Shown piece by piece: positions 1-64,000 of a DNA stretch of 64,000 nucleotides (the first letter of the stretch is position 1; each line of letters opens with the position of its first letter). Origin of the DNA: Streptomyces lydicus (lineage in GTDB: Bacteria > Actinomycetota > Actinomycetes > Streptomycetales > Streptomycetaceae); contig NZ_CP017157.1 in assembly GCF_001729485.1 (NCBI RefSeq), positions 2,170,001-2,234,000 on the forward strand, in the 5' to 3' direction. A program made the translations under genes and the position numbers. A model generated the notes under the pieces. The model ran no database searches, was not told where the DNA came from, and saw only the letters and a program-made list of their open reading frames with translations.

Positions 1-1
1 G

Positions 2-1711
2 ACCGAACACGCCACCGGCCCCCTGGGCGTCGCCACCGTCGACGTCTGGAGCCTGGGCAGCGGCAGCGTCGCCGAGATCGCCCTGGCCGCCGCCGACGGC
101 CCCGCCGTCTGGTTCGACCCCGCCCAGCTCGACGAGACCGACGAGCAAGCCTTCGCCGCCTGGAGCGCCGACCCCGACCGCCCCAAGGTGATGCACAACA
201 CCAAGGGCCTCATGCGGGTCTTCGGCGAACACGGCTGGCGCATCGACGGCGTCACCATGGACACCGCCCTCGCCGCCTACCTCGTCAAGCCCGGCCGCCG
301 CTCCTTCGCCCTGGACGCCCTCTCCGTCGAATACCTCGGCCGCGACCTCGCGCCCGCCGCGGCCGGCGACGGACAGCTCGCCTTCGGCGCCGACGAGCAG
401 GCCGAGGCGGACGCCCTGATGGGCCAGGCCCGCACCGTCCTCGACCTGGGCACCGCCTTCGAGACGAAGCTCGCCGAGGTCGGCGCCGCCGAGCTGCTGC
501 GCGACGTGGAACTCCCCACCGGCGAACTCCTCGCCCGCATGGAGCGCGCCGGCATCGCCGCCGACCGCGGCTGGCTGGAGCGCATGGAGGCACAGTTCGC
601 CGGCGCCGTGCAGCAGGCCGTCCAGGAAGCCCACGCCGCCGCCGGCCACGAATTCAACCTCGGCTCGCCCAAGCAGCTCCAGGAAGTCCTCTTCGGCGAA
701 CTGGGCCTGCCCAAGACCAAGAAGACCAAGACCGGCTACACCACGGACGCCGACGCACTCGCCTGGCTGGCCGCACAGACCGACAACGAACTCCCCGTGA
801 TCATGCTCCGCCACCGCGAGCAGGCCAAGCTCCGCACCACCGTCGAGGGCCTGATCAAGACCATCGGCGCGGACGGCCGGATCCACACCACCTTCAACCA
901 GACCGTGGCGGCCACCGGCCGACTGTCCTCCACCGACCCCAACCTCCAGAACATCCCCGTGCGCACGGACGAAGGCCGGGCCATCCGCCGCGGCTTCGTC
1001 GTCGGCGAAGGCTTCGAATCCCTCCTCACCGCCGACTACAGCCAGATCGAACTGCGGGTCATGGCCCACCTCTCCGAGGACGAGGGCCTGATCGAAGCCT
1101 TCACCTCCGGCGAGGACCTGCACACCACCGTCGCCTCCCAGGTCTTCTCCGTCGCCAAGACCCACGTCGACGCCGAGATGCGCCGCAAGATCAAGGCCAT
1201 GTCCTACGGCCTCGCCTACGGCCTGTCCGCCTTCGGCCTCTCCCAGCAGCTGGGCATCCAGCCCGACGAGGCCCGCAAGCTGATGGACAACTACTTCGAG
1301 CGGTTCGGCGGAGTGCGCGACTACCTCCGGCGCGTCGTCGAGGAAGCCCGCGCCACCGGCTACACCGAGACCATGCTCGGCCGCCGCCGCTACCTCCCCG
1401 ACCTCAACAGCGACAACCGCCAGCGCCGCGAAATGGCCGAACGGATGGCGCTGAACGCCCCCATCCAGGGCACCGCCGCCGACATCGTCAAGATCGCGAT
1501 GCTGCGGGTCGACGCCGCCCTGCGCACCGCCGAGCTGGAATCCCGGCTGCTGCTCCAGGTCCACGACGAAATCGTCGTCGAGGTCGCCCACGGCGAACGC
1601 AAGGAACTCGAGGAACTGATCCGCCGCGAAATGGCCGGAGCCGTCGCCCTGCGCGCCCCCCTCGACGTCTCCGTCGGCTACGGCAAGGACTGGGAATCCG
1701 CAGCGCACTGA
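2..1711 (+). CDS. polA: DNA polymerase I, 3' part (5' end outside window)
   Basis: This is the C-terminal part of family A DNA polymerase I, which fills gaps after excision repair and removes Okazaki primers. The open frame runs in from the window edge, so the N-terminal 5'-3' exonuclease domain is not visible; the ATG at 188 is internal. What is visible is a 3'-5' exonuclease-like domain (about 2-480) followed by the polymerase domain. Motif A DYSQIELR lies near 1033-1056, the O-helix motif B with RRKIKAMSYGLAYG near 1180-1220, and motif C QVHDE near 1555-1569. In the exonuclease-like part the Exo II position reads HNTKGLMR, lacking the usual aspartate, so proofreading is probably absent, as known for other actinobacterial Pol I enzymes. 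The gene ends at TGA 1709-1711, followed by a strong hairpin. Confidence 0.97.
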   Translation, partial: TEHATGPLGVATVDVWSLGSGSVAEIALAAADGPAVWFDPAQLDETDEQAFAAWSADPDRPKVMHNTKGLMRVFGEHGWRIDGVTMDTALAAYLVKPGRRSFALDALSVEYLGRDLAPAAAGDGQLAFGADEQAEADALMGQARTVLDLGTAFETKLAEVGAAELLRDVELPTGELLARMERAGIAADRGWLERMEAQFAGAVQQAVQEAHAAAGHEFNLGSPKQLQEVLFGELGLPKTKKTKTGYTTDADALAWLAAQTDNELPVIMLRHREQAKLRTTVEGLIKTIGADGRIHTTFNQTVAATGRLSSTDPNLQNIPVRTDEGRAIRRGFVVGEGFESLLTADYSQIELRVMAHLSEDEGLIEAFTSGEDLHTTVASQVFSVAKTHVDAEMRRKIKAMSYGLAYGLSAFGLSQQLGIQPDEARKLMDNYFERFGGVRDYLRRVVEEARATGYTETMLGRRRYLPDLNSDNRQRREMAERMALNAPIQGTAADIVKIAMLRVDAALRTAELESRLLLQVHDEIVVEVAHGERKELEELIRREMAGAVALRAPLDVSVGYGKDWESAAH

Positions 1712-1788
1712 CCGGGCTTCCCCGCGCCGACCGGGCTTCCCCGCACTGATCGCCCGTGCCTTCCGGGGGGCCGGGCTGCTCGGGCCGG

Positions 1789-1876
1789 CCGTACTGTCCG
1801 GGATGGCCGGCCGTACTGTCCAGGATCGCTGTCCGTACTGCCCGGACCGGCCTTCCGTACTGTCCGGACAGGCCGG
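1789..1876. repeat. Four 22-bp tandem repeats downstream of polA
   Basis: Four copies of CCGTACTGTCC (the third has CCGTACTGCCC) begin at 1789, 1811, 1833 and 1855, exactly 22 bp apart. The second half of each unit is degenerate. They lie between the polA stop and its hairpin terminator, in a stretch with no credible gene. Function unknown. Confidence 0.8.
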
Positions 1877-1947
1877 ACCGACCGAGCCGCGCGGCGCCCG
1901 GAACGACCGGGCCGTGCGCCGGCCGCCCCGACCGGGCCGCGCGCCGG

Positions 1948-1997
1948 CCGGTGCCCTGTCCGGGCCGCACGCCGCGCGGGCCCGGACAGGGCACCGG
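1948..1997 (+). terminator. Strong hairpin terminator after polA
   Basis: A perfect 19-bp inverted repeat (1948-1966 with 1979-1997, 12-nt loop) contains CCCTGTCCGGGCC and its complement. There is no T-run, as usual for Streptomyces terminators. It lies 236 bp beyond the polA stop and may also stop the convergent DUF4184 transcript. Confidence 0.75.
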
Positions 1998-2033
1998 CTC
2001 CGCCGGTCACGGCACCTGCCCACGCGGACACAG

Positions 2034-2175
2034 CGGACACATCGGTCAGAGGTCCTGCCCCGTTCAGTCCAGGCAGAGGTCCGGCCCAGCCGGACAGATC
2101 GGCCAGAGGCAGCCCCTTTGCCCCGCTCGGACAGTTCGGCCAGAGACCCTGCCCGCTCGGACAGATCGGCCAGGG
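2034..2175. repeat. Dispersed 18-bp repeat, four copies
   Basis: Copies of CGGACAGATCGGCCAGAG occur at 2091-2108, 2128-2145 (one change) and 2158-2175 (one change), with a weaker copy at 2034-2051. Spacing is irregular (57, 37 and 30 bp), unlike the 22-bp array just upstream. The stretch 1712-2297 otherwise holds no gene I can support. Confidence 0.6.
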
Positions 2176-2297
2176 CCCCAGCCCCGTCGGCCGGACGCCG
2201 AGCGCAGTACGGCCGGCACGGTCCGTACGGAACGTCACTCCGCGCCGGCTCGGTCGGCCGGACCCGGACAACGCCACCCCGGGTCCCGGGTCCCGGC

Positions 2298-3290
2298 TCA
2301 GTCGCTGGTGGACGCCACCGACCGGGCCGCCGACCGAGCAGCCGCGGCACCCGCCGCCGGCCCCGACGGCGCGGCCGCCGCACCGGCCACCGACAGGCTC
2401 CGACGCGCCCGCCGCACCACCAGCCGTACCGCCACCGCATACAGCAGCAGCCCGGCAATCAGGCCCGCGCCGGAGCCGAAGAGCACAGTCGGCAGGTAGT
2501 CGAACCAGTCCGCCGCGGCGCCGTACACGGCGTGCGCCCGCAACGTCCGGTGCACCGCGCCGAGCACCACGCACAGGACGACCGGGAAGGTCAGCAGCAG
2601 CCGCACCCGCACGCTCAGCGAAGGCGCCGCCCCCGCCCCCGAACCGACCGCGGCACCGCCACTCCCGTCCGTCCCGGTGCGGCCCGCGCCGCGCCGGACA
2701 AGGCCCGCCGCACCCCGGCCGCCACCTCCCCGCCGAAGCGCCGACCACAGGAACCACACCGTCCCCGCCGAAGCCACCACCGAAGTGCCGTACTGCAGAT
2801 ATGTCGACACCGGTAGCCCACCCGCCGTCCCGCCCAGCCCGGGGACCAGCCGCGTGCCCCAGCGCCCCGGGTGGGTGAACGCGTCCCACACCACATGCGT
2901 CGCCGCCCCGAGCACCGCCGACAGCACGAACCGGCCAGCCAACGCGCCGAATTCGGACACACTCCGCGGTTGCCACCGGCGACCCCGGACCAACCCGTAC
3001 ACCCGCCCCCGCCACGCCGCGGGCAACAAGGCCAGCACCGGCTCACGCAACAGCAGCCAGCCCCCGACGAGCGCCACGGTCACCAGCACATCCACCGTCA
3101 GCACACCCCACAGCGAGTGCGTGACCGCCCCGAACGCCATGCCGCCCGGCACCACACTGTCCGCGTAGTACGTCATGTCCGGTGCCAACGACCCCGCGAC
3201 GAGCGCCGAGGCGACCAGCGGACCACGTGCCGTACCGGTCCGTCGGACGGCCGGCAGCACTGCGGCGACATGGCTGAGCGTGAACGGCAT
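2298..3290 (-). CDS. DUF4184 family membrane protein
   Basis: This 330-aa protein matches the DUF4184 family, small integral membrane proteins of unknown function related in pattern to YdjM/metal-dependent hydrolase-like membrane proteins. The N-terminus MPFTLSHVAAVLP carries the family-typical PFTLSH signature. Further on, SLAPDMTYY (about residues 34-42) and a WDAFTH motif (about 135-140) supply the conserved Asp/His residues. Several hydrophobic segments are visible, notably around 60-85, 125-145 and 160-180 and again in the C-terminal half. A His/Asp-rich membrane active site is an inference from the pattern. The start at 3290 is preceded by GAGGGGAGG. The C-terminus is Ala/Gly-rich and ends close to the polA-distal repeats. 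Confidence 0.85.
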   Translation of the reverse strand: MPFTLSHVAAVLPAVRRTGTARGPLVASALVAGSLAPDMTYYADSVVPGGMAFGAVTHSLWGVLTVDVLVTVALVGGWLLLREPVLALLPAAWRGRVYGLVRGRRWQPRSVSEFGALAGRFVLSAVLGAATHVVWDAFTHPGRWGTRLVPGLGGTAGGLPVSTYLQYGTSVVASAGTVWFLWSALRRGGGGRGAAGLVRRGAGRTGTDGSGGAAVGSGAGAAPSLSVRVRLLLTFPVVLCVVLGAVHRTLRAHAVYGAAADWFDYLPTVLFGSGAGLIAGLLLYAVAVRLVVRRARRSLSVAGAAAAPSGPAAGAAAARSAARSVASTSD

Positions 3291-3440
3291 GGAGCCTCCC
3301 CTCGATCGATTCGGATCATTATGTGTCCGATGAGGGTGGTAGATGCCGGGCCCGAGTTGTCGTAGTGTCGCCTGAGTTGGAGCGCCGGGGAGCGCGATAC
3401 CGCGTCGCGACGCGGTGGGTCAACGCGGAGGGGACCACAT

Positions 3441-5279
3441 ATGGCAGCCACATTCCGACGGCGGCTCCGAAGGGGAGCGGCCTCAACGGCCGTGGCGGCC
3501 CTGGTGCTCGCCGCCCTGACCGCCTCCCAGTCGCCGGCCGGCGCCAAGAACACGACCGCCAAGGGGCAGGAACCCACGCCCGCCGACACGCCCATCGACG
3601 GCGGCGCGGCGTACTACACCGACCTGCCGCCCCTCAACAGCCCGGTACCGCCCCGCGGTTCCAACGACCCCCGGCCCGACGGCGACGACATCGTCACCGG
3701 CCCCGCGCAGGCCGGCATCCCCGCCACCGTCCTGGCCGCCTACAAGAAGGCCGAGTCCGAGATCCGCGCCACGGACCCCGGCTGCCGGCTGCCCTGGCAA
3801 CTCCTCGCGGGCATCGGCAAGGTCGAATCCGGCCAGGCGCGCGGCGGCGCGGTCGACGCCGAGGGCACCACCCTCCGGCCCATCCTCGGACCGCAGCTCA
3901 ACGGCCACGGCTTCGCCCGGATCACTGACACCGACCGCGGTCTGTACGACGGCGACCGCACCCACGACCGCGCCGTGGGCCCGATGCAGTTCATCCCCTC
4001 CACCTGGTCCCAGGGCGGCCCCGCCGGCGCCGGCTGGGGCGCCGACGGCAACGGCGACGGCAAGAAGGACCCCAACAACGTCTTCGACGCCGCACTCGCC
4101 GCCGGCACCTACCTGTGCGCCGGCGGCCGCGATCTGTCGGTCCAGCAGGACCTGGACAGCGCCGTCCTCGGCTACAACCACTCCGAGGAATACCTGCGGA
4201 CCGTACTGTCCTGGTTCGCGTTCTACCGCACCGGCAGCTACGAAGTACCCGACGGCAAGGGTGTGCTCCCCGCCCGCCGGCACGACGCCCACGGCACCGG
4301 CGACCCCGCGCACGGCCGCACGGAGGGACGTACGGGCCACGGCCGCAGCACCGGCGACACCACCGGCAACCGCCCCCACCCCGGCAAGACGCAGCCGAAC
4401 GGGCCCGCGAAGCCCGGCGGTTCGGGCGACGGCCACACCGGCGGCCACACCCCGGGCGGCGACCACACCCCCGGCACCCCGGAAACTCCCGGCACCCCGG
4501 AAAACCCCGGCGGGAAGCCGACGCCCACCCCCAAGCCGCCCACCCAGCCCACCACCCCGACCGCGCTCCAGCAGGTCGGCGACCGGGACCTGACCACCAC
4601 TGCCGGTACCGACTTCACCAGCAAGCCCCAGGTGCGGGCCGAGAACGCGGCCGGCAAACCGGTCGCCGGCGTCGCCGTCCGCTTCACCCTCCCCGAGACC
4701 ACCGACGCCCGCTTCCCCGCCGGCGCCACCACCGCCACCGTCACCACCGGCAAGGACGGCCTGGCCACCGCACCCACCCTGCACGCGGGCGACAAGACCG
4801 GCGACTTCACCCTCCGGGCCACCGCCGTCGGCCGCACCGTACCCGCCGTCGACCTCAAGGCGACCGTCAAGGCCAAGCCCGCCCCCAAGGCCGACCTGCT
4901 CACCCGCACCTCCGACAAGGAGCTGACGGCCACCGCCGGCCACGCGTTCGCGGAGGACGCGGTCGAGATCAAGGCGACGTACCAGGGCAAGATCGCCGCC
5001 GGGGTGCCGATCACCGCGACGATGATCACCGACGACCCGGACCACCCAGTCCAGAACGACAAGGGCCCCTACTTCAAGGACCCCCAGGCCACCGGCGACA
5101 ACAAGGACAAGCCGGTCCGCACCCTCACCGGCCTGACCACCGACGCCGACGGCCTCCTCAAGCTCCCGAAGATCTACACCGACACCCACCCCGGCACCTT
5201 CCTGCTCCGCCTCACCACCCCCAACGGCACCACCCTCACCCTCAAACTGAAGGTCGCCGCCCCGCCAAAGACCCCCTGA
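3441..5279 (+). CDS. Secreted lytic transglycosylase with C-terminal Ig-like region
   Basis: The 612-aa protein has an Arg-rich N-terminus and hydrophobic core (about residues 1-35) typical of an exported protein. Residues about 100-265 form an SLT/MltB-type lytic transglycosylase domain, which cleaves peptidoglycan glycan strands: GIGKVESG places the catalytic Glu at 129, and AVGPMQFIPSTW and GYNHSEEYLRTVL are family motifs. A Pro/Thr/Gly linker follows (about 270-385, with TPGTPE repeats), then two Ig-like beta-rich segments (about 386-480 and 490-610) that probably bind the wall. The outer Ala-X-Ala gives a plausible signal peptidase site. The gene ends at TGA 5277-5279, where the IS982-type element begins, so its natural terminator is now about 1.1 kb away (6336-6375). 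Confidence 0.92.
   Translation: MAATFRRRLRRGAASTAVAALVLAALTASQSPAGAKNTTAKGQEPTPADTPIDGGAAYYTDLPPLNSPVPPRGSNDPRPDGDDIVTGPAQAGIPATVLAAYKKAESEIRATDPGCRLPWQLLAGIGKVESGQARGGAVDAEGTTLRPILGPQLNGHGFARITDTDRGLYDGDRTHDRAVGPMQFIPSTWSQGGPAGAGWGADGNGDGKKDPNNVFDAALAAGTYLCAGGRDLSVQQDLDSAVLGYNHSEEYLRTVLSWFAFYRTGSYEVPDGKGVLPARRHDAHGTGDPAHGRTEGRTGHGRSTGDTTGNRPHPGKTQPNGPAKPGGSGDGHTGGHTPGGDHTPGTPETPGTPENPGGKPTPTPKPPTQPTTPTALQQVGDRDLTTTAGTDFTSKPQVRAENAAGKPVAGVAVRFTLPETTDARFPAGATTATVTTGKDGLATAPTLHAGDKTGDFTLRATAVGRTVPAVDLKATVKAKPAPKADLLTRTSDKELTATAGHAFAEDAVEIKATYQGKIAAGVPITATMITDDPDHPVQNDKGPYFKDPQATGDNKDKPVRTLTGLTTDADGLLKLPKIYTDTHPGTFLLRLTTPNGTTLTLKLKVAAPPKTP
5273..5279. repeat. Target-site duplication, left copy
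   Basis: CCCCTGA directly abuts the left inverted repeat and recurs at 6261-6267 after the right one. The 7-bp size fits the IS982 family. The TGA inside it is the stop codon of the transglycosylase gene, so the insertion kept the reading frame end intact. Confidence 0.9.
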
Positions 5280-6260
5280 CCTAGACGAGTAAGTCCGAAG
5301 TCTTCGGGCGCATGAAGCGAGGGTCTCGTTGGTTCGTTTGTGACGACAAACCTGGAGACCCTCGCGACTGCACTGTACGTGAGGATCGATGACTCTCTGG
5401 CAGGAACGCGGCGGACAGGGCGTCCACCGAGGCTGACGGATGCCGAACTGTTGACGCTCGCGGTCATGCAGGCCGTACTCGGCTTCGTCTCCGAGGCCCG
5501 CTGGCTGCGGTTCGCCCGCACCCATCTGGCGGCCGAGTTCCCCTACCTGCCCGAACAGTCCGGCTACAACAAGCGCCTGCGGGCCGCGAACACCCTGCTC
5601 GGCCGCTTCATTCGCACCCTCGCCCGCGACACGGATCTGTGGCACGACGACGTATGGATCGTGGACTCCACACCCGTGGAATGCGCCCGCTCACGCCCCA
5701 CCGTCAAACGCTCCGGCCTGGCCGGCTGGGCCGCTTACTCCTACTGTCCCTCGCACTCACGGTTCTTCTGGGGCCTGCGCCTGCACCTGATCTGCACACC
5801 TGGTGGACTACCGATCGCCTGGGCTCTGGCCAACCCCAAGACGGACGAACGCGAAGTCCTCGCAGGCATGCTCACCCAGGACGCCGACCTGCTGGCCACC
5901 CGCCCCGGGCAGACGGTTATCGGCGACAAGGGCTACGTCTCCAAGCACCTCGACGCCTTCATGGCCCAACACGGCCTGACCCTGCTGCGGCCCAGCTACC
6001 GCAACAAGAAGCCCCGGCCAGGAGAGCACCTCCTCAAACCGATCCGGCAGCTGATCGAGTCGGTCAACGACACCCTCAAAGGCCAGCTCGACCTCGAACG
6101 CCACGGAGCCAGAACCCCAGCCGGAGTCCTGGCCGGCGTCGGACAACGCATCCTCGCTCTCACCGCCGCGATCTGGCACAACCGGGCCACCGGAACACCG
6201 ATCACACGATCACTGATCGCCTACGACCACTGACCAGGGCTTCGGACTTACTCGTCTAGG
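5280..6260. mobile_element. Complete IS982-family insertion sequence (981 bp)
   Basis: The element is bounded by perfect 21-bp terminal inverted repeats (5280-5300 and 6240-6260), each starting CCTAGACGAGTAAGTCC from the outside, and by 7-bp direct repeats CCCCTGA. It holds one intact transposase gene. Intact ends and identical target duplications suggest a recent insertion. It landed exactly after the stop codon of the lytic transglycosylase gene. Confidence 0.93.
5340..6233 (+). CDS. IS982-family transposase
   Basis: The 297-aa DDE transposase moves the surrounding element by cut-and-paste or copy-paste transposition. A helical N-terminal part (about 1-90) is followed by the catalytic core. 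The likely catalytic triad is Asp109 (WIVDSTPVE), Asp196 (VIGDKGYV) and Glu240 (RQLIESVND), spaced as in IS982/IS4-like enzymes. The length is normal for IS982 and the frame is uninterrupted, so it should be active. It starts 60 bp inside the left inverted repeat and stops 7 bp before the right one. Slightly more A/T at third positions than in its neighbours fits a transferred element. Confidence 0.93.
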   Translation: MTTNLETLATALYVRIDDSLAGTRRTGRPPRLTDAELLTLAVMQAVLGFVSEARWLRFARTHLAAEFPYLPEQSGYNKRLRAANTLLGRFIRTLARDTDLWHDDVWIVDSTPVECARSRPTVKRSGLAGWAAYSYCPSHSRFFWGLRLHLICTPGGLPIAWALANPKTDEREVLAGMLTQDADLLATRPGQTVIGDKGYVSKHLDAFMAQHGLTLLRPSYRNKKPRPGEHLLKPIRQLIESVNDTLKGQLDLERHGARTPAGVLAGVGQRILALTAAIWHNRATGTPITRSLIAYDH

Positions 6261-6267
6261 CCCCTGA
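6261..6267. repeat. Target-site duplication, right copy
   Basis: CCCCTGA directly follows the right inverted repeat and is identical to 5273-5279. Confidence 0.9.
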
Positions 6268-6335
6268 CCCCAACAGGCACAGGACACACGGCCGGCCCCT
6301 CAAACCGCAGGCGCCCGCCACCCACCCGCCGTACT

Positions 6336-6375
6336 CACCGCCGTCCCGCCCCCCGTCCAGGGCGGGACGGCGGTG
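6336..6375 (+). terminator. Hairpin, probable original terminator of the transglycosylase gene
   Basis: A perfect 16-bp inverted repeat (6336-6351 with 6360-6375, 8-nt loop) contains CACCGCCGTCCCGCCC. Without the insertion sequence it would lie about 75 bp after the transglycosylase stop, which is why I assign it to that gene. Confidence 0.7.
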
Positions 6376-6444
6376 ACACACCTACCGGGCCGCCTACCCC
6401 CGCAACCCCACGCAAGCGGAGCCACGACCACCCAGACACGCAGC

Positions 6445-6506
6445 CCCTCAGACCCACACAGCCCCTCAGACACACACGGACCCTCAGACCCACGCGGCCC
6501 TCAGGC
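6445..6506. repeat. Four 17/18-bp tandem repeats
   Basis: CCCTCAGAC begins at 6445, 6463 and 6481, with CCCTCAGGC at 6498; further CTCAGAC copies occur near 6534 and 6550. The stretch 6376-6840 holds no other gene or structure I can support. Confidence 0.65.
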
Positions 6507-6840
6507 CCGCAGGTGATGCAGACGCGCAGGTGACTCAGACGCACGGTCGCTCAGACCGCCGCATCACCTCCACCCGCCCGCATCGCCTCCACGCACAACG
6601 CGTAATCGAGCGGCCATGCCCGTGCACTCGGCCCCAGCCCCCGTCGGCCGCCCCAACCCACCCACGGGCCCGGCCTGCCAGCAGACCCAGCCCACACTCG
6701 AGCCCGGCCTGCGATCAAACTCAACGCACACTCGGGTGCAGCCTGCTCTCCGGCACGCACAACGTGTTCTCATCTCAGCCCCCCGTTGCTACGGTGCCCC
6801 AGCCCTGACGCCGCATCAGCTCCGCTTCGGGAGGCCGGCC

Positions 6841-6975
6841 ATGCGCGCCCTGACAGCAGCCGCGATCGGACTGGCCGCGGCGCTCGCCCTAGTCCTCACC
6901 CTCACCGCGATCGGCGCGCCCAGTGGCACGACGTCCCCCAAGCCGCTGCTGACCACCGTCCCCGAGCACCCCTGA
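6841..6975 (+). CDS. Tiny membrane peptide, SPW_0924-like
   Basis: The 44-aa peptide has one hydrophobic segment (about residues 4-25, MRALTAAAIGLAAALALVLT) and a polar tail ending TTVPEHP. It resembles the small SPW_0924-type family that I recall being annotated beside DUF3068 genes in Streptomyces; function is unknown. A good ribosome site, GGGAGG, lies 6 bp before the ATG. The next gene starts 18 bp after its stop, so the two are probably co-transcribed. It is short, but the start, ribosome site and neighbour all support it. Confidence 0.75.
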   Translation: MRALTAAAIGLAAALALVLTLTAIGAPSGTTSPKPLLTTVPEHP

Positions 6976-6993
6976 GGGAGGGACGCCGCCGCC

Positions 6994-8001
6994 ATGCGCC
7001 GCACCGCCAGCCTCGTACTGCTCGCCTTCGCCGTCTTCTTCGCCGCGCTGTCCCCGCTGATGCGCTGGTACGCCTTCCCGCGGCTCGCCAAGATCCCGCC
7101 CAGCCAGTACCAGGACGTGGTCATGGAGGCCAAGCCCGCCACCCTCATCAACTACGGCACCATGAAGGCCCAACGGGTCTCCAAGGTCACCATCGTCCAG
7201 ACCCTCAAGGGCAACGTCGCCGCGTCCGACCGGATCGAGCGGACCGCCGGCCGCGACGTCGTCGTCTGGGACACGCTCTCCTACATCGCCGGCCCCGACG
7301 GCAAGATGGTCTCCGAGATCCCCGAGCGCTACATCTTCGACGCGCACTCCCAGGCCCCCGTGCACGCCACCGGCGAGATGGTTGACGGCGACCCGGTGCG
7401 CCGCCAGGGCATCGAGTACAAGTGGCCGTTCCTCACCGAGAAGCGCGACTACACCTACTTCGACGCCCAGACCCGCACCTCGGCCCCCATCCACTACAAG
7501 GGGACCCGCACCTTCCACGGCCTGGAGGTCTACTACTTCGAGCAGACCATCCCGTGGACCAAGGTCCCGCTCCCCAAGAAGATGCCGGTCAAGGGCATCA
7601 CGTCACAGGCCGTCGAGAAGATGGGCACCACCCGCTGGTACACCACCAAGCGGATGTTCTGGGTCGAGCCCGTCACCGGCGCACCGGTCAACGGGCAGGA
7701 GATCCACAGGGAGGAACTGCGTGGCGGGGATCTGCTGCCCGGCGGCGGCAAGGTCACCGCGTTTGCCGGCCACGTGAAGATGCGCGATGACTATGTCGAC
7801 TCCACCGTCGCCCTGGTCACCTCCCAGCGCACCCTGGTTCTGCTCCTCACCAGCTACCTCCCCTGGGGTTTCCTCGTCCTGGGCGCCGCACTGCTGGCGC
7901 TGGCCCTGTATCTGGAGGCCCGCAGTCGGCGCCCCGGCCCCGGTGCGACCGACGCAGACCGGGTCACGGAACCGAAGCCAAAGCCAACGCCCGCTCCCTG
8001 A
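6994..8001 (+). CDS. DUF3068 domain membrane-anchored protein
   Basis: The 335-aa protein matches DUF3068, an actinobacterial family of unknown function. It has an N-terminal membrane segment (about 4-24), a long extracytoplasmic domain (about 30-280, with motifs such as GIEYKWPF, DAQTRTSAPI and GLEVYYFEQ), a second membrane segment (about 288-312) and a short cytoplasmic Pro/Lys-rich tail. The topology suggests a wall- or envelope-associated role; this is inference. The ATG at 6994 follows GAGGGAGGG. It is the second gene of a probable two-gene unit with the tiny peptide at 6841. Confidence 0.88.
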   Translation: MRRTASLVLLAFAVFFAALSPLMRWYAFPRLAKIPPSQYQDVVMEAKPATLINYGTMKAQRVSKVTIVQTLKGNVAASDRIERTAGRDVVVWDTLSYIAGPDGKMVSEIPERYIFDAHSQAPVHATGEMVDGDPVRRQGIEYKWPFLTEKRDYTYFDAQTRTSAPIHYKGTRTFHGLEVYYFEQTIPWTKVPLPKKMPVKGITSQAVEKMGTTRWYTTKRMFWVEPVTGAPVNGQEIHREELRGGDLLPGGGKVTAFAGHVKMRDDYVDSTVALVTSQRTLVLLLTSYLPWGFLVLGAALLALALYLEARSRRPGPGATDADRVTEPKPKPTPAP

Positions 8002-8262
8002 TCGGCGCTCGGCCCCGCTTCGACGCGACGCGCTGGCCCTTCCCTGGCTCGTGTCTCTGCGACGCCCGTCGGTTGTTGTCTGTCGCAGTGACGCCTCCTG
8101 CCTGCCTCGCGCTGCCTCCCTCTAATCCGGCAACGATTACGGAGAGTGATTTAGCTCCCGCATGTTGTGACGCTCGGTGTATTCGAGAGGGATAGGCGGG
8201 CTGCACGGCATGGCGGAATTTGCTCCGTGGTGTGGCGGGCCGCGACAGGCAGGCTGATCCGC

Positions 8263-10890
8263 TCAGCCCCGTTTGAGTCGTGCGGAGGTGTGCCGGGTCG
8301 GTTCGGCGGTCGTGGGGTCCTCCGGCCAGGGGTGCTTGGGGTAGCGGCCGCGCAGTTCCGCGCGTACGGACCGGTATCCGTCCCGCCAGAACGACGCGAG
8401 GTCGGCCGTGACGGCGGCGGGGCGTCCGGCCGGCGAGAGGAGGTGTACGAGCACCGGCACCCGCCCGTCAGCCACCCGTGGCGACTCGTGCCAGCCGAAC
8501 AGCTCTTGCAGCTTCACGGCGAGTACGGGCTGCTCACCCCCGTAGTCCACGCGTATGCGCGAACCGCTGGGGACCTCGATGCGTTCCGGGGCCAGCGCGT
8601 CGAAGTGGGCCGCGTCACCGGTCGCCCATGGCAGCAGCCGGTTCAGGGCCTGGCCCGCGTCGATCCGCTCGAGGTCGGCCCGGCGCCGCGCCCGTCCGAG
8701 TTCGACGCCCAGCCAGTCCCAGGCGTGCGCCAGCAGCGCCGAGTCCGACACGTCGGGCCAGGGCGCGCCCACCTCCCGGTGCACGAACGCCATCCGTTGC
8801 CGCAGTGCCTGCGCGGCGGGCGACCATCTCAGGAGGCCGAGGCCCTCCCGTCGCAGCCCCGACAGCACCGCCTCCCGCAGGAGCTCCGGGTCGGGCGCGG
8901 CCAGCGGCCGGGACGCCAGTTCGATCGCGCCCAGCCGGGTCACCGTCCGGGCCACCACCTCGCCGTCCGACCACCCCACCTCCTCGCCGGAGGAGTACAA
9001 GGCCCGTGCCGCCGCACACACCGTCTCCTCGTCGATCACCGCCGCCAGCCGCACCCGCGCCGACGCCGACGCCACCGGACGGTCCGCCACCGCGACCGCC
9101 AGCCATGCGGCGTCCCGCAGCCGGGAACCGTCCCCGGCCTGCGGTCCGGCGCCCGGCCCGCCCCCTGCCAGCTCCGCACCCGTCCCCGACGCCATCAGAT
9201 AGCTCCCGGCGCCCCGGGCCCGCGCCACCCGCTCCGGGAACGCCAACGCGGCGACCAGCCCGGCGACCACGTCATCGGACGCCCCCGTATGCGCCCCGGC
9301 GGCGCCTGTCCTCGCGTCCGAACGCGCGCTCCCACCGGCACCCGCGCTCCCGCTCGCGCCCGGCGCCACGCCCGGCTCCGCGCCCACCGACGCCAGCCGT
9401 CGCGCTTCCTGCCGCCACCTGGCGGCATAGCCGTCGCCACCCCGGCGCGCGGTGCGCCAAGCGGCCGCCAGATCGTCCCCGTAGGCGCGCGGCGGCTCCT
9501 CGCTCAGCAGGGCGACCACTTCCGCGGCCCGCTTCACCCCGACCTCCGCCGCGCCGTCCACCAGGGCGCGCGCGAGCCGGGGATGCACGCCCATCCGTGC
9601 CATCCGGGACCCGCGCTGTGTCGCCCGGCCGTCCCCGTCCACCGCGCCGATCGCCGTCAGCACCTCCCGGGCGGCGGCCAGCGCACCGGCCGGCGGCGGG
9701 TCGAGCAGCGCCAGGCCGGTCGCCGCCGGATCGCCCCAGCAGGCCGTCTGCAGCGCGAACGCGGTCAGATCGGCCACCTTGATCTCCGGTTCGGGGAAGG
9801 CCGGCAGCCGGGCGTCCTCGCCCTCCGCCCAGCACCGGTAGACCACACCCGGTGCTTCCCGCCCCGCCCGTCCGGCCCGTTGGCGGGCGGCCGCCCGGGA
9901 AGCCCGTACGGTCGTCAGCGCGCTGAGCCCCCGCGCATGATCCGTCCGAGGGACCCGCGCCAGCCCGCTGTCCACCACCACCCGCACGCCCGGCACCGTC
10001 AGACTCGACTCCGCCACCGACGTCGCCAGCACCACCCTGCGGACGCCGTCCCCGCCCGCCAGCACCGCGTCCTGCACCTCGGCAGGTGCCCGCCCGTGCA
10101 CCTGCAGTACCTCGGCGTCCACCCCCGCCAGCTGCCCGGCGACCCGCCCGATCTCCCCGACACCGGGCAGGAAACACAGCACGTCACCCGATTGCTCCCG
10201 CAGCGCCCGCCGGACCACGCCCGCCACATGCGTCAGCAGCGCCGGATCCACCCGCAGCCCGTGTGCGGGCCGCACCGGCCGCTCCGGGGGCGCCCACACC
10301 ACGTCCACCGGGTGCGACACGCCCACCGCCTCGACCACCTGCGCGGCCCCCTCGGAGCCGCCCAGCAGACGGGCCCACCCCTGGGCGTCCGTCGTCGCCG
10401 ACGCGGCCACCAGCCGCAGCTCCGGCCGCAGCGTTTCCCGTACGTCCAGCAGGAACGCCGCACATGTATCGGCGTCCAGATGCCGTTCGTGGCACTCGTC
10501 GAGCACCACCACATCGACCCCGGCCAGCTCCGGGTCCCGCTGGAGCCGCTGCAGCAGCACACCGGTGGTCACCACCTCGACGGCCGTACGCGGCCCCGCC
10601 CGCCGCTCGCCGCGCACCGTGAAGCCCACCTGCTCGCCGGTCTTCCCGCCCAGCAGCCAGGCCATCCGCCGCGCCGCAGCGCGGGCCGCGATCCGACGCG
10701 GCTCGGCGACCAGTACCCGCCGCAGCGGCCCGGTGCCGGTCAGGCCCGCCAGTTCCAGCGGCACCAGCGTCGTCTTGCCCGTGCCCGGCGGGGCGCACAG
10801 CACCGCCGTACCGGCCCCGTCGAGGGCTTCGCGGAGCGCGGGCAGCGCGGTACGGACGGGCAGCTGGGCGAGGGCGTCACGGGCGATCAC
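8263..10890 (-). CDS. hrpB: ATP-dependent RNA helicase HrpB
   Basis: The 875-aa DEAH/RHA-type helicase has Walker A APPGTGKTT (residues 33-41), a DECH Walker B at 131-134, SAT (motif III) near 164-166, and motif VI QRAGRAGRE in the second RecA fold, followed by the HA2 and HrpB C-terminal regions. Length and order match the HrpB family (E. coli about 810 aa). Its cellular substrate is not established. The start is GTG at 10890, inferred because a damage-type promoter on the minus strand (TTGTCAGTG-N8-CACACT) ends 6 nt before it, giving a leaderless mRNA. That would place hrpB in the same proposed regulon as uvrB and uvrC. A 1260-aa antisense frame over this gene is a GC artefact. Confidence 0.93.
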   Translation of the reverse strand: MIARDALAQLPVRTALPALREALDGAGTAVLCAPPGTGKTTLVPLELAGLTGTGPLRRVLVAEPRRIAARAAARRMAWLLGGKTGEQVGFTVRGERRAGPRTAVEVVTTGVLLQRLQRDPELAGVDVVVLDECHERHLDADTCAAFLLDVRETLRPELRLVAASATTDAQGWARLLGGSEGAAQVVEAVGVSHPVDVVWAPPERPVRPAHGLRVDPALLTHVAGVVRRALREQSGDVLCFLPGVGEIGRVAGQLAGVDAEVLQVHGRAPAEVQDAVLAGGDGVRRVVLATSVAESSLTVPGVRVVVDSGLARVPRTDHARGLSALTTVRASRAAARQRAGRAGREAPGVVYRCWAEGEDARLPAFPEPEIKVADLTAFALQTACWGDPAATGLALLDPPPAGALAAAREVLTAIGAVDGDGRATQRGSRMARMGVHPRLARALVDGAAEVGVKRAAEVVALLSEEPPRAYGDDLAAAWRTARRGGDGYAARWRQEARRLASVGAEPGVAPGASGSAGAGGSARSDARTGAAGAHTGASDDVVAGLVAALAFPERVARARGAGSYLMASGTGAELAGGGPGAGPQAGDGSRLRDAAWLAVAVADRPVASASARVRLAAVIDEETVCAAARALYSSGEEVGWSDGEVVARTVTRLGAIELASRPLAAPDPELLREAVLSGLRREGLGLLRWSPAAQALRQRMAFVHREVGAPWPDVSDSALLAHAWDWLGVELGRARRRADLERIDAGQALNRLLPWATGDAAHFDALAPERIEVPSGSRIRVDYGGEQPVLAVKLQELFGWHESPRVADGRVPVLVHLLSPAGRPAAVTADLASFWRDGYRSVRAELRGRYPKHPWPEDPTTAEPTRHTSARLKRG

Positions 10891-10896
10891 GACCCC

Positions 10897-10919
10897 AGTG
10901 TGCCGCCCGCCACTGACAA
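10897..10919 (-). promoter_or_regulatory. RecA-NDp/PafBC-type promoter of hrpB
   Basis: Read on the minus strand: TTGTCAGTG, 8 nt, then CACACT (expected TAnnnT, so one mismatch), then 6 nt to the GTG start. The 9-bp upstream block is perfect. Confidence 0.65.
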
Positions 10920-11000
10920 TGGACCGCCACGCACGACCGCACCGGGCTGCCGTCCCGCGCCGCCCGTCGGAGCCGCGTTCCGGTCAGCGCTCCGCTCGGG

Positions 11001-11822
11001 TCAGTGCTCCGCCTGGCACACGAAGATCGCCGTACCGGGGATCAGATGCCCCCGCAGCGGCGACCAGCCGCCCCACTCCTGGGTGTTCCAGTCCGGCCAC
11101 TCGGGCTCGACGAGATCCACCAGCCGGAACCCGGCCGCGACGACGTCCCGCACCCGGTCACCCAGCGTCCGGTGGTGCTCGACGTACACCGCGCGGCCGG
11201 TGTCGTCCTGTTCCACGTACGGCGTCCGGTCGAAATACGAGGCCGCCACCGACAGCCCCTCGGGCCCCGGCTCGTCGGGGAAGGCCCAGCGGATCGGGTG
11301 GGTGACGGAGAAGACGAATCGGCCGCCCGGCCGCAGTACGCGGTGCACCTCGCGCAGCACCCGCACCGGGTCCGCGACGAACGGCAGCGCGCCGTACGCG
11401 GAACACGCGAGGTCGAAGCTGCCGTCGCGGAACGGCAGCGCCCCGGCGTCCGCCTCCACCAGCTCGGTCGCGTCGCCCGGCGTTCCGTCGGCGATCCGCA
11501 GCGCGTGCTGCAGCTGCCGGTGGGAGAGGTCGAGCGCCACCGGGAGCGCGCCCTGGGCGGCCAGCCAGCGGGAGCACTGCGCCGCGCCGGCGCCGATCTC
11601 CAGGATCCGCCGTCCCTTCAGCTCGGCGGCCGGCCCCAGTAGCGCGGCGTCGGCCTCGTCCAGTCCTTCGGGGCCCCAGACGAACCGGTCGTCCCCGAGG
11701 AACGCCCCGTGCTCGGTCTGGTACTCGTCCGCGTTTCGGTCCCACCAGCCCCGGTTGGCGTGGCTGCTCTCGGTGTCCGAAGCGTCACGGCGGGTCGCCT
11801 CGGGCTCGTGGTCTTGGTTCAT
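11001..11822 (-). CDS. Class I SAM-dependent methyltransferase
   Basis: The 273-aa protein is a Rossmann-fold methyltransferase. Motif I is ILEIGAGAAQCSRWL, the acidic residue after strand 2 is in VALDLSHRQL, and motif IV-like FDLACSAYGALPFV and VLRPGGRFVFSVTHP follow, as in UbiE/COQ5-like (Methyltransf_11) enzymes. The substrate cannot be told. The N-terminal NRGWWDRNADEYQ is a common actinobacterial variant. The frame is open to 11918, but the ATG at 11822 fits the family length better. It is read divergently from rpsA, sharing the 375-bp intergenic region. Confidence 0.85.
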   Translation of the reverse strand: MNQDHEPEATRRDASDTESSHANRGWWDRNADEYQTEHGAFLGDDRFVWGPEGLDEADAALLGPAAELKGRRILEIGAGAAQCSRWLAAQGALPVALDLSHRQLQHALRIADGTPGDATELVEADAGALPFRDGSFDLACSAYGALPFVADPVRVLREVHRVLRPGGRFVFSVTHPIRWAFPDEPGPEGLSVAASYFDRTPYVEQDDTGRAVYVEHHRTLGDRVRDVVAAGFRLVDLVEPEWPDWNTQEWGGWSPLRGHLIPGTAIFVCQAEH

Positions 11823-11945
11823 CGCGCCTGTCGTCGTAGTCTTCGCTCTGCTTGTCGCTGCAGGGACTGTGAGGCCGTTCGACCTCGCGGAACACCGCGT
11901 GTGCCGGATATGGGGCAATCTGCCCCCGGTATGCGCGTTCGCGCA

Positions 11946-11974
11946 TTGACCGTGTCCGGCTGCCCCCGTATGCT
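11946..11974 (+). promoter_or_regulatory. Sigma-70 (HrdB)-type promoter of rpsA
   Basis: TTGACC (11946-11951), 17-bp spacer, TATGCT (11969-11974): a near-consensus housekeeping promoter. It lies about 220 bp before the rpsA start and implies a long 5' leader, common for ribosomal protein genes. The rest of 11823-12197 shows no other feature. Confidence 0.75.
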
Positions 11975-12197
11975 ACAAGTTGCGCTGCGGGCTTGCGCGC
12001 CTCAGACGGAGCAGGCCGCGCTCGCATCTGTATGTACCCCTCGGTTTTGAGGCGTTTCGGACGGTTCCGAGTGCTACGGCATTCATGGGCTTCCGGAGAG
12101 AGCGTCTCTGACACTGTCCGGCTTATGCAGAGGCGATACGGGCTCTCGGCGTAGCAGTACCTACGACTTCAATGTCCGTACCGGAGCCCTTTCCCAC

Positions 12198-13715
12198 ATG
12201 ACGAGCAGCACCGAGACCACCGCCACCACCCCGCAGGTTGCGGTCAACGACATCGGTAACGAGGAAGCTTTCCTCGCCGCGATCGACGAGACGATCAAGT
12301 ACTTCAACGACGGCGACATCGTCGACGGCGTCATCGTGAAGGTCGACCGGGACGAGGTCCTGCTCGACATCGGTTACAAGACCGAAGGCGTCATCCCGAG
12401 CCGTGAGCTCTCGATCAAGCACGACGTCGACCCCAATGAGGTCGTCGCCGTCGGTGACGAGATCGAAGCCCTTGTTCTCCAGAAGGAGGACAAGGAAGGC
12501 CGCCTGATCCTCTCGAAGAAGCGCGCCCAGTACGAGCGTGCCTGGGGCACCATCGAGAAGATCAAGGAAGAGGACGGCATCGTCACCGGTACCGTCATCG
12601 AGGTCGTCAAGGGTGGTCTCATCCTCGACATCGGCCTCCGTGGCTTCCTCCCGGCCTCCCTGGTCGAGATGCGCCGCGTCCGCGACCTTCAGCCCTACGT
12701 GGGCAAGGAGCTCGAGGCCAAGATCATCGAGCTGGACAAGAACCGCAACAACGTGGTCCTGTCCCGCCGTGCCTGGCTGGAGCAGACCCAGAGCGAGGTC
12801 CGCCAGACCTTCCTCACCACCCTGCAGAAGGGTCAGGTGCGCTCCGGCGTCGTCTCCTCCATCGTCAACTTCGGTGCCTTCGTGGACCTGGGTGGCGTCG
12901 ACGGTCTCGTCCACGTCTCCGAGCTGTCCTGGAAGCACATCGACCACCCGTCCGAGGTTGTCGAGGTCGGCCAGGAGGTCACGGTCGAGGTCCTGGACGT
13001 CGACATGGACCGCGAGCGCGTGTCCCTGTCGCTCAAGGCGACCCAGGAAGACCCGTGGCAGCAGTTCGCCCGGACCCACCAGATCGGTCAGGTCGTCCCG
13101 GGTAAGGTCACCAAGCTCGTTCCCTTCGGTGCGTTCGTGCGCGTCGACGAGGGCATCGAGGGTCTGGTCCACATCTCCGAGCTGGCCGAGCGCCACGTCG
13201 AGATCCCGGAGCAGGTTGTCCAGGTCAACGACGAGATCTTCGTCAAGGTCATCGACATCGACCTCGAGCGTCGCCGGATCTCGCTGTCGCTGAAGCAGGC
13301 CAACGAGTCCTTCGGCGCCGACCCGTCGGCCGTCGAGTTCGACCCGACCCTGTACGGCATGGCCGCGTCCTACGACGACCAGGGCAACTACATCTACCCC
13401 GAGGGCTTCGACCCCGAGACCAACGACTGGCTCGAGGGCTACGAGACCCAGCGCGAGGCGTGGGAGAACCAGTACGCCGAGGCGCAGCAGCGCTTCGAGC
13501 AGCACCAGGCTCAGGTCATCAAGTCCCGCGAGGCCGACGAGCAGGCTGCGGCCGAGGGCGCTGCGGCGCCGGCGGCGCAGGGTGGCGGCCAGGCTGGCGG
13601 CGGCCAGACCGGCGGCGGCTCCTACTCCTCGGAGTCGGCGGACAACTCCGGCGCCCTGGCGTCGGACGAGGCCCTCGCCGCGCTCCGCGAGAAGCTGGCC
13701 GGCGGCCAGAGCTGA
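12198..13715 (+). CDS. rpsA: 30S ribosomal protein S1
   Basis: The 505-aa protein has four S1 RNA-binding repeats (about residues 36-105, 123-188, 209-277 and 294-363), each with the GxVxxxxxFGAFVDL...GLVHxSEL pattern in the later copies. It helps recruit mRNA to the 30S subunit. Four repeats instead of the six in E. coli is normal for actinobacteria. An acidic C-terminal extension (380-470) leads into a Gly/Gln/Ala-rich tail. Codon use is less extreme than in neighbours (more GTT, GGT, TCC), as expected for a highly expressed gene. It has its own promoter and terminator. Confidence 0.98.
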   Translation: MTSSTETTATTPQVAVNDIGNEEAFLAAIDETIKYFNDGDIVDGVIVKVDRDEVLLDIGYKTEGVIPSRELSIKHDVDPNEVVAVGDEIEALVLQKEDKEGRLILSKKRAQYERAWGTIEKIKEEDGIVTGTVIEVVKGGLILDIGLRGFLPASLVEMRRVRDLQPYVGKELEAKIIELDKNRNNVVLSRRAWLEQTQSEVRQTFLTTLQKGQVRSGVVSSIVNFGAFVDLGGVDGLVHVSELSWKHIDHPSEVVEVGQEVTVEVLDVDMDRERVSLSLKATQEDPWQQFARTHQIGQVVPGKVTKLVPFGAFVRVDEGIEGLVHISELAERHVEIPEQVVQVNDEIFVKVIDIDLERRRISLSLKQANESFGADPSAVEFDPTLYGMAASYDDQGNYIYPEGFDPETNDWLEGYETQREAWENQYAEAQQRFEQHQAQVIKSREADEQAAAEGAAAPAAQGGGQAGGGQTGGGSYSSESADNSGALASDEALAALREKLAGGQS

Positions 13716-13772
13716 GCTCGCACCGACTGACGGCGACCCGCCGCTAGGCACCGGTCGCAGCAGCCGATAGAC

Positions 13773-13806
13773 GAAGGCCCGTTCCCCTCAGGGGGAGCGG
13801 GCCTTC
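13773..13806 (+). terminator. rpsA terminator
   Basis: A 15-bp stem, GAAGGCCCGTTCCCC against GGGGAGCGGGCCTTC with one G-U pair, has a short loop and lies 58 bp after the rpsA stop. Confidence 0.85.
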
Positions 13807-14162
13807 GCCGTGTCCTGGCCGCGCCTTCCTAGGCGTCGATCGGGATCCGCGCCGTTCAGGTGCGGCCCGTAGCCGCCCCGCGCCGTGAGTGCGGTGGCCG
13901 TCGGCGAGCCGGGTCCTTTCATCGGGCTTCGCGGTGGTGAGCGCGCCGTTGAGCTGTCTCGCTGTCGATACGTCGATATCGCGGACGGCCGAGCCGGTAG
14001 GGAGGGCGATAGCGGCGGCCGAAGCCCCTGACGGTGCGGGCGGCTGTGGCCGATGTGGCCAGGGGTGAATCTGTGGCGCGCGTCAAGGAAGCGAACTTCG
14101 CTCCTGCGTAGAGGAGTTGGTGGGTCGGGGGAGTGGCTGCGGGGGCGGCGAGAAGTGTGCGC

Positions 14163-14182
14163 GGGGGGGGGGGGGGGGGGGG
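14163..14182 (+). repeat. Uninterrupted run of 20 G
   Basis: A homopolymer of 20 G residues sits 111 bp upstream of the PAC2 gene start. The stretch 13807-14293 otherwise holds no gene I can support; the open frames across it are proline/arginine-rich artefacts. Confidence 0.9.
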
Positions 14183-14293
14183 CGGTGCGGCCGGGCGGGA
14201 GATGTCCGGAAGGTGCGGGGCGGGTCCGGCGGCCGGGAATGCCTGTGGGTGAGCATGCGTTGGCGTTCATGAGAACGAGGAGGAGCGGTCACT

Positions 14294-15247
14294 GTGTTGG
14301 ATCCCCAGAGTTTGTACACATGGGAGCCGAGCGGGCTCGCGGAGGTCGAGGCGTTGGCCTCCAGGGACTCCGCCGGCCTCGTGCTGCTGTACCACTTCGA
14401 CGGGTACATCGACGCCGGCGAGACCGGCGACCAGATCGTGCAGCGGCTGGTCGACGGCCTGCCCAACAAGGTCGTCGCACGCTTCGACCACGACCGCCTC
14501 GTCGACTACCGTGCCCGCCGGCCGCTGCTCACCTTCGAGCGCAACCGCTGGACCGCGTACGAAACCCCGAGCATCGAGCTGCGGCTGATGCGGGACACCA
14601 CCGACGCGCCGTTCCTGCTGCTCTCCGGCCCCGAACCGGACGTCGAGTGGGAGCGCTTCGCGGCAGCCGTGAAGGAGATCGTCGAGCGGCTCGGTGTGCG
14701 CCTGTCGGTCAACTTTCACGGCATCCCCATGGGTGTCCCGCACACCCGTCCCGTGGGCATCACCCCGCACGGCAACCGCACCGACCTGATGCCGGGGCAC
14801 GCCAGTTTCTTCGACGAGGCCCAGGTGCCCGGCAGCGCGGAGTCCCTCATCGAGTTCCGGCTGGCCGAGGCCGGGCACGACGTGCTCGGTGTGGCCGCGC
14901 ACGTGCCGCACTACATCGCCCGGTCCGCCTACCCTGATGCCGCGCTGACGGCTCTGGAGGCGGTGACGGCGGCGACCGGCCTGGTACTGCCGGGCGCGGC
15001 GCACTCGCTGCGTACGGAGGCGCTGCGGACGCAGGAGGAGATCGAGCGGCAGATCTCGGAGGGCGACGAGGAGATGGTCGCCCTGGTCAGCGGGCTTGAG
15101 CATCAGTACGACGCGGTGGCCGGCGCGGAGTCGCGGGGCAACCTTGTGGCCGAGCCGGTGGAACTCCCGTCGGCCGACGAGCTCGGCAGGGAATTCGAGC
15201 GGTTCCTGGCGGAGCGAGAGAGCGACGGTGGCGGGGGCGGCAGCTGA
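14294..15247 (+). CDS. PAC2 family protein
   Basis: The 317-aa protein matches the PAC2 (proteasome assembly chaperone 2-like) family found widely in actinobacteria. Conserved stretches include [16 protein letters not shown] (near 33-47), the [15 protein letters not shown] motif (near 138-152) and [11 protein letters not shown] (near 200-210). A direct role in proteasome assembly in Streptomyces is not established; the name rests on fold similarity. The start is GTG at 14294 after GAGGAG. Its neighbours, coaE and rpsA, are in their usual Streptomyces positions. The C-terminus is Gly-rich. Confidence 0.9.
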
Positions 15248-15298
15248 ACCCGGCTGAATCGGTCGTCCGCCGGCCGCCCCGGGGCGCCGGTGCACCGT

Positions 15299-15304
15299 AT
15301 AGCG
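15299..15304 (+). promoter_or_regulatory. Possible -10 element for leaderless coaE
   Basis: TATAGC/TAGCGT overlaps here, and the coaE ATG begins 6-8 nt later without a ribosome site between, as in leaderless genes. No convincing -35. Confidence 0.4.
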
Positions 15305-15311
15305 TGGGCGC

Positions 15312-15902
15312 ATGGTGAAGGTGGGGCTGACCGGCGGAATCGGCGCGGGCAAGAGTGAGGTTTCGCGATTGCTGGCGTCGTACGGCGCGGTCGTCGTGGA
15401 CGCGGACAAGATCGCACGCGAGGTCGTCGAGCCGGGTACGCCCGGACTGGCCGCCGTGGTCGAGGAGTTCGGGGAGGGCGTGCTCACCCCGGACGGCACG
15501 CTGGACCGGCCGAAGCTGGGCGGCATCGTCTTCAACGACCCCGAGAAACTCCAGGCGCTCAACGCGATCGTGCATCCACTGGTGGGTGCCCGCTCGGCCG
15601 AACTCGAGGCGTCGGCCGGGGCGGACGCCGTGGTGGTCCACGATGTACCGCTGCTGACGGAGAACGGCCTGGCGCCGCTGTACGACACGGTGGTCGTGGT
15701 CGACGCCGCGCCACAGACGCAGCTCGACCGGCTGGTGCGACTGCGCGGCATGGCGGAGGACGAGGCGAAGTCCCGGATGGCGGCTCAGGCGACGCGCGAG
15801 CAGCGGCTGGCGATCGCCGACCTCGTCATCGACAACGACGGGCCGCTGGAGGCCCTCGAGCCGCAGGTCCGCGCGGTATGGGAGCGGCTGCGGGGCGAAT
15901 GA
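15312..15902 (+). CDS. coaE: Dephospho-CoA kinase
   Basis: The 196-aa P-loop kinase phosphorylates the 3'-hydroxyl of dephospho-CoA, the last step of coenzyme A synthesis. Walker A is [13 protein letters not shown] (residues 5-17), DADKIAREV (31-39) is the family's substrate-binding motif, and the lid region carries RLVRLRGM. The length is that of the minimal enzyme, without the DUF2062- or UPF0157-type extensions seen in some actinobacteria. It probably has a leaderless mRNA. The cupin gene overlaps or directly follows its end. Confidence 0.96.
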
Positions 15903-15925
15903 GCCCGGACGGTAGCCTCGCCGCC

Positions 15926-16399
15926 ATGACTGCTGCTTCCGATGCCTCTTCCGCCTCTGCCGTGACTACGGCCACCGCTGCCCCAGCGGCTACGGGTTCC
16001 GCTGCCACCCCCGCCTCCTCCTCGGGCGACGCGTCCCCGGTATCCCTTCCCGCGTCGTTCGTGGTGAACATCCCGGGCATCGCGGACGCCGATCTGGAGC
16101 CGGAGCCCCTGGACCCGTCGCAGATCGTCTCGGGGGAGCCGGTGGTGACGGGCAAGGTGTTGTGGGAGTGCCCGGACGGTCGTCAGATACGCGGCATCTG
16201 GCAGATCACGCCCGGGGTGGTCACCGACACCGAGGCCAACGAGCTGTTCGTGGTCGTGAGCGGCCGTGCCACGATCGAGGTCGAGGGCGGCTCGGTGCTC
16301 GAAGTGGGCCCCGGCGACGCCTGCATCCTGCGCGAGGGCGATCACACGCGGTGGACCGTTCACGAGACGCTGCGCAAGGCGTACCACATCAGCCTGTAG
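15926..16399 (+). CDS. Cupin (EutQ/DUF861-like) domain protein
   Basis: The 157-aa protein has a low-complexity Ala/Ser/Thr N-terminus (about 1-40) and a single cupin barrel (about 85-157). The motif GIWQITPGVVTDTEANELFVV and GPGDACILREGDHTRW match the Cupin_3 (DUF861) type. The metal-binding His set is incomplete, so enzymatic activity is doubtful. The start is uncertain: ATG 15926 is chosen, but an in-frame ATG at 15899 overlaps the coaE stop (ATGA) and another lies at 15878. Probably co-transcribed with coaE. Function unknown. Confidence 0.8.
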   Translation: MTAASDASSASAVTTATAAPAATGSAATPASSSGDASPVSLPASFVVNIPGIADADLEPEPLDPSQIVSGEPVVTGKVLWECPDGRQIRGIWQITPGVVTDTEANELFVVVSGRATIEVEGGSVLEVGPGDACILREGDHTRWTVHETLRKAYHISL

Positions 16400-16763
16400 C
16401 GCGGGTGGGTGGTGGGTGGGTGGTGGGGGGGCTCGGCTCCCCTGGGGCCCTCCCCCCCCGCCCACCCACCGCCTCCACCTCCATCTTCACGTTCGCCCAG
16501 CCCGTCTTGCCCCCTCTCGCCCCTCTCGTCCAACTCGGCGCCTCATCGGCTCGGGCAGGGCTTCGTCGGCCGACGGCGGACAGTCCGCCGGGCGTCGGTT
16601 CATGGGGTCGCGTGCCGGGCCCGGTTGAGGCTGCGCCTGCCGGGGAATGCCGCGACCGAAGGGTTTGTTGTGGCCCCAGGTAACGCCGTACGACGGTCCG
16701 TCGCTGACGCATGCCCCGATGGCTGTGGCCGGCAGATGTGACGGGGACCGAGAGGAGCAGGCC
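16400..16763. other. Gene-free stretch with G-tract
   Basis: No gene is supportable here. The start (16404-16431) is a G-rich run with at least five G3 tracts on the + strand, able in principle to form a quadruplex in the cupin 3' end. A pyrimidine-rich stretch (about 16436-16545) follows. Confidence 0.5.
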
Positions 16764-17156
16764 GTGCCCGAAAGCAGCCCCGAGACGCACGTCATCGACT
16801 TCCGCGCCGCGGAGCAGCTGTTGGCAGCCCGCGATCCGCGCGGTGCGATCCAGCTGCTGGACTCGGTCATCACCGCACACCCCGAGAACACCGCGGCCCG
16901 GCTGCTCCGCGCGCGTGCCTTCTTCCTGGCCGCCCAACTACGTCCCGCTGAACTCGAATTCCAGATCGTGCTGGAGCGTGAGCCCGACAACGCCTTCGCA
17001 CACTTCGCGCTGGGCCGCACCCTGGAGCGTGCCAACCGGCCCGAGGAAGCGCTGCGCCACTTCCGGCTGGCGGCGGCGCTCGAACCGCGGCCGGAGTTCA
17101 TTCAGGCCGCGCGCTTCGCCCGCGATGACGCAGACGACGGCGAACAGCAGCCCTGA
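16764..17156 (+). CDS. Small tetratricopeptide repeat protein
   Basis: The 130-aa protein contains about three helical TPR-like units (about residues 14-47, 48-81 and 82-115), with the typical W/L-G-A-P spacing in ENTAARLLRARAFF and DNAFAHFALGRTLERANRPEEALRHFR. TPR proteins act as protein-binding scaffolds; the partner is unknown. I chose GTG 16764 because GAGAGGAG sits 8 bp upstream; the frame is open further (ATG 16647), but that extension lacks codon bias. Confidence 0.85.
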   Translation: MPESSPETHVIDFRAAEQLLAARDPRGAIQLLDSVITAHPENTAARLLRARAFFLAAQLRPAELEFQIVLEREPDNAFAHFALGRTLERANRPEEALRHFRLAAALEPRPEFIQAARFARDDADDGEQQP

Positions 17157-17225
17157 GACCGCCTCTGCGGTCCGCGCCGCTGTGCCCCGGCCCGCCCCTC
17201 GCGCCACAGCCCGGTGTCCTGTCCA

Positions 17226-17549
17226 CTACGGTCGCCCGGTGCCGTGTCCGCGGCCGGTGTTCTTGCGTATGCCGTACGCCTCGTTCCGGCCTCGGTCGGG
17301 TGTGTACGGCGGAATTTTCCTGCCGGGCTGGTAGTGCGGCCCCTGGTGGATATGGCGGATCACCAGAGCCAGGTCCGTGGCCGCCACCATGGCCAGCGCG
17401 GCACAGGCCGCTGCCCATTCCGGCCGCCCGACGTTCACGAAGGCCACGGCCCCGGCCACGGCCCACAGCAGGCCCCACAGCGCCAGCCCGCAGCGGATTC
17501 TCAGCGGGCTGCGCGCGTGAACAGGCTCGTCTCCCGTACGCATCGGCAC
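17226..17549 (-). CDS. DUF6343-like small membrane protein
   Basis: The 107-aa protein carries RTGDEPVHARSPLRIRCGL at its N-terminus, two hydrophobic segments (about 20-40 and 45-63), and the ending VIRHIHQGPHYQPGRKIPPY. This pattern matches small Streptomyces proteins annotated DUF6343, of unknown function. The conserved HIxQGPHxQPGRxIPPY tail faces the same side as the N-terminus if both segments cross the membrane. It lies 60 bp downstream of nothing on its own strand but follows the UvrD-like gene's upstream direction; operon membership is unclear. Confidence 0.75.
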   Translation of the reverse strand: MPMRTGDEPVHARSPLRIRCGLALWGLLWAVAGAVAFVNVGRPEWAAACAALAMVAATDLALVIRHIHQGPHYQPGRKIPPYTPDRGRNEAYGIRKNTGRGHGTGRP

Positions 17550-17609
17550 CCATCTCCTCCCTCCAGCATCCTCCCCGGTGACCAGGCAGTCACCAGTTCG
17601 CTGGGTCTT

Positions 17610-19247
17610 TCAGCCGGGTGTTTTCCGAAGCGGGTTCTGTGCTCGTTCTGATCGCTGTGCGGGTGTCGGAGTACCGGCCTCGCTGTGCTCGGTCCGGGCG
17701 GGTTCTCGGGGCTTGGCTGCGGTGGGGCGGGGGTCGCCTGCGGGATGGGTGTTGATCCAGGACAGGCCGCCGATGTCGAGCAGGGTGCGGGCGCGGGTCA
17801 CCGCGACGTAGGCCAGGCGGGCCTCGTCGAGGTTGATCGGCCCGGGGACGGGGGCCCCGTCCCCGTCGCGCTCGTCGAGATCATCGGGGGCGGTGAAGTC
17901 GTCCGCGATGCGCACGCTGGTCCACTCGCGGCCCTTGGCTCGATGTGCCGTGGAGATCGTCACCTCGGCGGTTTCCTCGGGAACGAGACGGCCGAGCGCC
18001 CGCAGCAGGGCCTGCGAGCCGTGCTCATCGACGAGTTCCACCAGCGGCAGCAGGTCGCGTCCGGCCGGGTCGCACTCCGCGTACTCGCGCAGCTCCGCCC
18101 AGCTCGCGAAGAGCGTCAGCTCGGGGTGGGCGGCGCGGCGTCCGTCCTCCAGGGCGTGTGCGGCCCGTGCGAGGGCGGTCAGTGATGCACCACCGCCTGC
18201 GAGCGCCACCCGGCGGCCGGCGTCCAGCTGCCGTATCACTTCGACCATCGCCCCCGCGTTGGTCCGGCACAGGATCGCCTCCGGGGTCCGGGTGCCGCGT
18301 AACTCCGTGTGCAGGGACGCCGCACCGGTGAGCCGGATCGGCGCGTCGACGATCTGCAGCCAGCGGTTCGCCTCGGCGGCCAGCGCGGGGCCGAAGCGGA
18401 AGGACCGGGAGAGGCTGAGCCGGCGACCGTCGAAGCCGGTCATGACGTCGCGGGCGCCGCGCCACCCGTAGATGGCTTGCGCGGAGTCCCCGACCAGCAC
18501 CAGCTGTGCGTGGTCACGCTGGGCCGTGAAGACCTGCTCGACCACGGGGTTGGTGTCCTGTGCCTCGTCGAGGAGCAGGAAGTCCGCCGGGACGACCGGG
18601 TCGCGCAGCGCCCACATCTTCAGGTAGTGGTCGTGCTCGAAGCGGACCGCGCCGTGATCCGGATGCTGCAGGTCGGCCCATGCCTTGCGGGCGTAGGGAA
18701 GGACGAGGCCGGTGAGCTGGGTGTGCAGTGGGGCGGATTCGGCTCCGCGCAGGGGCGGGACGTGGTGGGCGGCGATCTCCCGGTCGGCCGACTGGCAGAA
18801 GCGGGTCACCGTGCGCAGGACGGTGGAGGAGAGCGCCTTGTTGTTGACCCTGCGTGCGCCGATGTGCACGTGGATGCCGTCGTCGATGCCCAGTGCCGCG
18901 CCCGTGCGCCAGCCGGCTTGGCGAGGGGCGTTCAGGCGTGCCTGGTATCTCCTGCCGACGGCGGTGTAGGCGAGGGCGTGTGCGGTGGTGCAGGCGATCT
19001 CGGTGGGGAACCGCCGGGCGGCGTGGCGGGCGACGGCTCGGTTGAAGGCGATATAGCGACCGAGCCGGCCCTGTCGTCGTGCGGAGTGCGCGAGCATCGC
19101 GAGGGTCGTGGTTTTTCCCGTTCCGGCGCCGGCCTGGATCACCAGATGCGAGCCGTTCGAGAAGGCTTCCGCCGCGGCGTGCTGTTCGGGGGTGGGGTGG
19201 TGGGCGTGGGCGGGTGCGGTGGGCCGGGGTCGGGGGCTGGTGTGCAT
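17610..19247 (-). CDS. UvrD/Rep-like superfamily 1 helicase
   Basis: The 545-aa protein is an SF1 DNA helicase. Visible motifs are Walker A VIQAGAGTGKTTT (about residues 33-45), Ia IAFNRAVARHA, motif II LLDEAQDTNP, motif III LVGDSAQAIYGWRGA, SRSFRFGP (IV), STAHRAKGREWTSV (V) and AYVAVTRAR (VI). It is shorter than UvrD or PcrA (about 720-780 aa), lacking large 1B/2B insertions, and resembles F-box-helicase-like or 'AAA family' SF1 proteins. The start ATG 19247 has GAGGAG 9 bp upstream. A frame open to 20873 is antisense to the SNF2 gene and not coding. A nested dyad at 19275-19309 lies 28 nt upstream. It is read divergently from the SNF2-SWIM trio. Confidence 0.9.
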   Translation of the reverse strand: MHTSPRPRPTAPAHAHHPTPEQHAAAEAFSNGSHLVIQAGAGTGKTTTLAMLAHSARRQGRLGRYIAFNRAVARHAARRFPTEIACTTAHALAYTAVGRRYQARLNAPRQAGWRTGAALGIDDGIHVHIGARRVNNKALSSTVLRTVTRFCQSADREIAAHHVPPLRGAESAPLHTQLTGLVLPYARKAWADLQHPDHGAVRFEHDHYLKMWALRDPVVPADFLLLDEAQDTNPVVEQVFTAQRDHAQLVLVGDSAQAIYGWRGARDVMTGFDGRRLSLSRSFRFGPALAAEANRWLQIVDAPIRLTGAASLHTELRGTRTPEAILCRTNAGAMVEVIRQLDAGRRVALAGGGASLTALARAAHALEDGRRAAHPELTLFASWAELREYAECDPAGRDLLPLVELVDEHGSQALLRALGRLVPEETAEVTISTAHRAKGREWTSVRIADDFTAPDDLDERDGDGAPVPGPINLDEARLAYVAVTRARTLLDIGGLSWINTHPAGDPRPTAAKPREPARTEHSEAGTPTPAQRSERAQNPLRKTPG

Positions 19248-19274
19248 GGGGTGTGCTCCTCGATGACGTCGGGT

Positions 19275-19309
19275 GATTACCGAAAGTGAATGCGTCACTG
19301 AATGTAATC
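19275..19309. promoter_or_regulatory. Nested 35-bp dyad, probable operator
   Basis: GATTAC-N4-AGTGA-N5-TCACT-N4-GTAATC is symmetric at both levels. It is A/T-richer than its surroundings and lies 28 bp before the UvrD-like helicase start. The layout suggests a dimer-of-dimers regulator site; the regulator is unknown. Confidence 0.6.
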
Positions 19310-19392
19310 GTTCGCGGGCGGAGTGCGAGATTTTTTCTTGGCCTGTGGATAACTCCGGTGCCGGGCACGTGGGAAGCGTCGGCGGGGAGGCG

Positions 19393-19415
19393 TTGTCAGT
19401 GCCGTCTGCTTCCAT
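19393..19415 (+). promoter_or_regulatory. Weak RecA-NDp/PafBC-type promoter match before the SNF2 operon
   Basis: TTGTCAGTG is perfect, followed by 8 nt and TTCCAT (TAnnnT expected, second position differs). It points toward the SNF2 gene, about 205 bp ahead of its ATG. Confidence 0.35.
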
Positions 19416-19427
19416 CGACATCACGCG

Positions 19428-19467
19428 GAGACGCCGCTGCGGCGTCGCCGAGGCGTCTCGGAGACGC
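19428..19467. repeat. Inverted repeat GAGACGCC/GGCGTCTC plus third half-site
   Basis: GAGACGCC (19428-19435) and GGCGTCTC (19452-19459) form an 8-bp inverted repeat with a 16-nt loop; another GAGACGC follows at 19461. Could be a leader hairpin or operator for the SNF2 operon. Confidence 0.45.
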
Positions 19468-19619
19468 AGACATGGCAGAGGCACGGAAGTGCGGAGACGG
19501 GGGAAGGCGGAGGCGATGCAGGGGGCTCGAGAGGCGCGGGAGAGGCCGTGCGTGCGGCCGTAGACTCGCAGGTCGGACGCGGACCGGCGGCGACGGAACA
19601 GAGAGCAGGGGACGACGGC

Positions 19620-22502
19620 ATGACCGGGCAGTGGAACGGCGGGGAGAGCGCCGACGCCGCGGTCCGCTGCGCCGTGGCCTTCCTTCCCGCCCAGCCGCCG
19701 CGCGCCGGGAAGATCGGCCTCTGGCGGCCCGACGGCGGGCCGCTCCCCGCTGCCGGGAGCACGGTGAGCGCGGGGAGCGCAGCAGGGGCGCGGCAGGTGG
19801 GCGACGGCGCCGAACCGGCGGGGCTGACGGTCGCGCGTCGGCACGGCAACGGCGCTCGCAGCCGTACGGTGCCGGCGCTGCTGCTTCCGCTGGCCGAGGC
19901 CGTCCCGCTGCTGCTCCGGGCCCGGCACGATCCGGCCGCCGACCCGGCGGCCGCCTGCTGGGGAGCCGCGACCCACCACGCCCTGCACCTCGCCGCGCGC
20001 GGCAGACTGCTGCCGGGCCTGACCGCCGACGACACCGACGCGTGGCGCGCCGGACCCCTCGACCCCGAAGACGTCGCGCACCTGCGTGCCATCGCCGCCG
20101 CCATGCCCGCGGAGGCGTATCCCGTGCCGCTCCCCGGCAGCGGTCCGCTCCAGCTCCACGACCCCGCGGCCCTGGTCCGGCTCTACGTGGACGCGGTTGT
20201 CGACGCGCTGCCCCGCACACCCGCCGCCGGACTCGTGGCCGGCGCCCCGTTCGCCGCGAGCGAGCCCCGGCACCTTCCCGGCGCGCGGGAATGGGCCGCC
20301 GAGGTCGCGGCCGGAGTCGACGCCGGCGTACGGCTCTCCCTGCGCCTCGACCTCGCGCCGCACCAGCTCTTCGACTCCCGCGAGGAGCACCGGGCGGGCG
20401 AGGCCGACGAGCGCCGCGCCGCGGCCGCCGTCCTGCAGGTGCACAGCCTCACCGACCCCACGCTGGTCGCCGACGCCCGCGCCCTGTGGGAGGGCGAGGG
20501 CCCCGACCACTTCGGGCCACGCTCCCGCGTCGACACCCTCCTGGCCCTGCGCCGCGCCGCCCGCGTCTGGAGCCCGCTCACCCGCCTGCTGGACCGGCCG
20601 GTCCCCGACGTACTGCCGCTGGGCGAGGACGAGTTGTACGAGCTGCTGGGGGAGGCCGCCCCTCGGCTGGGCGCCGCCGGGGTGGCGGTCCACTGGCCCA
20701 AGGAGCTGGCCCGCGGACTGACCGCGTCGGCGGTGCTGCGCCCGGCGCCGGGCTCCGCGGCCGACGGGTTCGGCTTCTTCGACACGCGTGAACTGCTGCA
20801 GTTCCGCTGGCAGGTCGCGATGGACGGGGCGCCGCTGACGGAGGCGGAGATGGACGCCCTCGCCGAGGCGCACCGGCCGGTCGTCCGGCTGCGCGACCAG
20901 TGGGTCCTGGTCGACCCCGGGCTCGTCCGTAAGGCCCGCAAACGCGAACTGGGCTATCTGGAGCCGGTCGACGCCCTCGCCGCGACGCTCAACGGCACCG
21001 CGGAGGTCGACGGCGAACAGGTCGAGGTGGTGCCCCTCGGGGCGCTCGCCGCGTTGCGAGCCCGCCTCACCACCGAAGCGGCCCCGCTACCCCAGCCCCC
21101 GGCACTGCGCGCGACGCTCCGCGACTACCAACTGCGCGGCATGGCCTGGCTCGACACCATGACGTCCCTCGGCCTCGGCGGCTGCCTCGCCGACGACATG
21201 GGCCTGGGCAAGACGATCACCGTCATCGCGCTCCACCTGCACCGGCGGCCCACCGAACCGGTCCTCGTGGTGTGCCCCGCCTCCCTCCTCGGCAACTGGC
21301 AGCGCGAGATCGAGCGGTTCGCGCCCGGCACGCCCGTACGGCGGTTCCACGGTGCCGGCCGGAGTCTCGACGACCTGCCCGGCGGGTTCGTCCTGACCAC
21401 CTACGGCACGATGCGCAGCAGCGCCGCCCAACTGGCCGCACGCCGTTGGGCATGGGTGGTCGCCGACGAGGCCCAGCACGTGAAGAACCCGCGGTCCTCG
21501 ACCGCCAAGGCACTGCGCGGCATCACGGCACCCGCGCGGATCGCCCTCACCGGCACGCCCGTGGAGAACAACCTCTCCGAGCTGTGGGCCCTGTTGGACT
21601 GGACGACGCCCGGACTCCTCGGCCCGCTCAAGACGTTCCGCGCGCTGCACGCCCGGGAGGTCGAAGGCGGCGAGGACCCGGAGGCGGCCGAACGGCTGGC
21701 CAGGCTGGTGCGTCCGTTCATCCTGCGGCGCAAGAAGTCCGACCCCGGGATCGCTCCCGAGCTTCCGCCGAAGACCGAGACCGACCACCCGGTGGCGCTG
21801 GGGCGCGAACAGGCCGCGCTGTATCAGGCCGTCGTCCGCGAAACCCTCGCCCGGATCGAGGCGGCCGAGGGCATCGCCCGCCGCGGCCTGGTCATGAAGC
21901 TGCTCACCGCCCTCAAGCAGATCTGCAACCACCCCGCGCAGTACCTCAAGGAGGCCGCACCGGGCCTGGCCGCCCGCTCCGGGAAGCTCGAACTCCTCGA
22001 CGAACTCCTGGACACCATCCTCGCCGAGGGCGGTGCCACGCTGGTCTTCACCCAGTACGTGGGGATGGCGCGGCTGCTGGAGAAGCACCTCGCCGCGCGC
22101 GGTGTCCCCACCCAGCTGCTGCACGGCGGCACCCCCGTCGCCGAACGGGAGAAGATGGTCGACCGCTTCCAGTCCGGACAGGCCCCGGTCTTCCTGCTCT
22201 CCCTCAAGGCCGCCGGCACCGGGCTGAACCTCACCCGCGCCGGACACGTGATCCACTACGACCGCTGGTGGAACCCGGCGGTGGAGGAACAGGCCACCGA
22301 CCGCGCCTACCGCATCGGCCAGACCCAGCCCGTCCAGGTCCACCGGCTGATCGCCGAAGGCACCGTCGAGGACAACATCGCCCAGCTCCTCGGCGCCAAA
22401 CGGGCGCTGGCCGACGCCGTGCTCTCCGGGGGAGAGACCGCGCTGACCGAACTGTCCGATGCCGAACTGGCCGATCTCGTCTCCCTCAGGAGGGCCGGAT
22501 GA
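19620..22502 (+). CDS. SNF2-family DNA-dependent ATPase/helicase
   Basis: The 960-aa protein is a SWI2/SNF2 ATPase that translocates on double-stranded DNA. An N-terminal half (about 1-480) matches the bacterial SNF2-associated region. The motor follows: Walker A DDMGLGKT (about 526-533), DEAQ box (about 615-618), TGTPVENN (motif III), and in the second lobe VFTQYVGMARLLEKHL, SLKAAGTGLNLT and ATDRAYRIGQ. It resembles HepA/RapA-like and SSO1653-type enzymes; a chromatin role is not expected, so repair or remodelling of stalled complexes is the likely class of job. ATG 19620 follows AGGGGA; the frame is open to 19548. Its stop overlaps the next ATG (ATGA), showing translational coupling with the SWIM gene. 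Confidence 0.93.
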   Translation: MTGQWNGGESADAAVRCAVAFLPAQPPRAGKIGLWRPDGGPLPAAGSTVSAGSAAGARQVGDGAEPAGLTVARRHGNGARSRTVPALLLPLAEAVPLLLRARHDPAADPAAACWGAATHHALHLAARGRLLPGLTADDTDAWRAGPLDPEDVAHLRAIAAAMPAEAYPVPLPGSGPLQLHDPAALVRLYVDAVVDALPRTPAAGLVAGAPFAASEPRHLPGAREWAAEVAAGVDAGVRLSLRLDLAPHQLFDSREEHRAGEADERRAAAAVLQVHSLTDPTLVADARALWEGEGPDHFGPRSRVDTLLALRRAARVWSPLTRLLDRPVPDVLPLGEDELYELLGEAAPRLGAAGVAVHWPKELARGLTASAVLRPAPGSAADGFGFFDTRELLQFRWQVAMDGAPLTEAEMDALAEAHRPVVRLRDQWVLVDPGLVRKARKRELGYLEPVDALAATLNGTAEVDGEQVEVVPLGALAALRARLTTEAAPLPQPPALRATLRDYQLRGMAWLDTMTSLGLGGCLADDMGLGKTITVIALHLHRRPTEPVLVVCPASLLGNWQREIERFAPGTPVRRFHGAGRSLDDLPGGFVLTTYGTMRSSAAQLAARRWAWVVADEAQHVKNPRSSTAKALRGITAPARIALTGTPVENNLSELWALLDWTTPGLLGPLKTFRALHAREVEGGEDPEAAERLARLVRPFILRRKKSDPGIAPELPPKTETDHPVALGREQAALYQAVVRETLARIEAAEGIARRGLVMKLLTALKQICNHPAQYLKEAAPGLAARSGKLELLDELLDTILAEGGATLVFTQYVGMARLLEKHLAARGVPTQLLHGGTPVAEREKMVDRFQSGQAPVFLLSLKAAGTGLNLTRAGHVIHYDRWWNPAVEEQATDRAYRIGQTQPVQVHRLIAEGTVEDNIAQLLGAKRALADAVLSGGETALTELSDAELADLVSLRRAG

Positions 22503-23962
22503 CCCCCCGCACCCCGGCCGGCCGCCGCACCCCCGCGTACGCCGCCGCCACCCGCGCCGACCGGTCGCGCACCTTCCCGCCGCTGCCGGCCCGGACCGGC
22601 GCCCGCGGCCTGTTCGCCGCCTCGTGGTGGGGGAGCGCCTGGCTGGACGCGCTGGAGACCACCGCCCTGGACAGCGCCCGGCTCGCCCGCGGCCGGACCT
22701 ACGCCCGTGACGGCCACGTCGACACCATCAACGTCACCCCGGGCCGCGTCATCGCCACCGTACGCGGCAGCAGACCCCGCCCGTACAGTGCCGAGATCCG
22801 CCTCCGCACCCTCAGCGACCAGGAATGGGACACCCTCCTGGACGCGATCGCCGCGGAACCCGCCCAACTCACCGCCCTGCTGGCCAAGAAGCTGCCCAGC
22901 GCGCTGGCCGACAGCGAGGTGCGCCTCCTGCCGGGGCCGGGAGACCTCGTCCCCCGGTGCTCGTGCCCCGACAACGGCAGACCCTGCAAGCACGCCGCCG
23001 CCCTCTGCTTCCAGGTGGCCCGCCTGCTGGACGCCGACCCGTTCGTCCTGCTGCTGATGCGCGGCCGCGGCGAACGCGAACTCCTCGACGAACTCTCCCG
23101 CCGCAACACCGCGCTGACCGCCCGCGAAGCCCGCGCCCACACCCGGCGCGACACGGCCCCGGCCACCGGCGGCGCCGCGGACGGGGGACCCGCCCCGGCC
23201 GCCACCGGGGAGTGGAATGCCGCGGACCCGGCCACCGCGCCGCGGGCCGGTGCACCGGACGCAGCCGCTGCGCCGGAGACGGCCCGGCCCGGTGTGCTCG
23301 CCCGCGCCGCCCTCGCCGACCGCCCCCGCCCGCCGCTCCCGCCGACCGTGCCGCTGCCCGCGCAGCCCGGCCGCCCACCCGCCCTGCCCGACGGCGACGG
23401 GCTGCCGTTCGACCCCGACACCCTCACCTTCCTGGCCGCCGACGCCGCGGACCGCGCCCACGCCTGCCTGTCCGCCGCGGCACCCCCGCCCCCCGGCGGC
23501 GCCCGGCCCGGCCACCACAGCCCCTTCCCGGACCTGCCCCCGTGGGAGGACGCCGTCCGCCTGGCCGCCACCGCCCACCCCACCGCCGGACTGACCGCCA
23601 CCACCCGCGCCCTGTACCGCGACCTCGCCGCGGCGACCGGCCGCGCACCCACCGACGTCGCCCGCTCCGTGGCGGCCTGGCGGCAGGGCGGCCCCGAAGG
23701 ACTCACCCTCCTCGACACCACCTGGAACCCACCGGCCGGCGACTTCGACCGGGCCCGCAGCGCCCTCCTCGCCGCCGACCTCCCCGCCCTGCGCCCCCGC
23801 CACAACCACCTCACCGACCCCGAGCGCGGCATCCAGCTCCGCTTCGGCCACGACAACCGCTGGTACCCCTACGAGGCCGAGCCCGGCACCGACGACTGGT
23901 GGCCCACCGGCCCCGCCGACCCCGACCCCGTAGGCGCTCTCACCACCCTCCTCGCGCGATGA
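22499..23962 (+). CDS. SWIM zinc-finger protein
   Basis: The 487-aa protein carries a SWIM zinc-binding motif, CSCPDNGRPCKH (about residues 154-166), fitting C-x-C-x(n)-C-x-H. SWIM domains are known to occur with SNF2 ATPases, in the same protein or next to it, and probably bind DNA or protein. The N-terminal FAASWWGSAWLDALE and YARDGHVDTINV (about 41-85) are typical of this bacterial SWIM family. A Pro/Ala-rich linker (about 220-290) separates a C-terminal helical region. ATG 22499 overlaps the SNF2 stop by ATGA and has AGGAGG just upstream; its own stop overlaps the next start in the same way. The trio is therefore one operon. Confidence 0.92.
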   Translation: MTPRTPAGRRTPAYAAATRADRSRTFPPLPARTGARGLFAASWWGSAWLDALETTALDSARLARGRTYARDGHVDTINVTPGRVIATVRGSRPRPYSAEIRLRTLSDQEWDTLLDAIAAEPAQLTALLAKKLPSALADSEVRLLPGPGDLVPRCSCPDNGRPCKHAAALCFQVARLLDADPFVLLLMRGRGERELLDELSRRNTALTAREARAHTRRDTAPATGGAADGGPAPAATGEWNAADPATAPRAGAPDAAAAPETARPGVLARAALADRPRPPLPPTVPLPAQPGRPPALPDGDGLPFDPDTLTFLAADAADRAHACLSAAAPPPPGGARPGHHSPFPDLPPWEDAVRLAATAHPTAGLTATTRALYRDLAAATGRAPTDVARSVAAWRQGGPEGLTLLDTTWNPPAGDFDRARSALLAADLPALRPRHNHLTDPERGIQLRFGHDNRWYPYEAEPGTDDWWPTGPADPDPVGALTTLLAR

Positions 23963-25872
23963 CTAACCTCGCCTCCGTGGAAGGTCTCGACACACTCACC
24001 CGGTCCCTCGCCCGGCGCACCCCCGAGCAGCTCGCCGCACTCCTCACCCGGCACGCCGAGCCGCTCGCCCGCCGGCCCGCGCCCACCGAACTCCGCGGCC
24101 TGGCCAGCGCATTGTGGTCCTACGAAACCCTCCACCACCTGGTGCTGCATCTCGACCACCCGCGCCTCAAGGTGCTCGCCACCACCGCCCGCATCAGCCA
24201 GGAACGCGCCGCGCAGGACACCCCAGGCCCCGCCGCCCCCGCCCCGGGCGCCGACTACCAGTCCCTGATGGCGCACCGGCTGTCCTTCGCCCAACTGGCC
24301 ACCGCCCCCGTCCCGCCCGAGGACGTCCTCGCCGCGCTGGGCGCCACCGGAGCCGCACGCGGCGCCGCCGAAAGCGCCCTGCGCGCCCTCTACGACGACG
24401 CCCTCGCCGCACTCACCGAGGACGGCGCCGTTGTCGTCCCGCCACGCACCCCCCAGCTCCTCGCCGCCCACGATCTCGGCCCGTTCCGCCCCGAAGCCCC
24501 CCGCCCCTCCCCGGACGCCCCCGCCGGTGCCGGAACACCCGTAGCGGCGGTCCCCGCGACCTCCCCGCACGACGAGTCCCGGGCCGCCGCGGCGACCCTC
24601 GCCGCGACCGCGGACCGCCTGCTGGCCTCCCTCGCGACGCAGCCCGCCGCGCTGCGCAAGTCCGGCGGCCTGGCCGTACGGGAGATCAAACGGCTGGCCA
24701 AGGCGGCCGGCGCCGGGGAACCGCACACCCGCCTCCTCCTCGACCTCGCCCTCGCCGCCGGCCTGATCGCACTGACCCGCACCCCGGCCGGCATCACCGC
24801 CCTGCCTACCGGCGCCTACGACGACTGGCTGGCCCACCCGCCCGGGCGGCGCCTCGCCCCGCTCCTCGCGGCGTGGTCCGCCCTGTGGGCCATCCCCACC
24901 CACACCCCGTTCGGTGAGACCCCCACCGCGCTGGTCCGCGGCCACGACCGGCACGCCCCCGCCCTCCGGCACGCCCTCCTCGCCACACTCGCGACCGTGC
25001 CGCACGCGGCCGGCACGCCCCTCGCGGGCCCGGCCCCCGGCACCGTGCCGCACGGGCTCCTGCGGGCAGCGGACTGGCACCGTCCGCTCGCCGTCACCGC
25101 CCAGCCCATGGCCGAGGACCGCGCCGCGCACACCCTGGACGAAGCGGCCTATCTGGGGCTGGCCGCCCACGGCACCCTCACCCCGCTCGGCCGGGCACTG
25201 CTCGCCGACCCGCACTCCCTCGACGAGCCGCTCGCCGACCTGCTCCCGCCGCTGCTCGAACAGGCCCACTTCCAGGCCGATCTGACCGCCGTGGTGCCAG
25301 GACGCCCCACCGCTGCGCTCGCCGGACTGCTCACCTCCGCCGCCGACCGGGAATCCGAGGAGCACGCCGTCACCTGGCGGTTCACCCCCGCCTCGGTACG
25401 CCGCGCGCTGGACACCGGCCACACCGCCGACGCCCTCCTCGACGCCCTCACCCGCGCCTCGACGACCGGCGACCTGCCGCAGCCGCTGCGCTACCTCGTC
25501 CAGGACGCCGCCCGCGCCCACGGCCGGATGCGGGTACTGCCCGCCGCCTGCTGCATCCGCTCCGACGACGAAACCCTCATCAAGGAACTGGCCGCACACC
25601 GCGCCCTGGGCGACCTCGCTCTGCGCGTCATCGCCCCGACCGTCCTGGTCAGCGGCCGCCCGCCGGCCGCCACCCTGGACGCCCTGCGTGCCGCCGGCTA
25701 CGCCCCCGCGCTGGAATCCGACACCGGCACCACCACCGTCGAACGCCTCCCCGCGCACCGCACGACCGCGCCCGGCGCCACCCGGGATCCGCAGGCCCCG
25801 CTCGCCCTCGCGCACCGCCTCCTGGGACTGTCACCGCAGCCCGGGGAGGCCACCGCGACCGGCGGCGGATGA
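23959..25872 (+). CDS. Helicase-associated (XPB/Ssl2 N-terminal-like) protein
   Basis: The 637-aa protein resembles actinobacterial proteins annotated 'helicase-associated domain', the Helicase_C_3 type (compare mycobacterial Rv0862c, which lies next to the XPB helicase). The C-terminal stretch LRYLVQDAARAHGRMRV ... VIAPTVLVSGRPP ... LRAAGYAPALE is the clearest match. The N-terminal half (ELRGLASALWSYETLHHLVLHLDHPRLKVL) is helical, and a winged-helix-like region follows (about 210-280). No Walker A is present, so it is not itself a helicase. It starts at ATG 23959, overlapping the SWIM stop. Pairing with a SNF2 rather than XPB motor here is notable. Confidence 0.82.
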   Translation: MTNLASVEGLDTLTRSLARRTPEQLAALLTRHAEPLARRPAPTELRGLASALWSYETLHHLVLHLDHPRLKVLATTARISQERAAQDTPGPAAPAPGADYQSLMAHRLSFAQLATAPVPPEDVLAALGATGAARGAAESALRALYDDALAALTEDGAVVVPPRTPQLLAAHDLGPFRPEAPRPSPDAPAGAGTPVAAVPATSPHDESRAAAATLAATADRLLASLATQPAALRKSGGLAVREIKRLAKAAGAGEPHTRLLLDLALAAGLIALTRTPAGITALPTGAYDDWLAHPPGRRLAPLLAAWSALWAIPTHTPFGETPTALVRGHDRHAPALRHALLATLATVPHAAGTPLAGPAPGTVPHGLLRAADWHRPLAVTAQPMAEDRAAHTLDEAAYLGLAAHGTLTPLGRALLADPHSLDEPLADLLPPLLEQAHFQADLTAVVPGRPTAALAGLLTSAADRESEEHAVTWRFTPASVRRALDTGHTADALLDALTRASTTGDLPQPLRYLVQDAARAHGRMRVLPAACCIRSDDETLIKELAAHRALGDLALRVIAPTVLVSGRPPAATLDALRAAGYAPALESDTGTTTVERLPAHRTTAPGATRDPQAPLALAHRLLGLSPQPGEATATGGG

Positions 25873-25879
25873 CCCGTGG

Positions 25880-25909
25880 GCGGGCCGGCCCCTCGCGGGG
25901 GCGGCCCGC
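25880..25909 (+). terminator. Terminator of the SNF2-SWIM operon
   Basis: A 13-bp stem with one mismatch (GCGGGCCGGCCCC with GGGGGCGGCCCGC, 4-nt loop) lies 7 bp after the last stop, between convergent genes. Confidence 0.65.
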
Positions 25910-25920
25910 TGCCCCGCCCC

Positions 25921-27495
25921 TCAGTCGTCGGCCGGTTTCCTCCGGTGCGCGCCGCTGATGCGCCGCAGGGCCGTCGGCCCGAAGCCGAGCGGCCGGGGAA
26001 AACGCCGGGAAGCGGCGGGCAGTGCCGAGAGGGCGGGGGCGCCGGCCGGCGCGGGAGACCGCGGCGGGGGACCGGCCGGCGGGGGTCCGGCCTGGGCGGC
26101 CGGATGCGGCGGGACGGGTAGCGGCGCCGCCTCCCGGTCCGGCGCACCGTCCGCCGCCGGGCTGACCCGCGCCCGGCCGCGGAGCAGGTTGAGCGCGGCC
26201 GAGGAGTGCACGAAGGGTGCCGTACGGGCGGACGCGGTGACGACATCCGCGTACGCCCGGCAGACCGCCCGGCGGCCGGCGGCGGGGGAGCCGAGGGCCT
26301 CGCCGGTGGCCACGGACCAGGGTTCCTGGATGATGCCGCCGATCGCGCGCTGCACCTTCCGGGCCAGCGCCGGATCATCCAGACCGTGCCGGCGCACCGC
26401 CTCGCGCAGTGCCGTCGCGCCGTGCGCGGCGACCGACAGGCCCTGGCCGAAGTCGGGGCTGAGCGACACGACGGCGCCGCCGAGCGCGATGAACCCCGAG
26501 GGCCAGCAGGGCAGTTGGGCGAAGCGCCGACGGCGGTTGACGGTGCTGCGGGACAGTCGTACCTCGCTCAGCGGCTCGGCACCGGCGATGAGGTCGGCGA
26601 TGGCGGAGTCGCCCGTACGGCGGGCGAACGGCACGAACCGGCCCGCGTGTTGGGTGGGCCGGGCGTCCCCGGCGCCGGTGAGCGTGACCAGCCAGCGTCC
26701 GCCCTCGACCGGCACCAGTGTCGCTGTCCGGTCGGGGAGCCAGCGGGCGGGCGTGCCGGGAGCGGCACGGCCGGGAATCAGCCCGGAGGAGCCCGAACGG
26801 GAAATCAGCACCGGGTGGTTCTCGACGCCGTCGGGAGCGCGGAAGAGACGGGTGGCCGAGACGATGCCGGAGTCGGCGAGGTCTTCGCAGGCGGTGGGCA
26901 GGCCCAGCGCCCGCAACCGGTCCTGGGTGGTGGAGTGCCGGCCGGTGGCGTCGACGACCAGGTCGGCGTCGAGCCGGCGCGTCACGCCGGTCGTGGTGTC
27001 CCGGACGCGCACCCCCGTGACGTGTTCGGCGGTGCCGGTCAGCTCCTCCGCGTCGGTGCCGTCCAGGATGCTCACCCCGGGCAGGACCGTCACCCGCCGG
27101 CGCACGACCCGGTCGAGCAGATCCCGGGAGCAGGCGACCAGATACGGCGGACGCCGCCGGCGTAACCAGCCCTGCGGCGAGCGGACGGCGAGTTCGGCCG
27201 GCACCGGCACCCGGCGGGCGCCCTCGGCCAGCCAGCCGTCGGCGCTGCCGGGCAGCAGGGCGTCGACCAGCCGGGCGCCGTCCGCGGCCAGCAGATGGGC
27301 GTGCCGGGCGTGCGGCAGGTCCGTCGGCAGGGCGGGGGTGCGCGGCAGCTTCTCCCGCTCGACGACGATGACATCCGCGTGCCCGGCCAGCGCGGCGGCG
27401 GCGAGCATGCCCGTGAAGCCGCCACCGAGGACCACCGCCAGATAGGGGTGGGTGAACTGCAGCCCGCTGCTGCTCGTACTGCTCGATGCGGTCAT
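25921..27495 (-). CDS. FAD-dependent oxidoreductase (epoxidase/halogenase-like)
   Basis: The 524-aa flavoprotein begins its FAD-binding Rossmann fold with VVLGGGFTGMLAAAAL (about residues 20-35). LVVDATGRHS (about 155-165) and LGGAVVSLSPDFGQGLSVAAHGA (about 335-357) correspond to the second and third FAD motifs of the PHBH/epoxidase group. It resembles FAD-dependent 2-octaprenylphenol-hydroxylase-like and epoxidase proteins; the substrate is unknown. After about residue 430 the protein turns into a long Pro/Ala/Arg-rich tail, probably disordered. ATG 27495 is chosen; the 1686-aa frame running on to 30981 is a GC artefact antisense to other genes. Confidence 0.85.
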   Translation of the reverse strand: MTASSSTSSSGLQFTHPYLAVVLGGGFTGMLAAAALAGHADVIVVEREKLPRTPALPTDLPHARHAHLLAADGARLVDALLPGSADGWLAEGARRVPVPAELAVRSPQGWLRRRRPPYLVACSRDLLDRVVRRRVTVLPGVSILDGTDAEELTGTAEHVTGVRVRDTTTGVTRRLDADLVVDATGRHSTTQDRLRALGLPTACEDLADSGIVSATRLFRAPDGVENHPVLISRSGSSGLIPGRAAPGTPARWLPDRTATLVPVEGGRWLVTLTGAGDARPTQHAGRFVPFARRTGDSAIADLIAGAEPLSEVRLSRSTVNRRRRFAQLPCWPSGFIALGGAVVSLSPDFGQGLSVAAHGATALREAVRRHGLDDPALARKVQRAIGGIIQEPWSVATGEALGSPAAGRRAVCRAYADVVTASARTAPFVHSSAALNLLRGRARVSPAADGAPDREAAPLPVPPHPAAQAGPPPAGPPPRSPAPAGAPALSALPAASRRFPRPLGFGPTALRRISGAHRRKPADD

Positions 27496-28218
27496 GGACA
27501 GTCCCTTTCTCGGCGGCGGAGCACGGTCTCCCGGCGGGAGCGGGACACGTCCAGGAAGGGCGGTTCCGCGTACGGCCGGGAATGTCGGCGCGCGGCGGCG
27601 AGGACGGCATCGGCGGCGGCCGTGAACGAGGCCGTCACCGAGGACGGCAGGGACGCGGATGCGGTCCGCAGGATGCGCAGAGGTGCTGGTGGAAGCGGTA
27701 GTGCTCGTTGTGGGTCCCGGCAGGCCGACGCGTAGGCCGGCCTGCCGCCCCCCGATCTCCCCATCATGATTCCCCCTCAGGCCGTGCCCGCGCTGCCCCG
27801 GGAGCGGCCCCGTCCTCCGCCACCCGCCCGTGTCACCGGGTGCGGCGGGCGAGCGCAACTGCCTCGCGGAGCGCGCTCCGCCCCAGGGGACGCGGCCGTC
27901 ACATCTGGTCAACGGCGGACACAATTCGGGATCGTAGGCGGCGGCGATCACATCCGGTAGCCAGGTTTGAGCGAGGGATGTGTGAGAGCCACCCGGGGAA
28001 TACCGATGGGTAGATCTGAAGCAAAACGTCGCAATGGGTGGAAAACGCTTGGCTCGTTTCTCGCGACGTGAGAAAGCCGGCGTGAAATTCTCGTGACGTG
28101 ACGGACGGTGGCGTCCGAATCGGCGCATGGTTGGCGCGAAATGATCGGAAACCCCCGGTCCGGGCGATGTCGCGCCTACCCTGTGCGGGCACCGCACCGG
28201 AGAACCTGAGGGAGAGTC
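27496..28218. other. Long gene-free divergent region
   Basis: No supportable gene lies here. It contains a hairpin (GGCAGGCC at 27720-27727 with GGCCTGCC about 13 nt later) and, toward the quinone oxidoreductase, a less GC-rich stretch (about 27950-28140) with paired direct repeats at 28058 and 28088. A 97-aa minus-strand frame (27899-28192) lacks codon bias. Confidence 0.6.
28058..28102. promoter_or_regulatory. Two direct repeats 30 bp apart, possible operator
   Basis: TTCTCGCGACGTGAG (28058-28072) and TTCTCGTGACGTGAC (28088-28102) differ at two positions and start exactly 30 bp (about three helix turns) apart, 117 bp before the oxidoreductase start. Confidence 0.5.
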
Positions 28219-29163
28219 GTGCGCGCGATTGTGATGCGAGAGTTCGGCGGCCCGGACGTGCTGCGGCTCGAGGACGTGCCCGAACCCGGACCCCGTGGCG
28301 GTCACACGCTCGTCGACGTGACCCTGGCCGGCGTCAACTACGCGGATGTGCACGTCCGCGGGGACTCCTACCTCGCGCCCGTCGAGCTTCCGTACGTACC
28401 GGGCAACGAGGTCGTGGGGACCGTGGACGGCGGCCGGCGGGTCGTCGGGCTGTGCCGCGGCGGCGGATACGCGGAGCGGACGCTGCTGCACCGCCGCGTC
28501 ACCTGGGACGTGCCCGACGCCGTCAGCGACGAACAGGCCGTCGCGCTGGCGCTGCAGGGCAACAGCGCCTGGCATCTGCTGTTCACCTCGCTGCGGATCA
28601 CCGAGGGCGAGACCGTCGTGGTGCCCGCCGCGGCGGGTGGGGTGGGCTCGCTGGCCGTCCAGCTCGCCGCGCGGGCCGGCGCTCGGGTCATCGGCCTGGC
28701 GGGCTCCGCGCAGAAACGCAAGCTGGCGCAGGAGTTGGGCGCGCACGCCGTCGTCGACTCGACCGCCGAGGACCTGACGGAGCGCATCCTGGACGCGGCG
28801 GGCGGCCCGGTCGAGGCGGCGCTGGAGATGACCGGCGGCGCCACCTTCGCGGGTATCCTCGCCGCCGTCGCACCGCGCGGCCGGCTCGCCGTCTACGGCT
28901 TCGCCGGCGGCGACCTGGCGAGCGTGCCGACCCGGGACCTGATGGAGAAGTCGCTCACCGTCTCGGGCTTCTGGCTGCCGCAGCTCTACCCGGACCGGAC
29001 GGCCCTGCCGACCTCCATGAAGGCGCTGTTCGACGCGGTCCAGGACGGTTCCCTCACACCGCTGACCGGAGCTGTCCACGCGCTCGGGGACGCGGCACGG
29101 GCCCACCACGAGCTGGCCGCCCGCACCGGAACCGGGAAACTCGCCCTCGACGTCGCCCGTTGA
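28219..29163 (+). CDS. Quinone oxidoreductase-like MDR protein
   Basis: The 314-aa protein belongs to the zinc-free branch of the medium-chain dehydrogenase superfamily, NADPH:quinone reductase-like. An N-terminal GroES-like fold (about 1-115; GVNYADVHVRGDSYL and YVPGNEVVGTV) is followed by a Rossmann fold with AAAGGVGSLAVQLA (about 138-151) for NADPH binding. The structural- and catalytic-zinc Cys/His residues of alcohol dehydrogenases are missing. It reduces quinones or enones by one or two electrons; the physiological substrate is unknown. The start is GTG 28219 after GAGGGAGAG. The IclR-type regulator follows 96 bp downstream on the same strand. Confidence 0.9.
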   Translation: MRAIVMREFGGPDVLRLEDVPEPGPRGGHTLVDVTLAGVNYADVHVRGDSYLAPVELPYVPGNEVVGTVDGGRRVVGLCRGGGYAERTLLHRRVTWDVPDAVSDEQAVALALQGNSAWHLLFTSLRITEGETVVVPAAAGGVGSLAVQLAARAGARVIGLAGSAQKRKLAQELGAHAVVDSTAEDLTERILDAAGGPVEAALEMTGGATFAGILAAVAPRGRLAVYGFAGGDLASVPTRDLMEKSLTVSGFWLPQLYPDRTALPTSMKALFDAVQDGSLTPLTGAVHALGDAARAHHELAARTGTGKLALDVAR

Positions 29164-29259
29164 TGCCGGTGGTCCGGAAAGCCGCACGGGCACAACGGCT
29201 CGTACATGACACGCCATGCGCCTGCGGGCGCGGAACACTGCCAGGGGAGAGAGCACGCG

Positions 29260-30192
29260 ATGGGCAACAGCACCACGGCATCGGGAGCGCCGGCCCCGTC
29301 CGCCGCGCCCGCCTCCGCTTCGGGCACCGCGGCGCCGGCCGCCCCGGGCCGTTCCGGGGAAGCCCGCCGGATGACGAAGAAGGCGCCGGCCGCGAGCTCC
29401 CGGGCCTCCGGATCGGGGCATGCCGAACGGGTCTTCCTCGTCCAGACGGCCTTCGCCGAACTCGGCGGCTCCGCCCACGGGCCCGGTGAGATCGCCGAGT
29501 TCACCGGCCTGGACGACTCGGTCGTCTACCGCATCCTGCAGTCCGGGATCTACCAGCGGATCTTCGAGCGGGTGGACCGCGGCCTGTACCGACTGCGGAC
29601 CTCGGCCGCGCAACTGGCCTTCACCGCGCTCGACCACCGTCTCGACGGCGCGCAGTCGGTGCTCCGCGACCTGCGGACGGCCACCGACGGCGGGCTGGCG
29701 TTCCTCTACATGGTGGCGCCGTTCTCCGGTGCCCAGCGGCAGTGCGTCGACATGGCCGTCGGCGACTCCGACCTGGCGGAGCTGGGCATGACCCCGCGCG
29801 ACGTGCTGTCCGTGACGCGTTCGCTGCGCACCGGCGCCTCCGGGCGGACGATCCTGGCCTACCTGCCGGAGGTCCTCCAGCAGCGGGTGCTGGCCGAGCC
29901 CGTACCGGACCAGGCGGGACCGGGTGTCTACCGGGACAACGACGCGCTGGTCGAGTCCCTCGCGGAGGTCCGCGACCTCGGCCACGCGCTCGGCTACGAG
30001 GAGTGCATGGCCGGCTGGAACTCCTGCGCGGCGCCGATCATGTGGGACGGTTCCATCATGGGCGCGGTCCTGCTGCTCAAGCTCAAGTCCGTGATGCCGG
30101 TGGCCCCCGACAGCGTCATCGAGGCGACGAAGGAGGCGGCGGCCGAACTGAGCCGCTACGGAGCGGCGCGGCCGGACGCCGACCGGGACTGA
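29260..30192 (+). CDS. IclR-type transcriptional regulator
   Basis: The 310-aa protein has a low-complexity Ala/Ser/Pro N-terminus (about 1-50), a winged helix-turn-helix (about 52-120; GPGEIAEFTGLDDSVVYRILQSGIYQRI) and an IclR-like effector domain (about 130-300; RDLRTATDGGLAFLYMVAP, GASGRTILAYLP, NSCAAPIMWDGSIMGAVLL). The effector fold binds small molecules. The N-terminal extension is longer than usual for IclR. ATG 29260 follows GGGGAGAGAG. Likely target is the neighbouring oxidoreductase or itself, perhaps through the 28058/28088 repeats; this is inference. Confidence 0.82.
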   Translation: MGNSTTASGAPAPSAAPASASGTAAPAAPGRSGEARRMTKKAPAASSRASGSGHAERVFLVQTAFAELGGSAHGPGEIAEFTGLDDSVVYRILQSGIYQRIFERVDRGLYRLRTSAAQLAFTALDHRLDGAQSVLRDLRTATDGGLAFLYMVAPFSGAQRQCVDMAVGDSDLAELGMTPRDVLSVTRSLRTGASGRTILAYLPEVLQQRVLAEPVPDQAGPGVYRDNDALVESLAEVRDLGHALGYEECMAGWNSCAAPIMWDGSIMGAVLLLKLKSVMPVAPDSVIEATKEAAAELSRYGAARPDADRD

Positions 30193-30258
30193 ACCGGGCC
30201 GGCCGCCCGCCGGCCGACGCGCCGCGCCCCGCCCGTGACGGCCGGGCACAATGGCCGG

Positions 30259-30897
30259 GTGCGGCTCGAAGCGATCACCTGGGAACGGCTCACCGACGCG
30301 CTCGCCGAGCGGGTCACCGCGACGACGCCGAAGGACGGGAGCAGCTGGCTGCGGGTCGCCGTCGACGGGGCGCCCGCGGCCGCGCCGGGCGATCTGGCCG
30401 GCGCGCTCGCCGAGGCGCTGCGGCTCCGCGGGCGGGCGGTGCACCGGGCCGGCACGTTCGGCTTCCTGCGGCCCGCCTCCCTGCGGCTCGAACACGGCCG
30501 GGAGGACCCCGACGCCTTCCACGACGAGTGGTTCGACCGGCAGGCGCTCTGGCGCGAGGTGTTCCAGCCGCTGGATCCGGGCGGCACCGGGCGGGTGCTC
30601 CCGGACCTGTGGGATCCGGTGACGGACCGCGCCACCCGCAGCGCGTACGTGACGCTGCCGCCCGGCGGGGTCCTGCTGCTGCACGGCCCGTTCCTGCTCG
30701 GCCACTGGTTCCCCTTCGATCTCTCCGTCCACCTGAAGCTGTCGCCGGCCGCGCTGGCCCGCCGCACCCCCGAGGACGAACGCTGGACGCTGCCCGCCTT
30801 CGCGCGCTACGAGGCCGAGACCCGGCCGGAGGAGGCCGCGGACGTCGTCGTACGGGCCGACGACCCGCGCCGGCCCGCCTGGAGCGGAGCCCGCTGA
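30259..30897 (+). CDS. Uridine kinase-like P-loop protein with degenerate Walker A
   Basis: The 212-aa protein follows the uridine kinase/phosphoribulokinase-like layout: LRVAVDGAP near residues 30-38, DEWFDRQALWREV, and VLLLHGPFLLGHWFPFDLSVHL as the Walker B-like strand. But the P-loop reads VDGAPAAAPGDLA and has no GK(S/T), so ATP binding is doubtful. I believe the same degenerate form is conserved in Streptomyces relatives. GTG 30259 is chosen because CACAAT sits 6 nt ahead, as for a leaderless mRNA, and no ribosome site is visible; an in-frame GTG lies at 30235. Confidence 0.75.
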   Translation: MRLEAITWERLTDALAERVTATTPKDGSSWLRVAVDGAPAAAPGDLAGALAEALRLRGRAVHRAGTFGFLRPASLRLEHGREDPDAFHDEWFDRQALWREVFQPLDPGGTGRVLPDLWDPVTDRATRSAYVTLPPGGVLLLHGPFLLGHWFPFDLSVHLKLSPAALARRTPEDERWTLPAFARYEAETRPEEAADVVVRADDPRRPAWSGAR

Positions 30898-30916
30898 CCG
30901 CCTGGCTCCCCAGATC

Positions 30917-32347
30917 TCAGACGACCTGCCGGATCTCGCCCCGGACGCGGTAGAACCCGCCCGAGGACGCCGACAGGTCATCGACGACGTACCGCGCGCC
31001 GGCCCGGCGTATGTGGCGCGGGAACTGGACGTTCCAGGACGGCTCGTAGCCGTCGGAGAGCACGTGCACCCGCAGCCGGCCGCCTTCCTGGACGCACTCC
31101 ACCACGATCCCGGACGCCGCCGCGGCCGGCACCGTCTGCACCGTCGCCGACGGGGTGTAAGTGGGCAGTGCGGCAGCCGACTTCACGTCCCGGGCCACCG
31201 GAACCGAGCCCGACCGGGCCGCGGTGACGGCCGCGTCGCTCGCGTCGACACAGACCAGCGAACCGTCGGTGGTGACCATGTACAGCTTCTCGTCCAGATA
31301 CTGCATCGACAGCGCCGAGCCGCCCCCGGTGCCGAGCTTCCACAGCCGGGTGCCGTCGGCCGCGAAGCAGTACACCGAGGAGGCCGAGTCGCCGGCGAAC
31401 ACATAGCGGCCGCCGGGCGCAGTGGCGCAGGAATAGACGACCGTGTCGCACCGGTAGGTGGCCTCCACGGCGCCACCGGATTTCGCCAGCCGCTGGACGA
31501 CCCGCCGGTCGGTGCCGGCGTACACCGCGTCGTCCTCCTGCCAGCCGAACAGCACCGCGCCCGTGGTGGGGGTGTGCCACAACTCGCCGCTGCCGTCGGC
31601 GCGGTAGGCGGTCACGCCGCGGCGGTGGCCGTGGTAGACGGCGTGTTCGTCCCGCCGCACCATCCAGGCGTGCTCGCCCGGGCTGCGCCGCGACCACTGG
31701 AACTCGTCCTCGTGGTCGATGACGGTCAGCCCGCCGGCGCGGTCGGCGACGTTGAGGACGCCCTCGCGGATGTCCAGCCAGAAGATGTCGACGTCGGGTG
31801 CGATGTCGTAGGCGGCGAAGGGGAGTTTCGACGACAGGTCGTAGACCGTGCCGTCGTCGCAGCCGGCGTAGATCCAGAAGTCGTCCGCCACCAGGCACTT
31901 GACGCCGGCGGGCAGCTGGTAGCGCGCCAGCACCTCGCCGTCGTGGCCGAGGGTGTGGACCTCGCCGTTCTGGTTGCCGACCCAGCAGCGGTCCTCGGCG
32001 ATGTGGATGCCGAACGCGGAGGCGCCGGTGCGGAACCGCCACAGCACGGGGGCGACCGCGCGGGCCGTCGACGGCGCGGAGGTGACCTGACGCCGCGTCA
32101 CGGGGCGGGCGGCGCGCCCTCCCGGCACCGCCGGCGCGTAGCCCTTGCGGACCTTCTCGCCGATCTTCCGGGCCGCCGCGGCCTGCGCCTTCTCGCGCGT
32201 CGGGAAGGAGGAGAGCTGCCGCTGCCCGTCCGCGCCGATGCGGCCGTAGCGCACCGACACGTCCGTGTCCCGCACCGTCACCTCGTAGAACTTGTGCGCC
32301 CCGGCGCCGTCCTGTGACAGTTCCAGATACGTCGTGGTCTCGGACAT
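30917..32347 (-). CDS. WGR-domain and beta-propeller protein
   Basis: The 476-aa protein starts with a WGR domain (about residues 1-75): YLELSQDGAGAHKFYEVTV, VRYGRIGADGQ (the WGR core here as YGR) and FPTREKAQAAAARKIGEKVRKGY. WGR domains bind DNA ends or nucleic acids in PARP1-3 and occur in bacterial MolR-type proteins. From about 100 on there are about six to seven PQQ/WD40-like blades (GNQNGEVHTLGHDGEVLAR, GCDDGTVYDLSSK, AYRADGSGELW, FAADGTRLWKLGTGG, TTDGSLVCVDASD), a propeller platform. It has an excellent ribosome site (GGAGGGGAG) and a perfect damage-type promoter about 50 bp upstream, which suggests a role in DNA-damage response. No enzymatic motif is visible. Confidence 0.88.
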   Translation of the reverse strand: MSETTTYLELSQDGAGAHKFYEVTVRDTDVSVRYGRIGADGQRQLSSFPTREKAQAAAARKIGEKVRKGYAPAVPGGRAARPVTRRQVTSAPSTARAVAPVLWRFRTGASAFGIHIAEDRCWVGNQNGEVHTLGHDGEVLARYQLPAGVKCLVADDFWIYAGCDDGTVYDLSSKLPFAAYDIAPDVDIFWLDIREGVLNVADRAGGLTVIDHEDEFQWSRRSPGEHAWMVRRDEHAVYHGHRRGVTAYRADGSGELWHTPTTGAVLFGWQEDDAVYAGTDRRVVQRLAKSGGAVEATYRCDTVVYSCATAPGGRYVFAGDSASSVYCFAADGTRLWKLGTGGGSALSMQYLDEKLYMVTTDGSLVCVDASDAAVTAARSGSVPVARDVKSAAALPTYTPSATVQTVPAAAASGIVVECVQEGGRLRVHVLSDGYEPSWNVQFPRHIRRAGARYVVDDLSASSGGFYRVRGEIRQVV

Positions 32348-32396
32348 GGGTCTCCCCTCCCCGGGCGGCCCCGACGGCCGTCCCCCGCTGCTGAAA

Positions 32397-32419
32397 ACCG
32401 TACGGCGCACCACTGACAA
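32397..32419 (-). promoter_or_regulatory. RecA-NDp/PafBC-type promoter of the WGR gene
   Basis: On the minus strand: TTGTCAGTG, 8 nt, TACGGT. It matches the TTGTCRGTG-N8-TAnnnT consensus at every defined position. The transcript would have a leader of about 40 nt with a strong ribosome site. Confidence 0.8.
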
Positions 32420-32473
32420 CGGACCGTGGAGCGCCTCGCCCGGACCGCTGTCCGCCCTGCTCACGGCGGCAGT

Positions 32474-32479
32474 TAGCGT
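32474..32479 (+). promoter_or_regulatory. -10 element for leaderless PemK/MazF-like gene
   Basis: TAGCGT fits TAnnnT and lies 6 nt before the GTG at 32486; there is no ribosome site between. Confidence 0.45.
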
Positions 32480-32485
32480 GTGGGC

Positions 32486-32956
32486 GTGACGACTTCACCG
32501 AACGCATCCGACTCCGCTGAACCCTCCGCCCCGCTGCCCGGCAGCCACGGGCCCGGCGCGACCGTGGAAGCCCACCCGCGGTCCGTCGGCACCGTCCGGA
32601 CGACCTACGCGCCCGACCCGGACGGCGACCCCGACCCGGGGGAGATCGTCTGGACCTGGGTCCCCTACGAGGAGAACGACGGCCGGGGCAAGGACCGGCC
32701 GGTGCTGGTCGTCGCCCGGGAGCCGGGCGGCACCCTGCTGGCCGTGCAGCTGTCCAGCAAGCGGCACAACAACGACCGCGAGTGGGTCCCCCTCGGGACC
32801 GGCCCGTGGGACCGCGCCGGGCGCGACTCGTGGGTGGCCGTGGACCGCATACTGCGGGTGCATCCGGCCGGGATGCGGCGCGAAGCCTGCGCCCTGGACC
32901 GGGGCCGCTTCAACCTGGTGGTCAACCGGCTGCGGGAGCGCTACGGCTGGCGCTGA
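32486..32956 (+). CDS. PemK/MazF-like protein
   Basis: The 156-aa protein has a disordered N-terminus (about 1-45) and a PemK/MazF-like beta-barrel (about 50-156). GEIVWTWVPYEENDGRGKDRPVLVVA is the family's beta-hairpin and loop, followed by LLAVQLSSKRHNN and DSWVAVDRILRVH. MazF toxins cut mRNA at specific sequences; the residues that would show activity cannot be judged by eye. No antitoxin gene lies beside it, so it may be a domesticated or orphan member. GTG 32486 is favoured by the TAGCGT element; GTG 32480 is the alternative. Confidence 0.75.
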   Translation: MTTSPNASDSAEPSAPLPGSHGPGATVEAHPRSVGTVRTTYAPDPDGDPDPGEIVWTWVPYEENDGRGKDRPVLVVAREPGGTLLAVQLSSKRHNNDREWVPLGTGPWDRAGRDSWVAVDRILRVHPAGMRREACALDRGRFNLVVNRLRERYGWR

Positions 32957-32977
32957 CCGCCCGCGGGCCCGGTCGGC

Positions 32978-33520
32978 TCAGGCGTCCGCCAGGGCCAGCA
33001 GCTTGGTGACGGTGTTCCAGTTGCGGGCGGTGGCCGTCACCCCGAGAGGGGCGCGGCTCACCGTGTCGGCAAGCTTGGAGCGGCCGATGCCGCCCGGGCA
33101 CCACAGGTACAGTTCGCGCCCGACCAGCCGGAACCGGTCGGGCGCGAACGCGGCCTCGTCGAGCGCTTCCAGCCGCGAGGTGTCGGCCGGCACCGCCGAC
33201 AGGAACGTCACGTGCAGACTCTTGGGCTCCGGCACGGCCTGCGGAAAGGGATTCGCGGCGACCGCGGCGGCCAGCTCGTCGCGGGTCCGCACGACGACCG
33301 GCACGGTGAGGCCGAGCTCGGCGCCGATCGCGTCGTGCAGCACCCGGGCGGTCTCCTCCGGCGGCGTGCCGGGGTCGGCGAAGACGAGATTGCCGGTCTG
33401 GAGCAGGACGGAGACGTCCTGGAAGCCCAGCTTCTCGGCCAGCTCCAGCTGCCTGGCCTTGGGGAAGGAGTTGTGGCCGCCGACGTTGATGCCGCGGAGC
33501 AGAGCGATCTGACGGGACAT
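32978..33520 (-). CDS. DUF1697 family protein
   Basis: The 180-aa protein matches DUF1697, a family of unknown function with a ferredoxin-like fold. The N-terminal ALLRGINVGGHNSFPKARQLELAEKLGF and LQTGNLVF are the diagnostic motifs, and the C-terminal ATARNWNTVTKLLALA is also conserved. The ATG at 33520 lies 48 bp after the ogt stop on the same strand, so it is probably the second gene of the ogt operon and would share its damage-type promoter. Confidence 0.92.
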   Translation of the reverse strand: MSRQIALLRGINVGGHNSFPKARQLELAEKLGFQDVSVLLQTGNLVFADPGTPPEETARVLHDAIGAELGLTVPVVVRTRDELAAAVAANPFPQAVPEPKSLHVTFLSAVPADTSRLEALDEAAFAPDRFRLVGRELYLWCPGGIGRSKLADTVSRAPLGVTATARNWNTVTKLLALADA

Positions 33521-33568
33521 GGCATGCCTTCGTGGAGCCGGCCCGGCGGGGCCGGACGGCGGTCGGGA

Positions 33569-34144
33569 TCAGAAGAGCGGCGCGGGCAGCACGCCTTCGA
33601 GGGCCAGCAGCAGGCGTTTGGTCTCCAGACCGCCGCCGAATCCGCCGATCCCGCCGTCGCTGGCCACGACGCGGTGGCAGGGGACGACGACCGGCAGCGG
33701 GTTGGAGCCCATCGCCGCGCCCACCGCGCGGGCCGCGCCTGCCTCGCCCACCCGGTCCGCGAGGTACTGGTAGCCGACGACGCTGCCGTAGGGGACGTCG
33801 TCCGCCAGGGCGTGCAGCACCCGGGCGTTGAAACCCGAGGTCAGGGACCAGTCCAGGGGAACGGTGAAGGACCGCAGCTCCCCGGAGAAGTAGGCGGTCA
33901 GCTCGGCGGCGGCCGTCCGCAGATGAGGTGTCCCGGGGGCCGGCGGCCCGCCGAAACGCTGCTCCAGACGGGTCAGCGCGCGCCGGGTCCTCCGCTCGTC
34001 GGCGTGGAAGACCACCTGGGCCAGGCCGTCCCGGGTCGCGGCGAGGAGCAGCGGACCGATCGGGGTCTCCAGGCGCGTCCAGGCCCAGTCGCGGGGGCCC
34101 GCGGACCCCGGGGCCGGCTCCGGTACCTGCTCGGAATGCATCAC
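33569..34144 (-). CDS. ogt: Methylated-DNA--protein-cysteine methyltransferase
   Basis: The 191-aa protein repairs O6-alkylguanine by moving the alkyl group to its own cysteine. The active-site motif VVPCHRVVASDG (cysteine about residue 154) and the helix-turn-helix DDVPYGSVVGYQYLADRVG are clear. GTG 34144 lies 6 nt after the -10 TACCCT of a perfect damage-type promoter, so the mRNA is probably leaderless and the protein starts here; ATG 34141 is the next codon. This is the Ogt/MGMT class without an AdaA domain. It heads a two-gene unit with the DUF1697 gene. Confidence 0.95.
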   Translation of the reverse strand: MMHSEQVPEPAPGSAGPRDWAWTRLETPIGPLLLAATRDGLAQVVFHADERRTRRALTRLEQRFGGPPAPGTPHLRTAAAELTAYFSGELRSFTVPLDWSLTSGFNARVLHALADDVPYGSVVGYQYLADRVGEAGAARAVGAAMGSNPLPVVVPCHRVVASDGGIGGFGGGLETKRLLLALEGVLPAPLF

Positions 34145-34150
34145 CTGATC

Positions 34151-34173
34151 AGGGTAGGACGTACCACTGACAA
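34151..34173 (-). promoter_or_regulatory. RecA-NDp/PafBC-type promoter of ogt
   Basis: On the minus strand: TTGTCAGTG, 8 nt, TACCCT, then 6 nt to the GTG start. Perfect match to the consensus. Confidence 0.8.
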
Positions 34174-34238
34174 CGGGGCGGGGAACGGCCCGGTACCGCC
34201 GCCCGCCCCCGCCCCCGCGCCCGTGCCGGCCGAGGTGC

Positions 34239-35129
34239 TCAGCCGTCCTTGTCCCGGCGCTCCAGCGCCGCGCGCACCACGTCGGGCTTGTTGGTGATGA
34301 TGCCGTCGACGCCCAGATCGGCGACCTTCACCGCGGTGGCCGCGTCGTCGACGGTCCAGGTGTACAGGTCCAGCGGCCGCCGGTGCGGCCCCTTCAGCGC
34401 GTGCACGGCGGCGACGTACTGCGGGGTGACCGCCGTGTGGACGGGATTGATCTGGTCGCAGTACTTCGCGAATTTCGGCAGGTCGGCGACGGAGGGGTTG
34501 CCGAGGAAGCCCGTCTTGAGGTCCGGCCGGAGTTCGTGCACGGTCTTGATGGCGTCGGCGTTGAAGCTCTGGATGATCAGACGGTTCTTGACGTGGTCCC
34601 GGTCCAGCCAGCCGGCGCGGCGCAGCTCCCTGAGGGTCTGCAGCTCGATGCCCGGGTAGAGCTCCGGCGACTTCAGCTCCATCAGCAGGCTCTGGTCGTT
34701 GTCCTCGACCTCGTCCATGTAGTCCTCCAGGGTCGGTACGCGCTCCCCTGCGAACTTCGGACCGAACCAGCTGCCCGCGTCCAGCTTCTCGATCTCCTTG
34801 AGGGTGAAGTCCGAGACGCTCCAGGGGGAGCGGTCCGGGAAGACCTTCTTGACGTTGGTGGTCCGGGCGAGCGAGTTGTCGTGCAGGATGACCAGCTCGC
34901 CGTCCTTGGTGCGCTGGACGTCGTTCTCGACCCAGTCGAAGCCGAGCCGGGCTGCCGCGTCGATGGAGGCGAGGGTGTTCTCGGGCGCGTACGACGAGGC
35001 CCCCCGGTGGGCGACCGTCTCCGGAGTGCGTCCGTGCGGTGCGGCCTGGGCGGCGGCGGGGGAGAGGACGAGCGCGGACAGACCCATGAGCACACCGGCG
35101 ACCACGGTGGCGACGGGGCGAATACGCAT
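34239..35129 (-). CDS. Secreted glycerophosphodiester phosphodiesterase
   Basis: The 296-aa protein has a signal peptide (about residues 1-29, ending AAAQA) and a GDPD TIM barrel that hydrolyses glycerophosphodiesters to glycerol 3-phosphate and an alcohol. Catalytic and metal-binding motifs are VAHRGASSYAPENT (His about 41), WVENDVQRTKDGELVILHD and the late WTVDDAATAVKVADLGVDGIITNKPDVV. This class in Streptomyces serves phosphate scavenging; no PHO box was sought successfully upstream. ATG 35129 follows GAGGAG. The frame is open to 35804 but not coding there. Confidence 0.94.
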   Translation of the reverse strand: MRIRPVATVVAGVLMGLSALVLSPAAAQAAPHGRTPETVAHRGASSYAPENTLASIDAAARLGFDWVENDVQRTKDGELVILHDNSLARTTNVKKVFPDRSPWSVSDFTLKEIEKLDAGSWFGPKFAGERVPTLEDYMDEVEDNDQSLLMELKSPELYPGIELQTLRELRRAGWLDRDHVKNRLIIQSFNADAIKTVHELRPDLKTGFLGNPSVADLPKFAKYCDQINPVHTAVTPQYVAAVHALKGPHRRPLDLYTWTVDDAATAVKVADLGVDGIITNKPDVVRAALERRDKDG

Positions 35130-35758
35130 ACGGACTCCTCGTGACGTCGTGGGCGTGAGCTGAGCTGACGTGAAGTGACGTGAACCGGGGTCGGACGGGC
35201 AGAGACTCGCAGCCGGGCCGTAGCGGGAGGCGGTCGTACGGTGGCCGAATGCTGAACGAGGGATGGCCGGTCTTCCGTGTGGAGCGTCGCGCAGTTGCAG
35301 GATGCCCGGAATACCCGTGCAACAGACGTACGTTCCGATGCCGTCCAACTTGCCGGAGCCGCGGCGTCCGCGCATCTTGACCGATGATGCGTCACCCCTC
35401 GTGCGTCTGACCGGTTTTGGCGAGCCGTCGGAGAGGGAGGGGCCGCGGCGGCGGCCCGTACGCGGGGGCTCGGCGAGCCCGGGCCGGGGCTGCGGCTGCC
35501 GGTTCCGGCGCGGTGCCGGCGATCTTGCGGAGGGCCGGCGTTGGGCCGCCCGCACCACGCCGCGGCGCCGGCCCGGACGCCGCACCCCGGCCGGCCCGGC
35601 CCGCCCCGGAGGACTCCGGCCCGTCCGGCTCCCGGCCGTCCGGCGGATCCGCCCGCGCGGTCCGGAGCACCTGCCGGGCCGGCCCGGAGCCTGCGCGCAG
35701 GCTCCGGGCGTCCGGCGCCGCCGGGGGAAACCGCAGGTCGGAGGCGATTCCCCGCCGG
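35130..35758. other. Long region without an assignable gene
   Basis: About 630 bp lies between gdpd and the uvrB promoter. A plus-strand frame from 35263 opens with some plausible codon use (MPGIPVQQTYVPMPSNLPEP), but later becomes Arg/Gly/Pro-rich and runs out of frame into uvrB; I do not call it. 35520-35740 is extremely GC-rich with short inverted repeats. Confidence 0.5.
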
Positions 35759-35781
35759 TTGTCAGTGGCGGGTCGTACGGT
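35759..35781 (+). promoter_or_regulatory. RecA-NDp/PafBC-type promoter of uvrB
   Basis: TTGTCAGTG (35759-35767), 8 nt, TACGGT (35776-35781), then 7 nt to the uvrB ATG: a perfect consensus match and a leaderless layout. Confidence 0.85.
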
Positions 35782-35788
35782 GGATCCC

Positions 35789-37930
35789 ATGCGGCCCGTA
35801 TCAAAGATCGAACGCTCGGTGGCGCCCTTCGAGGTCGTCAGCCCCTACCAGCCCAGTGGCGACCAGCCGGCGGCCATCGCCGAGCTGGAGAAGCGCATCC
35901 GCGGCGGTGAGAAGGATGTCGTCCTGCTGGGTGCGACCGGTACCGGCAAGTCGGCGACCACCGCGTGGATGATCGAGAAGCTGCAGCGCCCGACGCTCGT
36001 CATGGCGCCCAACAAGACCCTCGCGGCGCAGCTCGCCAACGAATTCCGCGAGCTGCTGCCGAACAACGCGGTCGAGTACTTCGTCTCCTACTACGACTAC
36101 TACCAGCCCGAGGCGTACGTCCCGCAGTCCGATACGTACATCGAGAAGGACTCCTCGATCAACGAGGAGGTCGAGCGGCTGCGGCACTCCGCGACGAACT
36201 CGCTGCTCACCCGGCGTGACGTCGTGGTGGTCGCCTCTGTGTCCTGCATCTACGGCCTGGGCACGCCGCAGGAGTACGTCGACCGGATGGTCCCCCTGAA
36301 GGTCGGCGACGAGATCGACCGCGACCAGCTGCTGCGCCGCTTCGTCGACATCCAGTACACGCGCAACGACCTGGCGTTCACCCGGGGCACCTTCCGGGTC
36401 CGCGGCGACACCATCGAGATCTTCCCGGTGTACGAGGAGCTCGCCGTGCGGATCGAGATGTTCGGCGACGAGATCGAGGCGCTCTCCACGCTGCACCCGC
36501 TCACCGGCGAGGTGATCAGCGAGGACGAGCAGCTGTACATCTTCCCGGCCAGCCACTACATCGCCGGCCCGGAGCGGATGGAGCGGGCCATCGCCGGCAT
36601 CGAGGCCGAGCTGGTGGAGCGCCTCGCCACCCTGGAGAAGCAGGGCAAGCTGCTGGAGGCCCAGCGGCTGCGGATGCGCACGACGTACGACATCGAGATG
36701 ATGCGGCAGATCGGCTCCTGCTCGGGCATCGAGAACTACTCCATGCACATGGACGGCCGTGAGCCGGGCTCCGCGCCCAACACCCTCATCGACTACTTCC
36801 CGGAGGACTTCCTCCTGGTCATCGACGAATCGCATGTCACCGTCCCGCAGATCGGTGCCATGTACGAGGGTGACGCCTCCCGCAAGCGCACCCTGGTCGA
36901 CCACGGCTTCCGGCTGCCCTCCGCCATGGACAACCGGCCGCTGAAGTGGGAGGAGTTCCTGGGCCGCATCGGCCAGACCGTCTATCTGTCGGCGACCCCC
37001 GGCCCGTACGAGCTCGCCCGGGGCGACGGCTATGTGGAGCAGATCATCCGGCCGACCGGGCTGGTCGACCCGGAGGTGGTGGTCAAGCCCACCGACGGGC
37101 AGATCGACGATCTGGTGCACGAGATCCGGACCCGTACCGAGAAGGACGAGCGCGTCCTGGTCACCACCCTCACCAAGAAGATGGCCGAGGACCTCACGGA
37201 CTACTTCCTGGAGCTCGGTATCCAGGTGCGCTACCTGCACAGCGACGTCGACACCCTGCGCCGGGTGGAGCTGCTGCGGGAGCTGCGATCGGGTGAGTAC
37301 GACGTCCTGGTGGGCATCAACCTGCTGCGTGAGGGCCTCGACCTGCCGGAGGTCTCGCTGGTCGCCATTCTGGACGCCGACAAGGAGGGCTTCCTGCGCT
37401 CCGGTTCGGCGCTCATCCAGACGATCGGCCGCGCGGCGCGCAATGTCTCCGGGCAGGTGCACATGTACGCCGACAAGGTCACCCCGGCGATGGAGAAGGC
37501 CATCGACGAGACCAACCGGCGCCGGGAGAAGCAGCTGGCGTACAACAAGGAACACGGCATCGACCCGCAGCCGCTCCGCAAGAAGATCGGCGACATCGTC
37601 GCCACGATCGCCCGGGAGGAGATCGACACCCAGGAGCTGCTGGGCTCGGGCTACCGCAAGGGCGGAGAGGCCAAGGACGCCAAGGCCAAGGCGCCGGTCC
37701 CGTCGCTCGGCGCGCACACCGGCAAGGCCGCCAAGGGCAAGGGCGGCAAGGCGGGCGAGGTGCTGACGGACCGTCCGGCCGCCGAACTGGCCGAGCTCAT
37801 CGAGGAGATGACGGAGCGGATGCGGGCCGCCGCGGCCGAGCTGCAGTTCGAGATCGCCGCCCGACTGCGCGACGAGGTGGGCGAGCTGAAGAAGGAGCTG
37901 CGGCAAATGAGGGAGGCCGGGGTGAAGTGA
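35789..37930 (+). CDS. uvrB: Excinuclease ABC subunit B
   Basis: The 713-aa UvrB verifies DNA damage and recruits UvrC in nucleotide excision repair. Motifs: Walker [13 protein letters not shown] (about residues 47-58), the beta-hairpin [21 protein letters not shown] (about 99-119), DESH Walker B (about 344-347), LSATPGPYE, helicase [11 protein letters not shown], and a C-terminal UVR domain (about 668-705; [29 protein letters not shown]) that binds UvrC. A Lys/Gly-rich insert (about 625-660) precedes it. ATG 35789 sits 7 nt after the -10 and has no ribosome site, so the mRNA is likely leaderless; GTG 35780 is in frame but inside the -10. Confidence 0.98.
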
Positions 37931-37990
37931 GGGCCGCCGGCGTGCGGTGAGGGAGACCGGGACGAGGTGCGGGGCGGGGGCGCGGCCCCG

Positions 37991-38016
37991 GGCCGGGCGC
38001 GGCGGCGCGCCCGGCC
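37991..38016 (+). terminator. uvrB terminator
   Basis: A perfect 11-bp inverted repeat, GGCCGGGCGCG with CGCGCCCGGCC, has a 4-nt loop and lies 60 bp after the uvrB stop. Confidence 0.65.
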
Positions 38017-38134
38017 GGGTGTCTCAGAAACGCCACAAAACGCGGGCCGTGTGCGCCCCCGCCCCGCGGTCGTGCGTAGGGTCGAGGGGGCCGCCGGAGA
38101 GCTGGGCGGGGACAGTACAGAGAGGGGACGGCGC

Positions 38135-38713
38135 GTGTCGGTCAATTTGTCCAAGGGGCAGGGCATCAGCCTGCAGAAGTCCGACGGAGGGACGCTGACC
38201 GCGGTGCGGATGGGGCTGGGGTGGCGTTCGGCGCCGCGTCGCGGCCTGTTCGGCAGGCGGACCAACGAGATCGACCTCGACGCCTCGGCGGTGCTCTTCG
38301 CCGGCCGGCAGCCGATAGACGTCGTCTTCTTCCAGCATCTGGTCAGCGATGACGGCGCGGTCCGGCACACCGGCGACAACCTCGTCGGCGGTGCGGGCCA
38401 GGGCGGTGACGACGAGGCGATCCTGGTCGACCTGGAGCGGGTGCCGGTGCACATCGACCAGATCGTCTTCACCGTCAACTCCTTCACCGGCCAGACCTTC
38501 GCCGAGGTGCAGGACGCCTTCTGCCGGCTGGTCGACGAGAACACCGGCGAGGAGCTGGCCCGCTACACCCTGACGGGCGGCGGCGACTACACCGCACAGG
38601 TCATGTCGAAGGTCCACCGGACGGCCAACGGCTGGCAGATGACCGCCATCGGTGAGCCCTCCGTCGGCCGGACGTTCCAGGACCTGGTGCCGGCGATCCT
38701 GCCGCACCTGTAA
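38135..38713 (+). CDS. TerD-family protein
   Basis: The 192-aa protein is a TerD/CABP1-type calcium-binding beta-sandwich. VNLSKGQGISLQK is the N-terminal signature, and NEIDLDASAVLF and NLVGGAGQGGDDEAILVDLERVP supply the acidic metal-binding loops. Proteins of this family take part in tellurite, phage and general stress responses; the exact action is unknown. GTG 38135 follows GAGAGGGGA. A second TerD protein and TerC follow on the same strand, forming a Ter stress block. Confidence 0.93.
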   Translation: MSVNLSKGQGISLQKSDGGTLTAVRMGLGWRSAPRRGLFGRRTNEIDLDASAVLFAGRQPIDVVFFQHLVSDDGAVRHTGDNLVGGAGQGGDDEAILVDLERVPVHIDQIVFTVNSFTGQTFAEVQDAFCRLVDENTGEELARYTLTGGGDYTAQVMSKVHRTANGWQMTAIGEPSVGRTFQDLVPAILPHL

Positions 38714-38888
38714 GGACGCACCTCCGCAGCACGCACCGTCCGCGTCCGCACTGCCCGAAGGGCGGGGCGTCCCGCAGGGCGGGGCGGCGCGGTATGCACC
38801 GTCGTGGCAGCGCGCACCCGGGCCGCGCCGCCGCGTCCGGGCCTGTGCCCGGCAGGCCCGGGACGCACCACGACCAGGGGGAACGACG

Positions 38889-40901
38889 ATGACGGCCGAG
38901 CTGGTCCGGGGCCAGAACCATCCACTGGACCGGACGCGGGTGGAGATCCGGATCACGGCGGGCGGCCCCGTCGTGGCCGCGGTGACGCTCGGCGACGCGC
39001 ACGGCAGGCTTCCCGGCACCGACGCGGTGGCCCACCCGGGGGCGCCCCGGCGCACCGGCATCGAGGTGCCCCGCCAGGCGGCTGCCGCGCACCGTCTCGC
39101 GGTGGACCTCGGCGCGCTGCCGGACGCCGTCCACCGGGTGAGCGTGCTGCTGGCGCTGCCCACCGGGATCGGCGCGCTGACCACCTTCGGCGCCGCCGCC
39201 CCGCCGTCCGTCCAGGTCACCGGCCTCGACGGCACGGGACTGGCCGGCTACACCCTCAACGGGCTGGGCGCCGAATCCGCCGTCGTCGCCGTCGAGCTGT
39301 ACCGCAGAGCGGGCGCCTGGAAGGTGCGTGCCGTGGGCCAGGGCTACGCCGACGGCCTCGCCGCGCTGCTGCGCGACCAGGGGCTTCCGCAGGCGGCGGA
39401 GCTGGCCGCGGAGATCGAGGAAGCGGTCGGCCGCGGGCACGCCAGGGCGGTCCCGGCGCCCGCACCGGCCGCGGCGCACCGGCCCGACGGACCCGCACAC
39501 CCGGCCCCCGGCCCCGCCGCCCCGGCCCCCGGCCCCGCCGCCCCGGCCCCGGACCCCGCCGCCCCGTCCACCTCGCCGGCCGCCGCCCCCGTCGACTACC
39601 GCCACCCCGAGCGCCGCTCCACCCCCGCCCCTGCCACCCCGCAGCCCTCGGTGGGCGGCCCGGTGGACCCGGCCGCTCCCGCTCCCCCGCCGTCCTCACC
39701 GCCCGCCCCCTCGGGCCCGGTGGCCGGTGACGCCGCCGGATGGAGCATGGAGGAGCGGCTCTACAACCAGGTATGGGGGATGTTCGAGGACCTGACCCGG
39801 TCGGTCGCGGCGTACCGCAGCGCGTCCGACTTCGCGGAGTCCCGCCTGGAGCAGGAGCTCGACGCCGCGCTCTCCGACCCGCGCGACCGCCTCGGCACGG
39901 CCGCCGACGCCGCCCGCGCCGCCGCCCGCGACCGGCACGCCGCCCTCGTCACCCAGGCCCGCGCCGCCCTCGACCGGGACCTCGCCCAGCTCGCCGCCGA
40001 GTCGGAGGTGGTCGAGCCCGCGCTGCCGCCCGCCTTCGCCCGCTGGGACAGCCCCGTATGGCAGGCCCACCGCTCCGCGCAGCAGCGCCCGATGGCGCTG
40101 CGGCTGGGCGACCTGCACCTCCCGGAGGTGCCGGACCTGCGCATCCCGATGCTCGTACGCCTCCCGCTGGAGCGCGGACTGTGGATCGACTGCGGGCCCG
40201 ACGCCTACGCCTGGAGGGGCCCGGACCCTGACCGCGCCTACGCCCGCCGGGAGCTGGGCAGTGCGCTGACGGACGGGCCGCCGGACGAGGCGGAACTGCG
40301 CCGGCTCTCCCTGGAGACCGCCGTCGCGCTCGCCGCCCGGCTGCTGGCGGTTCACCCCGCGGGTGAGTTCGCGGTCCAGGTCATCGACCCGGGCGGCACG
40401 ACGCTGCCCGCGCTGGCGCCGCTCCTGGAGACCGGTGTGCTGCCCGCCGCCCCGGTGCCCGGGGCCGCGGGCGTCGCCGCCGTCCTGGAGGGGCTGACCC
40501 GGCGGGTGGACCTCGTCCAGATGGCCGTCCGCAGCCGCGCCGCGGACGCCCTCCCGCCCGATGTGGACACCGCCGGGCAGCTGCTGATCGTCCATGACTT
40601 CCCGCACGGCTTCGACGACCGGGCCCTGACCCGGCTGCGCTATCTGGCCGACGAGGGCCCCGCGGTCGGGGTGCATCTGCTGATGGTCGCCGACCGTGCC
40701 CGGGCCCGGGAGTACGGACCGGTCCTGGACCCGCTGTGGCGGTCCCTGCTGCGGATCACGCCGGTGCCCGACGCGCATCTGGCCGACCCCTGGGTGGGCC
40801 ACGCCTGGACGTACGAGCCGTCGCTCGCCCCCAGGGGCAGTCAGGTGGTGCGTCAGGTGCTGGGCCGCGTCGCGGAGGCCCGCCGGGAGCGCCGGTCGTA
40901 G
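38889..40901 (+). CDS. TerD-domain protein with FtsK-like C-terminal region
   Basis: The 670-aa protein has an N-terminal TerD-like sandwich (about 1-170; AELVRGQNHPLDRTRVEIRI, VHRVSVLLALP, AGYTLNGLGAESAVVAVELY), a Pro/Ala-rich linker (about 190-275) with AAPAPGP repeats, a coiled-coil-like stretch (about 285-370), and a C-terminal region whose strand LLIVHDFPHGFDDRALTRLRYLADEGPAVGVHLLMVADR resembles the Walker B part of FtsK/HerA-type ATPases. No Walker A GK(S/T) is visible, so it is probably inactive as an ATPase. TerD plus FtsK-like modules are known from Ter-gene neighbourhoods. ATG 38889 follows AGGGGGA. Confidence 0.82.
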   Translation: MTAELVRGQNHPLDRTRVEIRITAGGPVVAAVTLGDAHGRLPGTDAVAHPGAPRRTGIEVPRQAAAAHRLAVDLGALPDAVHRVSVLLALPTGIGALTTFGAAAPPSVQVTGLDGTGLAGYTLNGLGAESAVVAVELYRRAGAWKVRAVGQGYADGLAALLRDQGLPQAAELAAEIEEAVGRGHARAVPAPAPAAAHRPDGPAHPAPGPAAPAPGPAAPAPDPAAPSTSPAAAPVDYRHPERRSTPAPATPQPSVGGPVDPAAPAPPPSSPPAPSGPVAGDAAGWSMEERLYNQVWGMFEDLTRSVAAYRSASDFAESRLEQELDAALSDPRDRLGTAADAARAAARDRHAALVTQARAALDRDLAQLAAESEVVEPALPPAFARWDSPVWQAHRSAQQRPMALRLGDLHLPEVPDLRIPMLVRLPLERGLWIDCGPDAYAWRGPDPDRAYARRELGSALTDGPPDEAELRRLSLETAVALAARLLAVHPAGEFAVQVIDPGGTTLPALAPLLETGVLPAAPVPGAAGVAAVLEGLTRRVDLVQMAVRSRAADALPPDVDTAGQLLIVHDFPHGFDDRALTRLRYLADEGPAVGVHLLMVADRARAREYGPVLDPLWRSLLRITPVPDAHLADPWVGHAWTYEPSLAPRGSQVVRQVLGRVAEARRERRS

Positions 40902-40951
40902 CGCGGGACCCCGGGCCCGGAGCCCCTCTGACCAGCAACTTTGCCTATTTC

Positions 40952-40980
40952 TTTACTAATGCTTGGTCTTCCTTTACGCT
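40952..40980 (+). promoter_or_regulatory. Promoter of the TerC transcript
   Basis: TTTACT (40952-40957), 17-bp spacer, TACGCT (40975-40980). It lies in a distinctly A/T-richer patch, and its expected start (about 40987) is right at the riboswitch P1 stem. Confidence 0.6.
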
Positions 40981-40988
40981 TCTTTGTG

Positions 40989-41102
40989 CGGAGGGGAGTA
41001 CTCCCGATGCGACGTACCCGTCATCACGGATTGCGAGTGTGACGAGATCCCGGGGCGTCGGCCCCGTCCTCCTCGGACGGAACGGGGCGGAGGAGACCTC
41101 CG
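40989..41102 (+). ncRNA. yybP-ykoY (Mn2+) riboswitch
   Basis: The leader of the TerC gene has the marks of the manganese riboswitch: a closing stem P1 (CGGAGG 40989-40994 with CCTCCG 41097-41102), GGGGAGTA directly inside its 5' arm, a CGTCA loop element near 41009-41012 region, a GC-rich third stem (CGGGGC.GTC.GGCCCCG, 41050-41066), and GAGGAGACC inside its 3' arm. yybP-ykoY RNAs control TerC/Alx-type manganese exporters in other bacteria, so context fits. The terC ribosome site (41139-41146) is 37 nt beyond, where a switch could hide it. The fold should be checked with the Rfam model. Confidence 0.72.
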
Positions 41103-41147
41103 GCAGCGACGACGCTGTGAGTGCCGTACGACTCTGCCGGAGGAGCA

Positions 41148-42134
41148 GTGGACGTTTCCCTGACCCTGTGGGTGCTGACCATCCTTGGTCTGTGCGCCCT
41201 GATAGCCGCCGATTTCTTCATCGGCGGACGCAAACCCCATGAGGTCTCCCTCAAGGAGGCCGGCATCTGGACCGGTGTCTGGATCGCGCTCGCCGCGCTG
41301 TTCGGACTCGGGCTGCTGCTCTTCGGCGGCACCGCGCCGGCCGGTGAGTTCTTCGCGGGCTTCATCACCGAGAAGTCCCTCAGCGTGGACAACCTCTTCG
41401 TCTTCGTGCTGATCATGGCGAAGTTCGCGGTCCCGGCCGTCTACCAGCAGCGGGTGCTGATGGTGGGCGTGCTGATCGCGCTGGTGCTGCGGGCCGGCTT
41501 CATCGGCGCCGGCGCCGCGATCATCGCCAACTTCTCCTGGATCTTCTACCTCTTCGGCGCGTTCCTGATCTGGACCGCGTGGAAGCTGATCAAGGAGGCG
41601 CGCGCCGAGGAGGAGGACGAGGAGTTCGAGGAGAACCGCTTCCTGAAGATGGTCGAGAAGCGCTTCCCGTCGACCGACGCGTACCACGGCACCAAGCTGT
41701 TCGTCGTCGAGAACGGCCGGCGCCTGATGACGCCGATGCTGATCGTCATGCTGGCGATCGGCACCACCGACGTCCTCTTCGCGCTGGACTCCATCCCGGC
41801 GATCTTCGGCCTCACCCAGGACCCGTACATCGTCTTCACCGCGAACGCGTTCGCCCTGATGGGCCTGCGGCAGCTGTACTTCCTGATCGGCGGGCTGCTC
41901 AAGAAGCTGGTCCACCTGTCGTACGGCCTGTCGGTCATCCTGGGCTTCATCGGCGTGAAGCTGGTGCTGCACGCGCTGCACGAGTCCGGGGTGGCGGTTC
42001 CGGAGATCAGCATTCCGGTCTCGCTGGGCGTCATCTGCGCGGTGCTCGTCGTCACGACGATCACCAGCCTGCGCGCCTCGAAGAAGCAGGAGGCCGCGGC
42101 CGCGGCGGAGCCCCGGACGCGCATTGACGCCTGA
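41148..42134 (+). CDS. TerC-family integral membrane protein (probable Mn2+ exporter)
   Basis: The 328-aa protein has about nine membrane segments. Conserved acidic motifs are ITEKSLSVDNLFVF (about residues 72-85) and IGTTDVLFALDSIPAIFG (about 200-217), the metal-binding sites of TerC/Alx. Known TerC/Alx proteins export manganese, some serving exported metalloenzymes. A cytoplasmic acidic loop (about 150-165, EEEDEEFEEN) lies in the middle. GTG 41148 follows GGAGGAG. The Mn2+-type riboswitch upstream supports the manganese assignment. Confidence 0.93.
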   Translation: MDVSLTLWVLTILGLCALIAADFFIGGRKPHEVSLKEAGIWTGVWIALAALFGLGLLLFGGTAPAGEFFAGFITEKSLSVDNLFVFVLIMAKFAVPAVYQQRVLMVGVLIALVLRAGFIGAGAAIIANFSWIFYLFGAFLIWTAWKLIKEARAEEEDEEFEENRFLKMVEKRFPSTDAYHGTKLFVVENGRRLMTPMLIVMLAIGTTDVLFALDSIPAIFGLTQDPYIVFTANAFALMGLRQLYFLIGGLLKKLVHLSYGLSVILGFIGVKLVLHALHESGVAVPEISIPVSLGVICAVLVVTTITSLRASKKQEAAAAAEPRTRIDA

Positions 42135-42163
42135 GGCCCGACGGCCCGTCCTTGACCGACGGC

Positions 42164-42193
42164 GCCCGCCCCCTCCGACGGGAGGGGGCGGGC
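42164..42193. terminator. Bidirectional terminator between terC and the MBL gene
   Basis: A perfect 13-bp inverted repeat (GCCCGCCCCCTCC with GGAGGGGGCGGGC, 4-nt loop) lies between convergent genes. Confidence 0.8.
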
Positions 42194-42235
42194 GTCGTCG
42201 CCGCTTTCGGGCTCCGCTTCCGGGAGCCGTCCGCG

Positions 42236-42892
42236 TCACCAGCCGCGCTTGCGCCACTCCGCGAGGTGCGGGCGCTCCGCGCCGAGTGTGGTGTCGTTGC
42301 CGTGCCCCGGATAGACCCAGGTCTCGTCGGGGAGCGCGCCGAACAGCTTGGTCTCCACGTCGTCGAGCAGACTCGTGAAGCGTCCGGCGTCGCCCCAGGT
42401 GTTGCCGATGCCGCCGGGGAAGAGGCAGTCCCCGGTGAAGACGTGCGGGGCGCCGTGCGGGTCGTCGTAGACCAGCGCGATGCTGCCGGGGGTGTGCCCG
42501 GTCAGATGGCGCGCGGTCAGCTCGACCCGGCCGACGGTGACGGTGTCGCCGTCGTCGAGCAGGACGTCCGTCGGGACGGGGATGCCCTCGGCGTCGTACC
42601 GGCCCGCGTACGTCCGCGCGCCCGTCGCGTCGACCACCTCGCGCAGCGCGCCCCAGTGGTCGCCGTGCTGGTGCGTGGTGACGACGGAGGCGATGCTGCT
42701 GTCGCCGATCAGCGCGAGGAGGGTGCGCGGTTCGGCCGCCGCGTCGATCAGCAGCTGCTCATCGGTCGCACGGCACCGCAGTACATAGGCGTTGTTGTCC
42801 ATCCGGCCGACCGCGACCTTCGAGATCATCAGGTCGGTCAGTTCGTGCACGTCGGCCGCTCCGCCGACCTTGACTGCTCCGCTGTAGCCCAT
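42236..42892 (-). CDS. MBL-fold metallohydrolase (glyoxalase II-like)
   Basis: The 218-aa protein has the metallo-beta-lactamase motif THQHGDHWG (about residues 74-82), then GHTPGSI (about 131-137), the Asp in HVFTGDCLF and the final His in YPGHG. It resembles glyoxalase II and other hydroxyacyl-thiol hydrolases. Because the gene lies 9 bp downstream of a mycothiol-dependent (DinB-fold) enzyme on the same strand, a mycothiol-conjugate substrate is a fair inference but unproven. Confidence 0.9.
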   Translation of the reverse strand: MGYSGAVKVGGAADVHELTDLMISKVAVGRMDNNAYVLRCRATDEQLLIDAAAEPRTLLALIGDSSIASVVTTHQHGDHWGALREVVDATGARTYAGRYDAEGIPVPTDVLLDDGDTVTVGRVELTARHLTGHTPGSIALVYDDPHGAPHVFTGDCLFPGGIGNTWGDAGRFTSLLDDVETKLFGALPDETWVYPGHGNDTTLGAERPHLAEWRKRGW

Positions 42893-42901
42893 GGACCCAC
42901 T

Positions 42902-43627
42902 CTAGAGCGGGGGTACGACAGGCAGCGCGGCGCCGTGACCGTCGAGCTCCGCGCCGTCGCCGCGACCGGTGAGCCAGCCGACCAGGGCCCGTGCCGGGCC
43001 GCTCACCACCACCTCCCCGTCGCCCGGACGCCCGGTGCGCCAGCTGCGTCCGTCGTCGGCGCGGAGCTCCAGGGCGGGCAGCTCGGGACTGCCGGCGAAC
43101 TTGACCGTGGCGAGGAACGCCAGCTCGCTGTCGACGAACTCGGGCGAGAGCTGGTCCAGGGTGTGCCCGACACCCAGGTCCATGTGGTGCAGTTCCAGCT
43201 CGGCGAGGCGGCGTAGCGGCAGCCGGTCGGCGCGCTCGACCACGCCGTTGCGCATCTCGACCTCGAACGCCCGGCGGGCCCGGGGCAGGGTGTCCGCCGC
43301 CGCGTCGAAGCGGGTGGCGCTCTCCCGCAGGTCCTCCAGATGGGCGGCCAGCGGCCGGTCGGCGTCCCGTTCGATGTCGGCGGCCCGGGCCGCGGGGCTC
43401 GCGTACATCGGTGTGCGGATGTCGGTGCGGGCCCAGGTGAGGAGGTTGGTCAAGGCGTCCGCGTTGCGGGCCAGATGGGCGAGGACGTGTCCGCGGGTCC
43501 AGCCGGGGAGCAGCGAGGGTTCCCCGACCGCGGCGTCGTCGAGCTTGCCCACCGAGACCAGCAGCCGTTCGGTTGCCTCACGGACGGCTGCCACATCGTG
43601 CGCGAAGTCAGGCGTGGTGACGGTCAT
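42902..43627 (-). CDS. Mycothiol-dependent maleylpyruvate isomerase-like protein
   Basis: The 241-aa protein is a DinB/YfiT-like four-helix enzyme. An N-terminal metal-binding part (about 1-160; LLPGWTRGHVLAHLARNADAL and LELHHMDLGVG provide the three His) is followed by the C-terminal MDMPI domain. The family includes mycothiol-dependent maleylpyruvate isomerase and mycothiol S-transferases; the real substrate is unknown. It is the first gene of a two-gene unit with the MBL hydrolase. Confidence 0.9.
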   Translation of the reverse strand: MTVTTPDFAHDVAAVREATERLLVSVGKLDDAAVGEPSLLPGWTRGHVLAHLARNADALTNLLTWARTDIRTPMYASPAARAADIERDADRPLAAHLEDLRESATRFDAAADTLPRARRAFEVEMRNGVVERADRLPLRRLAELELHHMDLGVGHTLDQLSPEFVDSELAFLATVKFAGSPELPALELRADDGRSWRTGRPGDGEVVVSGPARALVGWLTGRGDGAELDGHGAALPVVPPL

Positions 43628-43784
43628 GCTCCGAAGCTAGCGCCAGACAGGCGGGTTCGGGAGTCGGCCCGCACCGATCGGGGCGTACGCCCGGCGCGAG
43701 GCGGGAGCGGGCAGCCGGGGCGGGCGGCGCGTACGGGGGCCGCACGGCCCGGGTGCGGCGCCGCCCGCGGGCGGTTCCCGGCGG

Positions 43785-45359
43785 TCAGGCCGCCGCGTCG
43801 GCGGGCGTGCCGAACCACCGGCGGAGCGCGGCGTCCAGCTCGTCCGGTGCGGCCGGGACGGCGGAGCCGGCGGCGTCGGCGCGGTCCGCGGCCCAGGCGG
43901 TGCAGCCGTCCGGCCGTACCAGCAGGCCGGCGAGGCCGGGCTGCCCGGGACAGCCGGCCGTCAGCACCCGCAGCCGGCCGTCGTACCCGGTGGCCCGCTT
44001 GCGCAGCTCGGCGTCATCGGTGAGGTCGAGCAACAGCCCCTGCCCGCCGTGCAGCTGCTCCGCGAGCCGGCTGCCGTCGGAGAACTCCAGGTCGGGGGCG
44101 CTGCGGCCGATCAGCGGGTGGTCGCCCGGCAGGTCGTTGCGCTGCCACACCCCGGAGATCTTCTTGGTGAAGAAGGTGGTGGCGTCGACCGTTCCGGTCA
44201 GCTCGGCGATCACCTCGCGCAGCGCCCGGGAGTGCGACTCCGGCCGCATCAGCGCCACTTGGGCGCGGGTCCAGTCCAGGGCCCAGGCGCCGATCGGGTG
44301 CCGTTCGGCGGTGTAGGTGTCCAGCAGCCCGTCGGGGGCCCAGCCGTGCACCGTCGCGGCCAGTTTCCAGCCCAGGTTCATCGCGTCCCCGATACCGAGG
44401 TTGAGTCCCTGGCCACCGAACGGGGCGTGCACATGCGCCGCGTCACCGGCCAGCAGCACCCGCCCCGCCCGGTAGTCCGGCACCTGACGGGCGTTGTCCG
44501 TGAAACGGGTCGCCGTGCGGACCTTGTGGATCCGCACCCCCTCGACCCCGGAGACCTTCCGCAGGGACTCCTCCAACTCCTGGGCGGTGACGGGTGCTTC
44601 GCGGTCCGCGGGCGGGCCGTCGAACTCCACGGTGAGGATCCGGCCGGGCATCGGGCCGTGGACGTAGGTCCCGGTCTCCGTCCAGTTCCAGCCCGCCCCG
44701 AGCTTCTCGGCGCCGGTCATCTCCACCAGCGCCTGGTGGCCGGTGATCTCGGGGGCGGTGCCGGGGAACGGGAAGCCGGCGAGGCGGCGGACGGTGCTGC
44801 GGCCGCCGTCGCACCCGACGAGCCAGCCGGTGCGCAGCGTCCCCCCGGAGGTGTGCACGGTCACGCCGTCCTCGCCGGCGTCGAAGCCGGTCAGCGTCAC
44901 CCCGCGGCGCAGCTCGACGCCCAGTTCGGCGGCGCGTGCGGCGAGCAGCCGCTCCAGGACCTCCTGGGGAACGAGGCCGACCTCGCCGGCCGGGCCGGGG
45001 CCGTCGAAGTCCGGGTCGGACTCGTCCAGCAGGTCGCCGCGCAGCATGATGCCGGCGAAGTGCCCGGCGAACTTCGGGGGCGCCTGCAACCCCGAGGCGC
45101 CCGCGGCCTGCCGCTGCCGCAGGAACGAGCTGAACCTCTCGATGCCCGCGCGCTGCGCCGCGGCCAGGTCGGGCAGCATGCCGCGCCGGTAGAACGCCTC
45201 CGCGCTGGGGGAGTTGATCGCTCCCGCCTTGATCTTCGTGTCCACCTCGGTGAGCCGCTCCAGGACGGTCACCGAGACCTTCGCCAGGGCCAGTTCGCAG
45301 GCGAGCATCAGCCCCACCGGGCCGCCCCCTGCCACCACTACGTCTGCGTCACTCGTCAT
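43785..45359 (-). CDS. FAD-dependent aromatic monooxygenase
   Basis: The 524-aa flavoprotein monooxygenase (PheA/TfdB group) has the GxGxxG motif VVVAGGGPVGLMLACELA (about residues 7-24), the DG motif GCDGGRSTVR (about 178-187) and the GD motif LLAGDAAHVHAPFGGQGLNLGIGDAMNL (about 300-327), with the thioredoxin-like C-terminal domain of polyketide and rifampicin hydroxylases. Substrates could be an aromatic xenobiotic or antibiotic. ATG 45359 lies 7 nt after a minus-strand TACACT, a leaderless layout; ATG 45365 and GTG 45377 are in frame. It is divergent from a TetR gene whose product probably controls it. Confidence 0.9.
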   Translation of the reverse strand: MTSDADVVVAGGGPVGLMLACELALAKVSVTVLERLTEVDTKIKAGAINSPSAEAFYRRGMLPDLAAAQRAGIERFSSFLRQRQAAGASGLQAPPKFAGHFAGIMLRGDLLDESDPDFDGPGPAGEVGLVPQEVLERLLAARAAELGVELRRGVTLTGFDAGEDGVTVHTSGGTLRTGWLVGCDGGRSTVRRLAGFPFPGTAPEITGHQALVEMTGAEKLGAGWNWTETGTYVHGPMPGRILTVEFDGPPADREAPVTAQELEESLRKVSGVEGVRIHKVRTATRFTDNARQVPDYRAGRVLLAGDAAHVHAPFGGQGLNLGIGDAMNLGWKLAATVHGWAPDGLLDTYTAERHPIGAWALDWTRAQVALMRPESHSRALREVIAELTGTVDATTFFTKKISGVWQRNDLPGDHPLIGRSAPDLEFSDGSRLAEQLHGGQGLLLDLTDDAELRKRATGYDGRLRVLTAGCPGQPGLAGLLVRPDGCTAWAADRADAAGSAVPAAPDELDAALRRWFGTPADAAA

Positions 45360-45366
45360 GCGCATG

Positions 45367-45399
45367 AGTGTAGTCACTAAAAGTTTTTTGTCACTAAAA
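45367..45399. promoter_or_regulatory. Shared operator/promoter between monooxygenase and TetR genes
   Basis: GTCACTAAAA occurs at 45373-45382 and 45390-45399, exact direct repeats 17 bp apart in an A/T-rich patch. On the minus strand GTGACA-16-TACACT reads as a promoter, the repeats covering its -35 and spacer; a TetR protein bound here would block it. This is a candidate site only. Confidence 0.6.
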
Positions 45400-45418
45400 A
45401 TTTACGGGGGGTGCGGCC

Positions 45419-45424
45419 TAGGAT
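45419..45424 (+). promoter_or_regulatory. -10 element of leaderless tetR gene
   Basis: TAGGAT lies 7 nt before the ATG at 45432, with no ribosome site. Confidence 0.45.
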
Positions 45425-45431
45425 CTGGGGC

Positions 45432-46148
45432 ATGGACGAGCAGCGACACGCAGGTACGGAGACGGCCGCCGGGAGGTGGCCCGCCGGCCCGGAGGGGGAG
45501 ACCGGCTTCGGCGAGGAGGACGGGCGGCTGACGCTGCGCGAGCGCAAGAAGCTGCGCACCCGGCAGCGGATCTCCGGTGAGGCCACGCTGCTGTTCATCC
45601 GGCACGGCTTCGACAACGTCACCGTCGCCGAGGTCGCCCGGGCCGCCGAGGTCTCCACGATGACCGTCTTCAACTACTTCCCGCGCAAGGAGGACCTCTT
45701 CCTCGACCGGGTCCCCGAGGGCCGGGAGCTGCTGATCCGCGCCGTACGGGAGCGCGGTGCCGGCGAGGCGCCGCTGGCCGCGCTGCGCCGGCTCGTCCTC
45801 GGCCTGCTGGCGCAGCGGCACCCGCTGGGCGCCGTGGGGGAGGGGTACGAACACTTCTGGCGGACGGTGCGGGACTCGCCGGCACTACTGGCGCGGGGGC
45901 GTGAGGTGGTGGAGGAGCTGGAGCACACCCTGGCCGGGCTGCTGGCCGAGGCCGAGGGCGGCGACGCCGAGCGGCCCGGACACCGCTCCCGGCTGGCCGC
46001 CGCGCTGATCGTCGCGGGGGTCCGGACCGCGTTCGCCGAGGCGATCGGCCGGCAGCTCGCGGGCGAGGCGGTCGACGAGGTGGCGGCCGGGCAGGTCGAG
46101 GTGGTGCGGCGGACGTTCGAAGCGCTGGAGCGGGCACTCTCGGCTTGA
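45432..46148 (+). CDS. TetR-family regulator
   Basis: The 238-aa protein has a 35-aa acidic N-terminal tail, then a TetR helix-turn-helix (about 40-85; RTRQRISGEATLLFIRHGFDNVTVAEVARAAEVSTMTVFNYFPRKEDLFLD) and a ligand-binding helical domain. Recognition helix VSTMTVFNYF is a common variant. Divergent orientation and paired repeats in the intergenic region point to control of the FAD monooxygenase and itself by an aromatic ligand; this is inference. Confidence 0.93.
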   Translation: MDEQRHAGTETAAGRWPAGPEGETGFGEEDGRLTLRERKKLRTRQRISGEATLLFIRHGFDNVTVAEVARAAEVSTMTVFNYFPRKEDLFLDRVPEGRELLIRAVRERGAGEAPLAALRRLVLGLLAQRHPLGAVGEGYEHFWRTVRDSPALLARGREVVEELEHTLAGLLAEAEGGDAERPGHRSRLAAALIVAGVRTAFAEAIGRQLAGEAVDEVAAGQVEVVRRTFEALERALSA

Positions 46149-46432
46149 CGCCGGGGCGAGGTCGTGCGGGGGCGTTTGTGCAGCGCAGGAGCGTGTGGCG
46201 GGCCGCGGGAAGGATGTGGCGCCGCCACACGTTCGGGTGAAGAGGGCTTACGAGCCCGGTAAATCGAATGCGCGTGCTATAGGCTCGTGTATGGCATCCC
46301 AAAGACAGTGCCGCGACGGGCCCCCTACCCTGGGGCGGGGTTCCGCTTCGCTTCGCCGCCTCTGCTCGTCACCGAGCGGCGGACGCAGAGCCGCGGCTCC
46401 CGCCCCTGAACCCAAGAAAGGTGCCGACCGGC

Positions 46433-49459
<3,027 letters not shown>

Positions 49460-49481
49460 CGATGCCGGCGTAGCCGCACAC

Positions 49482-49526
49482 GGCGGGCCGTCACCCTCCC
49501 CACCACGGGAGCGGTGACGGCCCGCC
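49482..49526. terminator. uvrA terminator (convergent with kinase)
   Basis: A perfect 14-bp inverted repeat, GGCGGGCCGTCACC (49482-49495) with GGTGACGGCCCGCC (49513-49526), has a 17-nt loop. Confidence 0.8.
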
Positions 49527-49588
49527 GCCGTCGGTACGCCCCTGGCCCCGCGGCTCCTACGCCCCGGGGCCCCGCCGGCGCCGCCGCG

Positions 49589-50611
49589 TCACGCCGCCAG
49601 TTCCGCCGCGAACGGCGGCTCCGCACCCGCGCGCGAGCAGGTGACGGCCGCCGCGCGGGCGGCGAAGCGGAGGATGTCCCGCCAGTCGTCCGCGCCGAGG
49701 GCGGCGACCGCGGCGTACGAGAGGGCGCCATGGGCGTCCAGGCGGTGCAGCAGCGCGGCATTGACGGTGTCACCGGCGCCGATCGTGTCGACGACCGTGA
49801 CCGGCTCGCCCGGCACCGTCACCTCCCCGCCGTCCCGCGTCAGCACCGTCAGCCCGTCACCGCCACGGGTCAGCACGAGCGCCGCCGGTCCCGCGGCCAG
49901 CCACTCCCGGGCCGCCGCGACGACCGCGTCCGGAAGCCCGCCGCCGGCACCGCCCGCGGGGACCCCGGAACCGCCGGCGGCCCCGTCCGGGCCGCCCGCC
50001 GGCCCGGCAGGCGCCCCCGCCAGCCACAGCGCGTCCTCCTCCGACAGCTTCAGCAGCCCCAGATCCGGCAGCCAGGAGCGGAAGCGCGCCCGGTAGGCGT
50101 CCGCGTCCGGGATCAGGCCGGGCCGGATGTTCGGGTCGAGGGCGGTGAAGACTCCGCGCCGGGCCTCCCGGCGCAGCAGCGCCTCGTAGGCGCTCGCGCC
50201 CGGTTCCAGGACGAGCGAGCAGGTGCCCAGCGAGAGCGCCCGCACCCCCTCCGGCAGCGCCGGCGGCACCGCGAACAGCCGGTCGGCGGTGCCCTCGGCG
50301 TAGAAGCCGTAGCCCGCCGAGCCGTCCGGGCTGATGTCCGCCACCGCGAGGGTGGTCGGCTCACCGCCGCGCTGCACCAGCGAGGTGTCCACCCCGCCGC
50401 CGCGCAGCCCGTCGAGCAGCGCCTCGCCGAAGCTGTCGGTCGAGATCCGGGAGCAGAAGGTGGTGGGCGAGCCCAGCCGCCCCAGCGCGAGGGCGGTGTT
50501 GTACGGCCCGCCGCCGCGCCGCGGCAGCAGCGCGGGCAGCGGATCGCCCGGGGCGGACGGCTGCGGGCTGGGGACGAGGTCGATCAGCGCCTCGCCGGCG
50601 ACGACGATCAC
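49589..50611 (-). CDS. PfkB-family carbohydrate kinase (fructokinase-like)
   Basis: The 340-aa ribokinase-fold sugar kinase starts VIVVAGEALIDLVP, has RRGGGPYNTALALGRLG (about 32-47), LDPNIRPGL (near 157-165) and the catalytic DTIGAGDTVNAALL (about 281-294) with Asp as base. Fructokinase is the nearest class. A Gly/Ala/Pro-rich insertion (about 200-235) is unusual. GTG 50611 overlaps the LacI stop by GTGA, so the two are co-translated. Together with the dehydrogenase and transporter across the operator, this suggests uptake of a sugar alcohol, oxidation to a ketose, and phosphorylation. Confidence 0.9.
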   Translation of the reverse strand: MIVVAGEALIDLVPSPQPSAPGDPLPALLPRRGGGPYNTALALGRLGSPTTFCSRISTDSFGEALLDGLRGGGVDTSLVQRGGEPTTLAVADISPDGSAGYGFYAEGTADRLFAVPPALPEGVRALSLGTCSLVLEPGASAYEALLRREARRGVFTALDPNIRPGLIPDADAYRARFRSWLPDLGLLKLSEEDALWLAGAPAGPAGGPDGAAGGSGVPAGGAGGGLPDAVVAAAREWLAAGPAALVLTRGGDGLTVLTRDGGEVTVPGEPVTVVDTIGAGDTVNAALLHRLDAHGALSYAAVAALGADDWRDILRFAARAAAVTCSRAGAEPPFAAELAA

Positions 50612-51654
50612 GGGGTGCGGTTCCTTTCCTGGGCGGCCGGGGGAGCGGCCGGGGCGGGTTCGGCGCAGCCGCACGACGTACGGTGCACGAAGGCACAGGG
50701 GAGGCGGACGGTGCGCGGCGGGCGGTCCGGCTCCTGGAGGCGTTCCAGCAGCAGCCGTACCGCCGCCGCCCCGATGTCCTTGCTGGGCTGGGCGATCGCG
50801 GTCAGCCGGGGCGTGAAGAGATCGGCCCAGGAGAAGTCGTCGAAGCAGGCCAGCGCGATGTCCCGGGGCACCTGCAGGCCGAGTGCGCCGAGCGCCCGGA
50901 GCGCGCCGATGGTCATCGCGTTGTTGGCGGTGATGAGGGCGGTGGGCGGCTCCGGCGCGGCCAGCAGATGGCGGGTGGCGTCCTGGGCGCCCTCCGCCTC
51001 GGAGTTGCCGCCGGCCAGGAGTTCCGGCGCGAAGGGCAGGCCGCGGGCGCGCAGCCCGTCGCGGTAGCCCTGGACGCGCTCGGTGGTGGTGCTCAGCCCG
51101 GGCAGCCCTGCCACCAGGCCGATCCGGGTGTGCCCCAAGTCCGCCAGGTGCTCGACCAGTTGGCGCACCGGACCGGTGTTCTCGGCGCACACCTGGTCGT
51201 ACGCATCGCCCACCAGCCGGTCCAGGAAGACGGTGGGCACCTCGCGCCGGGCCAGGTAGTCGACCATCTCGGCGGGCTCCGCGGACGGCGCGACGATCAT
51301 GCCGTCCACCCGCCGCTCGTGCAGCAGCTGGACGACCTTGCGCTCGTGGTGCGGATCGTCGTGCGGGTCGGCGATCAGCAGGCTGTACCCGGCCTCCAGC
51401 GCACCGGCCTCGACGCCCTGGAGGATCTCGGTGAAGTACGGGTTGCTGATCGCGGAGACCGCCAGGCCGATGGAGCGGGTGCGGGAGGTGACCAGCGAGC
51501 GGGCCAGGGTGTTGTGGGTGTAGCCCAGCTCCTCGATGGCGCCGAGCACCGCGGCCCGGGTGTCCGGGCGCACCGGCCGGGTCTCGTTCAGTACGTGCGA
51601 GACCGTGGCGACGGAGACCCCCGCCCGCCGCGCCACATCCACCATCGTCGTCAT
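50608..51654 (-). CDS. LacI-family repressor
   Basis: The 348-aa protein has the N-terminal LacI helix-turn-helix MVDVARRAGVSVATVSHVLNE (about residues 4-24), a hinge helix (NTLARSLVTSRTRSIGLAVS) and a periplasmic-binding-like sugar domain (NPYFTEILQGVE ... GRVDG-type VDGMIVAP ... TTERVQGYRDGL ... DDFSWADLFTPRLTAI). It is divergent from the dehydrogenase-transporter pair, with a 28-bp palindrome between. It probably represses both directions until a sugar or polyol binds. Confidence 0.94.
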   Translation of the reverse strand: MTTMVDVARRAGVSVATVSHVLNETRPVRPDTRAAVLGAIEELGYTHNTLARSLVTSRTRSIGLAVSAISNPYFTEILQGVEAGALEAGYSLLIADPHDDPHHERKVVQLLHERRVDGMIVAPSAEPAEMVDYLARREVPTVFLDRLVGDAYDQVCAENTGPVRQLVEHLADLGHTRIGLVAGLPGLSTTTERVQGYRDGLRARGLPFAPELLAGGNSEAEGAQDATRHLLAAPEPPTALITANNAMTIGALRALGALGLQVPRDIALACFDDFSWADLFTPRLTAIAQPSKDIGAAAVRLLLERLQEPDRPPRTVRLPCAFVHRTSCGCAEPAPAAPPAAQERNRTP

Positions 51655-51756
51655 CCGGCTCTTCCTCCCCGCGCGCGGCGCCACGGCGGCGCCCACGGCC
51701 GTGCCCGGCACGGCCTCGTCCCGCGAGTCCACCACACTACGAGCATCCGACCGCAA

Positions 51757-51784
51757 ACGTAAACGCTTGCGTAAGCGTTTACGT
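51757..51784. promoter_or_regulatory. LacI operator palindrome
   Basis: ACGTAAACGCTT (51757-51768), 4-nt spacer GCGT, AAGCGTTTACGT (51773-51784): a perfect 12-bp inverted repeat containing the AAACGCTT...AAGCGTTT type of LacI sites. It lies between the divergent LacI and dehydrogenase genes. Confidence 0.85.
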
Positions 51785-51846
51785 CCTGGCGGCTTTTCTG
51801 TAAGGTCCCCGGCATCGCACCAGCACGACGTCGTGAGGAGGCGCCG

Positions 51847-52863
51847 ATGCGCGCTCTCGTGGTCACCGCACCGGGCAATCCGGGGAGCACCGCGGTCACC
51901 GAACTGCCCGACCCCCGCCCGGAACCCGATGAGGTGGTCGTGCGGGTCACGTCCTGCGGGCTGTGCGGCACCGATATGCACCTCCTCGGCGGCGAACTGC
52001 CCGCCGCGGCCTACCCGTTGGTCCCCGGGCACGAGCTGACCGGCGAGATCGTGGCCGTCGGCGCGGCGGTCACCGGCCGGGCGGTCGGCGAGCGGGTCGC
52101 GGTCGACCCCAACATGCCGTGCGGCGCCTGCCACTACTGCCGGATCGGCCGCGGCAACCTCTGCGAGGACTACGCCGCGATCGGCGTCACCCGCGCCGGC
52201 GGCTTCGCCGAACTGGTCGCCGTACCGGAACGCTGCTGCTACGTCCTGCCCGACGGCCTCTCGGAAGCCGCGGCCGGGCTCGTCGAGCCGCTCTCCTGCG
52301 CGGTGCACGGCCTGAACCGGCTGCCGCGCCGCCCCGGCGAGCACTATCTGATCTACGGCGCCGGCACCATGGGGCTGATGATGGCCGCGCTCGTACGGAC
52401 CGCGGGCGCCGCCTCGGTCAGCGTCGTGGACCTCAACGAGGACCGGCTGGCGTTCGCCCGTACCTTCGGCGTGGACGCCGCCGCGACCGGCGCCGACCAG
52501 CTCCGCCGGACGCCCGGCTTCGAGGTCGTGATCGACGCGACCGGGGCCGTCGCGGCCATCGAGGACGGCCTGGGACGGGTGCGCCGCGGCGGCACCTTCC
52601 TCCAGTTCGGCGTCGCCGACCCGGCCCGTTCGGCGTCCTTCTCCCCGTACCGCGTCTACCACCACGAGATCGACATCATCGGCTCGATGGCGGTGCACAA
52701 CAGCTTCCAGCCGGCCATCGACCTGCTCGCCGCCGGCCTCGGCGGATTCGCCGTCGACTCACTGGTCAGCGACGTCTACGGGCTGGACGGCTTCGACGAG
52801 GCGGTGGCCCGCTTCCGGGCCGGCACCGGCCGCAAGATCCACATCGCCCCGCAGAAGGGCTGA
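51847..52863 (+). CDS. Zinc-dependent polyol/alcohol dehydrogenase
   Basis: The 338-aa MDR dehydrogenase keeps the catalytic zinc set (CGLCGTDMH, about residues 37-45, and GHELTGEIV, about 59-67) and the structural-zinc cysteines (CGACHYCRIGRGNLC, about 89-103). The NAD-binding loop is GAGTMGLMMAAL (about 173-184). It resembles sorbitol/arabitol-type dehydrogenases. It probably oxidises the polyol that the downstream porter imports; the substrate is unproven. Its ATG has GAGGAG upstream. The porter gene starts 6 bp after its stop. Confidence 0.93.
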   Translation: MRALVVTAPGNPGSTAVTELPDPRPEPDEVVVRVTSCGLCGTDMHLLGGELPAAAYPLVPGHELTGEIVAVGAAVTGRAVGERVAVDPNMPCGACHYCRIGRGNLCEDYAAIGVTRAGGFAELVAVPERCCYVLPDGLSEAAAGLVEPLSCAVHGLNRLPRRPGEHYLIYGAGTMGLMMAALVRTAGAASVSVVDLNEDRLAFARTFGVDAAATGADQLRRTPGFEVVIDATGAVAAIEDGLGRVRRGGTFLQFGVADPARSASFSPYRVYHHEIDIIGSMAVHNSFQPAIDLLAAGLGGFAVDSLVSDVYGLDGFDEAVARFRAGTGRKIHIAPQKG

Positions 52864-52869
52864 ACGACC

Positions 52870-54282
52870 GTGCCCGCACGCTTCAAGAACGCGCTGATCT
52901 GGGTCTTCGGTGCCCTCGGCGGCATCCTGTGGGGCTATGACACCGGGGTCATCTCCGGCGCCATGCTCTTCATCAAGAACGACATCGCCCTCACCCCGCT
53001 GCTGGAAGGTCTGGTCGTTTCGGGCCTCCTGGTGGGGGCCATGCTCGGCGCCGGCCTGTCGGGGCGGCTGAGCGATTCCTGGGGCCGGCGCCGGCTGATC
53101 CTCGCGGCCTCCGGGGTCTTCATCCTGGGCACCCTCGGCGCCGCCCTCGCCACCGGGGCGGCCGCGCTGATCGGCTTCCGGTTCGTCCTCGGCATCGGCG
53201 TCGGCATCGCCTCCGTCGTCGTCCCGCTCTACCTCACCGAACTCGCGCCCGCGCACGTCCGCGGCGGGCTGACCTCGCTGATGCAACTCCTGGTCACCGT
53301 CGGCATCTTCGTCGCCTACGTCACCGACTACCTGCTGGCCGGCGCCGGGGCGTGGCGCTGGATGATCGGCCTGGGCACCGTCCCCGCGGCGGTCCTCGCG
53401 CTGGGCATCCTCACCCAGCCGGAGAGCCCGCGCTGGCTGGTGGGCAGGGGCCGCAGCGCCGAGGCCCGCACGGTGCTGACCCGGCTGCGCGGCGACGCCG
53501 GGGCGGCGGGGCAGGAGCTGGCCGAGATCGAGCGGACCGAGCGCGCGGAACGGGAGCAGAGCGAGCCGCTGACCCTGCGCCGCCTGCTGTCGCCGCGGCT
53601 GCGGCCGGTGTTCGTGGCCGGCATGCTGCTGGTCCTCTTCCAGAACTTCGTCGGCATCAACACGATCATCTACTACGCCCCGACCCTGCTCACCGACATC
53701 GGGTTCGGCTCCGACGGCGCCATCCTCGCCAACGTCGGCATCGGCCTGCTCAACATGCTGATGACGCTGCCCGCGATGCGGCTGATCGACCGCAGGGGGC
53801 GCAAACCGCTGCTGCTCCTCGGGGCGCTGGGGATGTGCGCGGCGATGGTGCTGCTGGCCGTGACCAACCTCTCCGGGCTCGGCTACGGCGCGCTGCTCTC
53901 CGCCCTCACCCTGCTCGGCATCGCGCTGTACATCGGCTCCTTCGCGATCTCCTGGGGACCGGTGCAGTGGGTGATGCTGCCCGAGCTGTTCCCGATGCGG
54001 ATCCGGGCCGCCGCGGTGAGCCTGTGCGTGCTGTTCAACTGGCTGTTCAACATGGTCGTGGCGCTGCTCTTCCCGTCCCTGCTGCACGCCTGGGGCGCCG
54101 GGGCCAACTTCCTGATCTTCGCCGGAACGACCCTGCTGGCGTTCTGCTTCGTCCACAAGCTGCTGCCGGAGACCAAGGGCCGCAGCCTGGAGGAGATCGA
54201 ACAGGACCTGCTGCACGGTGGCCCGGCCCGGTCGGAATCGGCCCGCTCCGCCCCGGTATCGTCGGGGGCCGAAGCCGTCTGA
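52870..54282 (+). CDS. Sugar-porter family MFS transporter
   Basis: The 470-aa protein has twelve membrane segments and classic sugar-porter motifs: GGILWGYDTGVISGA (TM1), GRLSDSWGRRRLIL between TM2 and TM3, PESPRWLVGRGR after TM6, QNFVGINTIIYYAP in TM7, DRRGRKPLLL between TM8 and TM9, and PETKGRSLEEIE near the C-terminus. It imports a sugar or polyol, probably by proton symport. GTG 52870 starts 6 bp after the dehydrogenase stop, one operon. A Ser/Ala-rich tail ends the protein. Confidence 0.94.
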   Translation: MPARFKNALIWVFGALGGILWGYDTGVISGAMLFIKNDIALTPLLEGLVVSGLLVGAMLGAGLSGRLSDSWGRRRLILAASGVFILGTLGAALATGAAALIGFRFVLGIGVGIASVVVPLYLTELAPAHVRGGLTSLMQLLVTVGIFVAYVTDYLLAGAGAWRWMIGLGTVPAAVLALGILTQPESPRWLVGRGRSAEARTVLTRLRGDAGAAGQELAEIERTERAEREQSEPLTLRRLLSPRLRPVFVAGMLLVLFQNFVGINTIIYYAPTLLTDIGFGSDGAILANVGIGLLNMLMTLPAMRLIDRRGRKPLLLLGALGMCAAMVLLAVTNLSGLGYGALLSALTLLGIALYIGSFAISWGPVQWVMLPELFPMRIRAAAVSLCVLFNWLFNMVVALLFPSLLHAWGAGANFLIFAGTTLLAFCFVHKLLPETKGRSLEEIEQDLLHGGPARSESARSAPVSSGAEAV

Positions 54283-54303
54283 CCCCGTCGCCCTGGAGCA
54301 GCC

Positions 54304-54717
54304 ATGAGCAAGTCCCCCGCCCGCCGGACCGTGCTGCGGGGGGCCGCGCTCGCGGGTGCCGCCGGCTTCGGGCTGGCGGCCTGCTCGCCGGGGGACGCGG
54401 ACGGGAACGACTCGGGGGTGCCCGACAAGCCGGTCGAGCTGGGGGCCGCCGCCGACGTCCCGGTGGGCGGCGCCAGGCTCTACCGCGAGGACCGGCTGGT
54501 CGTCTCGCAGCCCACCAAGGGCAAGTACAAGTGCTTCAGCGCCAAGTGCACCCACGCCGGCTGCATCCTGTCCGACGTCGAGAAGAAGGAAGGCAGCTGC
54601 CCCTGCCACGGCAGCCGCTTCGACGTCACGACCGGCAAGGTCGTCCAGGGCCCGGCCGCCGAGCCGCTGCCCGAGGTCCCGGTCCGGGCCGAGGGCGGCA
54701 AGCTGATCGCCGGCTGA
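54304..54717 (+). CDS. Tat-exported Rieske 2Fe-2S lipoprotein
   Basis: The 137-aa protein has a twin-arginine signal (SPARRTVLRG, about residues 4-13), a lipobox LAAC (Cys27), and a Rieske domain with CTHAGC (about 80-85) and CPCHGS (about 100-105), which supply the two Cys and two His of the 2Fe-2S cluster. It would sit on the outer membrane face as an electron carrier. Partner oxidoreductase is not seen nearby. It starts 21 bp after the porter stop with GGAG upstream, so it may be read with that operon. Confidence 0.92.
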   Translation: MSKSPARRTVLRGAALAGAAGFGLAACSPGDADGNDSGVPDKPVELGAAADVPVGGARLYREDRLVVSQPTKGKYKCFSAKCTHAGCILSDVEKKEGSCPCHGSRFDVTTGKVVQGPAAEPLPEVPVRAEGGKLIAG

Positions 54718-54750
54718 GGCGGCCGGCCGCCCGGGCCCGGCGCCCCGCTG

Positions 54751-55686
54751 TCACCCCCAGTCCCAGCCGATCCCCAGGATGCCCGGCCGTACGCCCTGCT
54801 CCACGAGGTGGACCGCGTGGTGCCGGCCGCTGAGCGTCAGCTCCTGCTGGGCGCTGCGCGGGGCGCCCGCCGACGCCTGGGCGAAGCGGCGGCAGCGCAC
54901 CGGCAGCGCCGCCTCGTCGAAGCGCACCTGCAGGACGTACTGGCCGCCGGCGAAGCTGAAGCCGCGCAGGTACTCGGCGCTGGGGCCGCCGCTGCCGTCC
55001 TCGAAGGCGTAGCCGAAGACATGGGTCTCACCGGCCCGCAGCCGGGTGTCGAAGAGCAGCTCGGCGACCACCACCCCGGCCTCGGCGTCGCCGCGGACCC
55101 GGCCCAGGCGGCAGTTCTCCCCGGTCCGCACCCGTACCCGCGACGGATCGCAGCCCGTCTCGCCCCGGTGGATGGCGACGTAGCGGTCCACGCCGTCCCG
55201 GTGCGCGCGGACCACCTGCAGCGACTCCCGCTCGGCGAGCCGGCGGGCGGGGCCGATGCGTACCCGCTCGTGGTGGCCCACGGTGTGCAGCCCGCCGTCC
55301 GCGGGGATCTCCAGCTCGGTGAAGAGCCGCTGCAGCGTGCCGGCCGGCGCCACCAGCGAACGGTACGAGCGGGCGGCCGGGCGCTCGGCCTCCGGGCGTC
55401 CGCCCTCGGGGACCAGCAGCCGGTGCAGCGAGTGCGCGGGCAGGTCGAGCACCTCCTCCAGGGCACGCACCGCCCGCAGCGACTCCGGGCGCTGCGGGCG
55501 CCGGGCCCCCTGCTGCCAGTAGCTCAGGCTGGTCACCCCGATGGTGATGCCGCGCTGGGCGAGCTTGTGCTGGACGCGGGTGAGCGCGAGTCCGCGGGCG
55601 GTGAGCGCCGAGCGCAGCGCGAGGTGGAAGGGGCCGGTCCGCAGCAGCTGCGCCAGCTCGGCGGCCTGGGGAGCGTTCTGTGCCAT
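54751..55686 (-). CDS. Helix-turn-helix regulator of unknown type
   Basis: The 311-aa protein has an N-terminal XRE-like helix-turn-helix (about residues 18-62; LTRVQHKLAQRGITIGVTSLSYWQQGARRPQRPESLRAVRALEEVL) and a C-terminal region of about 200 aa rich in beta strands, without a known name. It matches hypothetical Streptomyces proteins in this chromosomal position. ATG 55686 follows GGAGGAACG. It is divergent from the secreted protease pair, which it may control; this is inference. Confidence 0.8.
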   Translation of the reverse strand: MAQNAPQAAELAQLLRTGPFHLALRSALTARGLALTRVQHKLAQRGITIGVTSLSYWQQGARRPQRPESLRAVRALEEVLDLPAHSLHRLLVPEGGRPEAERPAARSYRSLVAPAGTLQRLFTELEIPADGGLHTVGHHERVRIGPARRLAERESLQVVRAHRDGVDRYVAIHRGETGCDPSRVRVRTGENCRLGRVRGDAEAGVVVAELLFDTRLRAGETHVFGYAFEDGSGGPSAEYLRGFSFAGGQYVLQVRFDEAALPVRCRRFAQASAGAPRSAQQELTLSGRHHAVHLVEQGVRPGILGIGWDWG

Positions 55687-55926
55687 TGCCTCGTTCCTCC
55701 GGCGCGCCGGTGAACGTTCACAACCGGATCGCACGCCGCGCACTCTGCCTGCCTGTTCACTGCAGTACGCCGGGCACCGGCCGTTCACATCCGGGCCCGT
55801 TCGTACACACCCCCATGTCATTCCGCATTGAAGCGTGTTGACCTGCCTGCGACAACACCCGATGCTCCTTCGCAAGCATCCGGATGCGCTCCTCTCACCC
55901 CTCACCCCCCAGTCGGGAGGAACGCC

Positions 55927-56559
55927 ATGCTCCGTGCACTCCCCGCACGCCGTTCACGCCGCAGATGGTTCGCGGCCGCGGCGCTCACCGTCGGCGTACT
56001 GACCATGCTCCCGGGGACGGCCGCCGCCGCGGCCGGGCCCCCGGCGCACGCCCCCGCGCACACCGCGCCCGCCCTGCGCACCGCCAACCGCCTCGACATC
56101 GCCATGCAGGCCCAGGAGCAGACCAACTGGTGCTGGGCCGGCTCCGGCAACACCATCGCGGCCTGGTACGGCAGGAACTACAGTCAGAACCAGTTCTGCA
56201 ACGCCGCGTTCAACCGCGCGCAGGGCACCACCTGCCCCAACGACCAGGCCACCCTGGGCAATGTGCAGAACGCCTTCAACTGGATGGGCATCAGCCCGGG
56301 CTCCTACGTGACGGGATGGCTGCGCTACTCCACCGTCCAGACCGAGATCAACGCCAACCGTCCCATCGAGACCCGCATCCAGTGGGCCTCCGGCGGCGGC
56401 CACATGCACGTCGTCTACGGCTACGACACCGACCGCAACTGGGTCTACTGGGGCGACCCCTGGGCGTCCAACTACCGCTACAACTGGGGTGACTTCGGCT
56501 ACTACGTGAACGGCAGCTCCTTCTCCTGGACGCACTCCCTCTACCGGATAGGAGCCTGA
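55927..56559 (+). CDS. Secreted papain-like (C39-type) cysteine protease
   Basis: The 210-aa protein has a Tat- or Sec-type signal (about residues 1-35; RRSRRRWFAAAALTVG), a propeptide-like stretch, and a papain-like C39/C70-type fold: QTNWCWAGSGNTIAAWYG gives the catalytic Cys (about 74), GGGHMHVVYGYD the His (about 159) and YWGDPW the Asp (about 177). Such proteases cleave peptides outside the cell; the substrate is unknown. ATG 55927 is chosen because GGGAGGAACGCC precedes it. The partner gene starts 3 bp after its stop. Confidence 0.88.
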   Translation: MLRALPARRSRRRWFAAAALTVGVLTMLPGTAAAAAGPPAHAPAHTAPALRTANRLDIAMQAQEQTNWCWAGSGNTIAAWYGRNYSQNQFCNAAFNRAQGTTCPNDQATLGNVQNAFNWMGISPGSYVTGWLRYSTVQTEINANRPIETRIQWASGGGHMHVVYGYDTDRNWVYWGDPWASNYRYNWGDFGYYVNGSSFSWTHSLYRIGA

Positions 56560-56562
56560 ACC

Positions 56563-57465
56563 ATGACGAAGCGCACCGCAGTCCGCGCCGTCACCACCGG
56601 GGCGCTGGCCACCGTCCTGCTCGGCCTCGCGCCGCACGCCGCGCTCGCCGCACCGGTGCCCGCGCCCCAGGCCCCCGGACGGGCCGGCGTCGCCGCGGCC
56701 CGCGCGGCGGCCACCGACCCGGCGACCCTGGGCACCCTCGCCCGGTTCTTCGCCGCCGAACGGAAGCGCGGCGGCGGCGCGGCGGCCGCACCCGGCACCG
56801 CACCCGCCGCGCCGCACATCGAGGGCGGCACCGTCCCCGTCTACGCCCTCTCACCGGACTTCGTCCGCGGCCGGACCGCGGCCCCCGTCGCCCGTCTGGA
56901 GTTCCTCGCCAGCAAGGCGGTGGCCGCCGACGGCCGCACCGCCTCGGTGTGGACGGCACGCCGGGGCGGCACCTGGAAGGTCGTCAACATCGCGAGCGGC
57001 GACGACGAGACCCGCTACGCGGCGGCCGGGGCGGCCCGGGACGCGTCCGGCACGGTCTTCCACGAGCCCCAGATCGACGCCTGGTACCTCCAGCGCGGGG
57101 ACCGCGTCGAACCGCTGGACGCCGACGCCCGCAAGGCCGTCGGCGCCCACGGCACCACCGTCGACGCCTACCGGAAGCGGGTGGCGAAGGCGTACGGGGA
57201 CAAGCTGCCCGGCTCCGCGTACGACAAGCGGGGCGAGGCCGGCGGCTACGGGCCCGGTAGCAACGCCGGGGGCGGTAACGGGCCCGCCCCTGCCGCCGGG
57301 GCGCCGGCCGCCCGGCAGCCGGCCGAGGCGAGTGCCGTGACGGACGCCGTGACGGGCGGCGGCCTGCCGGTGACCGCCGCCACCACGGTGGCGGCCGCCG
57401 CCGCCCTGCTCGCCCTCGGCCTGTCCGCCGCGGCGGCCCTGCGGAGGCGCCGCGGCGGCCGCTGA
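56563..57465 (+). CDS. Membrane-anchored secreted protein, partner of the protease
   Basis: The 300-aa protein has a signal peptide (about residues 1-30, ending ALAAP), an extracellular domain (about 80-215; VYALSPDFVRG, RLEFLASKAVAADG, WKVVNIASGDDE), a Gly/Ala/Pro linker and a C-terminal membrane segment (about 268-290) followed by RRRRGG. It looks like a wall-exposed, membrane-anchored protein. No known family is recognised. Its ATG is 3 bp after the protease stop, so they are made together; it could be the protease's substrate, inhibitor or anchor. Confidence 0.82.
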   Translation: MTKRTAVRAVTTGALATVLLGLAPHAALAAPVPAPQAPGRAGVAAARAAATDPATLGTLARFFAAERKRGGGAAAAPGTAPAAPHIEGGTVPVYALSPDFVRGRTAAPVARLEFLASKAVAADGRTASVWTARRGGTWKVVNIASGDDETRYAAAGAARDASGTVFHEPQIDAWYLQRGDRVEPLDADARKAVGAHGTTVDAYRKRVAKAYGDKLPGSAYDKRGEAGGYGPGSNAGGGNGPAPAAGAPAARQPAEASAVTDAVTGGGLPVTAATTVAAAAALLALGLSAAAALRRRRGGR

Positions 57466-57550
57466 CGCGGAGCCACCGGGGCGGGCGAGGAGCCGCGGGC
57501 CGAGGCCGATCCCTCCGCCGGGCCGCTTTTCCCCGCCCCGGATCGCGTCC

Positions 57551-57593
57551 CCCCGCCCCCTCCCCCTCTCCCCCTTCGGGGGAGGGGGCGGGG
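57551..57593 (+). terminator. Terminator after the protease operon
   Basis: A perfect 15-bp inverted repeat (CCCCGCCCCCTCCCC with GGGGAGGGGGCGGGG, 13-nt loop) lies 85 bp after the stop. Confidence 0.75.
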
Positions 57594-57656
57594 GTGGGGT
57601 TCGGGGGTGGGGGGAGGAGCCCTCCGCACGCCTCGGCAACGGTCCGGAAACCGTGA

Positions 57657-57679
57657 TTGTCGGTGGCGGTCAGTAGGGT
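57657..57679 (+). promoter_or_regulatory. RecA-NDp/PafBC-type promoter of uvrC operon
   Basis: TTGTCGGTG, 8 nt, TAGGGT, then 7 nt to the ATG 57687. A perfect match (R=G) with a leaderless layout. Confidence 0.85.
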
Positions 57680-57686
57680 GGTGTGC

Positions 57687-59756
57687 ATGGCAGACCCCAG
57701 CAGCTACCGACCCAAGCCGGGACAGATCCCCGACTCGCCGGGGGTCTATAAGTTCCGCGACGAACACGGCCGCGTCATCTACGTGGGCAAGGCCAAGAGC
57801 CTGCGCCAGCGCCTGGCCAACTACTTCCAGGACCTGGCCGGTCTCCACCCGCGTACCCGCACGATGGTCACCACCGCCGCCTCCGTGGAGTGGACCGTCG
57901 TCACCACCGAGGTCGAGGCGCTCCAGCTCGAATACAGCTGGATCAAGGAGTTCGACCCCCGCTTCAACGTCAAGTACCGCGACGACAAGAGCTATCCGTA
58001 CCTCGCGGTGACCCTCAACGAAGAGTTCCCGCGCGTCCAGGTCATGCGCGGCGCCAAGAAGAAGGGCGTGCGCTACTTCGGCCCGTACGCGCACGCCTGG
58101 GCCATCCGCGAGACCGTCGACCTGATGCTCCGCGTCTTCCCCGTACGCACCTGCTCCGCCGGCGTGTTCAAGCGTTCCGCCCAGATCGGCCGCCCCTGTC
58201 TGCTCGGCTACATCGGCAAGTGCTCCGCGCCCTGCGTCGGCCGGATCCCCGCCGAGGAGCACCGCGAACTGGCCGAGGAGTTCTGCGACTTCATGGCCGG
58301 CCGCACCGGCGCCTACCTCCGCCGCCTGGAGCGCCGCATGCAGGAGGCCGCCGAGGAGATGGAGTACGAGCGCGCCGCCCGGCTGCGGGACGACATAGGC
58401 GCGCTCAAGCGGGCGATGGAGAAGAGCGCCGTGGTGCTGGCCGACGCCACCGACGCCGACCTGATCGCGGTCGCCGAGGACGAGCTCGAAGCCGCCGTCC
58501 AGATCTTCCACGTCCGCGGCGGCCGGGTGCGCGGCCAGCGCGGCTGGGTCACCGACAAGGTCGAGGCCGTCACCACCGCTGGCCTCGTCGAACACGCCCT
58601 CCAGCAGCTGTACGGCGAGGAGCAGGGGGACGCCGTCCCCAAGGAGGTCCTGGTCCCGGCGCTGCCCGAGCCCGTCGAGCCGGTCGCCCAGTGGCTCTCC
58701 CAGCGCCGCGGCTCCCAGGTCTCGCTGCGCATACCGCAGCGCGGCGACAAGAAGGACCTGATGGCCACGGTCGGCCGCAACGCCCAGCAGGCGCTGGCGC
58801 TGCACAAGACCAAGCGGGCCTCCGACCTGACCACCCGCTCCCGCGCCCTGGAGGAGATCGCCGAGGCCCTCGGTCTGGACTCGGTCCCGCTGCGCATCGA
58901 GTGCTTCGACATCTCCCACCTCCAGGGCGAGGACGTGGTCGCCTCGATGGTGGTGTTCGAGGACGGGCTCGTCCGGAAGAGCGAATACCGCCGCTTCCAG
59001 ATCAAGGGCTTCGAGGGCCAGGACGATGTCCGGTCCATGCACGAGGTCATCGGCCGCCGCTTCAAGCGCTATCTCCAGGAGAAGCAGAAGTCGGGGGAGT
59101 GGACGGAGGAGCCCGACGGCGCAACCGCCGCCCCCGTGGACGGTGTGGTCACCGCCTCCGGGGAGCCGGACCCGGCCGACGGCCGCCCCGTCGACGACGA
59201 CGGCCGCCCCAAGCGGTTCGCCTACCCTCCCCAGCTCGTGGTCGTCGACGGCGGCGCTCCCCAGGTCGCGGCCGCCCGCCGGGCCCTGGACGAGCTCGGC
59301 ATCGACGACGTCGCGGTGTGCGGCCTGGCCAAGCGCCTCGAAGAGGTCTGGCTGCCCGGGGAGGACGACCCGGTCGTGCTGCCCCGCAGCAGCGAGGGGC
59401 TCTACCTCCTCCAGCGGGTCCGCGACGAGGCGCACCGCTTCGCGATCACCTACCAGCGCAACAAGCGCAGCAAGCGGCTGAAGTCCTCGCCGCTCGACGC
59501 CGTACCGGGCCTGGGCGACACCCGCCGCCAGGCACTCCTCAAGCACTTCGGCTCGTTGAAGAAGCTGCGCGCCGCGACGGTCGACGAGATCTGCGCGGTC
59601 CCCGGCGTGGGCCGCAAGACCGCCGAGACGGTCGCCGCGGCGCTGGCCGGGGCGGCGCCGTCCGCTCCTGCGGTGAACACCGCCACAGGAGAGATCATTG
59701 AGGATGACGGGGCCCCACCGGCCGCGTTGTCGGCAGAACGGGGGCAGGAACGATGA
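57687..59756 (+). CDS. uvrC: Excinuclease ABC subunit C
   Basis: The 689-aa UvrC makes both incisions in nucleotide excision repair. Domains: GIY-YIG nuclease (about residues 11-92; [25 protein letters not shown]), a cysteine cluster (RTCSAG ... [15 protein letters not shown]), UVR domain (about 207-242), the RNase H-like nuclease (about 385-560; [19 protein letters not shown] with the catalytic DxS) and two HhH motifs (about 610-670). ATG 57687 lies 7 nt after the -10, so the mRNA is leaderless; an upstream in-frame start (57657) lies inside the promoter. The stop overlaps rapZ by ATGA. Confidence 0.98.
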
Positions 59757-60706
59757 GTACAGAGCGCGAACCGCAGGAAACCGAGAGAGACGGTGCACAG
59801 GTGAGTACGGGCACGATGCGCGAGTCCGACCAGGGAGAGAGCGCCGCGATCCCGGAGCTGGTGATCATCTCCGGGATGTCCGGCGCCGGCCGCAGCACGG
59901 CAGCGAAGTGCCTGGAGGACCTCGGCTGGTTCGTCGTCGACAACATCCCGCCCGAGCTGATCGCCCCGATGGTTGAGCTGGGCGCCCGCTCGCAGGGCAA
60001 CGTCGCCCGCATCGCGGTCGTCGTCGACGTCCGCGGCCGCCGCTTCTTCGCCAACCTCAAGGAGTCGCTGGCCACCCTCGACGCGCAGAACGTCAAGCGC
60101 CGCATCGTCTTCCTGGAGTCCTCCGACGAGGCCCTGGTGCGCCGCTTCGAGTCGGTGCGCCGCCCGCACCCCCTCCAGGGCGACGGCCGGATCGTCGACG
60201 GCATCGCCGCCGAGCGCGATCTGCTGCGCGAGCTGCGCGGCGACGCCGACCTGGTCATCGACACCTCCAGCCTCAACGTCCACGAGCTGCGCGCCAAGAT
60301 GGACGCCCAGTTCGCCGGCGAGGAGGTCCCCGAGCTGCGCGCCACCGTCATGTCCTTCGGCTTCAAGTACGGCCTGCCGGTCGACGCCGACATGGTCATC
60401 GACTGCCGCTTCATTCCCAACCCGCACTGGGTCCCCGAGCTGCGCCCCTTCACCGGCCTGAACGACGAGGTCTCCACCTACGTCTTCAGCCAGCCCGGCT
60501 CCAAGGAGTTCCTCGACGGCTACGCCGAGCTGCTGCGGATCGTCGCGGAGGGCTACCGCCGTGAGGGCAAGCGCTATGTGACCATCGCCGTGGGCTGCAC
60601 GGGCGGCAAGCACCGCAGTGTCGCGATGTCCGAGAAGCTCGCCCGCCGCCTGGTCTCCGAAGGGGTGGAAACGGTCGTCGTCCACCGGGACATGGGGCGC
60701 GAGTGA
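59753..60706 (+). CDS. rapZ: RNase adapter RapZ-type nucleotide-binding protein
   Basis: The 317-aa protein has a P-loop GMSGAGRST (about residues 42-50), with Arg where Lys is usual, and the C-terminal RapZ signature [14 protein letters not shown] (about 283-296). In E. coli RapZ controls glmS mRNA decay through small RNAs; the actinobacterial role is unclear, though the gene always accompanies yvcK and whiA. ATG 59753 overlaps the uvrC stop; the next GTG start overlaps its own stop. Confidence 0.96.
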
Positions 60707-61764
60707 CCGGCCGTACCCCGCGGCTCCGCCGGGTCCGCAGATTCGTTCCCAGCGTCCGCACGACGAAGGGCGCCACGCCCAAGGTGGTGGCGCTCGGCGG
60801 CGGCATGGGCCTGTCCGCCTCGCTCGCCGCGCTGCGCCGCATCACCGGCGACCTGACGGCCGTCGTCACGGTCGCCGACGACGGCGGCTCCAGCGGCCGG
60901 CTCCGCGACGAGCTGGGCGTGCTGCCGCCCGGCGATCTCCGTAAGGCGCTGGCCGCGCTGTGCGGCGACGACGACTGGGGCCAGACCTGGTCCCGGGTGA
61001 TCCAGCACAGGTTCCAGAGCGAGGGCGAGCTGCACGACCACGCGGTCGGCAACCTGCTGATCGTCGCCCTGTGGGAGCAGCTCGGTGACCACGTCAAGGC
61101 GCTCGACCTGGTCGGCAAGCTGCTCGGCGCGCACGGCCGGGTGCTGCCGATGTCGGCGGTGCCCCTGGAGCTCCAGGCGCAGGTCAGGGGCCATGACCCG
61201 GAGCGTCCCGACGACATCTCCACGGTCCGCGGCCAGGCCACCGTCGCGCTCACCCGCGGCGAGGTGCAGTCCGTGCACGTCGTCCCGGAGGAGCCGCCGG
61301 CCGTTCCGGAGGCGGTCGCCGCGGTGCGGGACGCCGACTGGGTGGTGCTCGGCCCCGGCTCGTGGTTCTCGTCGGTGATCCCGCATCTGCTGGTGCCCGA
61401 GCTGCGCGAGGCGCTGGAGGAGACCAAGGCCCGGAAGGTCCTCTCCCTCAACCTCGCGCCGCAACCCGGCGAAACCGATGGCTTCTCCCCGCAGCGTCAT
61501 TTGGAGGTTTTGGCCCGACACGCCCCTAAACTCGCCTTCGACGTGGTGCTGGCCGACAGGGCCGCCGTGCCCGACACCGAAGGTCTGACGGTTGCCGCCA
61601 AGCAACTCGTCGGCAGCGAGGTCGAGCTGGCGGCAGTCGCGGCACAAGGAGACGACGCCCGGTCGAGTGCCGGGGGAGCCCCCGACCGGCACGACCCGGA
61701 GCTGCTGGCAGCCGCGTACGACCGTATTTTTCGGATGCATGGAAGGATCGGCCCATGGCGATGA
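60703..61764 (+). CDS. yvcK: Gluconeogenesis factor YvcK/CofD-like protein
   Basis: The 353-aa protein begins its Rossmann-like core with [17 protein letters not shown] (about residues 28-44), followed by [30 protein letters not shown] (about 58-87). [13 protein letters not shown] (near 250) is also conserved. YvcK proteins bind UDP-sugars and are needed for cell-wall homeostasis on some carbon sources. GTG 60703 overlaps the rapZ stop (GTGA). Its 3' end overlaps whiA by 10 bp. A possible internal promoter for whiA sits near 61517-61532. Confidence 0.95.
61517..61532 (+). promoter_or_regulatory. Possible internal whiA promoter with GACAC box
   Basis: GACAC (61517-61521), the motif bound by WhiA in Streptomyces, is followed by TAAACT (61527-61532). 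The surrounding codons (TTG, GTT, TTG) are atypically A/T-rich for this gene. Candidate only. Confidence 0.35.
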
Positions 61765-62744
61765 CGGCTGCGGTGAAGGATGAGATCTCCCGGCTCCCCG
61801 TCACCCGGACCTGCTGCCGGAAGTCGGAGGTCTCGTCGATCCTGCGGTTCGCGGGAGGTCTGCACCTGGTCAGCGGACGCATTGTGATCGAGGCGGAGCT
61901 GGACACGGGCATCGCGGCCCGCCGGCTGCGCAAGGACATCCTGGAGATCTTCGGCCACAGCTCCGACCTGGTGGTGATGGCCCCCGGCGGCCTGCGGCGC
62001 GGCAGCCGCTACGTCGTACGGGTGGTGGCCGGCGGCGACCAGCTCGCCCGGCAGACCGGCCTGGTCGACGGCCGCGGCCGCCCCATCCGCGGCCTGCCCC
62101 CGCAGGTGGTCTCCGGTGCGACCTGCGACGCCGAAGCGGCGTGGCGCGGCGCGTTCCTGGCCCACGGCTCGCTCACCGAGCCCGGCCGCTCCTCCTCGCT
62201 GGAGGTCACCTGCCCCGGCCCCGAGGCGGCGCTCGCGCTGGTCGGCGCGGCGCGCCGGCTCGGCATCGGCGCCAAGGCCCGCGAGGTGCGCGGCGTGGAC
62301 CGCGTCGTCGTCCGTGACGGTGACGCGATCGGCGCGCTGCTGACGCGGCTCGGCGCCCACGAGTCGGTGCTCGCCTGGGAGGAGCGGCGGATGCGCCGCG
62401 AGGTCCGGGCCACCGCCAACCGGCTGGCCAACTTCGACGACGCCAACCTCCGCCGCTCGGCACGCGCCGCGGTCGCCGCGGGTGCCCGGGTCCAGCGGGC
62501 CCTGGAGATCCTCGGCGAGGAGGTCCCCGAGCACCTCGCGGCGGCCGGCCGGCTGCGCATGGAGCACAAGCAGGCGTCGCTGGAGGAGCTGGGCGCGCTC
62601 GCCGACCCGCCGCTGACCAAGGACGCCGTCGCCGGCCGGATCCGCCGCCTGCTGGCGATGGCCGACAAGCGCGCCCAGGACCTGGGCATTCCCGGTACGG
62701 AGTCCAACCTCACCGAGGAGCTCGCCGAGGGCATGGTCGGCTGA
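61755..62744 (+). CDS. whiA: Sporulation regulator WhiA
   Basis: The 329-aa protein has the N-terminal LAGLIDADG-like fold (about 10-210; [34 protein letters not shown]) and a C-terminal helix-turn-helix (about 245-310; [29 protein letters not shown]). In Streptomyces WhiA with WhiB turns on genes for sporulation septation; it binds GACAC. No endonuclease activity is expected. ATG 61755 overlaps yvcK; ATG 61761 is an alternative. It is the last gene of the uvrC operon. Confidence 0.98.
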
Positions 62745-62770
62745 CCGCACCCTCCTCATCCGTCCTTCCC

Positions 62771-62799
62771 GCCCCCGGTGCCGCGCGCGCACCGGGGGC
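62771..62799 (+). terminator. whiA operon terminator
   Basis: A perfect 11-bp inverted repeat, GCCCCCGGTGC with GCACCGGGGGC, has a 7-nt loop and lies 26 bp after the whiA stop. Confidence 0.8.
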
Positions 62800-62858
62800 G
62801 GTCGCGCACGGCCGGACGCCGGGCCGAAAGCGCTCATCTGAGAAGCATCGAGCGCGTT

Positions 62859-63972
<1,114 letters not shown>

Positions 63973-64000
63973 TATCTCTGCCTGGTACCCGAGGCACCGA

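Follow-up and report, generated by a model that had tools for sequence, protein, structure and literature searches.

Five 23-bp elements of like construction stand before genes in a 64-kb stretch of a Streptomyces chromosome (positions 2170001–2234000 of the 8.2 Mb single-contig genome), here called the window. They raise the question of whether they are promoters of one kind, which regulator reads them, and whether the genes behind them belong to a DNA-damage response that does not depend on LexA. The first-pass annotation had interpreted them as promoters of the RecA-NDp/PafBC type.

Copies of the element in the window

The pattern used in the scans, TTGTCRGTG-N8-TANNNT, spans 23 bp. The window contains four exact copies, compared with none in 100 dinucleotide shuffles. 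The elements and the genes associated with them, together with uvrA, are:

10897..10919, minus strand: RecA-NDp-like element before hrpB, with one mismatch (CACACT for TANNNT at the -10)
8263..10890, minus strand: hrpB (HrpB_C, DEAD, Helicase_C), GTG start 6 nt past the -10
32397..32419, minus strand: RecA-NDp element before the WGR gene, exact match
30917..32347, minus strand: gene for a WGR-domain protein with a PQQ_2 propeller match, ATG 49 nt past the -10
34151..34173, minus strand: RecA-NDp element before ogt, exact match
33569..34144, minus strand: ogt (O6-methylguanine-DNA methyltransferase), GTG 6 nt past the -10
32978..33520, minus strand: DUF1697 gene, following ogt in the same orientation
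35759..35781, plus strand: RecA-NDp element before uvrB, exact match
35789..37930, plus strand: uvrB, ATG 7 nt past the -10
57657..57679, plus strand: RecA-NDp element before uvrC, exact match
57687..59756, plus strand: uvrC, ATG 7 nt past the -10
59753..62744, plus strand: rapZ (59753), yvcK (60703) and whiA (61755), forming an overlapping series with uvrC in the same direction
46433..49459, plus strand: uvrA, without a RecA-NDp element

The arrangement described in the first-pass annotation was recovered in full. Four of the five elements are exact and the hrpB copy carries the single -10 mismatch noted there, each element is located upstream of its gene on the correct strand, and in four of the five cases the start codon lies 6–7 nt past the -10 (6, 49, 6, 7 and 7 nt for hrpB, WGR, ogt, uvrB and uvrC, respectively). 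The start of the WGR gene, 49 nt away in the window, is positioned 7 nt from the -10 in three relatives. The CofD-family gene at 60703 is taken as yvcK. The statement that uvrA lacks the element also held, as the window scan gave no match within two mismatches in its start region; the best SOS-like box upstream of uvrA, at 46264, has three mismatches. An additional one-mismatch copy at 19393–19415 on the plus strand, absent from the earlier list, was not counted, because the A at -11 is lost and no start codon follows within 8 nt. A two-mismatch match at 61369 is located inside the yvcK-like gene.

Genome-wide number and placement of the element

Genome-wide counts were restricted to the N8 spacer. 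The genome contains 39 exact copies of the element and none of the reversed pattern; allowing at most one mismatch, there are 129 copies, the 39 exact ones included, as compared to four of the reversed pattern. Genes were called using a home-made codon score. Thirty-eight of the 39 exact sites are positioned outside coding-like frames, whereas 69% of 6000 random window positions fall inside such frames. The sole exact site within a coding-like frame is L004, and the element is thus not as frequent inside genes as before them, which was the refuting condition set in the first-pass annotation. The start codon of a coding-like frame lies 5–8 nt past the -10 at 18 of the 39 sites, compared with 2.6% of random positions, and at least three of the 39 (L004, L022 and L041) have no clear gene immediately downstream. 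The bases flanking the 9-mer are biased as well: the 5' neighbor is a purine at 37 of the 39 sites, and the 3' neighbor is G at 29.

Five named Streptomyces contain a further 93 exact copies, 16–21 in each, and no reversed ones. Three of these genomes, S. exfoliatus (19 copies), S. flavochromogenes (19) and strain NBC_00572 (16), encode WhiG proteins that are 98–99% identical to the 6pfj query, among the matches listed. We take PDB 6pfj to be WhiG of S. venezuelae and, on this basis, take the three relatives to be close to that species. Ninety of the 93 sites were used in the statistics of placement and target clustering, with three left out. All but one of the 90 (89/90) are outside coding-like frames, and the exception (L194) lies in the same gene as L004. 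The start codon is 5–8 nt downstream at 47 of the 90 sites and exactly 7 nt downstream at 39; the start-codon distances peak sharply at 7 nt after the -10.

Genes behind the element

Pfam matches among the targets of the window's genome include RecA, UvrB, UvrC, RuvC, MgsA/RarA, UDG, Ogt and an AlkZ-like glycosylase, followed by DnaE (PHP and pol III alpha), DnaX, a UvrD-type helicase and an HHH_RecD2-domain protein. Others are PhoH, the WGR protein, a SWIM protein, DUF6333 and DUF2797, and the gene after site L034 has an HD domain match only. Between 11 and 13 of the 39 targets are genes of repair, recombination or replication, a count made without a whole-genome enrichment comparison, and about two thirds are not recognized repair or replication genes. 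Among the scanned targets of the window's genome no macrodomain gene was recognized, and no DnaN-type clamp gene with an exact site was found in this genome.

A one-mismatch copy 1.06 kb outside the window (L052) is followed by a GTG 7 nt downstream that opens a polA-like gene. The polA assignment and those of two sigma-factor genes were made by eye. The mismatch is a C for T at the first base of the -10, the same as in the hrpB copy. Because this variant also precedes the polA-like gene, with the GTG 7 nt on, it may be functional.

Conservation of the element in the genus

The genes following exact sites were clustered across six genomes, that of the window and the five named Streptomyces. 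The exact element precedes recA and the SWIM-protein gene in all six genomes, and ruvC, the HHH_RecD2 gene, dnaX and an ABC permease gene in five. The WGR gene, a DnaN-type clamp gene and two unknown genes follow it in four genomes, and ogt, uvrB, a macrodomain gene and jetA, among others, in three. Counted within the five named relatives, orthologues with the exact element were found for the WGR gene in three and for ogt in two, and the macrodomain gene bears the element in three.

The promoters of uvrB, uvrC, hrpB and jetA were each compared over the best-scoring 30 loci, including the window's own, a selection that leans to close relatives. In the uvrB, uvrC and hrpB comparisons, neither control was better than three mismatches. 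The uvrB element is exact in 22 of the best 30 loci of the genus and within two mismatches in 29, and one locus (L262) has a 7-nt spacer. The uvrC element is exact in two of the best 30 loci and within one mismatch in 13; its -10 reads TAGGGT in all 30, with the ATG 7 nt past it in 29. The hrpB element is present in the window's copy only, since the other 29 of the best 30 loci have at least four mismatches, which is the control level, and hrpB was accordingly rejected as a conserved member. The conservation of the element is solid at uvrB, good at the WGR gene and ogt, and weak at uvrC, and the hrpB copy is private to this genome.

PafBC as the predicted activator

The first-pass annotation had pointed to the proteasome genes as the place to look for pafB and pafC. 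Both lie near pafA, which encodes the Pup ligase, as adjacent WYL-WCX genes. In local coordinates of the locus (L042) the three genes are:

7401–8762: pafA
10504–11520: pafB
11517–12491: pafC

The best PDB matches of PafB and PafC are chains of 7p5x, 9fnd, 9fne and 6sj9, one of which is named PafC and one PafBC. We take the first three to be M. smegmatis complexes of PafBC, RNA polymerase and single-stranded DNA; 6sj9 is taken as PafBC of A. aurescens. The former assignment is consistent with the published work on this complex (PMC11804915). The pafC product matches PF19187 (HTH_PafC) at 106.8 bits. In the alignment, the residues corresponding to R181, Y196, R204, R208, R211 and R214 of M. smegmatis PafB are all conserved, as are those corresponding to R201 and R204 of PafC. 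In M. smegmatis, changing these PafB residues abolished the binding of single-stranded DNA, whereas the PafC arginines alone were dispensable for it (PMC11804915). Judged by its sequence, pafBC is intact in this genome, the sole one examined closely for the regulator. In the M. smegmatis study, the -26 element is occupied by PafB and sigma domain 4 by PafC (PMC11804915). With the last T of the -10 set at -7, the 9-mer covers positions -29 to -21, and the predicted geometry of the element fits the -26 element reported for PafBC.

Alternatively, the element could be read by an activator other than the PafBC pair encoded next to pafA, such as a further protein of the WYL/PafC-like kind. PF19187 matches nine places in the window's genome, and another PafC-like regulator is thus possible. 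However, the motif equals the known RecA-NDp motif, in what we take to be its exact mycobacterial consensus, and the pair next to pafA has kept the residues related to single-stranded DNA. Although another WYL activator of the genotoxic response has been described in M. smegmatis (PMC10693628), we regard a different activator as unlikely.

LexA, the primary sigma factor and the spacing of the element

The genes could also be controlled mainly by LexA, with the element serving as a basal promoter only. An SOS-type box begins 87 nt upstream of the RecA-NDp element of recA, and shares its first 14 letters with the published recA box of S. venezuelae (PMC9380542). SOS-like boxes with up to three mismatches are also somewhat commoner near the sites (8 of 39) than in control stretches (3 of 39). 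Nevertheless, just one of the 39 sites has a box within two mismatches, and SOS control of most sites was rejected on this count; LexA as the main regulator is improbable. The LexA/SOS regulon reported for S. venezuelae overlaps with the present targets at recA and ruvC, and differs in its element and its repressor (PMC9380542).

According to a further alternative, the 9-mer and TANNNT are the two boxes of a promoter recognized by a dedicated alternative sigma factor. TANNNT is the primary-sigma type of -10, which counts against such a factor. The distance from TTGTC to TANNNT is 12 nt, too short for a -35/-10 pair, and a sigma-factor site was rejected on this spacing. A tool for finding sigma-factor sites did detect the motif in S. 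coelicolor and S. avermitilis (PMC2375139), but the alternative remains very improbable. The remaining explanation, a chance run or dispersed repeat, might appeal to the shortness of the element and the one copy inside a gene, but it has next to no likelihood and was rejected by placement and conservation: exact copies are missing from the shuffles and outnumber the reversed pattern 39 to 0, and their orthologous placement recurs in many genomes. The first-pass annotation had also considered chance unlikely.

Distribution in the phylum

The phylum sample comprised 396 genomes: 12 of the genus, 26 others of the class and 358 from outside the class. The exact motif is present in 93 of the 396. 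All 12 genomes of the genus have it, in 10–40 copies each (306 in total, compared with two reversed), as do 19 of the 26 further genomes of the class. The remaining seven contain a strong HTH_PafC match without the exact motif, which shows that the presence of PafC does not predict the exact motif. Outside the class, 62 of the 358 genomes have 1–3 exact matches, as compared to roughly 40 with a reversed match, estimated by eye. PF19187 was found in 296 of the 396 genomes, in 241 of them above its cut-off, and its matches in 5 of 14 control genomes mark the family as broad. Across the phylum, the idea that HTH_PafC and the exact motif go together one to one was rejected, as the domain is widespread and the motif sparse outside the class. 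The cis-element has probably changed in other lineages of the phylum.

The JetABC operon

The exact site L018 precedes an operon of which genes 1 and 3 score 626 bits against JetA3 and 1404 bits against JetC3, respectively, the Wadjet models of PADLOC. The middle gene encodes a protein of about 320 amino acids, which is conserved in all five regions compared and has no PADLOC match. The jetA gene is present in 98 of 101 genomes of the genus. In the promoter comparison of the best 30 of these 98, the element is exact in 15 loci and within one mismatch in 20, the controls never fall below four mismatches, and the GTG of jetA lies 6–7 nt past the -10 in all 30.

Six JetD_C proteins used as queries matched nothing in the five operon regions, although a much diverged JetD could escape such a search. 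Of 31 genomes that each have jetA, six contain JetD_C; in three of the six it shares a contig with jetA without being adjacent, and in the other three it is on other contigs. The assignment of the JetABC operon as Wadjet was rejected because the JetD nuclease was not found in it. MksBEF of Pseudomonas has been described as acting on the chromosome and as having probably arisen from JetABCD through loss of JetD (PMC10586767). From this precedent and the failure to find JetD in the operon, we infer that JetABC may be a chromosomal SMC complex under damage control, and not a Wadjet system.

Proposed mechanism

The interpretation as RecA-NDp/PafBC-type, often leaderless, promoters is strongly supported by the position of the elements, the functions of their targets, their conservation and the location of pafBC beside pafA. 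The parts of the first-pass proposal that did not stand up fully are hrpB, which is not conserved, and uvrC, in which the -26 part of the element drifts. It is very likely that the elements are RecA-NDp promoters read by RNA polymerase with the primary sigma factor and the PafB-PafC activator. DNA damage would leave single-stranded DNA, which would bind to the WYL domains of PafBC, as shown in M. smegmatis and predicted here from the conserved residues. PafBC would then join RNA polymerase, with the helix-turn-helix of PafB reading TTGTCRGTG around -26 and PafC docking on sigma domain 4, by analogy to M. smegmatis. The polymerase would melt the TANNNT -10 and presumably start transcription about 7 nt downstream. 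Judging by the observed positions of the start codons, transcription of about half of the targets would begin on the start codon or beside it and would produce leaderless mRNAs. The outcome would be a RecA/LexA-independent branch inducing several dozen genes, rich in repair and replication functions. Induction by damage, independence from LexA and dependence on PafBC are all predicted properties of these genes.

Relation to known systems

The mycobacterial RecA-NDp/PafBC regulon of M. smegmatis and M. tuberculosis resembles the present set in promoter type, in its recA, uvr and ruv targets, in the location of pafBC near pafA, and in a recA gene that has both an SOS box and a RecA-NDp promoter. 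It differs in that the targets here include the WGR protein, the SWIM protein, dnaX and the JetABC operon, and that they are known from sequence. RecA-NDp promoters are reported to extend past mycobacteria to other Actinobacteria (PMC8223512). In S. rimosus, the UV-inducible recA promoter reads TTGTCAGTGGCN6TAGggT (Ahel et al. 2002, cited in PMC2375139). It is the same element before the same gene as the exact recA element of our six genomes; that work, judging by its title, covered one gene only.

The SIGffRid program reported TGTCAGT-N14-TNG motifs in S. coelicolor and S. avermitilis in 2008, predicted before 67 S. coelicolor genes, of which 13–20 are repair genes including ung, uvrB, radA and dinG; dnaE and dnaN are also among the 67 (PMC2375139). 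This is the same motif, and the section of that paper describing it names no regulator, leaderless starts or JetABC. A RecA-NDp promoter was also reported before SCO6735, a UV-inducible macrodomain gene (PMC5087735). A macrodomain gene likewise bears the element in three of the five named relatives, with none recognized among the scanned targets of the window's genome. The promoter set is therefore a known kind of system in Streptomyces, in an under-tested genus.

Significance for Streptomyces

In 2022, a first search reported that the M. smegmatis PafBC motif was seemingly not conserved in S. venezuelae, and the existence of a RecA/LexA-independent damage response in Streptomyces was described as open and still to be shown (PMC9380542). 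Every Streptomyces genome examined nevertheless carries the cis-element (all 12 of the genus in the phylum sample and all five named species and strains), with repair-rich targets in the six genomes in which targets were compared. By the evidence of these genomes, it defines a real, conserved set of predicted RecA-NDp promoters. What is novel is this multi-genome evidence against the published doubt, together with the WGR, SWIM and JetABC members, the last of which is not claimed to be unpublished. The WGR protein, the SWIM protein, the DnaN-type clamp gene of the relatives and the JetABC operon are named as candidate DNA-damage genes. We tentatively propose, as a serious though somewhat doubtful possibility, that Streptomyces have a second damage response driven by PafBC. 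Its core would include the near-universal JetABC without JetD, which would be a damage-inducible condensin that either descends from the anti-plasmid Wadjet system or is its ancestor, and the WGR and SWIM proteins would be new members of the response.

Genes behind the RecA-NDp element

The JetA3–middle gene–JetC3 operon, named after its PADLOC matches to the anti-plasmid system Wadjet, has an exact RecA-NDp element (TTGTCRGTG-N8-TANNNT, without mismatch) upstream. The gene jetA is present in 98 of the 101 genomes of the genus, and the nuclease JetD was not found in any of the five JetA3/JetC3 operon regions searched with JetD_C proteins. The element also precedes a SWIM zinc-finger gene in all six Streptomyces genomes compared, including that of S. 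lydicus, where a DUF5691 gene follows it. Features from the S. lydicus genome, in locus coordinates, are:

L354:7472-14845 (genome 3157971-3165344), + strand, JetA3–middle gene–JetC3 operon
L018:1501-1523, exact element of this operon
L316:265-3501 (genome 7316264-7319500), + strand, SWIM zinc-finger gene, then DUF5691 gene
L001:1311-1493 and L021:1311-1493, both - strand, two 61-aa proteins, no known family matched
L007:1536-1838, + strand, small protein of ~90–100 aa, no known domain matched
L052:444-466 (genome 2168943, which is 1.06 kb upstream of the window), + strand, one-mismatch element (CAGGAT)
L004:1501-1523, - strand, exact element within a coding-like frame

The 61-aa proteins resemble each other by eye, and the ATG of each is positioned 7 nt past an exact element. 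The element of the L007 gene is kept in four of the six genomes. A GTG is located 7 nt downstream of the L052 element; the gene that follows looks polA-like by eye and seems to extend into the window start. An exact copy within a coding-like frame also occurs in a second genome (L194), and it looks like this copy and that of L004 sit in the same gene.

In two relatives (L199 and L320), the element lies upstream of a gene that is sigma-factor-like by eye. These genes parallel SigG and SigH of the mycobacterial PafBC regulon (PMC8223512).

Variation of the element and the uvrC run

Seven same-class genomes of the phylum sample (G139, G204, G214, G225, G257, G268, and G343) have a strong match to HTH_PafC, a domain of the regulator PafC, and the genome motif scan did not find the exact motif in them, which suggests that their element has changed. 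Upstream of uvrC, the -10 is constant in all 30 loci, and the -26 part drifts. The uvrC-rapZ-yvcK run (window 57657-62744) includes the sporulation regulator gene whiA, and therefore DNA damage might raise WhiA.
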